Virus record (IMG/VR): IMGVR_UViG_3300030419_004825
Span: 1-32,390 of that record
Source of the DNA: a virus
Reading direction: 5' to 3' (one strand)
Length of the DNA stretch: 32,390 nt
The notes below the pieces were generated by a model. That model saw only the letters and a program-made list of their open reading frames with translations. It had not been told where the DNA came from and ran no database searches. The position numbers and the translations under genes were made by a program. Positions 1-32,390 of the stretch are shown here, one piece after another. Each line of letters starts with the position of its first letter. Positions within the stretch are counted from its first letter, which is position 1.

Positions 1-759
1 GTCAACTTCCCACCTATGACTGCTAAATACTTATATGAGCGATTCACAGAAAATCTCAAAGACCAAGAAGTTATTAACATCTATGACCCGTCAAGTGGAT
101 GGGGTGGTCGCATACTTGGTGCTATGGGTGTTCGGGATGACCGTAGGATTCATTATGTGGGGACTGACCCTAATCCTGATAATTTTCTCGATGGTGGTAA
201 TTACAGCAAGTATGCTTCTCTCGCAGATTTTTACAATACCAAAACTTATAGGGGAAATCCATTCTTTTCCGAAACAAATACTTACGAAATCTTCCAAGAA
301 GGCTCAGAAGTAATTCATGTTCACCCAGACTTTAAAAAGTATAAAGGTAAGTTGGACTTTATTTTTACATCTCCGCCATATTTTAACAGGGAAGCATATA
401 GTGAAGATGAAAATCAATCATACAAGAAATATGGTTCATCATATGACTCATGGCGACATGGATTCCTTGCACCTACTCTTGAAACTTGTGCGGAATATTT
501 AAGGCCGGGAAGGTATATGGCATGGAATGTTGCGGATTTATTAATTAGTGGAAATTATATGCCATTAGAGAAAGATAGTATTGACATTCTTGAATCGTGT
601 GGTATGATGTATAAATATACGATAAAGATGGCATTAGAAGGAATGCCAGGACAAAATAGAATAGGTGAAGATGGTAAACCTACTTGTAAAAATTACTGTC
701 AAGTTAATGGGAAGTACCTGAAGTATGAACCAGTGTTTGTTTTTTGGAAACCAGAATAA
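1..759 (+). CDS. DNA methyltransferase (N4/N6 amino type), 5'-truncated
   Basis: This is probably an S-adenosylmethionine-dependent DNA methyltransferase acting on an exocyclic amino group. Counting from the ATG at 16, an SAM-binding motif I-like stretch, DPSSGWGGRILGAMG, lies at about residues 24-38. The catalytic motif TSPPYF is at about 118-123, preceded by the hydrophobic strand DFIF. The frame is open from base 1 and the residues before the ATG (VNFPP) fit the family's usual lead-in to the SAM motif. The true start is therefore probably upstream of the window. The target sequence and any restriction partner cannot be read from this. The next gene follows after a 12-nt gap. The class is well supported; the specific function, such as protection from host restriction, is inference. 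Confidence 0.85.
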   Translation, partial: VNFPPMTAKYLYERFTENLKDQEVINIYDPSSGWGGRILGAMGVRDDRRIHYVGTDPNPDNFLDGGNYSKYASLADFYNTKTYRGNPFFSETNTYEIFQEGSEVIHVHPDFKKYKGKLDFIFTSPPYFNREAYSEDENQSYKKYGSSYDSWRHGFLAPTLETCAEYLRPGRYMAWNVADLLISGNYMPLEKDSIDILESCGMMYKYTIKMALEGMPGQNRIGEDGKPTCKNYCQVNGKYLKYEPVFVFWKPE

Positions 760-771
760 GGAATCAAAATA

Positions 772-2175
772 ATGGCTAAGAGTGGTAAAGGCAAAAAGAA
801 GAAAAAAGAAAAACACGACCTAATTTATATAATGAATCCAAATTGTGGTTGGTGTAAGAAAGCAGACCCTGCTGTGGAATCTCTTATAAAAAAGGGTTAT
901 GAAATAACTACTCTGGATGTAACCAAACCAGAACAAGCAGAAAGAGCAAACGAGATTAAATCAAAACACAATGCACAATGTGGTACTCCATTATTCCTTG
1001 ATGCAGAAACTGGCAATCAGGTTTGTGGTTTCAGAGAAGATGTATTGGAAGATTGGGCAAAGGGTAAAGAAATCCCTGCACCCAAACCAAGGCCAAATTC
1101 TGACAGAAAAAGACCAGAAAGACATAAATTAGAATATATCTGGTTAGATGGAAACGACACAAAGAGAATTAGAAGCAAAGTTAGATATTCTATGCTTGCA
1201 CCAACAGCAAATGTACTACCTTCAATTCCAGAGTGGAGTTTTGATGGCTCAAGCACCAATCAAGCCGACACTGAAAACAGTGATTGTGTATTGAAACCTG
1301 TTAAGGTATTTCCTAATCCAATGGAATCTAGAAATCTACCAACTTATTATGTTCTATGTGAAGTTATGAATCCAGATGGAACACCACATGAATCAAATAC
1401 AAGAGCAAAACTAAAAGATGCAATCCTAAAATCTGATGTTGAACAGCATATGTTTGTAGGAATAGAGCAAGAATATATTATAACAGACCCAAGAACCAAC
1501 AAACCTCTTGGATGGGACAAGTACGATGGGGATACCCCACCGCCTCAAGGAAAATACTATTGTGGTGTTGGTGCAGAAACAAATGTTTCTAGAAACTTAG
1601 CAGAAGCACACGCAAATATGTGTATACAGAGTGGCATTTCTATAGATGGATTTCATCCAGAAGTTATGCTTTCTCAGTGGGAATACCAAACTGGCGTAGG
1701 AACACCATTAGACATTTCGGATAATTTATGGATGAGTAGATTTTTACTTCAAAGAGTTGGAGAAAGAATGGATGTTTCGGTTTCATATGACCCCAAACCA
1801 GTTGATGGCGACTGGAATGGTTCTGGCGCACACATTAATTTTTCTAATAGAGGAACTAGAGAAGATGAAGAACTTGGATATATCAATATTCTTTGCATGA
1901 ATCTTCAAGAAAGTCATAGTGAAGCAATTGCCGCATATGGAATTGGTAATCACAAAAGATTGACAGGAAACCATGAAACTTCTTCTGTGGAGAAATTCTC
2001 TTTTGGAGAGGGCGACCGTTCAGCATCAATTAGAATCCCAGTTTCTACAGCAAACAACGGAAGAGGTCACATAGAGGATAGACGACCATCGGCAAATATG
2101 GACCCATATGAAGCACTAACATATTTAGTTTCTTCGATTTCAAAAATCAATAAAGAATTAATGGTTGCTACATAA
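772..2175 (+). CDS. Glutaredoxin/thioredoxin-like domain fused to type II glutamine synthetase
   Basis: This 467-residue protein would make glutamine from glutamate, ammonia and ATP. After a lysine-rich N-terminus, residues 16-98 form a thioredoxin-fold domain with CGWC at 25-28 and a cis-proline-type CGTP at 70-73. A Pro/Lys/Arg-rich linker leads into a glutamine synthetase from about residue 119 to the end. It is of the type II (eukaryote-like) family rather than bacterial GSI. Visible signatures are WSFDGSST, GIEQEY (metal-binding glutamates), PEVMLSQWEYQ, GSGAHINFS, RLTGNHETSS, RSASIRIP and EDRRPSANMDPY, so the known catalytic Glu, His and Arg positions appear kept. The GS part is about 350 residues, the normal GSII length. 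An AAGGA-like ribosome site precedes the ATG. Redox control of GS by the fused domain is inference, as is a role in nitrogen supply for phage nucleotide synthesis. Confidence 0.93.
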   Translation: MAKSGKGKKKKKEKHDLIYIMNPNCGWCKKADPAVESLIKKGYEITTLDVTKPEQAERANEIKSKHNAQCGTPLFLDAETGNQVCGFREDVLEDWAKGKEIPAPKPRPNSDRKRPERHKLEYIWLDGNDTKRIRSKVRYSMLAPTANVLPSIPEWSFDGSSTNQADTENSDCVLKPVKVFPNPMESRNLPTYYVLCEVMNPDGTPHESNTRAKLKDAILKSDVEQHMFVGIEQEYIITDPRTNKPLGWDKYDGDTPPPQGKYYCGVGAETNVSRNLAEAHANMCIQSGISIDGFHPEVMLSQWEYQTGVGTPLDISDNLWMSRFLLQRVGERMDVSVSYDPKPVDGDWNGSGAHINFSNRGTREDEELGYINILCMNLQESHSEAIAAYGIGNHKRLTGNHETSSVEKFSFGEGDRSASIRIPVSTANNGRGHIEDRRPSANMDPYEALTYLVSSISKINKELMVAT

Positions 2176-2178
2176 GTT

Positions 2179-2571
2179 ATGAAAAAAACAGAATTATCAA
2201 ATAGTTCATATGAAACCTATATGAAAGACCAATTAGAGTTGATGTCTAAAAACTTTTCCATAAAAACCTACAAGACAGCACACCAAGAAGAATGGCATGG
2301 ATTTGAAAGAGGAAAAGACCTAAGAATTCAAATTCGTTGGAAGGGTGATTGTATATGGGAGTGGATTACAGAGAAACCTTTTTGGGTGCAAAAAAACACC
2401 AATAAAGAAGATAGAATCTATATGAGAAAACATGCAGACACCAAAATTAATGCTTGTAAAAATGCATTAGTGAGGAAGAAACCTAAAGTAAAGAAGAACT
2501 CTAAAAAAAGTTCATCAGTAAAATATAAATTAGGACAATCTCAAAACCTTTTTGACGAGATGAAAAAATGA
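2179..2571 (+). CDS. Hypothetical protein, 130 aa, basic C-terminus
   Basis: I do not recognise this protein. It begins 3 nt after the glutamine synthetase stop and its stop overlaps the next start (ATGA), so it sits in the same transcription unit. The N-terminal 80 residues are mixed in charge with several Trp residues (EEWHGFERGK, WKGDCIWEWITEKPFW). The last third is very rich in Lys (KKPKVKKNSKKSSSVKYK). No signal peptide or membrane segment is visible. A nucleic-acid contact by the basic tail is possible but only a guess. Confidence 0.7.
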   Translation: MKKTELSNSSYETYMKDQLELMSKNFSIKTYKTAHQEEWHGFERGKDLRIQIRWKGDCIWEWITEKPFWVQKNTNKEDRIYMRKHADTKINACKNALVRKKPKVKKNSKKSSSVKYKLGQSQNLFDEMKK

Positions 2572-2879
2572 AACCCGCACTTAATTGGAAAATAAAAGAC
2601 GATGACGGCAATTTTGTCAGATATAGAAGAGGGGATGTCGTATCTAAAAATGGAAAATTATATACTGCAACTAGAAGTACTACAGTAGAAGACGGTTCTC
2701 CAGAACATGGATTAAAGGCGGGATGGAAAGAATTAACAGAAGACCGAATAAAGAAATTTAATGAATCATCCACTGCTCCATTAAATCCATTTGCTGGCGA
2801 TGAGTGGTATGATACTTCTTCTGGAAAACTTTATAAGTATATTGACGATGGAACATCTTTACAATGGGTAGAAATTTGA
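2568..2879 (+). CDS. Small virion-like protein with carbohydrate-binding and fibre-type motifs
   Basis: This 103-residue protein has two short modules. Residues 5-55 (YRRGDVVSKNGKLYTA, then ...KAGWKEL) resemble the CBM5/12-type pattern seen in phage fibres, where a GD-V-x-x-x-G-x-x-Y-x-A strand is followed by a Trp. The C-terminus has the motif GDEWYDTSSGKLYKY ending in WVEI. A clearly related motif, GDRWHETDSGKLFTY ending in WIEF, closes the collagen-like fibre at 25451-26710. That similarity suggests a virion surface or fibre accessory role, although the gene lies among nucleotide and replication genes. It overlaps the previous gene by 4 nt. No enzymatic residues are evident. Confidence 0.7.
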   Translation: MKPALNWKIKDDDGNFVRYRRGDVVSKNGKLYTATRSTTVEDGSPEHGLKAGWKELTEDRIKKFNESSTAPLNPFAGDEWYDTSSGKLYKYIDDGTSLQWVEI

Positions 2880-2882
2880 AAA

Positions 2883-3716
2883 ATGATATTATTAGACAAT
2901 AATCAGTTAGTTATTGCCAGTTTATTTCATGCAGTAAAATCAGAAAATGGACTAACAGAGGATTTGGTAAGACATCTAGTATTAAATATGTACAGGATGT
3001 ATAGAAAAAGATTCTCTGCTGAGTTTGGTGAGATTGTTATTTGCAATGATGGAAGGGAATATTGGAGAAAGGATTCTTTTCCGCAATATAAGGCAAACAG
3101 GAAAAGGCAAAGGAAATCTTCCAGTGTTGATTGGAGTGAATTTTATGACATTATGAATGTCATTCAGGATGAAGTGATTAAAACTTTTCCATATAAAAAT
3201 TTACAAATAAACAATGCAGAGGCAGACGATATCATTGCAATTATTAGTAAGCACAATCATAACAATGAGAAGATTCTTATAATTTCTAGTGATAAAGACT
3301 TTCAACAATTACAGAGATATGAGAATGTATATCAATATAGTCCAATCATAAAGGATTTTCTGATATGTGAAGACCCAGAAAACTTTTTACTTGAACATAT
3401 TATAAAAGGAGATTCTTCGGATGGAATCCCAAATATATTGTCTGATGATGATGTCTTTATTCAAGAAAATAAAAGGCAGAAGCCATGTGGCAAGAAAAAA
3501 GTAAACACGATTAAAGAGGAATTATCAGAATGGACAAATTCTGATAATTGGAACAGGAATCAAAAAATGATTGACATGAATATGATTCCAGAAGAAGTTG
3601 AAAGTTCTATACTTGAAGAGTATAATAAAGAACCAATTGGAAAAAGGAGCAATATATTAAATTATTTCATTCAGAACAATTTAAAAAATCTGATGGAAAA
3701 TATTGAGGAATTTTAA
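2883..3716 (+). CDS. rnh: T4 RNase H-like 5'-3' exonuclease
   Basis: This is a FEN-1/PIN-family 5' nuclease like T4 RNase H, which removes RNA primers and flaps during lagging-strand synthesis. Acidic metal-binding clusters of the family are visible: LLDNNQL near the N-terminus, INNAEADDIIAII in the middle and ISSDKDFQQLQ after it, followed by YQYSPI as in T4. A later GDSSDGIPNI segment matches the helix-hairpin entry of the family (GDxxDGIPN). Its length of 277 aa is slightly below T4 RNase H (305 aa). It is separated by 3 nt from the upstream gene and adjoins a tiny basic ORF. Confidence 0.92.
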   Translation: MILLDNNQLVIASLFHAVKSENGLTEDLVRHLVLNMYRMYRKRFSAEFGEIVICNDGREYWRKDSFPQYKANRKRQRKSSSVDWSEFYDIMNVIQDEVIKTFPYKNLQINNAEADDIIAIISKHNHNNEKILIISSDKDFQQLQRYENVYQYSPIIKDFLICEDPENFLLEHIIKGDSSDGIPNILSDDDVFIQENKRQKPCGKKKVNTIKEELSEWTNSDNWNRNQKMIDMNMIPEEVESSILEEYNKEPIGKRSNILNYFIQNNLKNLMENIEEF

Positions 3717-3869
3717 ATGAAAAGGAAAAACAAAAAGAAAAATAATAACAAGTGGGATGTTGAAGATTATCAGGAACTTACAAGACGAGATGGAATGAAA
3801 AAGAACAGGCGAAGAAATAATCGCCATAACCAAAAAAGAGATTTAAAATATTACATGGATAACTCTTGA
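3717..3869 (+). CDS. Tiny basic hypothetical protein, 50 aa
   Basis: A 50-codon ORF starts immediately after the RNase H stop (TAAATG) and ends at TGA 3867-3869. It reads MKRKNKKKNNNKWDVEDY at the start, then TRRDGMKKNRRRNNRHNQ and a short DLKYYMDNS end. About 40 percent of its residues are Lys or Arg. No family was recognised. Direct abutment with rnh and the absence of another explanation for these bases support it as a real gene. Binding to nucleic acid is plausible from charge alone. Without comparison to related phages it could be a chance ORF in an A-rich stretch. Confidence 0.55.
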   Translation: MKRKNKKKNNNKWDVEDYQELTRRDGMKKNRRRNNRHNQKRDLKYYMDNS

Positions 3870-3893
3870 TTTAGTTTTAAATTATGATAAAAT
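3866..3893 (+). promoter_or_regulatory. Possible sigma70-type promoter for the clamp operon
   Basis: TTGATT at 3866-3871 and TAAAAT at 3888-3893 are separated by 16 nt. They lie just upstream of the sliding clamp start, with a CGGAG ribosome site at 3918-3922. The -35 overlaps the stop of the tiny upstream ORF. The match is moderate, and AT-rich DNA gives such matches by chance. Confidence 0.4.
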
Positions 3894-3930
3894 ATGTTAG
3901 TTGAAACATTTAGTGAACGGAGATTATATA

Positions 3931-4614
3931 ATGACAACAGCAACAGCAACGAAAATTTCAAAAGAAACACTAGAAATTCTGAAGAACTTTTCATCAATCA
4001 ATTCAAACATTTTGGTAAAATCTGGAAGCACATTAACCACAGTTTCCCCTGTAAAGAATGTAATGGCAGAAGCAACTGTGCCAGAATCTTTTGATACGGA
4101 ATTTGGCATATGGGATTTGAACAAATTTTTGGGTACAATTTCCCTATTCGATGCTCCAGAGTTTGAATTTAATGATAATTTTGTGAAGATTTTAAGTGGT
4201 TCAACAGAGGTGGTATACTATTACTGTGAACCAAAACTATTAACAACTGTTAGTAAGAAAATTACTATGCCAGATAGTGTATTAGATTTTACACTAAAGC
4301 AATCTGATTTGCTAGAATTGCAAAAGGCCGCATCCGTTATGCAACTTCCAGACATGGTAGTTCGTTCCGTTGGAAGTGATGTAGAACTTGCAGTTTTAGA
4401 TAAAAAGGATTCCACAAGCAACACATATTCAATTGGTGTAAATGTTACTACAGACGCAGAATTTGATTTTTACTTTAAAGTAGAAAACTTAAAAATGATT
4501 GGTGGCGATTACGATGTAACAATTTCCGAAAAGAAGATTAGTCAACTATCAAACACAAACGGAAAAGTTAAATATTGGATTGCACTAGAAACAGATTCAA
4601 ATTATAACGGATAA
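3931..4614 (+). CDS. 45: DNA polymerase sliding clamp (T4 gp45-like)
   Basis: This is the processivity clamp that tethers the phage polymerase and, in T4, also activates late transcription. It has 227 aa, matching T4 gp45 (228 aa). The sequence runs through ISKETLEILKNFSSIN, an early strand with SFDTEFGIWDLNKFLG, and late strands with DFYFKVENLKMIGGDY and VKYWIALETDS, all in the pattern of marine T4-like clamps. I chose the ATG at 3931 because a CGGAG ribosome site sits 8 nt before it. An upstream in-frame TTG at 3901 has no such support. The gene heads the clamp and clamp-loader operon, with the GDP-fucose genes directly behind it. Confidence 0.88.
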   Translation: MTTATATKISKETLEILKNFSSINSNILVKSGSTLTTVSPVKNVMAEATVPESFDTEFGIWDLNKFLGTISLFDAPEFEFNDNFVKILSGSTEVVYYYCEPKLLTTVSKKITMPDSVLDFTLKQSDLLELQKAASVMQLPDMVVRSVGSDVELAVLDKKDSTSNTYSIGVNVTTDAEFDFYFKVENLKMIGGDYDVTISEKKISQLSNTNGKVKYWIALETDSNYNG

Positions 4615-4617
4615 ATT

Positions 4618-5517
4618 ATGAAAATATTAGTTACAGGTGGTAGTGGTCTTGTTGGTTCTGCCATTACTGCTCATTTTAAACCAAGTCGCCATGAACTAGA
4701 TTTGATGGACATTGATGAAATCGTGGATTATATTGAGGAAAATGAAATCACGCATATCATCCATTGTGCCGCAAGAGTTGGCGGTTTAAAAGCAAACATG
4801 GAACATCTTGGTGAATTCTTTTACGAGAATATTATAATCAACACAAATGTATTGGAAGCGGCGAGAAGATGTGGAGTGGAGAAGGTTGTATCATTTATGA
4901 GTACTTGTGTATTTCCAGATGATGCAACTTATCCACTATCACCAGACCAGATTCACAACGGAGAACCACATCCATCAAATTATGGATATGCATATGCAAA
5001 GAGAATGTTAGAGGTGCAGAGTAGAGCATATCGGGAACAGCATGGATGTAATTTCGTTACGGTAATTCCCTGCAACATTTATGGACCAAATGATAACTTT
5101 GATTTGGATAGCAGTCATGTAATACCTGCATTAATTCATAAGTGTTATCTAGCAAAAGAGAGAGGTACAGATTTTGAAGTTTGGGGTTCAGGTCGTGCGT
5201 ATCGTGAGTTCGTTTATGTTGATGATGTTGCAACAATAGCAAAGTGGGTGCTTCATAATTATGATGACCCAGAACCCTTTATCATTTCACCAGATTTGGA
5301 AATAAATATGGCAATTTTGGCACAGACTATTTCCTTTAAGATGGGAGTTAATAAGATAGTTTATAATAACAAATATCCAGATGGACAGTTGAAAAAACCA
5401 TCTGATAATAGTATAATGAAGAGATGTTTACCAGATTTTGAATTCATACCAATTCAAGAAGGTCTGAGCAGAACAATTGATTGGTTTTTACAGGAATACG
5501 GAGTCCATTTAGTATGA
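4618..5517 (+). CDS. fcl: GDP-L-fucose synthase
   Basis: This short-chain dehydrogenase epimerises and reduces GDP-4-keto-6-deoxymannose to GDP-L-fucose. The Rossmann motif GGSGLVGS is at residues 7-14. The family signatures CAARVGG, STCVFPDD and YGYAYAKRM are present, with the catalytic Ser and the Tyr-x-x-x-Lys pair in place. It has 299 aa against about 320 for bacterial enzymes. It lies 3 nt after gp45 and overlaps gmd by 4 nt (ATGA), so the two steps of the pathway are translated together. Two GT10 genes downstream could use its product. Confidence 0.93.
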   Translation: MKILVTGGSGLVGSAITAHFKPSRHELDLMDIDEIVDYIEENEITHIIHCAARVGGLKANMEHLGEFFYENIIINTNVLEAARRCGVEKVVSFMSTCVFPDDATYPLSPDQIHNGEPHPSNYGYAYAKRMLEVQSRAYREQHGCNFVTVIPCNIYGPNDNFDLDSSHVIPALIHKCYLAKERGTDFEVWGSGRAYREFVYVDDVATIAKWVLHNYDDPEPFIISPDLEINMAILAQTISFKMGVNKIVYNNKYPDGQLKKPSDNSIMKRCLPDFEFIPIQEGLSRTIDWFLQEYGVHLV

Positions 5518-6530
5518 ATAAGATAGCACTCATCACAGGAATAAACGGACAGGATGGTTCATATCTAGCAGAGTTTCTATTGGACAAAGGATATTATGTT
5601 CATGGTATTTTACGAAGAAACTCAGTTGCAGAAAATCAGACTGCAAGACTGGATGACATTTTTAACCATGAGAGATTGAAATTGCATTATGGTGATTTAA
5701 CAGATTTGTCATCGTTAATTCATATTTTTCAAGATGTTCAACCATATGAAGTATACAACCTCGCGGCACAATCTCATGTGAGAATTAGTTTTGATGTTCC
5801 TGTTCACACATCACAGGTAGATGCAATAGGAGTATTGAATGTATTTGAGGCGTGCCGTATTTCTTGTCCTTATGCAAAGATATATCAAGCAAGTTCTTCG
5901 GAAATGTTTGGTAATTGTATTGATGATGATGGATTCCAAAGAGAAACAACACCAATGATGCCAGTAAGTCCTTATGGATGTTCAAAGGTTTATGCATTCC
6001 ATCTTGGGAGAAATTATAGAAATTCTTATGGGATGTATATTAGCAATGGCATTTTATTTAATCATGAATCTCCAAGAAGAGGTTCTAACTTTGTAACAAG
6101 TAAAATTGTTAAGGGTGCTATTGCAATAAAAACAGGAGAAGCAAAAAAACTTCGTATGGGAAATCTGGAAGCAAGAAGAGATTGGGGACATGCAAAAGAT
6201 TATGTAAGAGCAATGTGGATGATGTTACAACAAAACGAATCTGATGATTATGTTTGTGCCACAGGAATTTCACATAGCGTTCGTGATTGTTGCGAGTATG
6301 TTTTTGGCAAACTTGGAATGGATTATCAGGACTATGTTGTGTTAGATGAGAAGTATTTGAGGCCTGAAGAACTTCACGACTTAAAAGGCGATTCAAGCAA
6401 ACTTCGTAATGAAATTGGATGGATTCCAGAATATACTTTTGAAACTTTAATGGACGATATGATTGTTAATGATGAAAACTACAACAAAGCAGTTGAAGAG
6501 ATTCATGTACCATATGATGCAGTGAGATAA
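5514..6530 (+). CDS. gmd: GDP-mannose 4,6-dehydratase
   Basis: This enzyme converts GDP-D-mannose to GDP-4-keto-6-deoxy-D-mannose, the step before Fcl. The NADP-binding motif GINGQDGSYLAE lies at residues 9-20. Further family signatures are RRNSV, YNLAAQSHV, QASSSEMFG, SPYGCSKVYA (Tyr-x-x-x-Lys), LFNHESPRRG and RDWGHAKDYV. It has 338 aa, close to the usual 345-370. I chose the ATG at 5514, which overlaps the fcl stop as ATGA. The frame extends further upstream, but that would place 11 extra residues before a normal N-terminus. It ends 1 nt before gp44. Confidence 0.95.
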   Translation: MNKIALITGINGQDGSYLAEFLLDKGYYVHGILRRNSVAENQTARLDDIFNHERLKLHYGDLTDLSSLIHIFQDVQPYEVYNLAAQSHVRISFDVPVHTSQVDAIGVLNVFEACRISCPYAKIYQASSSEMFGNCIDDDGFQRETTPMMPVSPYGCSKVYAFHLGRNYRNSYGMYISNGILFNHESPRRGSNFVTSKIVKGAIAIKTGEAKKLRMGNLEARRDWGHAKDYVRAMWMMLQQNESDDYVCATGISHSVRDCCEYVFGKLGMDYQDYVVLDEKYLRPEELHDLKGDSSKLRNEIGWIPEYTFETLMDDMIVNDENYNKAVEEIHVPYDAVR

Positions 6531-6531
6531 A

Positions 6532-7470
6532 ATGAATAACGAATATTTATGGGTAGAAAAGTATCGCCCAAGAAAAATTGAAGATTGTATTCTACCACAA
6601 AGTATTAAAGATACTTTTCAACAAATGGTAGATGCGGGAGAATCACAGAATCTATTATTATCTGGAAGTGCAGGTTGTGGTAAGACCACCATTGCAAAAG
6701 CACTCTGTAACGAATTAGATACAGACTATATTATGATTAACTGTTCAGAAGATGGGAACATCGACACACTCAGAACAAAGATTCGTAATTTTGCAAGCAC
6801 AGTTTCAATCAATGGTGGCAAGAAGATTGTCATTCTTGATGAATTTGATTACAGCAATGCTCAATCAACACAACCTGCACTTCGGGGTTTCATTGAAGAA
6901 TTTAGTGATAATTGCCGATTCATTTTAACTTGTAATTTTAAGAATAGAATAATCGAACCAATACATAGTCGTTGCACTTGTATTCCTTTTTCTATTCCAA
7001 AGACAGAGAAACCTAAACTTGCATCTCAATTCATGGAGAGAGCAAAAGGCATTCTTGAACAAGAACAAATTGAATATGATGAGAAGGTAGTCGCAGAAGT
7101 TATAATGAAACACTTCCCAGACTTCCGAAGGGTAATTAATGAATTGCAACGGTATTCTGTTGCAGGAACTATAGATGTTGGCATACTCTCTACCATAGGA
7201 GAGATACACATCAAAGACTTGATGAAATATATGAAAAACAAAGACTTCACAAATGCACGAAAATGGGCAGTGGAAAATCTGGATAATGCACCAACAGAAT
7301 TGTTTAGAAAACTTTATGACGGATTGTATGATTCACTTACTTCTCCGTCAGTTCCTCAAGCAATTTTAGTTCTTGCGGAATATCAATATAAGTCTGCATT
7401 TGTGGCAGACCAAGAAATTAACTTAGTGGCATGTATTGTCGAACTTATGATGGGATGTGAATTTAAATGA
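6532..7470 (+). CDS. 44: Clamp loader large subunit (T4 gp44-like AAA+ ATPase)
   Basis: This ATPase opens the gp45 ring and loads it on primed DNA together with gp62. Walker A, GSAGCGKTT, lies at residues 45-53 and Walker B, VILDEFD, at 100-106. The SRC arginine-finger motif is at 146-148. The N-terminal WVEKYRPRKIEDCILP is typical of clamp loaders. Its 312 aa is close to T4 gp44 (319 aa). It follows gmd by 1 nt and overlaps the GroES-like gene by 4 nt. In T4 it would be directly next to genes 45 and 62. Here unrelated genes separate them on both sides. Confidence 0.93.
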   Translation: MNNEYLWVEKYRPRKIEDCILPQSIKDTFQQMVDAGESQNLLLSGSAGCGKTTIAKALCNELDTDYIMINCSEDGNIDTLRTKIRNFASTVSINGGKKIVILDEFDYSNAQSTQPALRGFIEEFSDNCRFILTCNFKNRIIEPIHSRCTCIPFSIPKTEKPKLASQFMERAKGILEQEQIEYDEKVVAEVIMKHFPDFRRVINELQRYSVAGTIDVGILSTIGEIHIKDLMKYMKNKDFTNARKWAVENLDNAPTELFRKLYDGLYDSLTSPSVPQAILVLAEYQYKSAFVADQEINLVACIVELMMGCEFK

Positions 7471-7760
7471 GTAAAAATTTTAAACCAATAGGAAAATGGG
7501 TCGCTGTCAAGACAGAATTAAGAAAAGAAAGAGTATCTGAAGCAGGTATTGTTTACAAAGAAGAAATTCAAAGTAATTTATATACTTGGAGTGATGTGGT
7601 GTCTGTCAGTGATGATATTTCGGAAGATGTTAGGCCGGGAGATAGAGTATATTGGAAACTAGGAACAAATAATGGCGCACATTATGAAGAAGACGGTGAG
7701 GTTTATGATTTGGTAAAAATAGATGATATTGAAGCGGTAGACCGTGATGAAACTGAGTGA
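7467..7760 (+). CDS. GroES-like co-chaperonin (T4 gp31 analogue)
   Basis: This 97-residue protein matches the Cpn10 fold. An N-terminal PIGKWVAVKTE strand is followed by the mobile-loop region EAGIVYKEEI. Next come DVVSVSDDI, the RPGDRVYWKLGT turn and the closing EVYDLVKIDDIEAV strand typical of GroES. Such phage proteins replace host GroES in folding the major capsid protein with host GroEL. It overlaps gp44 by 4 nt and gp62 by 14 nt, so it is cotranslated with the clamp loader, an unusual place for a chaperonin. Assignment rests on motif order; overall identity to GroES is clearly low. Confidence 0.78.
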   Translation: MSKNFKPIGKWVAVKTELRKERVSEAGIVYKEEIQSNLYTWSDVVSVSDDISEDVRPGDRVYWKLGTNNGAHYEEDGEVYDLVKIDDIEAVDRDETE

Positions 7761-8133
7761 TTATTTGGATGCTATAAACCATTCAAAGAAACCTTTAATG
7801 GATACTGAAGATGAGTCCGTAGAGAAAGGATACGCACCGTTTGTTGTTAATCGATGTTTGTCTTATTTTGTAGATACGGTATTATATTCTAATTATATGA
7901 ATCAATACCCACACATATCTGCAAAAATGCAATTTGATTATCTCTCTAGTTCTATCAGAAAAAGAAAAAGATTTAGTAAGTGGTTCAAGAAGGAAGAATC
8001 TAAAGATATAGAAATCATAAAAGAAATGTACGACTATTCGGATGCAAAAGCAAAAGATGTCATGCAATTATTAACACCCGAACAAATAAAAGAAATTGAC
8101 GAGTACCTTCATGGCCATGGTGTAAGGAAATAA
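7747..8133 (+). CDS. 62: Clamp loader small subunit (T4 gp62-like)
   Basis: This is the partner of gp44 in the clamp loader. The segment APFVVNRCLSYFVDTVLYSN, followed by KKRFSKWF-like residues and YDYSDAKAKDVMQLLTPEQI, matches the pattern of gp62 in marine T4-like phages. Gene order after gp44 and before RegA agrees with T4. The ATG at 7747 was chosen. A GTG one codon earlier (7744) is equally possible, and neither has a strong ribosome site. It overlaps the GroES-like gene. At 128 aa it is shorter than T4 gp62 (187 aa), as in marine relatives. Confidence 0.82.
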   Translation: MKLSDYLDAINHSKKPLMDTEDESVEKGYAPFVVNRCLSYFVDTVLYSNYMNQYPHISAKMQFDYLSSSIRKRKRFSKWFKKEESKDIEIIKEMYDYSDAKAKDVMQLLTPEQIKEIDEYLHGHGVRK

Positions 8134-8153
8134 AATCCTATATAATATAAGGG
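8128..8153 (+). promoter_or_regulatory. AT-rich promoter-like element before regA
   Basis: A perfect TATAAT (8141-8146) lies within TATATAATATAAGGG, 39 nt before the regA start. No good -35 box is seen 16-18 nt upstream. A very similar element, preceded by the same AAATAAA run, lies at 24842-24868 at the far end of the glycan island. This is a likely transcription start for regA and possibly the island. Confidence 0.5.
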
Positions 8154-8184
8154 AAAACACCCCAAACATAAGAAGAGGATTATC

Positions 8185-8592
8185 ATGGAAAATAATGAAG
8201 ATATATTTCAAGGATTAGGTGTAGAGATAGAATTAAAGACGGAAGATGACTTTCTAAAGGTGAGGGAAACACTTACCAGAATGGGAGTGTCATCCAGAAA
8301 AGAAAAGAAACTTTACCAATCGTGTCACATTCTCCACAAGAGAGGAAGATATGCAATTATGCATTTTAAGGAATTATTTGAATTGGACGGTTTAGAATCA
8401 AACATTTCAGAAAATGATATTGGAAGAAGAAATGCCATTGCAAATTTACTTGATGAGTGGGGGTTGGTTAAGGTAATAGATGAGTTTGAAGAAGATGAAC
8501 CGATGTCTACAGTATCGCAAATAAAAATTATCTCACACAAAGACAAAGACGATTGGGAATTGGTCCCAAAATATCATATAGGAAATAGTTAA
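8185..8592 (+). CDS. regA: RegA translational repressor
   Basis: RegA binds the ribosome-binding sites of early phage mRNAs and represses their translation, including its own. The match to T4 RegA is direct: DDFLKVRETLTRMGV, LYQSCHILHKRGRYAIMHFK, ELDGLESNISENDIGRRNAI, LLDEWGLV and the C-terminal WELVPKYHIGN. It has 135 aa against 122 in T4. The difference is an N-terminal extension of about 11 residues and a few in the middle. An AGAGG ribosome site precedes the ATG. It sits at the conserved place after gp62 and directly before the glycan island, so it may repress island mRNAs too (inference). Confidence 0.95.
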   Translation: MENNEDIFQGLGVEIELKTEDDFLKVRETLTRMGVSSRKEKKLYQSCHILHKRGRYAIMHFKELFELDGLESNISENDIGRRNAIANLLDEWGLVKVIDEFEEDEPMSTVSQIKIISHKDKDDWELVPKYHIGNS

Positions 8593-8607
8593 TTATGGAT
8601 TTATATT

Positions 8608-9246
8608 ATGGATACACTTTTAATAAGTTTTTACAGTGACATAGAAGATAACACCTACTATAGTGACCATGCCAGAAGATTAATTTCAGAATGTGAGGAT
8701 TTAGAGATTCCACATGATATTAGAAAAAAAGAATCTTTAGGAAGTTATCAATTAAACTGTCTTAGTAAACCACAATACATTTTAAATATGTTGGAAGGAC
8801 TAAATCGTCCTGTTTTATGGATGGACATCGACAGCAAAGTCCATAAACCACTAGACATATTTGACCAATTTGATGAATCAGTAGATATGGTGGTAGCAAC
8901 TGCAAACGGAATGGTTTCTGGAATGAAAGCATCCCCTTTATATTTTGGCAATACTGACAAAGCAAAAGAATTTATAAATGCTTGGATTACAGCAACAACA
9001 GATATACTTGAAAATAATGTAGGTGTGTTTGACCACGAACCTTTGTTCGGTCTTATTCCTATGTTTATAAAAAAGATGAATATACAATATGTTGGTCCAC
9101 AATATTGTATTTGGCCGGGACACACTAACGAAAACACTTACATTACTATGGGTCTTGCAGACGCAGAATCAAAGAAAGAATCTTTGAGAAGTTTGGGAAT
9201 GGCAGAAGATTTAATAGAGTGGCAATCACCAGGAAATAAAGTATGA
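8608..9246 (+). CDS. GT-A fold glycosyltransferase, DxD type
   Basis: This 212-residue protein is a probable nucleotide-sugar-dependent glycosyltransferase. The metal-binding DxD motif occurs as VLWMDIDSKVHKP, with DID at residues 73-75. It follows an LNCLSKPQYILNML helix, as in GT77-like and related small transferases. Later residues DHEPLFGLIPMF match the acceptor-side Asp-x-Glu pattern of this group. It is the first island gene. No clear ribosome site precedes the ATG at 8608, while an out-of-frame ATG lies 13 nt earlier. It overlaps the next gene by 4 nt. Donor and acceptor are unknown. Confidence 0.7.
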   Translation: MDTLLISFYSDIEDNTYYSDHARRLISECEDLEIPHDIRKKESLGSYQLNCLSKPQYILNMLEGLNRPVLWMDIDSKVHKPLDIFDQFDESVDMVVATANGMVSGMKASPLYFGNTDKAKEFINAWITATTDILENNVGVFDHEPLFGLIPMFIKKMNIQYVGPQYCIWPGHTNENTYITMGLADAESKKESLRSLGMAEDLIEWQSPGNKV

Positions 9247-10172
9247 AAATACAAGGAATAGGATTACCATTTAGCCCCCACCAATCTTCTTGTTCTAACA
9301 GGAAACCAAAGAACTTTGAATGGACATATAATAATGCAGAAATACAAGTATGGATGGACATGCACATTCCTATTGGAACAACCAAAACTAAATTAAATTC
9401 TGATATTAAAAAGTATGGGTGGTTTTGCGAGTCTAGAGAAGTTGTTCCATATTTGCAAGATGCTTTTAATAGTCCAAAAGTATTAGATGAAATAGTAAAT
9501 GCATATGATGGAATATTCACATGTGACCGAGAATTGGTAGACAAACATGAAAAGATTCATTTCTGTCTTGCAGGAAGTAATTTGCCTTGGATTTCAGACC
9601 CCAAATCAGAAATATATGAAAAAACAAAATTGTGTTCTTTTATTGCTTCACAAAAAACGACCACTGATGGCCACAGACAACGACATAGAGTGTATGATAA
9701 ATTTAAAGTTAGGATACGAGGAGAAAACATTATGGAAATGTTCGGGACTATTACGGGAGAAGACTTTGGTGCAAATCCCGGTTGCCACATAGAATCTAAA
9801 ATTAAAATTCCGTGGCATGATAAAACTAGCGGATTGAAAGATTTTATGTTTTCCACAGTAATAGAGAATGCACGATACGATGATTACTTTACAGAGAAGA
9901 TAACCGACTGCTTTGCAACTGGCACGATTCCAGTTTATTGGGGAACAAGGAACATCGGAGATTATTTCAATACTGATGGTATTATCACGATTCCAGACGA
10001 TGGCCACGGTGGTATAGATTTAGAAATGTTGGACTTTATTATATCAAATAGATTGACACCAGACTTATATTATAGTAAAATGGATGCCATAAAGGATAAT
10101 TTTGAAAGAGTTAAAACTATGCAATTAGCAGACGATATGTTGTTTGAGAAAATACAGGAATTAAATAGATGA
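9243..10172 (+). CDS. GT10 family alpha-fucosyltransferase-like protein
   Basis: The C-terminal half carries the GT10 signature: FSTVIENA at 203-210, YFTEK at 215-219, and GTIPVYWGTRNIGDYF at 227-242. This matches the GDP-fucose binding region of bacterial and animal alpha-1,3-fucosyltransferases. The N-terminal half would be the acceptor domain. The phage also encodes Gmd and Fcl, which make the GDP-fucose donor, so the pathway is closed within this window. It has 309 aa, a normal size for a soluble phage or bacterial GT10. It is coupled by 4-nt overlaps on both sides. Acceptor and linkage are unknown. Confidence 0.85.
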   Translation: MKIQGIGLPFSPHQSSCSNRKPKNFEWTYNNAEIQVWMDMHIPIGTTKTKLNSDIKKYGWFCESREVVPYLQDAFNSPKVLDEIVNAYDGIFTCDRELVDKHEKIHFCLAGSNLPWISDPKSEIYEKTKLCSFIASQKTTTDGHRQRHRVYDKFKVRIRGENIMEMFGTITGEDFGANPGCHIESKIKIPWHDKTSGLKDFMFSTVIENARYDDYFTEKITDCFATGTIPVYWGTRNIGDYFNTDGIITIPDDGHGGIDLEMLDFIISNRLTPDLYYSKMDAIKDNFERVKTMQLADDMLFEKIQELNR

Positions 10173-10924
10173 ACTATATCACCTTCACAACTTCTGGTTC
10201 AGTAAAACTTTGTAAGAATTTTTTATTAAGTGTAAAGAAACTTGGCATGGAAAAGAATTTTACTGTTTATTGTTTAGATAAAGAATCTTTATCTGAAATT
10301 GGTGATATGGGAATTGAAACAAAGTTTTTCGGCATTAAAGGAATTCGGTCTGGATTCCACGAATACGGCAAAAATGATTTTAGAAGAGTCACAGAAGCAA
10401 AAATACAAATAATAATAAACGAATTAAAAGATAAAGGTTCTTTGGTATATACGGATTGTGATGTGGTCTTCAGGCACGACCCAACACCATTTATTGAATA
10501 TTCTAATGAAGAAACTAAAGACAGAGAAGTGGATATAATTTTTGCATCAGACAATCCGTTCATGACAATATGTACTGGATTTATGTACATAAAGAACACA
10601 GAGAAAGTTCATGAATTGTTTAAAAAATATTTTGAGTTTAGTAGAATGTACGGTGTGGGTGGAAGTGAATGCATGTATGACCAAGAAATTATATTTAAGA
10701 TATTAACAGAACATCATTTGTCTTTTAATGAAAAAGAAAAATTGGTATGGGGAGTTTACCCAACAGACTTTGTAAAGAATGGTCATCTATATTGGAACGA
10801 ACCAGAAACAAGAACAGGAAATGAAGCAGTAGTTCATGTGAACTTTACGATAGGTGAAGAAAACAAGATAAATAGATTAAAGGAAGCAAACCTTTGGTAC
10901 AGTGAAAAGGAAGTTACATTATGA
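10169..10924 (+). CDS. GT-A fold glycosyltransferase (GT77-like), DxD type
   Basis: This probable glycosyltransferase reads YITFTTSGSVKLCKNFLLSV at the start, then GSLVYTDCDVVF with the DCD metal site at 96-98, then ICTGFMYIKNTE. This order of strands is typical of the nucleotide-diphospho-sugar transferase family that includes plant GT77 arabinosyl- and xylosyltransferases. A late CMYDQEIIFKIL resembles the family's D-Q-x-x-x motif. Its 251 aa is a complete single domain. It overlaps both neighbours by 4 nt. The donor sugar cannot be told. Confidence 0.8.
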   Translation: MNYITFTTSGSVKLCKNFLLSVKKLGMEKNFTVYCLDKESLSEIGDMGIETKFFGIKGIRSGFHEYGKNDFRRVTEAKIQIIINELKDKGSLVYTDCDVVFRHDPTPFIEYSNEETKDREVDIIFASDNPFMTICTGFMYIKNTEKVHELFKKYFEFSRMYGVGGSECMYDQEIIFKILTEHHLSFNEKEKLVWGVYPTDFVKNGHLYWNEPETRTGNEAVVHVNFTIGEENKINRLKEANLWYSEKEVTL

Positions 10925-12570
10925 GTATACCCGCAATATGCCACAACGCACATTATCTTTTTGAAGATGGAGTATTGGAATTTGATAGTCCAGTAGAAAT
11001 ACATGTTACTCGGTTTTCCGATAATATGAAGAAAATAGCCCCCAATGAAACCGAGTTTTCATTATCTTGTGAAAACTATCCAAGATATAATATACCATTT
11101 AAGGACTCAACTTCATATAGAGTTTTTATTAATTGTAACGAACCGATAACATCGCCCCATAGGGATAGTATAGAAGCAGTTATAGCAAACCATGACCAAT
11201 ATGATTTGATATTGACTACAGATGATTTGATATTGAATAATTGCAGTAATTCAGTTTTATTTCCTTATGGAACAACATGGTTGAATAAAGGAAGAATAGA
11301 CGATGAAAATGCAATAGGACATTATTCTTCTATAATTGATGAACTTCATAAAGATAAAAAATTTGAAACTAGTTTTTTGTGTTCGTTTCATGCAAGAGAA
11401 TTGGAAGGATATGAATTAAGAAAAACTGCTTGGTTGCTGATTATGAATAATACAGAAGCAGTAAAAACCCCTACCAACTTTTATAGCAGTCCAAGAATGC
11501 TTATACCCAATGCTCCAGAATGGTATTACGAAAGATTTAGGGATTTTATTGAAAATCCTTTGCCAAACGACAGTAAAGATGTTTTATTCTCTTCTCAATT
11601 TCATCTATCAATAGAAAGTACAAAAGTTAAGAATTATTTTACAGAAAAATTAATCGATGCATTAATTACAAAAACAGTTCCAATTTATTGGGGATGTCCA
11701 AACATTGGTGACTTTTTCAACGAAAAGGGAATTATTCAAGTAGATTCTATAGAAGATATAGTGAAGACAATTGACGAACTTACACCAGAAACATATGAGA
11801 GTATGTTGCCGTATATTGAAGAAAATTTTGAAATTGCAAAAGAGTATGCCTCCTCATTTGCAGAAAGGGTTAAGGGGGAGATTTTAAATCATATAAAACC
11901 AAAAGAAGAAAAAGAAGAAAAACAATACAAAACAGTAAATCTCAAACATGGTGTAGAAAAATTTCCAATAAAGGGTCATAAAAATGAAAAACTATTGACT
12001 ATAGGAATACCTTCGTTACATGAAAGAAAAGAAAGTCTGAACGAACTTTTAGCCTTCATAGATTCTACTACAAACGAAAAAAATATTAAAAAATCTAAAG
12101 TAGAAATTATAGTAAATTTGGATGATGGCGAAAAGACCGTAGGACAAAAAAGAAATGAAATTTTGGAACAGGCAAATGGAAAATTTATTTGTTATGTTGA
12201 TGATGACGATAAGATTGATGAGGATTATATAAATCTAATTCTTAAAACTATTGAAGAAAATCCAGAACTTGATTGTATAGGATTTACAGGAATGTATTAT
12301 GTCAATGGTGAACCAACCATGCTGTTCAAACATGCAAAGGAATATGGTGGTCATTATAAGAAAGAAGGAATTCAATACAGACCAGTGAATCACTTAAATC
12401 CTGTTCGTACTGAATTAGCACAACAGATAGGATTCCCTGAAAAGAACTTTGGGGAAGATAGTGATTATTGTGATAGACTACTTGAATCTGGTCTATTAAA
12501 AAACGAAGTAATACTAGACAAGGTGATGTATCATTACTTATGGAATAGTGAATTAACAAGGACCCATTAA
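10921..12570 (+). CDS. Two-domain glycosyltransferase: GT10-like fused to GT2
   Basis: This 549-residue protein joins two transferases. Residues 1-325 contain a GT10-type C-terminal signature: FHLSIEST at 227-234, YFTEK at 239-243, and TVPIYWGCPNIGDFF at 252-266. That is the same pattern as in the preceding GT10 gene. A charged linker (PKEEKEEK, about 327-334) leads to a GT2 domain from about 357 to the end. It has LLTIGIPSLHERKESLNELL, GQKRNEIL and the metal-binding VDDDD at 426-430, plus an acidic FGEDSDYCDRLL catalytic-loop segment. It could add two sugars in turn. The order and specificity are unknown. Confidence 0.85.
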   Translation: MSIPAICHNAHYLFEDGVLEFDSPVEIHVTRFSDNMKKIAPNETEFSLSCENYPRYNIPFKDSTSYRVFINCNEPITSPHRDSIEAVIANHDQYDLILTTDDLILNNCSNSVLFPYGTTWLNKGRIDDENAIGHYSSIIDELHKDKKFETSFLCSFHARELEGYELRKTAWLLIMNNTEAVKTPTNFYSSPRMLIPNAPEWYYERFRDFIENPLPNDSKDVLFSSQFHLSIESTKVKNYFTEKLIDALITKTVPIYWGCPNIGDFFNEKGIIQVDSIEDIVKTIDELTPETYESMLPYIEENFEIAKEYASSFAERVKGEILNHIKPKEEKEEKQYKTVNLKHGVEKFPIKGHKNEKLLTIGIPSLHERKESLNELLAFIDSTTNEKNIKKSKVEIIVNLDDGEKTVGQKRNEILEQANGKFICYVDDDDKIDEDYINLILKTIEENPELDCIGFTGMYYVNGEPTMLFKHAKEYGGHYKKEGIQYRPVNHLNPVRTELAQQIGFPEKNFGEDSDYCDRLLESGLLKNEVILDKVMYHYLWNSELTRTH

Positions 12571-12571
12571 T

Positions 12572-13480
12572 ATGTCAAAGAATATAATTAGTTTCAGTTT
12601 ATGGGGAGATAACCCATTTTATAATGTTGGTGCAATAAGAAATGCACAAAATGCATTACAACATTACGAAGAGTGGATTTGTAAGTTTTACATAGGAACA
12701 GATGTTCCAAAACAAACTGTCAAAGAACTTAAAGATATGCCTAATACAGAAGTAGTCATTATGGAAAATGAAGGAAATAGTTGGCCTGGAATGTTTTGGA
12801 GATTTTATGCTATATCAGACCCAGACGCAGAGTTTGTTATTTTTAGGGATACCGACTGTAGATTGACCAACCGAGAAGCACAAGCAGTAGGAGAATGGAC
12901 AAGAACAGATAAGTGTCTTCATATTATGAGGGACCATCCAATGCACACTGAACCAATTATGGGCGGAATGTGGGGAGTTAATGCCCCAAGTTTTATGAAA
13001 AAGTGTAGAGAAATGTGGGAAGACATCGACAATTCACCTATCACAATGAAAGATATTATTGATGGTTGGATTTCAAACGAAAAGAGAAGAACAGAAATGT
13101 ATGAACCGAGTTGTTTCCAAGAGTGGGAGTACGATGCCAGAGGAATAGACCAAAAGTTTTTGAGAGCATTTGTTTACAAGTTATCATGGTCGGATTCATT
13201 CATCCACGACAGTTTTCCTCAATATAATTCCTTTTCGGGAAGATTTGATTATCAGAGATATCCAGGCCTGAAAGAAATGAGTACAGGGTTTCCAACGGTA
13301 AGAGAGGATTGGAATGATTTTGTTGGACAAATTTGGGACGAGAACGAAATTGCTAATGAAGAATCCGCTGTGTTTTTAAAACGAAGAGATGAATGTATTT
13401 ACATGGACTGGAAAAAGTCTGACGATGCTATTCCAGTAGAAAAAGACACTCTTTACACCACAGAGGAGAATGTAATATGA
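12572..13480 (+). CDS. Glycosyltransferase, DxD type, tandem paralogue A
   Basis: This 302-residue protein opens with IISFSLWGDNPFYNVGAIRN and has WPGMFWRFYAISD followed by FVIFRDTDCRL, where RDTD at 92-95 is a GT-A metal site. HIMRDHP and GGMWGV follow. The next gene shares the same skeleton, showing a tandem duplication. An AAGGA ribosome site lies 9 nt before the ATG. This is the only island junction without overlap (1-nt gap), and the downstream junction overlaps by 4 nt. The C-terminal third (from about 240) differs from the paralogue. Donor and acceptor are unknown. Confidence 0.75.
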   Translation: MSKNIISFSLWGDNPFYNVGAIRNAQNALQHYEEWICKFYIGTDVPKQTVKELKDMPNTEVVIMENEGNSWPGMFWRFYAISDPDAEFVIFRDTDCRLTNREAQAVGEWTRTDKCLHIMRDHPMHTEPIMGGMWGVNAPSFMKKCREMWEDIDNSPITMKDIIDGWISNEKRRTEMYEPSCFQEWEYDARGIDQKFLRAFVYKLSWSDSFIHDSFPQYNSFSGRFDYQRYPGLKEMSTGFPTVREDWNDFVGQIWDENEIANEESAVFLKRRDECIYMDWKKSDDAIPVEKDTLYTTEENVI

Positions 13481-14310
13481 AAAAGGTAATAAGTTTCAGT
13501 TTATGGGGAGATAATCCAAACTATACTATTGGAGCGGTTCTTAATGCCGATATAGCAGAGAAAGAATGGCCGGGTTGGACTTGTAGATTCTACATTGCAC
13601 CAACTGTTCCAGATGGAATTGTAGAAGAATTAAAATCAAGAGATAATGTAGAAGTTGTTCTCATGGACGAAGATGAATCTTGGAATGGAATGTTCTGGAG
13701 ATTTTACCCTGCATCGGACACAGGTGTAGATGTAGCAATTTTTAGGGACACCGATTCTCGTATGCATATTAGAGATAAGGCCGCAGTAGAAGAATGGATT
13801 GAAAGTGATAAGGGTGTCCACATAATGAGAGATAATTGCCAGCATGGTTGGGTAATTTGTGGCGGTTTGTGGGGAACTAAAAGAGGTGCAATTCCAGAAT
13901 TAAAGCAAAGAATAGAAGATAATGAAATGCTTAAAAACAAAAACTTCAATAAACATGGAGTAGACCAAATATTTCTGCAATATACAATATACCCCCTAAT
14001 AAAAGAAAAGGCATTCGTTCATGATGATTGGTTTCCTGACGGATTTGTAGGAGAAGAAAAGCATCCATTCCCAATTCCAAGATTAAGGGGAGATGGTTGG
14101 TGGAATCAAGAGTTTCCAGAATGGCATGGTGGTAAAGAGGATGACCCAGAAAAATATCCGCATTGGTTTGGAGAAGATGGCCAAGGACATTGTTTTTTAA
14201 AGTGTCCGGCATGTGGAGAATATCATGACAACGAATATCTAGGAAAAGTAACAATGCTAACAAAAGAAGAAGAAGAGAAATATTCTCATCTATTAGGAGT
14301 TAAAGTATGA
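13477..14310 (+). CDS. Glycosyltransferase, DxD type, tandem paralogue B with Cys-x-x-Cys tail
   Basis: This paralogue of the preceding gene has VISFSLWGDNPNYTIGAVLN, GMFWRFYPASD, VAIFRDTDSRM (RDTD at 90-93), HIMRDNCQHGW and GGLWGT. DQIFLQYTIYPL is the acceptor-side segment. After about residue 200 it diverges into a Trp-, His- and Pro-rich stretch. It ends with CPACGEYHDN at 243-252, a possible zinc-binding turn (Cys-x-x-Cys with nearby His) that the sister protein lacks. It has 277 aa, with 4-nt overlaps both sides. Donor and acceptor are unknown. Confidence 0.75.
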   Translation: MKKVISFSLWGDNPNYTIGAVLNADIAEKEWPGWTCRFYIAPTVPDGIVEELKSRDNVEVVLMDEDESWNGMFWRFYPASDTGVDVAIFRDTDSRMHIRDKAAVEEWIESDKGVHIMRDNCQHGWVICGGLWGTKRGAIPELKQRIEDNEMLKNKNFNKHGVDQIFLQYTIYPLIKEKAFVHDDWFPDGFVGEEKHPFPIPRLRGDGWWNQEFPEWHGGKEDDPEKYPHWFGEDGQGHCFLKCPACGEYHDNEYLGKVTMLTKEEEEKYSHLLGVKV

Positions 14311-15221
14311 AAATTGATAAGGTAGTATTTTCCACATCGGAAGAATATAGTGGATTTTGGAACATTCAATCCAAAGTATACAAGGAAGCACTAGGAATAG
14401 AGCCAGTTTGCTTGTTGTTTGGTAAGAAAGAAAATACCAACATGACAGAAGAATATGGTACTATCATTGAACGAGAGTTTATTGAAGATTTGCCAAAGGT
14501 TATTCAGATAACTTGGTCTAAATTTGATTTTCCAAAGACTGAACCAGACACTACTTGGATGATTGGTGACATTGATATGATTCCCCTACAACGATATTAT
14601 TTCACCGAACACATATCTGATGCAAAAGAAGATGCTTACTTGCATTTGAATCTTGCCGGCATATCTTTGCCAAGAAGAGGTTCTTTGGATGCTTTTATAA
14701 CAGAAGGTTCGGAAGCACATTGCAGAGATAGAGGAAGTTATAATACTGGTGCAGATTTAGCAGGACATTATCATGTTTCTAAAGGTTCAAACTTTATAAA
14801 GGTATTTGATTTGGATAGACCATTTAGGGAACAAATTGAATATATAACATCTGCACATCGTTACGGTCTAGGTCCTGCGGGACAAGCAAAAAAACCAGAA
14901 GGTATAGACGAGGTAATGAATGCCGGCAGTTATTACTGGTGTGCAGAAGAAAGTTATTCTTCAGAAAGAATATGGAATGCCATGACGGCTAAAGAAATTG
15001 TATTTGGTGGTTATTGTTATCACAATTCTCTCAATAGAGTTGATAGAAGTACATGGAATAATGACATTAAAGAATATCAATATGACCCGGCCAGACTAGC
15101 AAATGGAAGAGATATTGTTGATATTCATTGCGAAAGACCATACGAAAAGCAAGAGGAAGCACTAAATAGGATTATAGAATTATCTGGTATTTTATCGCCT
15201 GTGGAAGCAATTAGTGAATAA
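14307..15221 (+). CDS. Probable glycosyltransferase with DxD motif
   Basis: This 304-residue protein starts with a beta-alpha unit (VVFSTSEEYSGFWNIQS). WMIGDIDMIPL, with DID at 88-90, is the expected GT-A metal site. A YNTGADLAGHYHV segment and later YWCAEESYSSERIW may form acceptor or donor contacts. It resembles hypothetical proteins of polysaccharide clusters more than any CAZy family I can name. It overlaps the previous gene by 4 nt and the kinase-aldolase by 8 nt. A glycosyltransferase role is inferred from the motif and position only. Confidence 0.6.
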   Translation: MKIDKVVFSTSEEYSGFWNIQSKVYKEALGIEPVCLLFGKKENTNMTEEYGTIIEREFIEDLPKVIQITWSKFDFPKTEPDTTWMIGDIDMIPLQRYYFTEHISDAKEDAYLHLNLAGISLPRRGSLDAFITEGSEAHCRDRGSYNTGADLAGHYHVSKGSNFIKVFDLDRPFREQIEYITSAHRYGLGPAGQAKKPEGIDEVMNAGSYYWCAEESYSSERIWNAMTAKEIVFGGYCYHNSLNRVDRSTWNNDIKEYQYDPARLANGRDIVDIHCERPYEKQEEALNRIIELSGILSPVEAISE

Positions 15222-16629
15222 GATTATTGCAATATCTGGAAGTTCTGGAGTCGGGAAAACAACAATATCCCGACTTATTTCCATTGCTTTGCCAAATGAA
15301 AAAACTTTGGTATTTAGTGGAGATGACCTGCACAGATGGGAGAGGGGAGATGAAAATTGGAAAACATATACACACCTAAACCCAGAAGCAAATAATCTTC
15401 TATTGGGATATGAACATTTAAGAACTTTAAAGAGCAACAACAAGATAGTTCACAGGAAATATAATCACGATACTGGAAAGTTTGACCCAAGCATAGATGT
15501 GTATCCTGCGAAGTTTATAGTGTATGAGGGCCTTCATGCACTTTATGATGTTCGGGTTAGGGATTTATCTTGGATTAAAATATTTGTAGATACTGATGAA
15601 TCCTTAAAGAAAGAATGGAAGATTAAAAGAGATACTCAAAAAAGAGGATATACCAAAAAGCAGGTCGAAGATGCAATGTCTAGAAGAACTGCCGATGAGA
15701 AAAACTACATTACACCACAAAGAAAATATGCTGATGTTATAATTCGTTTTAAGAAGGATAACGATAGAGTATTATTAACTTATGAGTTGATAAATCCTGA
15801 AGCAAAAGAATTAATGGAAATGTTATCTGTAGCATACAACAAACATTTTGAATTTATTGATGTTTGTAATTCGCTGTCAACGGACTTCAATCTAGTGCAA
15901 AGTCGTGGTGGAAATGTTTCTTATAAAATAAATGATAAATTAATAATAACTTCTTCTGGTTCAAAGATGTCGGATGTAACTACATTTAGTGGTCATTGTA
16001 TTTGCAACATACATTTACTTCCTTCATACTTTAATGATGAAACTTTTTATACAAATAAACTTATGAAATCCAAACTATTTGAATCCAATGAAAGGCCTTC
16101 TATGGAAACTGGGTTGCATAGCAATTTAGAAAAATGTATAGTACACACTCACCCAATTTATTTGAATGTTATATTATGTTCAAAAGAATCTGAGAATATA
16201 ATAGAAGAAATATTTTCTGATTTGGATTATGAATTTGTTATATACTCTAGCCCTGGCATAGAATTGTCAAATGCAATAGGAAGTTACAGAGAAGCATCAG
16301 TTTATTTCCTACAGAATCATGGGTTGGTGGTTTGTGATGATAATCTCAGCAATGCTTATGAACTGACTAAATATATTAATGAAGAAAGTAGAAAATGGTT
16401 AGAGAAAAATAAAAGAGATTTTCATTGGAAAATAATGCCTGATAATGTCAATAGTCCAGATTATCTTTTTCCAGATGCTGTAGCATTAAGTGAAGAAAAT
16501 TCAAATGTAAATAATTATCTCTATAAGGGTATAGTAAATATAGGACTGACTCCAAACTTTTTAAATGGCGAAGAAATAGATAAGATAAAGAATATGGAAT
16601 CTGAGAAATACAGGAGAAGTTTAGTATGA
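15214..16629 (+). CDS. Phosphoribulokinase/uridine kinase-like domain fused to class II aldolase
   Basis: This is a 471-residue two-domain enzyme with a GTG start. Residues 1-180 form a P-loop kinase of the phosphoribulokinase/uridine kinase family: GSSGVGKTT at 9-17, YEGLHALYDVRVRDL at 104-118, and WKIKRDTQKRGYT followed by YADVIIRF. The spacing is notably like that of phosphoribulokinase. Residues from about 205 to 400 are a class II aldolase/adducin domain. It has SRGGNVSY at 230-237, SSGSKMSD, PSMETGLH at 295-302 (candidate catalytic Glu 298), the zinc ligands in HTHP at 311-314, and NHG at 368-370. A kinase that phosphorylates a small sugar or polyol next to an aldolase acting on a sugar phosphate suggests one short pathway. 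The substrates are unknown. Confidence 0.85.
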   Translation: MNKIIAISGSSGVGKTTISRLISIALPNEKTLVFSGDDLHRWERGDENWKTYTHLNPEANNLLLGYEHLRTLKSNNKIVHRKYNHDTGKFDPSIDVYPAKFIVYEGLHALYDVRVRDLSWIKIFVDTDESLKKEWKIKRDTQKRGYTKKQVEDAMSRRTADEKNYITPQRKYADVIIRFKKDNDRVLLTYELINPEAKELMEMLSVAYNKHFEFIDVCNSLSTDFNLVQSRGGNVSYKINDKLIITSSGSKMSDVTTFSGHCICNIHLLPSYFNDETFYTNKLMKSKLFESNERPSMETGLHSNLEKCIVHTHPIYLNVILCSKESENIIEEIFSDLDYEFVIYSSPGIELSNAIGSYREASVYFLQNHGLVVCDDNLSNAYELTKYINEESRKWLEKNKRDFHWKIMPDNVNSPDYLFPDAVALSEENSNVNNYLYKGIVNIGLTPNFLNGEEIDKIKNMESEKYRRSLV

Positions 16630-17477
16630 AAATTATTGTGCCTATGGCAGGAACAGGAAATAGATTTGTTCAGGCTGGATATGAAGACCCAAAACCACTC
16701 ATTAGAATAAATGGAAGAAGAATAATAGAATATATCTTGGATATGTTTTCAGATGACGATGAGTTTGTCTTTATTTGTAATGATGTCCATTTAGAAACAA
16801 CAAATATGCGTGAAGTATTAGAAGAACTAAAACCAAACGCAAAGATTATTTCTATGCCACAACACAAAGGTGGACCAGTTTATACTGTACAGGTTGCATA
16901 CGATGAGATAGATGACGATGAAGAAGTAATAGTTTCATATTGTGATAATCCGTATCTATGGAACAGAGAGGATTTTATTTCAAAAGTAGAAAATCTCGAT
17001 GGTTGTGTTTTGACACATACAGGATTTCACCCCCATACTCTTGCATCAACTAAAATGGCCTTTGTAAAGGATAAAGATGGGTTGTTGGAAGAAATAAAGG
17101 AGAAAGAATGCTACACAGACAATCCTATGGACGAACACGCATCAACAGGCATCTATTACTTCAGAAAAGGGTCTTACATTAAAAAATACTTTGATGAATT
17201 AGTCGAGAAAGATATTAACTATAATGGTGAATATTATGTAACTTTGGTGTATAACCTTTTAGTGGAAGATGGATTGACTGTTGGTTACTATGACACCCCA
17301 TATGTTACTGTGTTTGGCACACCAGATGAAGTTGAGAATTTTGAAGCATGGGCCAGCATTCTAAAGGGAAGTCAAGTTAAGAGTGAAGAAGATTTATTGA
17401 AATGTTATAATTATTGGAAAGGATATCATGAAAGTAGTGAACAAAGAAGAAAACCTGCGGTTCTCGCCAGAGGGTGA
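16626..17477 (+). CDS. Sugar-phosphate nucleotidyltransferase
   Basis: This 283-residue enzyme of the NTP-transferase family would activate a sugar or polyol phosphate with CTP, UTP or another NTP. The N-terminus IIVPMAGTGNRFVQAGY, then PKPLIRINGR, is the diagnostic nucleotide-binding loop with its Lys. VIVSYCDNPYLW holds the metal-binding Asp strand. DEHASTGIYYFRKGS and NGEYYVTLVYNLLV are typical product-side segments. It overlaps the kinase-aldolase by 4 nt and the HAD gene by 50 nt, so it probably uses a product of those enzymes. The nucleotide and substrate cannot be read from the motifs. Confidence 0.88.
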   Translation: MKIIVPMAGTGNRFVQAGYEDPKPLIRINGRRIIEYILDMFSDDDEFVFICNDVHLETTNMREVLEELKPNAKIISMPQHKGGPVYTVQVAYDEIDDDEEVIVSYCDNPYLWNREDFISKVENLDGCVLTHTGFHPHTLASTKMAFVKDKDGLLEEIKEKECYTDNPMDEHASTGIYYFRKGSYIKKYFDELVEKDINYNGEYYVTLVYNLLVEDGLTVGYYDTPYVTVFGTPDEVENFEAWASILKGSQVKSEEDLLKCYNYWKGYHESSEQRRKPAVLARG

Positions 17478-17793
17478 ACCAAGAAAAATATTCGTAGACA
17501 TTGATGAAACTATATGCTTTTTTCCCAAAAAAAGAATTTATGAATTAGCAGTGCCAAATTATGAAAATATTGAAAAGATAAACAAACTATATGACGAAGG
17601 TAATATAATTACCTATTGGACTGCTAGAGGTTCTTCTCAACCAGACAACGAAGAACGAATGAATGAATATAGAGATTTAACATTTTCCCAATTAGTAAGT
17701 TGGGGATGTCTATTTCATCATTTAGAACTTGGAACTAAACCTAATTTTGATTTACTCATAGATGATAAGGTGAAAAGAATCGAAGAAGTATGA
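17428..17793 (+). CDS. HAD-superfamily phosphatase of the polysaccharide type
   Basis: This 121-residue small HAD protein has the catalytic loop FVDIDETIC (nucleophile Asp and acid Asp) at 22-30, the Thr-bearing YWTARG segment, and the closing LLIDDK motif that holds Mg2+. Small HADs of this kind occur in capsule and LPS loci, where they remove a phosphate from a sugar intermediate. AAAGGA lies 4 nt before the ATG at 17428. The start lies within the end of the nucleotidyltransferase, a 50-nt overlap that is long for this window. It overlaps the next gene by 4 nt. The substrate is unknown. Confidence 0.82.
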   Translation: MKVVNKEENLRFSPEGEPRKIFVDIDETICFFPKKRIYELAVPNYENIEKINKLYDEGNIITYWTARGSSQPDNEERMNEYRDLTFSQLVSWGCLFHHLELGTKPNFDLLIDDKVKRIEEV

Positions 17794-18632
17794 TTAAAGA
17801 GATAGGACTATTCTATGAAGATATATGGCCTGAAAAAAAGAACGGGCCTGCTAAAGTTGCAAAAAATCTAATAGCAGGACTATCTTCTTTGGGAGTTACG
17901 GTTCATCGTAATGCTTTATTAAAATATACAGGTATATTACAACCCTATCCCCTTCCCGACCTTAAACAAAATGCTTTAATAGGTCCAAATAGTTTCAATC
18001 TTCCCATTGAATATGGTCCTTCTTCTTGGGAAATAAAAAGAAATATTGTAGCACCATCAGAATGGATTGCGAACCGATGGAAAGAAGATTTAGACTCAAA
18101 ACATAATGTTCATGTTTGGCCAGTAGGAATAGACACTGATTATTTTACACCATCAACCGAACCTCCAAAAATTGATTGTTTGTTTTATTATAAACTTTCT
18201 TCTCTGAGTGGTAACTTACAAAAGGTTTTGAAAAAAATGATAGACGATGGTATCTCATATGAAGGAATTATCTATGGAAATTATGAAGAAGAAGAACTTA
18301 TTTCTATTGCTAGGTCCTCAAAGTATTGTATTATGGTGGCAAGTTCAGAAACTCAGGGTATAGCATATCAGGAAATTCTTTCAATGAATATACCAATGTA
18401 TGTTCTTGATTGTAATGTAACTCATCACTTTAAACCAAACAATCCCGAAGGTGTAACTTCCGCACCATACTTTGATGATAGGTGTGGAATAAAACATCCA
18501 GACCTTTCACGATTTGATGAATTTTTAGATAGGCTGGATGAGTTCTCTCCAAGAGAATATATATTAGAGAACCTTACACTTAAAAAGTGTGCGAGTGAAT
18601 ATCTTTCGTTATTGGAGAAGTGTTATGAGTGA
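17790..18632 (+). CDS. GT4-like (GT-B fold) glycosyltransferase
   Basis: This 280-residue protein is a probable GT-B transferase. An N-terminal domain with GPAKVAKNLIAGLSSLGVTV leads to VAPSEWIANRWK and VWPVGIDTDYFTP, the classic Rossmann-hinge junction of GT4. The C-terminal donor domain has SSKYCIMVASSETQGIAYQE, in which the E-x7-E type segment is partly kept (SETQGIAYQEIL). It is shorter than most GT4 enzymes (350-400 aa), with a reduced N-terminal domain. It overlaps the neighbours by 4 and 8 nt. Donor and acceptor are unknown. Confidence 0.75.
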   Translation: MIKEIGLFYEDIWPEKKNGPAKVAKNLIAGLSSLGVTVHRNALLKYTGILQPYPLPDLKQNALIGPNSFNLPIEYGPSSWEIKRNIVAPSEWIANRWKEDLDSKHNVHVWPVGIDTDYFTPSTEPPKIDCLFYYKLSSLSGNLQKVLKKMIDDGISYEGIIYGNYEEEELISIARSSKYCIMVASSETQGIAYQEILSMNIPMYVLDCNVTHHFKPNNPEGVTSAPYFDDRCGIKHPDLSRFDEFLDRLDEFSPREYILENLTLKKCASEYLSLLEKCYE

Positions 18633-19092
18633 TATTACCTTTATATCCCACAGAGGAAATATTGAAGGTGTATGGGCAGAAAGAGAAAATAGCCCAGATT
18701 ATATTGACCGTGCAATAAAACTCGGTTACGATGTAGAAGTAGACCTTCGTTCTAAAGATGGAAAACTGTGGCTTGGTCATGATGAGCCACAATATGAGGT
18801 CTGTATTAGTTGGTTGTTGGGAAGAAGAGAAAATTTATGGGTTCATGTAAAAGATTATGGGGCATTAGTTTCTATTATGAGAACAGAATTAAGATTCTTT
18901 TGCCACGAACAAGACAAATATACACTTACAAGTAATGGTTATATATGGTCACATGATTTAAATAATAAAATGAATGATAGGTGTATAGTTCCATTACTAT
19001 CATCAAAAGAAGTTGCTTCTTATGAGCAGAGAGGATTTTATGCAGTATGTTCCGACTACATATATGAATGTGAGGAAAAATTTAATGATTGA
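18625..19092 (+). CDS. Short glycerophosphodiester phosphodiesterase-like protein
   Basis: This 155-residue protein carries the GDPD/PI-PLC-like signature. HRG lies at 9-11, NSPDYIDRAIKLGYDVEVDL at 22-41 supplies Glu38 and Asp40, and the second His is in LWLGHD at 48-53. A full GDPD TIM barrel is about 240 residues, so this protein lacks the last strands or is a compact version used in polysaccharide loci. Such enzymes cleave glycerol-phosphate type diesters. I chose the ATG at 18625, which has GGAG 7 nt upstream and an 8-nt overlap with the previous stop. The longer frame to 18589 has no such support. Confidence 0.7.
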   Translation: MSDITFISHRGNIEGVWAERENSPDYIDRAIKLGYDVEVDLRSKDGKLWLGHDEPQYEVCISWLLGRRENLWVHVKDYGALVSIMRTELRFFCHEQDKYTLTSNGYIWSHDLNNKMNDRCIVPLLSSKEVASYEQRGFYAVCSDYIYECEEKFND

Positions 19093-19864
19093 AAATATAG
19101 TGAATTGGATTTCTGATTATGCAAAAGATAACAAATTAACCACATTGGTAATTGGTGTTTCTGGTGGCATAGATTCTGCTGTAACTTCAACTCTTTGTGC
19201 AATGACAGGACTAAGAGTAATTGTTCTTAATATGCCTATCCATCAAGATAAGACTTTAGATTCAATGTCTGATAAGCATATAGATTGGTTGAAAGAAAAA
19301 TACACAAATGTAGAATCTCAAAAAATTGACTTAACAAAAACATTTGAAATGTTTTCTGATTGTTTTGAGGAAAGAGATAAGGATAGTCTTTCTTTAGCAA
19401 ATTCTCGTGCAAGATTACGAATGACAGCACTATATCAAATTGCAGGAGCGAATGGAGGTCTTGTGGTTGGTACTGGAAATAGAGTTGAAGATTTTGGTGT
19501 GGGGTTTTTTACAAAGTATGGAGATGGTGGAGTAGATATCAGTCCTATTGCCGATTTAATTAAAACGGAAGTTTGGGAAATCGCAAAGGAACTTGAAATA
19601 GAAGAAGAGATTATTAATGCACCACCTACAGATGGTTTGTGGGACGATGGAAGAACTGATGAAGAACAGTTGGGGGCATCATATGCAGAAATTGAAATGG
19701 CAATGGCCTATGCTGAAGAACATGATTTAAACGATTTTGAACCAACTGGAAATAATTCGTTTGACTTGGTATTGAAAGCATATTTTTCACACAGGAATAA
19801 GAATATTCATAAAATGAAATCTATTCCCATTTTTAAAAAGGATAAAATATGCTTTGTACAGTAA
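19085..19864 (+). CDS. nadE: NAD+ synthetase, ammonia-dependent type
   Basis: This enzyme amidates nicotinic acid adenine dinucleotide to NAD+ using ATP and ammonia. The PP-loop SGGIDS lies at residues 26-31. The remaining signatures are kept: RARLRMTALYQIA, GTGNRVED, FFTKYGDGGVDISPIADL and a PPTDGLWDDGRTDEEQLG segment. No glutaminase domain is present, so ammonia must be free or supplied by the host. It has 259 aa, normal for this type. I chose the ATG at 19085 (GAGGA 8 nt upstream, 8-nt overlap). It might serve NAD supply, counter host NAD depletion, or provide cofactor for the sugar dehydrogenases here. Those roles are inference. Confidence 0.92.
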   Translation: MIENIVNWISDYAKDNKLTTLVIGVSGGIDSAVTSTLCAMTGLRVIVLNMPIHQDKTLDSMSDKHIDWLKEKYTNVESQKIDLTKTFEMFSDCFEERDKDSLSLANSRARLRMTALYQIAGANGGLVVGTGNRVEDFGVGFFTKYGDGGVDISPIADLIKTEVWEIAKELEIEEEIINAPPTDGLWDDGRTDEEQLGASYAEIEMAMAYAEEHDLNDFEPTGNNSFDLVLKAYFSHRNKNIHKMKSIPIFKKDKICFVQ

Positions 19865-20532
19865 TGGTGCCGACTAGAGGAAGAGTAGAACATTTGAATA
19901 AGATGTTATATACATTATTTTCTTCTGTTTCTGACCCAAATTGCATTGAAGCAGTTATGAGGGTAGATGAAGATGATGTTGAAACACAAGACTATCTGGC
20001 AGATAAATTGAATAACAATATTAAAATGATTGTTGGGGAAAGATATAGAGGATATGTAGAATTAAATAGATTCTATAATGAAATAGCAGAACAAGCAAGG
20101 GGAACTTGGCTATTTCTTTCTAACGATGATTTATATTTTAATAAAACTGATTGGGATTTGCAATTGGCAAAGATAGAAGAGGTTTTGGTTTTAAATCCAA
20201 AAACAATGTTAAATGGCTCATGGTTGCCGGCAGAAACAGGAAATACATTTCCAATAATGCACAAAAGAATTCATGAAGTTTTGGGATATTTTTGTCCTTG
20301 TTTCTTAAATGACGCTTACACTTCTAAGTTAGCAAAATCAGTAGAATTGGAAAGGTACGCACCATTCATAGAAATCATTCATACCAGAGGCGATTTGAAT
20401 GAACATAATGATGTCGTAGTAAGGGAATCAATGGGAATTCCACATGGAACATATGAAGCATGTGAAGAAGCACATCTTCATGGTGATATAGAAAAAATAT
20501 TAAATTCAGATTTAAAAGGAATACTAAAATGA
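19849..20532 (+). CDS. GT2-like glycosyltransferase
   Basis: This 227-residue single-domain GT-A protein opens with TVMVPTRGRVEHLNKMLYTL, the usual GT2 start. A helix-strand unit carries MRVDEDDVETQDYL, and TWLFLSNDDLYF holds the NDD metal-binding site. IIHTRGDLNEHNDVVV lies in the position of the GT2 acceptor loop. AAGGA precedes the ATG at 19849 by 6 nt, and the start lies 16 nt inside nadE. It is coupled to ugd by a 4-nt overlap. No membrane segment is seen, so it should act in the cytoplasm. Donor unknown. Confidence 0.78.
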   Translation: MLCTVMVPTRGRVEHLNKMLYTLFSSVSDPNCIEAVMRVDEDDVETQDYLADKLNNNIKMIVGERYRGYVELNRFYNEIAEQARGTWLFLSNDDLYFNKTDWDLQLAKIEEVLVLNPKTMLNGSWLPAETGNTFPIMHKRIHEVLGYFCPCFLNDAYTSKLAKSVELERYAPFIEIIHTRGDLNEHNDVVVRESMGIPHGTYEACEEAHLHGDIEKILNSDLKGILK

Positions 20533-21794
20533 AAATAGGATTTATGGGATTAGGAAAATTAGGTTTGCCTTGTGCTTTAGCAATAGATGAAAAAGGTCAC
20601 GAGGTTTGTGGTTATGATATAAATTCTAGTGTTAAGAATATTCTTGATACAAAGGAACTTCCTTACAGAGAAGAAGGAGCGCCAGAACTTCTACAAAATC
20701 ACAACATTACTTTCTGTGATGTAGAGAATGTGGTCAAGAATTCTGACATTATTTTTGTTCCCATTCAGACCCCACATGACCCGTACTTTGAAGGGACAAC
20801 TAGACTACCAGAAGAAAGAGTAGATTTTGATTACACATATCTAAAGGATGGTCTTAAAACTTTGTCTGATGAGATTGACAGACAAGGTGAAGAAAAGATT
20901 GTAATTATTATTTCTACCGTTTTGCCAGGAACTGTTCGGAGAGAAATTAAACCAATTCTAAGTAACCTAATTAAGTTATGTTATAACCCTTTCTTCATTG
21001 CAATGGGAACTACAATCAATGACTTTACGAATCCTGAATTTGTTCTCTTTGGTGTGGACGATAAAGATGCATATGAAACTGCAAAAGATTTTTATGCCAC
21101 TATTCACGATAGACCAGTTTATGAATGTACTATCGAAGAGGCAGAAATGATTAAGGTTTCATACAACACTTACATCACTATGAAGATTAATCTTGCAAAT
21201 GTCATTATGGAAGCGGCTCATAAATTAGATAATGTGAATTGCGATAATGTTATGCGTGGTATGTTCCTTGCTAATGAAAGACTTATTAGTACCAAGTATC
21301 TTCTTGGTGGAATGGGAGATGGTGGTGGATGTCACCCAAGAGATAATATTGCGTTGTCATGGATGGCACAAGAATTAGATTTGAGTTACGATTGGTATGA
21401 AAATTTAATGGTTTGTAGAGAGAAACAAACAGAATGGCTAGCAGATTTAATTTTAGATAAAGTTTCAGAATCTGGATTGAATCCAATCATACTAGGTAAG
21501 TGTTTCAAGAAAGAAACAAACTTGACTGTCGGTAGTCCTTCTATTCTGTTGAAAAATATACTATTAGAAAAAATTGATTCTGTAGAAATGTATGACCCTT
21601 GGGTTGATGATGGTGAAGCACCAATTGGTGAACCTGCTATATTCTTTATTGGAACAAATCATGATAAGTTTTTGGATTATAAATTTCCAGAAGGTTCTGT
21701 AGTCATAGACCCTTGGCGTATGATGAAAGAACAAGATGGAGTGGAGTATATTTATGTCGGAGATAGTACAAGAAAAAAATATGCTAGTGTCTGA
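20529..21794 (+). CDS. ugd: UDP-glucose/GDP-mannose dehydrogenase family (nucleotide-sugar 6-dehydrogenase)
   Basis: This enzyme oxidises the C6 alcohol of a nucleotide sugar to a carboxylate with two NAD+, typically UDP-glucose to UDP-glucuronate. The NAD-binding GLGKLGLP lies at 7-14. STVLPGT is at 130-136 and MIKVSYNTYITMKINLANV, with the conserved Lys and Asn, is at 207-225. The catalytic cysteine is in GGGCHPRD at 265-272 (Cys268). C-terminal ILGKCFKKETNL fits the family's third domain. It has 421 aa, normal length. Exact substrate is open: the GGGCHP context differs from the GGSCFP of typical UDP-glucose enzymes. nadE two genes upstream could support its NAD need (inference). Confidence 0.88.
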   Translation: MKIGFMGLGKLGLPCALAIDEKGHEVCGYDINSSVKNILDTKELPYREEGAPELLQNHNITFCDVENVVKNSDIIFVPIQTPHDPYFEGTTRLPEERVDFDYTYLKDGLKTLSDEIDRQGEEKIVIIISTVLPGTVRREIKPILSNLIKLCYNPFFIAMGTTINDFTNPEFVLFGVDDKDAYETAKDFYATIHDRPVYECTIEEAEMIKVSYNTYITMKINLANVIMEAAHKLDNVNCDNVMRGMFLANERLISTKYLLGGMGDGGGCHPRDNIALSWMAQELDLSYDWYENLMVCREKQTEWLADLILDKVSESGLNPIILGKCFKKETNLTVGSPSILLKNILLEKIDSVEMYDPWVDDGEAPIGEPAIFFIGTNHDKFLDYKFPEGSVVIDPWRMMKEQDGVEYIYVGDSTRKKYASV

Positions 21795-22668
21795 TAAACT
21801 GAGGCCGAAAGCATCTTATCCAACATATCCTCCATATCATAGGGGATTGTACTTGGAAGAATACTTCTTTGATTTTTATCAAAGAAACATTGACCGTTTT
21901 AATAAGTTAAGTCGGCAATATCTTCCTATATTCTGGACAAACTGTTATGTCAATGGTGTTGAAGATGGTTGGGGAGATATAACTTCTCTGGAGGATTTGC
22001 AAATAGAAATTAACAGACTTGACGCCAATGGTAAATATTTCACAATTTGCCAACACGATGATGCACCAATGAATCCCATTCCCGCAAACACTATTGTACT
22101 ATCAGCAGGGGGAAATATAGTAGGAAGCAATGTAGCACCAATTCCACTTATTTGTGGTCCACTTGCCAAGCAAGAACCTAAAGAAAAAACTTTGCTTGCA
22201 TCTTTTGTCGGTTCGGATACTCACGAAATAAGAAGACAGATGGTAAAAGAACTAAAAGACAAACCAGACATCTATATAGCAACTAAGGGATGGGAACAGA
22301 AAATAAAAGTAGACCAACTCACAGATTTCGTAGAATCATCTCTAAGGAGTAAATTTGTTCTTTGTCCTAGAGGGTATGGGGCAACTAGTTTTAGATTATA
22401 TGAAGCAATGCAATTAGGTTCTGTTCCAGTTTACATCAGTGATAGATTTTGGACTCCTTGGACCTATGAGTTGAGTTGGAATGAATTTTGTGTTCTAATC
22501 CCCTCAGATAAAATTGGAGAAACATATTCAATTTTAAACTCTATAGACGATGAGCAATATGAAAGTATGCAAAGAAAGATTAAAGAAGTATATGAAAATT
22601 ACTTTACATTAGAGGGAACTTGTAATAAAATATTACAACTATTAGAATTACAGGAAACATTAGAATGA
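21754..22668 (+). CDS. Exostosin family (GT47-like) glycosyltransferase
   Basis: The exostosin signature lies in the C-terminal half: SSLRSKFVLCPRGYGATSFR, then LYEAMQLGSVPVYISDRFWTPW. In this family that region binds the nucleotide-sugar donor. LLASFVGSDTHEIRRQM upstream also fits. Exostosins transfer glucuronate, GlcNAc, galactose or xylose, and the neighbouring ugd could provide UDP-glucuronate. I chose the ATG at 21754 because GGAG sits 7 nt upstream. Alternatives are ATGs at 21736 and 21781. It overlaps ugd by 41 nt with this start, and the epimerase by 4 nt. No N-terminal membrane anchor is seen, unlike in animals. Confidence 0.85.
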   Translation: MSEIVQEKNMLVSDKLRPKASYPTYPPYHRGLYLEEYFFDFYQRNIDRFNKLSRQYLPIFWTNCYVNGVEDGWGDITSLEDLQIEINRLDANGKYFTICQHDDAPMNPIPANTIVLSAGGNIVGSNVAPIPLICGPLAKQEPKEKTLLASFVGSDTHEIRRQMVKELKDKPDIYIATKGWEQKIKVDQLTDFVESSLRSKFVLCPRGYGATSFRLYEAMQLGSVPVYISDRFWTPWTYELSWNEFCVLIPSDKIGETYSILNSIDDEQYESMQRKIKEVYENYFTLEGTCNKILQLLELQETLE

Positions 22669-23555
22669 AATATTTAGTTACAGGTGGTGCAGGATTTATT
22701 GGAAGCAATTTAGTAGATGAACTTATTAATCAAGGTCATGAAGTTGTTTGTGTTGATTTGAATGATGAAGGATATTGGAATGTTGATGCAGACAATTATT
22801 GTTGGGATGTTTGTGATTCTAAAAAAATGAATACTTTAATGGATGGGGTAGATGCAGTATTTCATATGGCCGCAGAAGTAAAAATACAGGAAACAATATC
22901 AGACCCAGTTAAGTGTTATAACACTAATGTTATCGGCACTTCTGTTGTGTTGGATTCTGCCAGAAAAAATAATGTAAAGAAAGTTGTACTGTCTTCAACT
23001 TCTGCAATTTATAAATGTGACTGGTTAGTACAACCAGAAGATTCTTCTGAAGACCCATCACTTAGTCCGTATGCATCGTCAAAGAAAAGTGCAGAGGATT
23101 TGTGTAAACTATATTCTAATTGTTATGGATTGAACACAACAATATTGCGGTATTTTAATGTGTATGGAAATAGACAACACAGTGAAGGTCAATATGCACC
23201 AGTATTGGGAATCTTTATCAGACAAAGAACTGAAAACAAACCACTAACAATTACAGGAGATGGAACTCAAAGAAGAGATTTCGTTCATGTTGATGATGTA
23301 GTTAGGGCAAATATTTTAGCATCACAAAGTTTTGAAAAATCTGGGGAAATTTATAATGTTGGAAGTGCAAAAAATTATTCTGTTCAGGAAATAGCAGATA
23401 TGATTTGTCCAATTCAGACATACATAGATAAGAGAGAGGGTGAAATAGAAAGTACTCTTGCAATTATTGACAAGATTGAAAGTGAATTAGATTGGACCCC
23501 AGAAGTTTCTTTAGAAGAATGGTTACAAAATGAATTGAAAGTGGTTACAGTATGA
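22665..23555 (+). CDS. NAD-dependent nucleotide-sugar epimerase (GalE-like)
   Basis: This extended short-chain dehydrogenase has GGAGFIGSNLVDEL at 7-20, an AAEVKIQETI strand, STSAIY and the catalytic Tyr-x-x-x-Lys in PYASSKKSAEDL. LRYFNVYGNRQ, then GDGTQRRDFVHVDDV, shows it acts on a nucleotide sugar, as in UDP-glucose or UDP-glucuronate 4-epimerases. It has 296 aa, slightly short (usual 310-340). Placed two genes after ugd, it may interconvert UDP-glucuronate and UDP-galacturonate, or be a GalE. The sequence alone does not settle this. It overlaps both neighbours by 4 nt. Confidence 0.87.
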   Translation: MKYLVTGGAGFIGSNLVDELINQGHEVVCVDLNDEGYWNVDADNYCWDVCDSKKMNTLMDGVDAVFHMAAEVKIQETISDPVKCYNTNVIGTSVVLDSARKNNVKKVVLSSTSAIYKCDWLVQPEDSSEDPSLSPYASSKKSAEDLCKLYSNCYGLNTTILRYFNVYGNRQHSEGQYAPVLGIFIRQRTENKPLTITGDGTQRRDFVHVDDVVRANILASQSFEKSGEIYNVGSAKNYSVQEIADMICPIQTYIDKREGEIESTLAIIDKIESELDWTPEVSLEEWLQNELKVVTV

Positions 23556-24847
23556 ACAAAAAAACACCAAAAGATAAAACAATTACACTCTGTATGATTG
23601 TAAAGAACGAAACTCATATTATTGAAGAATGTCTTGAGTCTATGTTGCCGTATATTGACCGATACGATATTACAGATACAGGTTCTACTGACGGAACACC
23701 AGAACTTATTAAAGAATTTTTTGATAAACATGAAATTCCAGGAGAGGTCTATCTTTCCGATTGGAAAGGTTTTGGTGACCATGCAGGCAAGATGGGAAGT
23801 AGAACAGAATCTTTGAGAAATTGTGATGGTAAAGCAGACTATGGGTGGGTAATTGATGCAGACGACTATGTTACTGGAAATTTTGAATTTCCAGAAGTGA
23901 TGGATAAAGATTCATATAGTCTTCGTATCGGCCGAGAAGACTTTACTTGGTGGAGAACTCAGATATTTAAAATGAATGTTGGATGGAAATATGTTGGCGT
24001 TCTTCATGAATATGCCGAATGCGAAACAAAGAATCCACCAGAAACAGAAAGAATATTTGGGGAATATCATGTGTCTGCAAGAACAGAAGGTGCAAGAAAT
24101 GTGGGAATAACCACTCTAGAAAAATATACAAAAGATGCACAAGATTTAGAAAAGGCATTAGAAGATGAACCAGATAATTCACGATATGTTTTTTATCTTG
24201 CACAATCATATTTCGATTCACAACAATATGAAAAATCATTAGAAACATATCTCAAACGAGCAGAAATGGGCGGATGGGAAGAAGAAGCATTCTACTCTTT
24301 GTATCGTGCGGGTATGCTAAAGGCACTTTTAGATTATTCATGGCCAGAAATTCAACAGCAATTTTTAGATGCATATGAATATCGTCCTTGCCGTGCAGAA
24401 CCATTATATCAGATTGCAAGGTTATATCGTCAAGTTCATAACAGACCTAGACTTGCTTACATGTACGCAAAACAAGCACTAGAAATTCCATATCCAAAAG
24501 AGGACATTTTGTTCATCAGTGATGATGTCTATAAGTGGCAACTTCTCGATGAGATAGGTGCTAGTGCATATTATGCGGGTAAACCTCATGTTGGGTATCA
24601 TGCATGTAAAAGGCTATTGGATGAAAATCTTGTACCAGAGCAAGAAAAGATAAGAGTACAGACTAATTTCAGTCAATATGAACAAGTGGTTACTATGATT
24701 CAATCACAAATAGCACAAGAAGAAATAGAAAATAAAATAAAAGAAAAAGAAGAAAAGAAACAAGCAAAATTGGACAAGGTAAATAAAGATAAGAAGGGTA
24801 CTAAATTCAACCAGAACAAAAAGAGAAAGAGAAAGAAACGAAAATAA
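23552..24847 (+). CDS. GT2 glycosyltransferase fused to TPR repeats with a lysine-rich tail
   Basis: This 431-residue protein ends the island. Residues 11-130 are a GT2 domain with TLCMIVKNETHIIEECLESM and DTGSTDGT, plus the metal-binding DADD in GWVIDADDYVTG. A TWWRTQIFK and HEYAE segment closes the GT domain. From about 195 to 380 are TPR-like helical pairs (YVFYLAQSYFDSQQYEKSLE is typical). The last 45 residues form a charged helix and a polybasic end (KKRKRKKRK). TPRs may hold the enzyme to its acceptor protein or to the other transferases. This fusion type is common in marine phages. Confidence 0.85.
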   Translation: MNKKTPKDKTITLCMIVKNETHIIEECLESMLPYIDRYDITDTGSTDGTPELIKEFFDKHEIPGEVYLSDWKGFGDHAGKMGSRTESLRNCDGKADYGWVIDADDYVTGNFEFPEVMDKDSYSLRIGREDFTWWRTQIFKMNVGWKYVGVLHEYAECETKNPPETERIFGEYHVSARTEGARNVGITTLEKYTKDAQDLEKALEDEPDNSRYVFYLAQSYFDSQQYEKSLETYLKRAEMGGWEEEAFYSLYRAGMLKALLDYSWPEIQQQFLDAYEYRPCRAEPLYQIARLYRQVHNRPRLAYMYAKQALEIPYPKEDILFISDDVYKWQLLDEIGASAYYAGKPHVGYHACKRLLDENLVPEQEKIRVQTNFSQYEQVVTMIQSQIAQEEIENKIKEKEEKKQAKLDKVNKDKKGTKFNQNKKRKRKKRK

Positions 24848-24868
24848 ACCATATATAGTATAAAGGAG
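24842..24868 (+). promoter_or_regulatory. AT-rich promoter-like element at the island end
   Basis: TATATAGTATAAAGGAG at 24852-24868 nearly repeats the element upstream of regA, including an AAATAAA run just before it. No -35 box is recognised. The AAAGGAG is also the ribosome site for the next gene, 10 nt before its ATG. This is a plausible start for virion gene transcription. Confidence 0.4.
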
Positions 24869-24878
24869 CAATTTCTCT

Positions 24879-25310
24879 ATGCCTGCAAGATACGATATTA
24901 CATCCAATCAAGGTGAAACACTACACCTTCATATTCTATATACCGATTCAGACGATAATGGTATAGATTTAACTTCATACGATGCAGAAATGAAGGTAAA
25001 AAGAACTTTTCTTGGAGATAGTAGCACACTTTTACATTTAACTGGTTCTACATCAGGATTTACTTCTGGAATAACCGCAGGGGGAACAGGATACACTGGT
25101 GGCATTACTGGTGGCATCTTCTTAAATAGGAATGCAGGAAACAGCGGCAGTCAAACTGGTGGTATATTGTTAATTGCTGGCTCAACAGCAACAGGGTGGA
25201 TTCCTAGTGGAAGTCATCATTATGATATGGAATTAAAATATACATTTACTGGAGAAACAACAAGAGTGGTAGAGGGTAGATTTGAATCGGATGGAGAAAT
25301 AACTAGATGA
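24879..25310 (+). CDS. BppU-like phage structural protein
   Basis: This 143-residue protein begins with YDITSNQGETLHLHILYTDS, then NGIDLTSYDAEMKVKRT. That is the pattern of BppU N-terminal-like and related virion proteins of marine myoviruses: a QGxT strand followed by a D-L-T-x-Y-x-A-x-M strand. The middle is a Gly/Thr-rich stretch (TSGITAGGTGYTGGITGGIF). The end, YDMELKYTF then GETTRVVEGRFESDGEITR, matches the closing strands of the family. It probably sits in the baseplate or on fibres. A strong AAAGGAG site precedes the ATG. Confidence 0.75.
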   Translation: MPARYDITSNQGETLHLHILYTDSDDNGIDLTSYDAEMKVKRTFLGDSSTLLHLTGSTSGFTSGITAGGTGYTGGITGGIFLNRNAGNSGSQTGGILLIAGSTATGWIPSGSHHYDMELKYTFTGETTRVVEGRFESDGEITR

Positions 25311-25447
25311 AAATAAAGGTAACTGAAAATGTCATAGAGAAAAAAACTGTAAGAAAACTTGCAGTTAAGCACTCTGACGCACTTTATTATAGAGTTCCAT
25401 CCATAACTTTAAAAAAGACGACTAAAACCAAGACACTCTTTATATGA
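25307..25447 (+). CDS. Small hypothetical protein, 46 aa
   Basis: A 46-codon ORF overlaps the previous stop (ATGA) and ends 3 nt before the collagen-like gene. It reads MKIKVTENVIEKKTVRKLAV at the start and has a Lys/Thr-rich end (LKKTTKTKTLF). The tight packing on both sides argues that it is translated. No family was recognised. Its place between two virion genes suggests a structural or assembly role, but nothing in the sequence proves it. Confidence 0.5.
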   Translation: MKIKVTENVIEKKTVRKLAVKHSDALYYRVPSITLKKTTKTKTLFI

Positions 25448-25450
25448 TAT

Positions 25451-26710
25451 ATGGTACAATCTTTTCAACAATTTTCCAATAATGATAATGAAGAATATCG
25501 AGAGGGTTCTTCTAATATATTATTTGGTAAAAATAACAAAGAAAGAGAATTTGAATTAGTTTCTTCAATTGGCGGATATGAAACAGGCCACATATTTACA
25601 ATTTCTAACGAAGAATATCAAAATTCAAAATTAATAGAAGTTGGAACAGGAATTAGTGAAGTAACAGTTCTTGATGAATATAACGAACCAGTTTCATTTG
25701 TTGGTTCTTCTTCTAAAATAAATTCTTTATTTGATGAAATTATTCCGAAGGAGAATGATTTAATAAAAGAAGAAGTTCCACCTATCATTATTCGTGAGGA
25801 AATTATCGGCACTCAGGGGCAACAGGGATTACAGGGAATACAAGGTTCAAAAGGAGATAAGGGAGAACAGGGAATCCCTGGCATGCCAGGAGAAGATGGA
25901 AGGGACGGTAAAGACGGAGAGCAAGGCCTTCAGGGTGAAAAGGGTGAACAAGGTGAACAGGGAATTCAAGGCGAACAAGGCGAACAAGGGATTCAAGGTG
26001 AAAAGGGCGATAGGGGTGAACAAGGCGAACAAGGGATTCAAGGTGAACAAGGAATTCAAGGCGAACAAGGGATTCAAGGTGAACAAGGAATTCAAGGTGA
26101 ACAAGGAATTCAAGGAGAAAAGGGCGATAAAGGTGAACAAGGTGAACAGGGAATTCAAGGTGAAAAGGGCGATAGTGGTGAGCAGGGGATTCAAGGACAG
26201 AAGGGTGAAAAAGGAGATAGAGGTGAACGAGGGTTACAAGGACCTCAAGGACTTAAAGGATTAAAAGGCAAAGACGGAAAAGATGGAAAAGAAGGACCAC
26301 AAGGTAAAGAAGGACAAGATGCATTTATAGAAGCACAGTTTCCATTAAAATATGACGATAAAAAGAAAAGAATTAGTGTAGATAAAAAGACTTTACAGAA
26401 TATGATGAGAATTCCCCCTAATCAATTTCAAAATGTAGATTGGGTAGCACTTGCAGGGGGTGGTGCAGTCGGTATTCGTGATGGTGGCACACCAGTCATC
26501 AACTCAGTTAGTGATTTGAATTTTAAAGGTAGTGGTGTATCAGTAGAAAGAAAAGGAAAAGATGTAGATTTAACATTCACAGATACAGGGACATTCACAG
26601 AATCGGAAACTGCACCGTCAAACCCATCAAATGGTGATAGATGGCACGAAACAGACTCAGGAAAACTATTTACCTATTCTGGAGAAAATTCTGCATGGAT
26701 AGAATTTTGA
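25451..26710 (+). CDS. Collagen-like tail fibre protein
   Basis: This 419-residue virion protein has three parts. Residues 1-119 are an acidic N-terminal domain, likely for attachment to the particle. Residues 120-290 are about 57 continuous Gly-X-Y triplets, dominated by GEQ, GIQ, GEK and GDK, which should form a collagen triple helix. The last 129 residues include a Gly-rich segment (LAGGGAVGIRDGGTPVIN). They end in a small module, GDRWHETDSGKLFTY ending in WIEF, also seen at 2568-2879. Charged Glu/Lys triplets stand in for hydroxyproline stabilisation, as in other phage and bacterial collagens. The ATG lies 3 nt after the small ORF, with no strong ribosome site. Confidence 0.9.
   Translation: MVQSFQQFSNNDNEEYREGSSNILFGKNNKEREFELVSSIGGYETGHIFTISNEEYQNSKLIEVGTGISEVTVLDEYNEPVSFVGSSSKINSLFDEIIPKENDLIKEEVPPIIIREEIIGTQGQQGLQGIQGSKGDKGEQGIPGMPGEDGRDGKDGEQGLQGEKGEQGEQGIQGEQGEQGIQGEKGDRGEQGEQGIQGEQGIQGEQGIQGEQGIQGEQGIQGEKGDKGEQGEQGIQGEKGDSGEQGIQGQKGEKGDRGERGLQGPQGLKGLKGKDGKDGKEGPQGKEGQDAFIEAQFPLKYDDKKKRISVDKKTLQNMMRIPPNQFQNVDWVALAGGGAVGIRDGGTPVINSVSDLNFKGSGVSVERKGKDVDLTFTDTGTFTESETAPSNPSNGDRWHETDSGKLFTYSGENSAWIEF
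25808..26320 (+). repeat. Tandem 9/18-bp collagen-coding repeats
   Basis: The Gly-X-Y region is built at DNA level from near-identical units such as ggaattcaaggcgaacaa and gggattcaaggtgaacaa. The densest part lies at about 25957-26170. The units differ mainly at wobble bases. Such repeats can expand or contract by slippage or recombination in steps of 9 or 18 bp without shifting the frame. Confidence 0.9.
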
Positions 26711-26716
26711 TAAATA
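26709..26716 (+). promoter_or_regulatory. Possible T4-type late promoter (GATAAATA)
   Basis: GATAAATA overlaps the stop of the collagen-like gene, 18 nt before the next ATG and just ahead of an AAAGGA ribosome site. It differs from the T4 late consensus TATAAATA by one base. Position before a virion gene is fitting, but an 8-mer like this is common in AT-rich DNA. Confidence 0.35.
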
Positions 26717-26734
26717 ATGTAAAGGACAAAACAC

Positions 26735-28615
26735 ATGGCAAAGATTAATTTTCCATCATCACCATCGTTAAACGATTCATACACTTTCAATGCTATCACA
26801 TGGCAATGGGATGGTGAAAAGTGGAAAAAGTCATCCTCGACTGAAACTGGAAATGCAGAAGGTAATACTGGAGAAGTTGCATATTATTCTGGTAAGGGAA
26901 GTGATATTGCTGGTGCAACAGCATTCTTCTATGATGGAGATAAAGTTGGAATAGGAACTTCTGGTCCAGCAGAAACTTTAGATGTTCGTGGTGGTATTAC
27001 TGCGAGTGGTGTATTATATGCCGCAGGTGGTGCAACATTCGGTGGACATGTTAATGTTAAAGGTAATGTTTACATACCAGATGACGGTTATATTGGAATT
27101 GCTGGGGATACAGAGAGAATTAGTTTCAATGGTTCGGGTGTTGGTTCATCATCTATTGATATACAAGGTTCAATTATTGATTTCGGAAATGGTAATGGTT
27201 GCGAGTTAAGAAGTCATGGTGACCAAGATGTATCATTAAAATTTGTTGATAACAAACATGGTGCATTCAAAGATGGATTAGAATTGAAGCACTCAGGAAA
27301 GGTGATGATTGATGTGACACCAACGCAGGTCAATGTGGCAGGTGCGACATTCGGTGGTGCAGGTGGTGCAACATTCGGTGGTCAAGTAAATATAACCAGT
27401 AAAGGGGATGCAAATCTTCACCTCATTGCAGATACTGATGATTCGGGTGAAACCGATATTCCACTAATTCTCCTATCATCAGACGGTGGAAACCATCAGG
27501 CAAATGTAGGACTTGTTGGGTCCGCTGGCTCATATTTTACAGGTTCAATCTCAAACGCAATGTTCTTTGAGGGGTTGGGCGGAAAAGATATTCAGTTTGC
27601 AAACAATAATCTGGTAAGACAAACAATTCATCAGGCAACTGGACTTACGGAATTTCACTACGGTGTTTCTGGTGATGCGGGTGCAACATTTGGTGGTCCT
27701 GTTCAAGTTTATGGTGGTATTACTGCAAGTGGTAAATTGTATGCCGGCGAAGGAATAACCAGTGGTGGTGATATTAAAGTTGGTGGAGATATTCTTCTTT
27801 TAAACGGAGATATTCATCTAGGTCAAAAAAGTATCATGGATGGTTCTGGAAATCCTGTATTTAAGGTTAATGGTGACCGTTTTGTATATTTTGGAGATGC
27901 TGATAGTAGTGCTAATGATACTAAAATTATGATTAGAGATACGCACTCTACTATAGTCATGGATGCTGATAATTCAATTGATTTAAACACACCAACAGTT
28001 TCAGTTAAGGATGACATTGAACATTCTGGCGACTCTAACACAAAAATAAATTTCACTACTGACAGAATAGACTTTATAGTTGGTGGTGCAACCGCGGCCC
28101 GAATTTCACATGTTGGAGGCACTAGAAACCCTCCTGCAATGTTAGAAGCACCATTTGGTATCACTTGTGGGATTGCGGGTGTTGATACTGGTAGCATTTA
28201 CACTCCACACGGAGTTACTTGTGGTTCGTTAGAAGTCGGTGGATATTGGGCAGGACAACACGAAGAAATAATTGGAATTTCTGTTAGTAACGGAAGTCAA
28301 GTATTAACTACAGGAAAGAAAGGCCATCGTGAGATTCCATATGATTGCGAAGTAACGCAATGGACGGTAACTTCAACGGATAGTGGTTCAATACAATGGG
28401 ACATAAATTGGTGTACCTATGCAAACTGGGCTACAACCGCAAGTGTTGCCGGTTCTAATTTGCCTTCAATATCAAGTGCATATAAAAATCAAGATACATC
28501 TGTGAACTGGACAAAGACATCATTTGCCGCAGGAGATATAATTGAATTTGAAATTGACACGGTTTCTATTTTAACAAATTGTACTTTGTCGTTGAAGATT
28601 AGGAGAATTGGATAA
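26735..28615 (+). CDS. Tail fibre protein with internal repeats
   Basis: This 626-residue virion protein starts with NFPSSPSLND, then WQWDGEKWKK, an N-terminal pattern of fibre proteins in marine myoviruses. KVGIGTSGPAETLDVRGGI follows, a unit widespread in phage fibres. The body contains repeats of GATFGG (near residues 99, 203, 211 and 310) and a duplicated GGITASG block at about 86 and 327. This implies a trimeric beta-stranded shaft grown by duplication. The last 120 residues (from about 505) have no repeats and look like a globular tip. No S74 chaperone domain was seen. AAAGGA precedes the start. Confidence 0.85.
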   Translation: MAKINFPSSPSLNDSYTFNAITWQWDGEKWKKSSSTETGNAEGNTGEVAYYSGKGSDIAGATAFFYDGDKVGIGTSGPAETLDVRGGITASGVLYAAGGATFGGHVNVKGNVYIPDDGYIGIAGDTERISFNGSGVGSSSIDIQGSIIDFGNGNGCELRSHGDQDVSLKFVDNKHGAFKDGLELKHSGKVMIDVTPTQVNVAGATFGGAGGATFGGQVNITSKGDANLHLIADTDDSGETDIPLILLSSDGGNHQANVGLVGSAGSYFTGSISNAMFFEGLGGKDIQFANNNLVRQTIHQATGLTEFHYGVSGDAGATFGGPVQVYGGITASGKLYAGEGITSGGDIKVGGDILLLNGDIHLGQKSIMDGSGNPVFKVNGDRFVYFGDADSSANDTKIMIRDTHSTIVMDADNSIDLNTPTVSVKDDIEHSGDSNTKINFTTDRIDFIVGGATAARISHVGGTRNPPAMLEAPFGITCGIAGVDTGSIYTPHGVTCGSLEVGGYWAGQHEEIIGISVSNGSQVLTTGKKGHREIPYDCEVTQWTVTSTDSGSIQWDINWCTYANWATTASVAGSNLPSISSAYKNQDTSVNWTKTSFAAGDIIEFEIDTVSILTNCTLSLKIRRIG

Positions 28616-29739
28616 TGAGTACATTTAAAGGCAGTAGTGTTAAAACATGGTATGTAAATGGTGGTGATGGCGTTGGTGGTGATACTCCTGCCGACAATAC
28701 TACATCCAATAGGGGAGAAGCACCAGACAATGCATGGGACACTATTCAATTTGCATTTGACAAAGTTGCAGATGGTACGGTCGACCACGGTGATGAAATA
28801 AGAATAATGAACACAGGAAATTATACCATAGGAACTACATTAGCACCAGATTGGGACTCAAAAGAAGTTTTAATTATAGGCGCAAATGCAGAGGGTGAAG
28901 TTGATGGCACTCAAGCAGTTCTTATTGGAAATGTTGGTGGTTCTTCACCTATGCTCAATTTAGCATCTACTAAGGGTGAGAGAAGTATGTGGGCGAATCT
29001 TCATTTCGATGCAAACGACAACTCCGAACATTGCGTAGAATCAACCTCAAACAATCATTATATACATTGGGTAAATTGTAGATTTTCTCAAGCAACTAGT
29101 CATGGAGTAAATAGAACTGGAGCAAACTATTGGAGTTTTGTAAAATGTAGATTTGACAATAACGCACACAACGGATTACAAAATACTTCAACATCTTTTG
29201 GTGTTAGTTATGATTGTTTATTTGATAACAATGGACAAGATGGTGCGGATAGTGGATGGAGAGAATCATGGATAAGGTCTGTATTTTATAATAATGGAAC
29301 AGAAGGTTTGGTATTTAATAGTTCGGGCGGCCGAGTTATAGATTGTGTTTTTGACAGCAATGGAAGTGATGGAATGATTGACGAAGGAACTACGAATCAA
29401 GGTCTTAGAGTAAATAATATATTTTCAAACAATTCCGCATATGGTGTTGATAATGGAAATAATACCGACATTGTTTCATTTAATGAACTTTTCTATAATA
29501 ATGGCAGTGGAGATTTTGATACTGCTCAAGGCCAATTAGCAGAATACTTTAACTATACGCCAGGTGCAAGTGGATATAATCCAAATTATCTTGATGTTGC
29601 TAATTTTGACTTTACTACAGGTGCAACCTTTGAAGGTCATGGTACAGGAATGCCTAGCCCGATTAGGAAATTTGGTTCAACTGCTAATGACCCAGGCATA
29701 CTTAAATGGACAAAAACAGAATCAGTGTCAATATTTTAA
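28615..29739 (+). CDS. Right-handed beta-helix adhesin / tailspike-like protein
   Basis: This 374-residue protein has the repeated short strands of a parallel beta-helix (pectate lyase-like). Recurring N-x-C-x-F-x-x-N-x-x-x-G units are visible in WVNCRFSQATSHGV, VKCRFDNNAHNGL, YDCLFDNNGQDG, SVFYNNGTEGLVF, IDCVFDSNGSDGM and NNIFSNNSAYGVD. The N-terminus has WYVNGGDGVGGDTPADNTTS, typical of these proteins before the helix starts. It could bind or cut surface glycan, but no catalytic residues can be pointed out. It overlaps the previous fibre gene by 1 nt (TAATG), so the two are probably coupled. Confidence 0.85.
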   Translation: MSTFKGSSVKTWYVNGGDGVGGDTPADNTTSNRGEAPDNAWDTIQFAFDKVADGTVDHGDEIRIMNTGNYTIGTTLAPDWDSKEVLIIGANAEGEVDGTQAVLIGNVGGSSPMLNLASTKGERSMWANLHFDANDNSEHCVESTSNNHYIHWVNCRFSQATSHGVNRTGANYWSFVKCRFDNNAHNGLQNTSTSFGVSYDCLFDNNGQDGADSGWRESWIRSVFYNNGTEGLVFNSSGGRVIDCVFDSNGSDGMIDEGTTNQGLRVNNIFSNNSAYGVDNGNNTDIVSFNELFYNNGSGDFDTAQGQLAEYFNYTPGASGYNPNYLDVANFDFTTGATFEGHGTGMPSPIRKFGSTANDPGILKWTKTESVSIF

Positions 29740-29748
29740 TTGACTTTT
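29727..29748 (+). terminator. Weak inverted repeat after the virion block
   Basis: GTCAAT (29727-29732) and ATTGAC (29739-29744) form a 6-bp stem with a 6-nt loop, followed by TTTT. The stem is AT-rich, so it may be a poor terminator. It also covers the -35 box of the dut promoter and could be an operator instead. Confidence 0.3.
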
Positions 29749-29767
29749 GAACATCTTTGTGTATAAT
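29740..29767 (+). promoter_or_regulatory. Sigma70-type promoter for dut
   Basis: TTGACT (29740-29745) and TATAAT (29762-29767) are separated by 16 nt. An AAGGAG ribosome site follows at 29776-29781 and the dut ATG is at 29789. The same arrangement recurs before the last gene of the window. This is one of the two best promoter candidates here. Confidence 0.75.
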
Positions 29768-29788
29768 TGAACACAAAGGAGATTTATT

Positions 29789-30313
29789 ATGAATAAACTA
29801 AAATATTTTAAATTGCACGATGATGTATCCGAACCAAAATTCGCCACAGACGGTTCGGCATGTTTTGATATATGTGCTTATTTGCATAAGCCAGTTACAG
29901 TTCACAAAATGCACAACTACAAAGAAAAAATTCACCCAGAAAGAATTCAATGGTCAGATATAGAAGAACTTCAAGTTGCCATTGAACCCGCAGATAGAAT
30001 TCTAATACCCACTGGACTAATCTTTGATATTCCAGAAGGATATTCTATTCGTATTCACCCTCGTTCAAGTATTTCCTTAAAGAAGGGACTGTCACTTACA
30101 AATGGTGAAGGGATTATTGACAGCGATTACTACCACGAAACATATATTATGTTTACTAATACTTCAGCAGATGAAGTTCGTATTACACATGGAGAACGAA
30201 TTGCACAGGGTGAATTGGTGAAGAAAGAAATATATGAATTGGAAGAAACTATTACTCAACCAACACAAACTACACAACGAGTTGGTGGTTTTGGTTCTAC
30301 TGGAGTAAAGTAA
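29789..30313 (+). CDS. dut: dUTPase (dUTP diphosphatase)
   Basis: This enzyme hydrolyses dUTP to dUMP, keeping uracil out of phage DNA and feeding dTMP synthesis. All five motifs of the trimeric family are seen: DGSACFDICA, HPRSSIS, GEGIIDSDYYHE (normally G-V-I-D-x-D-Y), RIAQGEL and the C-terminal RVGGFGSTG. Between motifs 1 and 2 is an insert of about 30 residues (KMHNYKEKIHPERIQWSDIE) that makes it 174 aa instead of about 150. It has its own promoter and ribosome site. Confidence 0.95.
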   Translation: MNKLKYFKLHDDVSEPKFATDGSACFDICAYLHKPVTVHKMHNYKEKIHPERIQWSDIEELQVAIEPADRILIPTGLIFDIPEGYSIRIHPRSSISLKKGLSLTNGEGIIDSDYYHETYIMFTNTSADEVRITHGERIAQGELVKKEIYELEETITQPTQTTQRVGGFGSTGVK

Positions 30314-30495
30314 TGGCAAAAAGAAAACCTAAGCCTTGGGGAATATGGGTAAACTCTAGCAAACAATGGATGACAACAAGTGGTGGAAGAAAAGCAAGAT
30401 ATACTCTAAGGAGAGAAGCCGCGAAAGAAGCAAATGACTTCAATACAATGTGGCGTGGTCGTGAACATATTTATGAAGCAAGAAGAATCAAGTGA
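30313..30495 (+). CDS. Small basic hypothetical protein, 60 aa
   Basis: This 60-residue ORF overlaps the dut stop by 1 nt (TAATG) and the next gene by 4 nt (GTGA). It is Trp- and Arg/Lys-rich: KPKPWGIWVNSSKQWMTTSG, then KARYTLRREAAKEANDF and REHIYEARRIK. The single W-x-x-x-S-x-x-W hairpin followed by a helix resembles small proteins of marine phages, but no family name can be given. Tight coupling supports that it is translated. Confidence 0.65.
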   Translation: MAKRKPKPWGIWVNSSKQWMTTSGGRKARYTLRREAAKEANDFNTMWRGREHIYEARRIK

Positions 30496-31946
30496 ATGAA
30501 TTATTAAACTATACTATTTGTAGTGGTTTGAAACTACCAATAAACGAAAAAGAAATACCAAAAGTATTGGATACAATTCCTAATGATTGTTTTGGTGTTT
30601 TTGTTACGGCAAGAAGAACTCATGAATATTATAGGCAATATAACAGAAAGATAAAAACTCACGGAGAAGAAGGTTATTGGGACAAAGAATACAAAGAGTT
30701 ACCAAAAGAATCAATTTTGTTTAAACTTCAAGATTCGTCACTCCAAACAACTAGTAACAATGCCAAACAAAAAACAAGATTTAAAAAACCAATACAAAAA
30801 GATGCGGGTGCAAATTATGAAGTAAATTTTATGATGAAACCAGTGTTCAACATAAACGAACAAAATGCAATGATGGACAATGGGGATAAATTTAATAATG
30901 TGGATTATGGCCTGATATTTGTATCACAAAATGGAAAACGAGCAACATATTTGCCTCGTACTTGGGTGAAGAAAACATGGAAAGAAATAAAATCAATGCT
31001 ACGGAAGAAAGCAGGTGTTCCAGAACGAGCATTGGGAAAATTTTATGCATACAAAACAATATCATATAGAGATGGAGTATTAAGATTGCTTCAACCTGAT
31101 TATTTGAATTTTCTGGTAGGTGAATTTTCCCATTATATTAATAACAATTATGGTGATTTTATACCATACCAAACAAACTTAAATAACTCATCAACAATAG
31201 ACAAAAATAAAGCCATAAGAAATTTAATGTCTATAGATTCTATATTAAAATTTGAAAGTCATTTATACCCAAATGTAATATCAAGTATCAATGATAATTT
31301 AGAATATTATAAAAAAAGATTTATTGAAAATAAAAAATCCATGAGGCAAGCATCTTCTTTTCTTGCTTTGGCATTGAATAGGGTGGGAGATGATGTAGAA
31401 GACATTTGTGATTATCTCTATGGAGAAGTACAGAATCTGGAACACAGATATGAAAGGGGAGAGGTTTTATTATCTTTATGTGAAACTTGTAGTGAACCAG
31501 ATATCTTATTACAAGAAGAAAGAAAAATGTATAATGATATTGCTGAAAAAGAAGAAGTAAGTACAGACGATATATTTCAATACAATTGGCATGCCCAGTA
31601 TTTAAATTCCTTATATAAAACGCATAATGAAATACCACAAGACCATGTTGATTTACTGTTTCATAGAATGAGTAATATAATTAATTCTTTTGTAAATCCA
31701 AACACCAATTATTTTGCAGTTTCTCTTGAGGGATTAGCCGCACTATACCCACTAATACAAAATCCAGAAGATAAGAAAAGATTAACAAATGATATGTTTC
31801 ATATGTTTTATAAAATTCAAAAAAGATATAAAAACGGATTATATTTTTTCAAAAATGGCATCGCCAGAATAGACATAACAGCACATGTTATAAATGCGTA
31901 CAATATATTATTAGGAGAATTAAGTGAACCGCAAAGAACTATTTGA
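30492..31946 (+). CDS. AMMECR1-like domain with a long helical C-terminal domain
   Basis: The first 200 residues of this 484-residue protein follow the AMMECR1 pattern. GVFVTARR lies at 35-42, HGEEGYWD at 57-64, DYGLIFVSQNGKRATYLP at 138-155, a WKEIKSMLRKKAGVPE segment at 163-178, and KFYAYKTISY at 183-192. The conserved Gly-Cys-Ile-Gly of the family is replaced at HGEEG, so the usual Cys is missing. The remaining 280 residues are helix-rich (VGDDVEDICDYLYGEV, HVDLLFHRMSNIINSF, LYPLIQNPEDKKRL) and were not recognised; they might form an alpha-toroid. AMMECR1 proteins are found with MEMO and radical-SAM partners, and their chemistry is not well known. The start is GTG within a GTGA overlap. 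Confidence 0.65.
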   Translation: MNELLNYTICSGLKLPINEKEIPKVLDTIPNDCFGVFVTARRTHEYYRQYNRKIKTHGEEGYWDKEYKELPKESILFKLQDSSLQTTSNNAKQKTRFKKPIQKDAGANYEVNFMMKPVFNINEQNAMMDNGDKFNNVDYGLIFVSQNGKRATYLPRTWVKKTWKEIKSMLRKKAGVPERALGKFYAYKTISYRDGVLRLLQPDYLNFLVGEFSHYINNNYGDFIPYQTNLNNSSTIDKNKAIRNLMSIDSILKFESHLYPNVISSINDNLEYYKKRFIENKKSMRQASSFLALALNRVGDDVEDICDYLYGEVQNLEHRYERGEVLLSLCETCSEPDILLQEERKMYNDIAEKEEVSTDDIFQYNWHAQYLNSLYKTHNEIPQDHVDLLFHRMSNIINSFVNPNTNYFAVSLEGLAALYPLIQNPEDKKRLTNDMFHMFYKIQKRYKNGLYFFKNGIARIDITAHVINAYNILLGELSEPQRTI

Positions 31947-32241
31947 ACATCATAGAAATATCTGTAACGAAGCACTAGACATTATGATAAAGAAAAATCA
32001 TGACTATGCAGGAGAAGGTGGTGACTCTCCTTTTGCCAACTTTACAAGGTCAGAAGATATGGGAATATGTACGACAGAACAAGGATTTCTTGTAAGACTT
32101 TGTGATAAACTTTCAAGACTTTCTACATTCGCCAGTGCAGGTGAATTAAAGGTAGACAACGAATCATACCACGATGCCATTGTTGATATTATTAACTATT
32201 GTGTATTGTTTGATGGGTTTGTTTCTACTAAAAAAGATTGA
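31924..32241 (+). CDS. DUF1599 / nucleotide-modification-associated (Nmad1)-like protein
   Basis: This 105-residue protein has a GTG start with AGGAG 5 nt upstream and overlaps the previous gene by 23 nt. KNHDYAGEGGDSPFANFTRS, then GFLVRLCDKLSRLSTF and YHDAIVDIINYCVLF, is the pattern of DUF1599. This all-helical family is related to MazG-type proteins and named nucleotide-modification-associated domain 1 because of its neighbours in phages. The next gene is a DNA methyltransferase, which agrees with a link to modified nucleotides or DNA. No reaction can be stated. Confidence 0.8.
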   Translation: MNRKELFEHHRNICNEALDIMIKKNHDYAGEGGDSPFANFTRSEDMGICTTEQGFLVRLCDKLSRLSTFASAGELKVDNESYHDAIVDIINYCVLFDGFVSTKKD

Positions 32242-32265
32242 CTTTTTCTTTAATGGTGGTATAAT
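32238..32265 (+). promoter_or_regulatory. Sigma70-type promoter for the last methyltransferase
   Basis: TTGACT (32238-32243) and TATAAT (32260-32265) are separated by 16 nt. The -10 ends only 6 nt before the ATG at 32272, so the transcript would begin at about the start codon. An A/T inverted repeat (AAAAAG/CTTTTT) overlaps the -35. Confidence 0.75.
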
Positions 32266-32271
32266 TATAGT

Positions 32272-32390
32272 ATGAATTACGAGATTAAAATAGGCGATTC
32301 GTTAGAAGTTTTGAAAACAATGGACGATGAATCCGTTCAGTGTTGCGTGACATCTCCGCCATATTGGGCATTGAGAAACTACGATATGGA
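32272..32390 (+). CDS. DNA methyltransferase, N-terminal part (cut by window end)
   Basis: The first 39 residues are visible. The start, MNYEIKIGDSLEVLKTMDDE, followed by a VTSPPYWALRNYD motif, is the typical N-terminus of a beta-class amino-methyltransferase with the TSPPY catalytic motif before the SAM motif. This places its motif order opposite to that of the methyltransferase at the window start. The ATG directly follows a strong promoter and no ribosome site lies between them. The rest lies outside the window, so the target cannot be judged. Confidence 0.85.
   Translation, partial: MNYEIKIGDSLEVLKTMDDESVQCCVTSPPYWALRNYDM

Follow-up and report, generated by a model that had tools for sequence, protein, structure and literature searches.

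Type II glutamine synthetase (GS) is already on record as a viral gene. It was assigned to viruses in the Global Ocean Sampling data in 2007 (in the accessible part of PMC1821046), GS is reported from nine moraphages in the accessible text of PMC12619734, which offers a further standalone viral GS for comparison, and a passage of the review PMC9083009 treats viral ammonia assimilation; in the portions of PMC8115048 and PMC3474794 that are accessible GS is mentioned only in passing, and in that of PMC7824862 it occurs only in the references. Among the matches listed, 594 of 599 IMG/VR stretches that fit a GS pattern encode a GS relative, and INPHARED records of huge phages hold standalone GSII at 43-45% identity. 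Since viral GSII is thus evident in IMG/VR, in huge phages and in print, its presence alone is not news, and the statement of an earlier note on this DNA that GSII is unusual in viruses does not hold. Phage nitrogen genes are usually listed singly as auxiliary metabolic genes, and the GS considered here is encoded on a phage genome, as are the known phage auxiliary GS genes. The 180 plasmid records of GS are all below 60% identity and represent ordinary bacterial GSII.

Thioredoxin controls plant GS2, and host thioredoxin serves as a binding domain for the DNA polymerase of phage T7. Here we describe a T4-like virus in which GS, a recurrent gene of the T4-type replication region, is covalently joined to a virus-specific putative redoxin, an arrangement shared by at least 30 contigs. 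The earlier note knew of no described phage enzyme with this fusion, and our searches agree: a full-length fusion is present in none of the 50,697 INPHARED phage records at 80% coverage, both parts are evident in no viral protein among the best 50 matches of a BFVD fold search, and no publication on a viral or phage GS–thioredoxin fusion was found in the literature searched, which consisted mostly of papers outside subscription.

The fusion gene occupies positions 772-2175 on the forward strand of the window, by which we mean the entire stretch of DNA analysed, a 32,390-base and possibly fragmentary T4-like virus record. It is a single open frame of 467 codons with an ATG start and zero internal stops, and aaggaatcaaaataATG upstream of it is a plausible ribosome site. 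The 467-amino-acid product comprises, in order, a lysine-rich tail, a thioredoxin-fold module, a proline-rich linker and a complete type II GS, and its AlphaFold2 model, made with a 22-row alignment, has a mean pLDDT of 83.3. The open reading frame, the Pfam matches and the model thereby confirm the proposed joining of a CGWC/CGTP thioredoxin-fold domain to a complete type II GS. Because the same single-frame fusion recurs in at least 30 distinct contigs, an assembly frameshift, which the earlier note had named as a refutation, or a chimera is ruled out. Contamination by a cellular contig was also rejected, as the neighbouring genes are T4-like and the module was found in none of 80 cellular GS loci.

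The two segments outside the folded domains are variable. The tail (772-816, forward strand; residues 1-15, 53% lysine, with pLDDT below 50 at residues 1-11) differs among relatives, and 16 of the 30 fusions have at least two cysteines there (e.g., MACKCGK). The lysine-rich N-terminus singled out earlier is therefore real in the window but not general, since these 16 have a cysteine-containing tail instead; it is one form of a variable N-terminal tail. Short cysteine-rich tails, possibly metal-binding, precede the module in L004, L013, L015, L021-L024 and L074 (e.g., MACKCGKNKDCKC). The linker, which is predicted to be flexible (1066-1128, forward strand), has 21 residues in the window protein, with pLDDT below 50 at residues 108-110, and varies from 18 to 42 residues across the 30 fusions, with 26% proline and 17% glutamine. 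An internal ATG start yielding free GS was considered and rejected, as a methionine within the last six linker residues occurs in only four of the 30 fusions and the window protein has none.

The C-terminal domain (1126-2172, forward strand; residues 119-467) belongs to type II GS by Pfam, sequence and structure. It matches Gln-synt_N over residues 120-201 with 42.1 bits (Pfam cut-off 33.4) and Gln-synt_C over residues 221-454 with 71.5 bits (cut-off 24), and AlphaFold2 places the GS fold at residues 116-466. The best sequence match among solved structures is Streptomyces coelicolor GS (4bax; E 2.4e-89, residues 119-455), to which the model aligns with a Z of 43.0 and an rmsd of 1.8 over 339 residues at 45% identity. 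GSII enzymes gave E values from 8e-78 to 2.4e-89 in the PDB sequence search and Z values of 36-43 for the solved structures, as against 1e-12 or weaker and about 30-32, respectively, for the others. The twelve positions that we take to form the active site are invariant in 108 aligned GS domains, the sole exception being one cell at N349 that holds an unknown residue, in keeping with the earlier observation that the active-site motifs are retained. Glutamine is the expected product of the GS half. The whole GS fold and the active-site positions are common to the window GS and to cellular type II enzymes (4bax; maize 2d3a; human 8dnu), whereas the latter lack the N-terminal module and linker and stand apart from the viral GS clade. 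Against the NCBIfam GlnII equivalog NF041605 the domain scores 349.2 bits, less than the cut-off of 500, so that it is not filed as a GlnII equivalog.

The module (817-1083, forward strand; about residues 16-104) carries CGWC at residues 25-28 and CGTP at residues 70-73, its four cysteines being Cys 25, 28, 70 and 85. Its modelled topology (E17-21 H26-40 E45-49 H53-65 E74-77 E83-85 H89-96) is that of thioredoxin, and the beta-alpha-beta-alpha-beta-beta-alpha core, CxxC motif and cis-Pro-like loop that define the thioredoxin superfamily fold are all found in the predicted structure. The module structure from L043 gave its best match to thioredoxin 9bxs_E (Z 9.8, rmsd 2.6, 80 residues), with others within one Z unit. 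Sequence profiles place the module less firmly: the window scores 16.3 bits against PF00462 Glutaredoxin (cut-off 22.9) and has no match to PF00085 Thioredoxin at E 0.01, L126 and L118 reach 19.9 and 22.0 bits against PF00085 (cut-off 23.5), phrog_22 'thioredoxin domain' covers the module weakly with a partial profile (E 0.0037 for the window and 0.0015 for L118), and the module by itself drew only weak matches from a sequence search of the PDB. Thus, the fold, the CxxC and the cis-Pro-like TP are shared with the thioredoxin/glutaredoxin family (bacterial Trx and phage NrdC/NrdH-type proteins), but the module differs in its CGWC, in the extra invariant C70 and C85 and in scoring below curated cut-offs. 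A relationship to the glutaredoxin encoded beside RNase H in phage S-H38 was considered and rejected (weak, probability 6.5).

Of the 79 module reading frames listed, 78 retain all four cysteines and the 79th is cut by a contig end. Conservation extends beyond the active site to a C-terminal segment of W-(A/V)-x-G-E type with a proline after it. Because the scores fall below the Pfam Thioredoxin and Glutaredoxin cut-offs, we infer redox activity from the fold and the CxxC; the module is probably a dithiol oxidoreductase. Judged from the fold topology, the four cysteines may cluster around the cis-Pro loop, which would make a metal site possible.

The occurrence of the two parts was surveyed with motif patterns, so that all counts are lower bounds; L222 (CGWCKR), for example, was missed by the module scans and recovered by the GS scan only. 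Collapsed by contig, the module and GS scans identify the fusion in at least 30 distinct viral contigs, the window included, and GS without the module in at least 72; the first scan gave four further fusions and two standalone GS. The module scans find the module in at least 78 IMG/VR contigs. Among the 78 listed, the C-terminal partner, with the module-tail classes assigned from short end motifs and length, is GS in 28, a coiled coil in 25, a short helical tail (B/C type) in 13 and a longer tail (D type) in nine; it is unclear in three. The module is therefore borne without GS in 50 of the 78, three of these 50 having an unclassified tail. One copy is present in 19 of 20 records, the exception being G001, which has standalone GS and no module. 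RNR is carried by G008, G009, G010, G013, G015, G016 and G017, which bear the module and lack GS.

Among viral standalone GSII of T4-like and huge phages (L006, L007, L215, LR756501, LR745206 and LR756502), the GS is of the same type as that of the window and several occupy the same gp46–gp45 locus as the fusion, yet the module is missing, and the 29 further module-less GS records likewise have no clear separate module gene (one weak match of 46 residues). A weak match upstream of the LR756501 GS (KGGEIPP) was rejected as a module, as a stop codon intervenes. Counting duplicates, the 141 viral and 80 cellular rows of GS that were listed show no other N-terminal GS fusion; long stretches upstream of a few cellular rows look like frame read-through. 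In 84,980 prokaryote genomes, none of 14 pattern matches was confirmed as a relative of the module. INPHARED yielded no match to the window module (E up to 0.01) or to the C-type and B-type proteins (E up to 1), and a single weak match (E 0.06) to one coiled-coil-type protein. Within the searches made, the module family is apparently undescribed.

The fusion resides in a conserved T4-type replication region with the order methyltransferase–GS–RNase H–gp45–gp44. In the window, where all of these genes are on the forward strand, the fusion is preceded by the 3' part of a DNA-methyltransferase-like gene (cluster C9, 1-759; phrog_498, E 2.8e-7) and followed by the conserved neighbours C11 (2179-2571; a cluster of 25 loci) and C12 (2568-2879; weakly like CBM_5_12), a T4-type RNase H, or 5'-3' exonuclease (2883-3716; PF02739, PF09293 and phrog_107), a gp45-like sliding clamp (3901-4614; PF09116 and phrog_223), a gp44-like clamp loader (6532-7470; PF00004 and PF21328), a gp62-like clamp loader subunit (7744-8133; PF16790) and a RegA-like translational regulator (8185-8592; PF01818). 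Among cultured phages, the RNase H has its best-listed matches in Methylophilales phage Melnitz and in Synechococcus phages, with identities of 44-48%. Of the 29 fusion loci that were mapped, 26 have the methyltransferase immediately before the fusion, 26 have RNase H and 28 have gp45. Module-less GS of the same viral clade is at this locus in 12 of 17 cases, the methyltransferase following GS in L220 and L221 and missing in L225; the other five (L223, L224, L227, L228 and L269), which form a sister group, are near UvsX and/or DnaB-like genes.

Modules with other partners have other surroundings. Coiled-coil and D-type genes belong to a separate replication block (DNA polymerase, module, SSB, UvsX, RNase H-like, DnaB), and B/C-type genes are located elsewhere, near nucleoside deoxyribosyltransferase and dehydrogenase genes. 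Two small conserved genes, C5 and the cysteine-rich C4, flank the coiled-coil and D-type modules between DNA polymerase and SSB (L064, L103 and others). A glutamine riboswitch is described for phage Melnitz in the accessible text of PMC9004378; neither the window nor ten fusion loci (115,360 bases) gave an Rfam match to one at the gathering score.

A GS tree of 108 rows (28 fused, 40 module-less viral and 40 cellular) was built after removal of identical GS, with L261 skipped and with only odd-numbered loci taken from the cellular set and from the module-less viral loci above L228. All fused rows fall inside a 45-row viral clade (SH-aLRT 99) that is separate from cellular GSII, and the fused state takes four changes, at least three of them forced by starred branches. 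In a module tree of 66 rows and 95 columns, in which many forks are unresolved, the GS-linked and B/C-linked modules form one clade (99/87) in which they are interleaved; the GS label takes five changes, again with at least three forced by starred branches. Together, the trees indicate repeated exchange of the C-terminal partner or repeated loss of the module. In 99% of 394 fusion pairs the two modules are more alike than the two GS domains (mean identity 0.677 versus 0.526); set against RNase H or gp45, the module is the better conserved in about two thirds of fusion pairs. These comparisons are biased because most loci were found through motifs inside the module.

The explanation we favour, to which we give roughly an even chance, is that a flexible tether joins an active GS to a virus-specific module, a redoxin or a docking domain, which works autonomously at a task of its own and is not mainly a GS switch. 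The fusion gene would then encode a bifunctional protein of a T4-like phage. Its C-terminal part would be a working type II GS, presumably expressed alongside the DNA-replication genes, that during infection supplies glutamine, and with it the amide nitrogen needed to make nucleotides, cofactors and sugars. The N-terminal virus-specific module, a probable dithiol oxidoreductase on a flexible proline-rich tether, would perform a task common to all carrier phages, in which it either reduces or docks onto a partner that acts close to replication or to nucleotide metabolism, and the fusion would bring this task and glutamine synthesis into one oligomer instead of acting mainly to turn GS on and off. 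The attachment of the module to other proteins in related phages suggests a role of its own beyond that of a simple GS switch, and an independent function is also indicated because the module persists without GS and GS persists without the module. If the module were simply autonomous, however, some two-gene versions with separate GS and module might be expected, and the lack of a clear example among the 30 module-less GS records leaves room for a real coupling to GS.

A bolder form of this explanation, which we put forward tentatively, is that the module is a shuffled four-cysteine redox, and possibly metal-binding, cargo adaptor of T4-like phages, tethered through proline-rich segments to a GS oligomer in one lineage and to coiled-coil or helical tails in others, that places enzymes at the replication or nucleotide-synthesis machinery. 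If so, glutamine synthesis would be a physical part of phage DNA replication. The locus thus raises two testable questions, namely whether nitrogen assimilation and replication are physically coupled and what a four-cysteine module does with changing partners in at least 78 contigs.

Considerably less likely than the favoured explanation, in our judgement, is that the thioredoxin fold serves chiefly for binding and brings GS, or other C-terminal partners, to a phage replication or nucleotide-synthesis assembly. The swapped C-terminal partners and the proline-rich tether, the position of the fusion, coiled-coil and D classes among replication genes, and the conserved W-(A/V)-x-G-E type segment with its proline are all consistent with docking, and anchoring of GS to a partner through the module is viable. 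Nevertheless, a pure docking domain would have no need of the four cysteines, all of which are kept, and the B/C-type genes are not placed with these classes.

The proposal that the tethered redoxin reduces or oxidises GS cysteines, so that the redox state of the host sets glutamine supply, is unlikely, a little more so than docking. In its favour, the fusion forces the two parts into proximity, C196, C264 and C284 of GS are conserved and C375 mostly so in the 108-row alignment, and glutamine synthetase, thioredoxin and redox regulation are mentioned together in listed papers, several of them on plants and cyanobacteria. Viral GS lacking the module, and most cellular GS, have these cysteines just as well, however, and no cysteine in the GS part is specific to the fusions among the 108 aligned domains. 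In addition, the module is missing from related GS genes at the same locus, 50 of the 78 module contigs listed carry it without GS, and a proline- and glutamine-rich linker of 18-42 residues does not suggest a defined interface. The lack of a fusion-specific cysteine and the flexible linker weaken redox control of GS, and the suggestion in the earlier note that the fusion lets the redox state of the cell set glutamine supply gained no positive support.

We consider it improbable that the module is a phage glutaredoxin or thioredoxin that donates electrons to RNR and was fused so that two nucleotide-supply steps travel together. An RNR match is present in eight of 12 records with the thioredoxin-like module only (one of them a contig-end fragment; seven of 12 by PF02867), 9bxs_E, the best structural match of the L043 module, is the thioredoxin of the Bacillus subtilis RNR complex, although tied with many other thioredoxins, and the glutaredoxin gene of the cultured cyanophage S-H38 lies two genes before its RNase H. 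By contrast, RNR is found in none of seven fusion records by PF02867 and in none of 13 by protein search, records that are fragments but include two of 123 kb and 85 kb, and G001, with module-less GS, has RNR. This difference between fusion and thioredoxin-only records weakens service to RNR, and since redox control of GS is weakened as well, we favour an active GS that carries an autonomous module, redoxin or docking domain, on a tether. Least credible by far is that two useful phage genes became one reading frame by chance with no functional consequence: the repeated gain or loss of the module on the GS tree would fit, but the fusions span GS identities down to 0.42 and none of the 30 module-less GS records has a clear unfused module, indicating that where both parts are present the joined state is kept.

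Outside the replication genes, the window carries a large glycan cassette (4618-6530 and 9243-24847) with genes for GDP-mannose dehydratase, epimerases, a GT10 fucosyltransferase-like protein, a GT47 exostosin-like protein and UDP-glucose dehydrogenase. In the window and in many relatives, gp45 and gp44 are separated by an inserted epimerase/dehydratase pair from this cassette. One open reading frame (15214-16629) pairs a uridine-kinase/phosphoribulokinase-like domain (PF00485) with a class II aldolase (PF00596), an unusual combination, and a phage NAD synthase is encoded at 19013-19864 (PF02540, E 1.2e-51). Finally, a collagen-repeat protein (25451-26710; PF01391) is followed by a gene for a 626-amino-acid protein that weakly resembles a virion structural family.

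Follow-up and report, generated by a model that had tools for sequence, protein, structure and literature searches.

A glycosyltransferase island between regA and the dUTPase gene of a marine T4-like phage, probably used to decorate its own particle with sugar

We report that a marine T4-like phage probably puts sugar on its own particle, since a set of eighteen glycan genes ends in a likely protein glycosyltransferase (GT) beside the gene for a collagen-like particle protein. The window, that is the whole stretch of DNA analysed, is positions 1 to 32,390 of the IMG/VR virus record IMGVR_UViG_3300030419_004825. We put at about one half the probability that a soluble, virus-run pathway builds an oligosaccharide on one of the phage's own virion proteins, likeliest the collagen-like fibre encoded at 25451 or a neighbour.

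Results

The first-pass annotation had described a T4-like phage with a single operon of eighteen genes, nearly all overlapping and together encoding about a dozen GTs. Most of this stands (Table 1). Positions 8608-24847 are filled by exactly 18 consecutive intact open reading frames (ORFs) on the + strand, and 16 of the 17 junctions overlap by 4-80 nt, the longest overlaps hinging on start codon choice, while the remaining junction is a 1-nt gap. Counting same-strand ORFs no shorter than 120 aa, the island has 18, whereas 100 dinucleotide shuffles gave 0.04 on average and never more than 1. The phage type is borne out by the clamp gp45, the loaders gp44 and gp62, and RegA; the window, a fragment, lacks gp23 and owes its T4-type assignment to this replication core, and gp23 is present in 11 of 12 relatives' records. 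The single operon is at most putative: only 15 nt separate regA from gene 8608, so that the island looks like an extension of the 44-62-regA cluster. The unit is also larger than the eighteen genes: gmd and fcl (GDP-fucose), at 4618-6530, lie upstream between gp45 and gp44, outside the range first annotated, and virion-type genes continue downstream to 29739. That no internal promoter had been seen agrees with our scan, whose reach stops short of phage-specific promoters; sigma-70-like matches were rarer than in shuffles (63 vs 86.0, sd 8.6) and the T4 late motif TATAAATA has a single match in the window, at 610, which lies outside the island. Terminator-like sites, located inside genes, were commoner than in shuffles (13 vs 6.8, sd 2.7). 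The window contains no tRNA genes.

Table 1. Genes of the island and its surroundings, with the matches on which each assignment is based.
Feature	Position	Strand	Evidence
fcl-like GDP-L-fucose synthase	4618..5517	+	NCBIfam NF047922 E 9e-64, below equivalog cut-off; between gp45 and gp44
gmd, GDP-mannose 4,6-dehydratase	5481..6530	+	TIGR01472 E 3e-122, 407.9 bits vs cut-off 415
RegA translational repressor, left border of island	8185..8592	+	PF01818 E 1.6e-42; phrog_242
GT-A glycosyltransferase, first island gene	8608..9246	+	AlphaFold pLDDT 91.9; Foldseek best 2p6w
GT10 fucosyltransferase-like	9243..10172	+	PF00852 E 5.7e-7, over cut-off; PDB alpha1,3-fucosyltransferase 2nzw E 1.4e-6
Nucleotide-diphospho-sugar transferase	10169..10924	+	PF03407 E 1.6e-18
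GT10 + GT2 two-domain transferase	10921..12570	+	PF00852 and PF00535, both over cut-off
GT-A-type transferase, 13477 paralog	12572..13480	+	same family as 13477
GT-A glycosyltransferase	13477..14310	+	AlphaFold pLDDT 82.1; Foldseek glycogenin E 2.4e-6
Probable GT-A transferase (inferred)	14307..15221	+	DxD-like WMIGDID motif; no family match
PRK-type kinase fused to class II aldolase	15214..16629	+	PF00485 E 1e-43; PF00596 E 2e-16
Sugar-phosphate nucleotidylyltransferase	16626..17477	+	PF12804 E 1e-9; PDB 4evw E 1.5e-14
Small HAD-type phosphatase	17428..17793	+	PDB 9iqw 'Capsule biosynthesis protein' E 7.5e-9; HAD motif by eye
GT4-like transferase	17790..18632	+	PF13439 E 4e-4, below cut-off
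GDPD-like small protein, donor module	18589..19092	+	PF03009 E 0.04 only; likely start ATG 18625
NadE-type NAD synthase	19013..19864	+	PF02540 E 1e-51; TIGR00552 over cut-off
GT2-like transferase	19849..20532	+	PF00535 E 0.013; phrog_14945 glycosyltransferase E 8.6e-14
Nucleotide-sugar 6-dehydrogenase, UDP-glucose type	20529..21794	+	TIGR03026 191.6 bits vs cut-off 189.8
GT47 exostosin-type transferase	21736..22668	+	PF03016 E 2.5e-19
NDP-sugar epimerase/dehydratase, GalE-like SDR	22665..23555	+	PF01370 E 9e-59; TIGR01179 best, below cut-off
GT2-TPR, candidate protein-targeting glycosyltransferase, last island gene	23552..24847	+	PF00535 over cut-off; TPR_17 below
Small protein after GT2-TPR	24879..25310	+	phrog_1084 E 3e-10, a PHROG without assigned function
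Collagen-like tail fibre protein, candidate acceptor	25451..26710	+	PF01391 E 8e-31; phrog_5073 tail fiber E 5e-47
Virion structural protein	26735..28615	+	phrog_10330 E 9e-13
Right-handed beta-helix protein, possible tailspike	28615..29739	+	PF13229 E 5e-6
dUTPase, right border of 21.2-kb segment	29789..30313	+	phrog_135 E 1.5e-45

The count of about a dozen GTs was fair: we find 11 GT genes with 12 domains, the 7 other genes being of donor type. Family matches (Pfam; PHROG) identify seven of them, above the Pfam cut-off for GT10 (9243), Nucleotid_trans (10169, which we presume to be GT77-like), GT10+GT2 (10921), GT47 (21736) and GT2 (23552), and below it for GT4 (17790) and GT2 (19849), the last with PHROG support. 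Three more are recognized by predicted GT-A fold (8608 and 13477, both modelled) or by paralogy (12572); the 13477 model aligned with mannosylglycerate synthase at VIA Z 13.6 (rmsd 3.3, 176 aligned). Gene 14307 is counted as a putative GT on its DxD-like motif and its conservation, with 72-87% identity to relatives in collinear islands. Glycos_transf_1 (PF00534) had no match in the window. This gene content supports, by inference, the earlier suggestion of a complex glycan over a single added sugar.

Judged from their families, Gmd and Fcl are able to make GDP-fucose, and a uronic acid or its epimer can come from the 6-dehydrogenase and the GalE-like SDR. A further donor-type module is conserved, comprising the PRK-kinase/aldolase (nearest solved chains: phosphoribulokinases), the HAD phosphatase, the nucleotidylyltransferase and the GDPD-like protein. 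The family of the latter has 24 invariant columns across 13 sequences; it had no match in plasmids or, as one sequence or a 13-row profile, in the PDB, giving only a weak GDPD hint. No paper on an established kinase-aldolase capsule pathway turned up in a literature search.

The regA-dUTPase locus is where the window departs from its relatives. In 19 of the 21 IMG/VR phage loci that contain both genes, 5-321 nt separate them, a count biased to short intervals because the loci reach at most ~10 kb downstream, as against 21,197 nt in the window, where the order is GTs, GT2-TPR, a small gene, the collagen-like fibre gene and two more genes. As evidence against a link to collagen, L209 has GT2-TPR alone and L067 has GTs and no collagen in this interval. 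A gene of the 8608 type lies near regA in 24 of the 63 RegA loci used, taken from the best 80 of 599 relatives. Among the loci compared throughout, several are near-duplicates or come from the same contig (e.g. L003/L004, L018/L098, L036/L206). A near-identity search with the island found no match among 50,697 phage records.

Island content is strongly variable between relatives, and it may be that a hypervariable spot gathers sugar genes with different ends or none, as Sullivan et al. (2010; PMC3037559) allowed with 'stuffer DNA' when leaving function open for related clusters. We consider such heterogeneous cargo decidedly unlikely: the 13 loci compared, picked as nearest, share collinear blocks (genes 33-90% identical, each in one to nine loci) with conserved ends, and the window has 18 intact frames, overlapping junctions, and GC and GC3 like the neighbouring genes. 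The same composition, and the existence of collinear divergent islands, led us to reject a recent foreign insertion.

The link between GT2-TPR and the collagen-like gene recurs across phages. Of 198 GT2-TPR loci we kept 80, using those with at least 1.5 kb of sequence downstream (63) or upstream (70). A collagen-like ORF follows GT2-TPR in 48 of these 63 loci (23 of 31 clusters at 80% identity) and precedes it in 0 of 70, counts that describe no random phage sample since the loci were selected by that gene; the other 15 have none in the available downstream sequence. In 31 of the 63, a 24879-type gene is one of the two that come next. A tblastn search with gene 24879 against phages gave no match. 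Per record, the collagen pattern occurs in 7 of 8 with GT2-TPR vs 3 of 15 without (Fisher p 0.006), or 3 of 11 (p 0.02) when four GT2-TPR-negative records ending within 10 kb of regA are left out. In one GT2-TPR record without adjoining collagen, a 24879-like gene and collagen lie ~11 kb off. Cyanophages S-CAM9, S-PRM1 and SynMITS9220M01 have collagen patterns and no GT2-TPR, so we rejected a general need for GT2-TPR among the collagen genes of these phages. The 25451 product has 57 consecutive GXY triplets. Its repeats are free of Thr, those of several relatives rich in it, and hence no shared acceptor residue is evident; the linkage may reflect shared ancestry of gene order only.

GT2-TPR itself shows some resemblance to protein GTs. 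Its PDB matches are GmaR (E 1.5e-8, confined to 63 residues of the GT2 domain), 7msk (2.4e-4 over 257 residues) and SunS (0.009), and TPR_17 scores 21.6 bits vs a cut-off of 24.4; transfer of sugar to protein is a putative activity. The GT2 domain of 10921 had no match to protein GTs. In open-licence PMC literature no paper came up on a collagen-like phage protein accompanied by a GT and TPR gene, and a broader regA/collagen search there gave nothing on such coupling among the matches listed.

Membrane steps seem to be missing. A plain Kyte-Doolittle window, as opposed to a trained predictor, found no TM-like protein among the 18, and ORFs with at least two TM segments number 0 of 480 on the island sides of relatives vs 43 of 356 in bacterial loci (63 RegA loci, from the best 80 of 599 relatives). 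Flippase (PF13440) and initiating transferase (PF02397) each occur in 0 of 12 relatives' records, so that the features of a Wzx/Wzy-type O-antigen or capsule locus sought here are absent from island and records alike.

Discussion

Virion, DNA and host surface had all been left open as the glycan's destination. The evidence now leans towards the virion on three counts: GT2-TPR is linked to collagen, membrane-type proteins are lacking, and genes of the thymidylate-synthase family (hydroxymethylase type) are nearly absent from relatives. The published reading of pelagimyophage GTs is host-surface remodelling (Zaragoza-Solas et al., 2020; PMC7029224), in which cytoplasmic GTs would alter lipid-linked O-chain or capsule precursors and exclude other phages, using host flippase and polymerase. 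It is consistent with the GDPD-like/nucleotidyltransferase pair in bacterial loci, 12 of 27 titled Pelagibacter or Pelagibacteraceae, and with one Pelagibacteraceae copy adjoining a WavE LPS gene, so that the same donor sugar may occur in host glycans. Yet the absence of membrane-type island proteins, and of an initiating transferase or flippase in relatives' records, makes this rather unlikely, and it leaves unexplained why GT2-TPR stands at the island end beside a collagen-like virion gene.

T4 relatives glycosylate DNA. The GTs might likewise assemble oligosaccharides on modified phage DNA bases, and the adjoining replication genes, an N4/N6-type methyltransferase-like gene at the window's left end and a gene at 31924 with a weak NMAD1-like match (DUF1599, E 1.7e-4, under the cut-off) would fit. 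We think this very improbable, as the thymidylate-synthase family (PF00303; includes base hydroxymethylases) appears in 1 of 12 relatives' records, fragmentary ones, the one being without GT2-TPR, and C5-methylase in 0 of 14, also fragments. A TET/JBP search was empty and its positive control equally silent.

In the virion pathway that we favour, GT2-TPR would recognise the polypeptide through its TPR part and place the first sugar, and the 10 other GTs, none with predicted membrane segments, would lengthen the chain in the host cytoplasm ahead of particle assembly. What lies between the fixed ends (regA; GT2-TPR/collagen) may be swapped among phages, an exchange that would change the particle's glycan. 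More tentatively, and at less than even odds, we suggest that a marine T4-like lineage carries between regA and dUTPase a self-contained, exchangeable glycoprotein factory, with donor synthesis, some ten extending GTs and a TPR-bearing GT that glycosylates the adjoining collagen-like fibre. On this reading the fibre that faces the receptor would itself be a glycoprotein in the full sense, bearing a complex oligosaccharide specified by the phage; one component would be a sugar or polyol from an undescribed kinase-aldolase-HAD-GDPD-like-nucleotidylyltransferase route.

Since at least 2010, GT clusters of marine phages have been interpreted as modifying O-chains or have gone without explanation. 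A fixed locus, the link of GT2-TPR to collagen and the absent membrane steps offer a specific, testable alternative, namely that phages make their own glycoprotein fibres, paralleling giant viruses. If true, this bears on the host range and self-presentation of abundant ocean phages, and would provide a compact soluble enzyme set and a possible new nucleotide-sugar pathway, also in SAR11-type bacteria.

Comparison with known systems

GT clusters of marine T4-like phages are already known; the regA-dUTPase locus, the GT2-TPR-collagen coupling and the donor module appear new. The 'LPS' clusters of T4-like cyanophages (S-SM2, S-SSM7, P-SSM2) are described as runs of GT, epimerase and nucleotidyltransferase genes (Sullivan et al., 2010; PMC3037559), and the window likewise sets several GTs beside nucleotide-sugar genes. 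S-SM2 and Bellamy also have the aldolase-HAD-GDPD-like-nucleotidyltransferase set. The cyanophage clusters are placed near hli03/phoH (PMC3037559), whereas this island lies between regA and dUTPase and ends in GT2-TPR and a collagen-like gene; unlike the window, 0 of 6 cyanophage records tested have GT2-TPR. The pelagimyophage host recognition cluster is described as another variable marine T4-like region with GTs and tail fibre genes, but located between VrlC and gp14 (Zaragoza-Solas et al., 2020; PMC7029224) and not between RegA and dUTPase. Although the window's gp44 is nearest to that of Pelagibacter phage HTVC008M (60%), in the latter a single short ORF separates regA from DNA polymerase, and there is neither a collagen run of 8 or more triplets nor a GT2-TPR relative.

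In mycobacteriophages, which are tailed, glycans are reported on the capsid and the tail tube (Freeman et al., 2023, as cited in PMC12619734); that account mentions no 18-gene donor-plus-GT island or collagen link. Mimivirus L230 is reported as a virus GT acting on a virus collagen-like protein (PMC9614988, PMC4691112); it has a lysyl hydroxylase domain, while Pfam finds only GT2 and TPR in GT2-TPR. The predicted fold of 8608 is shared with the chlorovirus PBCV-1 capsid GT A064R-D1 (2p6w; Foldseek best match, E 2.2e-9), tied at VIA Z 15.1-15.6 with GT6 enzymes, which act on free glycans; the link comes from fold search only, the 8608 family profile having no sequence match in the PDB. PBCV-1 is an unrelated virus of an unrelated host with an N-linked capsid protein glycan. 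Its capsid glycosylation is nonetheless described as relying on mostly soluble virus GTs with virus-encoded GMD and GDP-fucose synthase, features that the window shares by sequence, and the pathway proposed here would, by analogy, resemble it in operation.

Results and discussion

The window takes in the whole of a linear virus record (32,390 bases), and the gene run and glycosyltransferase content described for it in the first-pass annotation are both confirmed. Eighteen plus-strand open reading frames (ORFs) follow one another at 8608-24847, overlapping, as claimed, at nearly every junction (16 of 17, the remaining one being a 1-nt gap); chance does not explain 18 ORFs with 120 aa or more, since shuffling gave a mean of 0.04. 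The interpretation held in part. A T4-like phage is borne out by gp45 (sliding clamp), gp44 (clamp loader), gp62 and regA, arranged as in T4, with gp44 closest to that of Pelagibacter phage HTVC008M (60% identity) and then Methylophilales phage Melnitz (59%), and the expected dozen or so glycosyltransferases by 11 genes with 12 domains, assigned through family matches, a predicted fold, paralogy or a motif (motif only for 14307). The proposal of a single operon is not supported: regA ends only 15 nt before the first island gene, so that there is no boundary between the island and the clamp-loader cluster. Consensus promoter matches were fewer than the shuffle mean, and the sole TATAAATA (the T4 late promoter motif) lies at 610. 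On this evidence from gene spacing and motifs, the island would not be a separate operon.

Features of the window (single positions are gene starts)
Feature	Position	Strand	Remark
Glycosyltransferase genes	8608, 9243, 10169, 10921 (two domains), 12572, 13477, 14307, 17790, 19849, 21736, 23552	+	23552-24847 is GT2-TPR
Donor-type genes (n = 7)	15214, 16626, 17428, 18589, 19013, 20529, 22665	+	
gmd, fcl	5481, 4618		between gp45 and gp44; outside the first-pass range
gp45, gp44, gp62, regA	3901, 6532, 7744, 8185		
Small protein gene	24879		follows GT2-TPR
Collagen-like tail fibre protein	25451-26710		
dUTPase	29789		
DNA methyltransferase-like gene	1-759		truncated by left end of record
Glutamine synthetase fusion	772-2175		
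GroES-like gene	7467-7760		between gp44 and gp62
Beta-helix protein	28615-29739		after structural genes
DUF1599-like gene	31924-32241		

By their sequence, gmd and fcl would supply GDP-fucose to GT10 enzymes; the same insertion (4618-6530 in the window) is also present in relatives L016, L017 and L018. HTVC008M carries a carbamoyltransferase, NadE and a UDP-glucose/GDP-mannose dehydrogenase consecutively (28890-32312), its NadE being 55% identical to the product of 19013, so NadE near a sugar dehydrogenase is a recurrent arrangement. A further donor set, comprising a PRK-type kinase, a class II aldolase, a small HAD protein, a GDPD-like protein and one or two nucleotidylyltransferases, occurred together in all six loci found with 15214 (two being near-duplicates); kinase and aldolase are fused in the window and L001, and L002 and L005 are among the loci where they are two genes. 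The GDPD-like protein was found in 16 phage records, every one from Synechococcus, and in 27 bacterial or archaeal loci, 12 of them titled Pelagibacter or Pelagibacteraceae. A nucleotidyltransferase like that of 16626 is also present in 24 of those 27; the two bacterial cases and the one cyanophage case scanned have it as a fusion with a HAD domain. Heptose routes use a kinase, a phosphatase and a nucleotidylyltransferase, and by this likeness the module probably makes a nucleotide-activated sugar or polyol.

In HTVC008M and Mosig, isolates without the island, DNA polymerase follows regA with one to three other genes between. Among 80 RegA-selected IMG/VR loci, 63 had at least 1 kb downstream and were counted: an island-type glycosyltransferase lay within 1.5 kb after regA in 31, DNA polymerase in 2 and neither in 30. 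Across all loci compared, regA was followed by dUTPase in 21, and in 19 of these the two were 5-321 nt apart without collagen, a count that is biased to short intervals and does not distinguish gain from loss. Judged by gene order, the site is a fixed one with an empty version. Genes like 8608, 9243 and 10921 occupy it in L067, and L209 (6001-7266) shows a minimal island of GT2-TPR alone between regA and dUTPase, the 13-kb sequence being devoid of a collagen run. The window's interval spans 21,197 nt, including a collagen run of 57 consecutive GXY triplets; its content indicates that this lineage holds glycosyltransferases, collagen-like and structural genes in one regA-dUTPase segment. We regard it as unlikely that the island is heterogeneous cargo.

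The right-hand end of the island is the informative end. The order GT2-TPR, small protein gene, collagen-like protein recurs in the distant relatives L036, L037 and L045. In 80 loci fetched by GT2-TPR, a collagen-like ORF lay downstream in 48 of the 63 with enough sequence (in 23 of 31 clusters at 80% identity) and upstream in none of 70; a 24879-like gene was at most two genes away in 31 of 63, and dUTPase within six genes in 32 of 80, the same right border as in the window. In 23 records selected independently of GT2-TPR and collagen, collagen runs occurred in 7 of 8 with GT2-TPR vs 3 of 15 without, or 3 of 11 once four records cut close to regA were removed (Fisher p 0.02). In one record where no collagen lies next to GT2-TPR, a 24879-like gene and a collagen run rich in Thr are present at a distance of ~11 kb. 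No collagen run occurs in a 160-kb record that lacks GT2-TPR, and HTVC008M has neither a collagen run nor GT2-TPR. Part of this linkage could stem from shared ancestry of gene order.

The closest solved chains to GT2-TPR in a PDB sequence search were GmaR (over 63 residues), 7msk (listed as Glyco_trans_2-like protein), SunS and engineered TPR proteins. We take GmaR to be the flagellin GlcNAc transferase and 7msk a SunS-type S-glycosyltransferase. As a control, the GT2 domain encoded by 10921 was searched in the same way and matched 6p61 and 5tze/5tz8 instead (TarS by entry titles). These similarities support, and do not prove, a protein acceptor for GT2-TPR.

In our estimate, the island most likely serves (probability about 0.5) to glycosylate a virion protein of the phage itself, either the collagen-like fibre or one of its neighbours. 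Modification of the host surface ranks behind it and is doubtful: no TM-like stretch occurs in any of the 18 island proteins, and neither an initiating transferase nor a flippase family was found in 12 relatives' records. At GT2-TPR loci, none of 480 ORFs on the island side had at least two TM-like segments; downstream of regA 4 of 363 did, compared with 43 of 356 in the bacterial loci that carry the GDPD-like gene. The scarcity of such ORFs in the phages and the missing families argue, within fragmentary records, against a complete lipid-linked glycan route. Modification of DNA seems very unlikely, given a thymidylate-synthase family in 1 of 12 relatives' records and a C5-methylase in 0 of 14, which, fragmentary as these are, speaks against glycosylation of hydroxymethylated bases.

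Several other genes deserve mention. The glutamine synthetase, which is of GlnII type (NF041605, E 2e-104, below cut-off; Pfam GS domains), carries a thioredoxin/glutaredoxin-like N-terminal part (thioredoxin-domain hint phrog_22), and some relatives have a 43-66% identical gene at the same position. The GroES-like gene (Cpn10, E 6e-7) occupies a site where HTVC008M and Mosig instead have a 2OG-Fe(II) oxygenase. The N4/N6-type methyltransferase-like gene (PF01555, below cut-off) has copies 57-88% identical in relatives, and the weak DUF1599 match (nucleotide modification associated domain 1; E 1.7e-4, below cut-off) has counterparts near dUTPase in several. The right-handed beta-helix protein is possibly a glycan-cleaving tailspike.

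Comparison with known systems

Large LPS gene clusters occur in T4-like cyanophages, their use being left open in the relevant passages of Sullivan et al. (2010; PMC3037559). Zaragoza-Solas et al. (2020; PMC7029224) assign pelagimyophage glycosyltransferases to a host recognition cluster that lies between VrlC and gp14; in the sections consulted, they favour O-chain modification. This kind of cluster is thus already known; among the matches listed in open-licence PMC literature, we found no report of the regA-dUTPase locus or the GT2-TPR/collagen coupling. The 8608 model (pLDDT 91.9) had as top Foldseek match the enzyme that glycosylates the major capsid protein of PBCV-1 (2p6w, E 2.2e-9); VIA-align against three PBCV-1 entries gave Z 15.1-15.6 (rmsd 3.5-3.9, 176-188 aligned), a tie with GT6 enzymes, whose Z was about equal. 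The protein is thus predicted to share its fold with the PBCV-1 enzyme, a likeness that by itself shows no function. PBCV-1, according to the portions of two studies drawn on here (PMC9614988, PMC4691112), encodes GMD, GDP-fucose synthase and mostly soluble glycosyltransferases. By its sequence, the window resembles PBCV-1 in having both GMD and GDP-fucose synthase encoded by the virus.

Follow-up and report, generated by a model that had tools for sequence, protein, structure and literature searches.

Ribulose 1,5-bisphosphate (RuBP) is familiar as an intermediate of carbon fixation and of nucleoside breakdown in archaea. In the haloarchaeal non-carboxylating pentose bisphosphate pathway, whose genes often lie in one operon, RuBP is obtained from guanosine via ribose 1-phosphate kinase and R15P isomerase and is then broken down, a HAD-type RuBP 5-phosphatase converting it to ribulose 1-phosphate, the substrate of a FucA-type class II aldolase in the following step (PMC9700705). 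Two further kinds of system bear on the locus described here: the gtr (GtrA/GtrB/Gtr) cassettes for O-antigen modification, which ordinarily draw on a nucleotide sugar of the host, and the heptose-type pathways, in which phosphorylation and trimming of the distal phosphate precede activation. The O-antigen of Yersinia enterocolitica O:10 carries a side branch of L-xylulofuranose, and since the described O-antigen cluster lacks genes for making L-xylulose, this sugar needs an outside source (PMC11380512).

We describe a gene module in a 32,390-nt stretch of DNA (henceforth the window; IMG/VR record IMGVR_UViG_3300030419_004825) that belongs to a T4-like phage contig with T4-type gp45, gp44 and RNase H genes. 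The route that we propose for it would share with the haloarchaeal pathway RuBP, a HAD 5-phosphatase, ribulose 1-phosphate and a class II aldolase, in the same chemical order, but a phosphoribulokinase (PRK)-like kinase would be its source of RuBP, and a nucleotidyltransferase, a GDPD-type phosphodiesterase and glycosyltransferases would follow.

Genes and enzyme families of the phage locus

An earlier note on this DNA had described a PRK-like kinase fused to a class II aldolase, followed by two overlapping genes for a sugar nucleotidyltransferase and a small HAD phosphatase. The open reading frames and the Pfam matches bear out this layout: residues 4–183 of the fusion match PRK (PF00485, E 1e-43, 149.9 bits against a cut-off of 22) and residues 214–390 match Aldolase_II (PF00596, E 2e-16, 60.7 bits against 22.2). 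The nucleotidyltransferase frame overlaps the end of the fusion by 4 bases, and the small HAD overlaps the nucleotidyltransferase by about 50 bases as called; conservation of the small HAD begins near residue 19, so that its true start may be further downstream. A GDPD-like gene, absent from the set of the earlier note, is the fifth member of the module.

Features of the module and its immediate surroundings in the window
Feature	Position	Strand	Size and evidence
304-aa protein, family unknown	14307..15221	+	directly upstream of the fusion; family 14 in neighbourhood clustering
Kinase-aldolase fusion protein	15214..16629	+	471 aa, GTG start; ORF, Pfam PRK and Aldolase_II
Phosphoribulokinase-like kinase domain	15214..15798	+	about aa 1–195; conserved motifs, PRKs as nearest solved structures
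Zinc-dependent class II aldolase domain	15826..16626	+	about aa 205–471; invariant Glu/His, fold matches
Sugar-phosphate nucleotidyltransferase, type N1	16626..17477	+	283 aa; Pfam NTP_transf_3
Small HAD phosphatase	17428..17793	+	121 aa as called, start codon uncertain; motifs, 9iqw match
Glycosyltransferase-like gene	17790..18632	+	between HAD and GDPD; weak Glyco_transf_4 match
Minimal GDPD-type phosphodiesterase	18628..19092	+	called ORF begins at 18589; invariant residues, fold

Faulty assembly does not explain the fusion, because about 20 other viral contigs share it and a bacterial contig (L030) has a three-part fusion of membrane domain, kinase and aldolase; the AlphaFold model of the phage fusion protein (pLDDT 89) shows two clean domains. 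The kinase resembles class II Calvin-cycle PRKs in its motifs (Walker A GSSGVGKT, DDxH, YxHxTG, KxxRDxxxRG), and they are its nearest relatives by score, tree and fold (Z 23.6), in sequence and structure searches alike. It differs from them in being shorter (about 195 aa), in its fused domains, in the absence of Calvin-cycle neighbours and in a signature peculiar to the module (WxRxxxxWxxxTHLNPxAN). With the PRK subfamily model NF005655 it scored 196.3 bits, under the cut-off of 236; the match spans 208 of 326 model positions because the C-terminal part of PRK is missing. It is predicted to work like a PRK without being filed as one. That it is instead a uridine or nucleoside kinase, with the locus devoted to nucleotide salvage, is almost certainly wrong: the two kinds of kinase share a fold family and a plasmid copy from E. 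coli is annotated as ‘uridine kinase’, but the udk model gave only 92.6 bits, the tree groups the kinase with class II PRKs and the neighbours are glycan genes.

In the aldolase domain E298, H311, H313 and H369, which align with the catalytic Glu and zinc-binding His residues of FucA, are invariant in 16/16 fusions. Its fold matches are class II aldolases (3m4r, Z 20.7; 2opi, Z 18.1; 6btg, Z 17.2), and it carries a C-terminal extension ending in ExxKYR. Membership of the L-ribulose-5-phosphate 4-epimerase (AraD) family was rejected on a low score and on the Glu found at the position of FucA Glu73, where AraD has Asp, although the domain could still epimerise a substrate by cleaving it and rejoining the fragments. 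Because E. coli FucA and YgbL receive similar scores, the sequence cannot separate an aldolase from a dehydratase or decarboxylase.

The nucleotidyltransferase matches NTP_transf_3 in Pfam (E 1e-9) and belongs to the first (N1) of two orthologous types found across the module. The small HAD has no match in Pfam or NCBIfam; it resembles a solved ‘Capsule biosynthesis protein’ (9iqw, E 7.5e-9), a PDB code for which we found no published mention. Its catalytic set (DxDxT, T, K, D) is complete in 36/36 distinct homologues, and the large HADs keep the Asp residues of the first motif, the Thr and the Lys in 66/66. The phage HAD is unrelated to that of the bacterial cassettes and offers no hint of its substrate. 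For the bacterial HADs, the best model was the haloarchaeal RuBP 5-phosphatase NF053830, with 166–197 bits in five genomes, below its equivalog cut-off of 330; other HADs of the same genomes reached at most 70 bits with it.

The GDPD-like protein scores under the Pfam cut-off (PF03009, 14.7 bits against 23.6). It has the active-site pattern of GDPDs (HR..N, ExD, HD) in a GDPD-like barrel, and H8, R9, E37, D39, H51, D52 and K75 are invariant across phage and bacterial homologues. The nearest folds to its model (pLDDT 97) are GDPDs (E 2e-3), of which it would be a minimal, 154-residue form, with His or Asn at what we take to be the position of the third metal-binding Glu.

The gene between HAD and GDPD reaches only E 4e-4 with Glyco_transf_4 in Pfam, under the curated cut-off, and may be a user of the pathway product outside the conserved core. 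The protein upstream of the fusion had no match in the Pfam search and has relatives at 14 viral loci of our set; it too is a possible glycosyltransferase. GtrA had no match in the window.

Conservation and setting of the module

The fusion and its neighbours were sought in other genomes. Counting distinct contigs only, 107 kinase-bearing contigs had adequate flanks, and in these we found the aldolase in 97, N1 in 100, HAD in 97, GDPD in 95 and all five functions in 87; when near-identical kinases were dropped, all five remained together in 71 of 87. The module recurs beside glycosyltransferases in numerous phages and across many phyla of bacteria. Its bacterial copies are usually placed in gtr-like glycosylation cassettes, with GT2 adjoining in 52/58, GtrA in 40/58, and membrane proteins; in contrast to ordinary gtr cassettes, these would bring their own sugar-making pathway. 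Neighbourhood clustering placed no oxidoreductase in the conserved core, and R15P isomerase and ribose 1-phosphate kinase families were absent among the recurrent neighbours, of which part are annotated.

This setting bears on whether the phage genes might be an auxiliary metabolic shunt that drains RuBP to DHAP and glycolaldehyde, its linkage to sugar genes being incidental. Kinase, phosphatase and aldolase taken alone would amount to the haloarchaeal shunt (PMC9700705), and cyanophages carry the module. We nevertheless find this very improbable, since N1 and GDPD recur no less regularly than the aldolase, the aldolase is missing from some copies, the bacterial copies lie within gtr-like cassettes, and the kinase is fused in its various relatives not only to aldolase but to glycosyltransferase-like or membrane domains.

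The enterobacterial cassette was found among 5,426 E. coli genomes in two plasmid copies and on no chromosome, in a search at the DNA level that diverged copies would escape. The kinase occurred in one of 25 Yersinia genomes searched, O:10 not being among them.

Cyanophages without the kinase and loss of the aldolase

Cyanophages S-SM2 (191 kb) and Bellamy (205 kb) have the module and no kinase anywhere in the genome. Photosystem genes (psbA/psbD) are present in 5 of the 20 kinase-less contigs, including all four of those larger than 60 kb, and in none of 28 kinase-bearing contigs of 47–385 kb. The hosts of cyanophages make RuBP, and the pattern suggests a metabolic hand-off, the virus omitting a step that the host carries out itself; it also lends indirect support to kinase activity on ribulose 5-phosphate. 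The kinase-less phages form one clade (support 0.94), and the argument from host RuBP therefore rests on a single change. Two other cyanophages, S-CAM9 and B23, have HAD-nucleotidyltransferase fusions and GDPD, with no match for kinase or aldolase; this gene set is related to the module but different.

S-SM2 might also suggest that the set is a variant of an established route to nucleotide sugars, for instance that of the heptoses, with the kinase acting on another sugar phosphate: genes of its cluster bear the annotations phosphoheptose isomerase and heptose kinase/adenylyltransferase. The order of kinase, phosphatase and nucleotidyltransferase is indeed identical, and a SIS-domain gene adjoins the module in one contig (L002). 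The annotation is however mistaken, since the ‘phosphoheptose isomerase’ SSM2_207 is the module's small HAD (162 bits to the small-HAD HMM). The kinase is of another family, SIS isomerase (GmhA) and GHMP or heptose-type sugar kinases are absent from the window's module and from the conserved core, and heptose synthesis has no place for the additional class II aldolase, nor does it include a GDPD; we consider such a variant decidedly unlikely.

The aldolase can also be lost. In contig L140, about 90% identical to L138, its gene is cleanly missing and the other four functions are intact, and two more contigs had no detectable aldolase. As a close relative has lost the aldolase alone, this step looks optional. 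The loss is hard to fit with an aldolase that builds the skeleton for N1, as it would if the domain were a true aldolase or a dehydratase. The upstream steps would then be the same and the activated product other than an edited pentulose: glycolaldehyde or DHAP might give a unit of two or three carbons, DHAP might be joined to a different aldehyde in a rebuilt ketose, or a deoxy-diketose might arise as in the MtnB reaction. The retained catalytic Glu and zinc-binding His residues agree with true aldolase activity, and the haloarchaeal counterpart splits ribulose 1-phosphate to DHAP and glycolaldehyde and takes many aldehydes (PMC9700705), but DHAP is obtainable without this pathway. We regard a true aldolase or dehydratase as a tenable if lesser possibility.

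A candidate route to activated pentuloses

We propose, with about an even chance of being right, that the module is a mobile pathway supplying glycosylation with a nucleotide-activated pentulose (ketopentose) made from pentose phosphate. Its kinase would convert ribulose 5-phosphate to RuBP, from which the HAD phosphatase would remove the C5 phosphate, leaving a ribulose 1-phosphate able to close as a furanose. The aldolase, if present, would break and remake the C3–C4 bond and so alter the stereochemistry, for example from D-ribulose 1-phosphate to L-xylulose 1-phosphate. N1 would activate the resulting pentulose phosphate, the GDPD-type enzyme would act on the phosphate link thus formed, and glycosyltransferases would place the sugar on a glycan, in phages of the host surface or the virion and in bacteria on an O-antigen-like glycan via the gtr-type cassette. 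The sequences themselves show the enzyme families, catalytic residues, conservation of the module, kinase loss in cyanophages and aldolase loss in a close relative; all substrates, the sequence of the final steps, what GDPD does and the product are inferred. Besides the single origin of the kinase loss and the ambiguity of the aldolase domain, several observations speak against the pentulose scheme: the bacterial HAD, at about 170 bits, is well under the RuBP-phosphatase cut-off, and the phage HAD is unrelated to it; GDPD has no obvious job; and the autotrophs Nitrosospira and Sideroxydans retain in their cassettes the kinase, there fused to a membrane domain.

The possible new activated-sugar pathway of the earlier note is thus supported in outline, as a recurrent module beside glycosyltransferases whose enzyme activities are predicted; in the open-access literature we found no published account of this gene combination or of pentulofuranose biosynthesis by it, and the fructose and glycerol capsule routes of C. 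jejuni were rejected when no matching gene set was found in their papers. There is less backing for the short-chain or branched sugar or polyol suggested in the note as the product: the evidence favours a ketopentose, and a polyol is disfavoured because the core has no oxidoreductase. If the proposal is true, RuBP would gain a further role, in a route to surface sugars spread across many bacterial phyla and phages, and the module would offer a source of pentulofuranose residues such as the L-xylulose of O-antigens; that it supplies the L-xylulofuranose of Y. enterocolitica O:10 is only a hypothesis.

In bacteria, N1, GDPD and the second nucleotidyltransferase type (N2), usually fused behind N1, travel together, and an unlikely extension of the pentulose scheme, migration of the phosphate, would account for this. 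N1 would make an NDP-1-pentulose, whose free anomeric hydroxyl would attack within the GDPD-type enzyme to give a 1,2-cyclic phosphate; this would be opened to the anomeric 2-phosphate, from which N2 would make an NDP-2-pentulose, the true ketofuranosyl donor. Such a route, if true, would be a new mode of activating ketoses at the anomeric carbon. It leaves the finish unexplained in phages with N1 only, such as that of the window; among 14 contigs of fusion-bearing phages, which may be fragments, N2 was found elsewhere in one (L098).

Genes of the module and their spread

The window, a virus record of 32,390 bases, combines T4-type replication genes (gp45 clamp, gp44 loader and RNase H) with a long stretch of glycosyltransferase and nucleotide-sugar genes. 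Within it, the earlier note had described a kinase-aldolase fusion gene followed by a nucleotidyltransferase and then a small HAD phosphatase, with overlapping gene ends, and both the existence and the positions of these genes were confirmed. One gene beyond the small HAD lies a further module member absent from that description, a GDPD-type phosphodiesterase.

Coordinates of module genes and other features in the window and in related loci
Location	Positions	Feature	Details
Window	772-2175	Glutamine synthetase in a phage	Catalytic and beta-grasp domains; N-terminal thioredoxin/glutaredoxin-like stretch NPNCGWCKKA (weak thioredoxin match, E 0.025)
Window	4618-6530 and 20529-23555	Further nucleotide-sugar steps carried by the phage	GDP-mannose 4,6-dehydratase, GDP-fucose-synthase-like, UDP-glucose/GDP-mannose dehydrogenase, another SDR gene
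Window	15214-16629	Kinase-aldolase fusion	PRK-type kinase (aa 4-183), class II aldolase (aa 214-390)
Window	18628-19092	Minimal GDPD-type phosphodiesterase	154 residues; model pLDDT 97; closest folds are GDPDs
Window	19013-19864	NAD synthase	Pfam E 1e-51; immediately follows the GDPD gene and overlaps with it
Window	25451-26710	Collagen-like Gly-X-Y protein	Lies downstream of the glycosyltransferases; may be a virion protein that is glycosylated
L002 (phage contig)	6337-7987	HpcH/HpaI-like protein; SIS-domain protein with an attached HAD-like region	Directly upstream of the module; assigned by eye
L008 (E. coli plasmid, NZ_CP145712.1)	5463-14425	gtr-like cassette with module
L163 (S-SM2, SSM2_207)	10419-10730	Small HAD phosphatase of the module	Publicly annotated 'phosphoheptose isomerase'
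L165 (Bellamy, gp212)	8013-8321	Small HAD phosphatase of the module	Publicly annotated 'phosphoheptose isomerase'
L164 and L166 (S-CAM9 and B23 cyanophages)	3848-5233 and 6089-7462	HAD fused ahead of an N-type nucleotidyltransferase	GDPD nearby

Scans with the kinase recovered 62 viral and 78 cellular loci, the latter from Aenigmatarchaeota, Rickettsiaceae, Ruminococcus, Bacteroidia, Flavobacterium, SAR86, Campylobacterota, Legionella, many Beta- and Gammaproteobacteria and others; many of these cellular loci are metagenome-assembled and individual taxon placements may be wrong. Co-occurrence was assessed, using HMMs built from the kinase loci, on 107 distinct contigs with at least 4.5 kb on each side (58 cellular, including one plasmid, and 49 viral). 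Alongside the kinase we found the aldolase in 97, a nucleotidyltransferase of type N1 in 100, a HAD in 97 and a GDPD in 95, with all five functions together in 87 of the 107 (71 of 87 once near-identical kinases were counted singly). Because most loci had been picked by the kinase alone, these neighbours were not selected for. The five genes form a module.

The nucleotidyltransferases are of two orthologous types, N1 being followed by N2 in all 78 double sequences, and separate genes fall into the same two types. The window enzyme is N1, and among 14 contigs with the window-type module N2 was found only in one (L098). Phage kinases are fused either to the aldolase, as in the window, or to a glycosyltransferase-like domain; the bacterial kinase is preceded by ~380 residues of hydrophobic, membrane-protein-like sequence. 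Bacterial copies resemble gtr glycosylation cassettes, usually occurring with GtrA (40 of 58) and GT2 (52 of 58), and an E. coli IncR plasmid bears a gtr-like cassette with the module. Two E. coli isolates, of human-stool and bullfrog origin, have identical copies of such a cassette on small plasmids (L008 and NZ_JCAPUP010000005.1); a search of E. coli chromosomes found no copy. In the insect symbiont Candidatus Regiella insecticola (L031) the nucleotidyltransferase pair is in broken pieces, and this is a decaying copy of the module.

Kinase loss in cyanophages

By sequence, tree and fold, the nearest relative of the kinase is class II phosphoribulokinase (PRK). In the cultured cyanophages S-SM2 and Bellamy, genes for N1-N2, aldolase, HAD and GDPD occur along with the same neighbouring gene family, and no kinase was found across their full genomes (191 and 205 kb) with a query that detects it in other phage records. 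From the 67 viral loci of an aldolase-based scan, 20 contigs lacked the kinase contig-wide; most of these are fragments, and S-SM2 and Bellamy are among them through their IMG/VR copies. The psbA/psbD genes were present in all four kinase-less contigs above 60 kb and in one shorter one, and in none of 28 kinase-bearing contigs of 47–385 kb. Since cyanobacteria make ribulose 1,5-bisphosphate (RuBP) with a kinase of their own, the simplest reading is that the module kinase would serve to produce RuBP. The kinase-less phages form a single clade nested within the kinase-bearing ones (support 0.94), so the kinase was lost once and not many times.

Predicted chemistry and candidate product

In bacterial cassettes, the best-matching model for the HAD is the RuBP 5-phosphatase of halophilic archaea, at 166–197 bits versus at most 70 for the next HAD in five genomes; these scores fall below the equivalog cut-off of 330, so the enzyme is not classed as such. 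The haloarchaeal phosphatase converts RuBP to ribulose 1-phosphate, the next enzyme being a class II aldolase of the FucA type (PMC9700705). Phage modules have a different, smaller HAD in the equivalent place, with catalytic residues retained. Among distinct contigs, the small type occurred in 44 viral and no cellular ones, the large type in 52 cellular and one viral, and both together in none; some phosphatase step of the HAD kind seems to be required.

Kinase kinship, the HAD model match and the haloarchaeal order lead us to read the module as kinase, HAD and aldolase chemistry, in which the kinase would convert ribulose 5-phosphate to RuBP, the HAD would yield ribulose 1-phosphate and the aldolase would act on the latter. 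The new activated-sugar pathway proposed in the earlier note is partly supported, with its chemistry better defined: family-level and comparative evidence argues well for an outline from RuBP through ribulose 1-phosphate to an activated pentulose, all substrates being predicted.

In contig L140, whose sequence in the module region is ~90% identical to that of L138, precisely the aldolase gene is missing and kinase, HAD, GDPD and N1-N2 are intact, and a search of two mutually alike contigs (131 and 46 kb) found no aldolase match. Given these three absences, the aldolase probably modifies the sugar in a side step rather than forming an obligatory link. The FucA Glu and Zn-binding His are conserved in the aldolase, yet sequence cannot give its stereochemical preference. 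In textbook stereochemistry D-ribulose 1-phosphate is 3R,4R, and C4 inversion via cleavage and re-addition gives L-xylulose 1-phosphate.

The recurrent module neighbours include no oxidoreductase in the conserved core, which favours a keto sugar over a polyol. More speculatively, migration of the phosphate from C1 onto C2, the anomeric carbon, via a cyclic phosphate would account for N1, GDPD and N2. Yersinia enterocolitica O:10 has an L-xylulofuranose side branch, and its described O-antigen cluster is without genes for making this sugar (PMC11380512). The kinase was present in one of 25 Yersinia genomes searched, and the module as source of the O:10 sugar is a lead, not a test. Searches of the cyanophages S-CAM9 and B23 for kinase and aldolase matched neither, and their HAD-nucleotidyltransferase gene set may represent a sister pathway leading to a different sugar.
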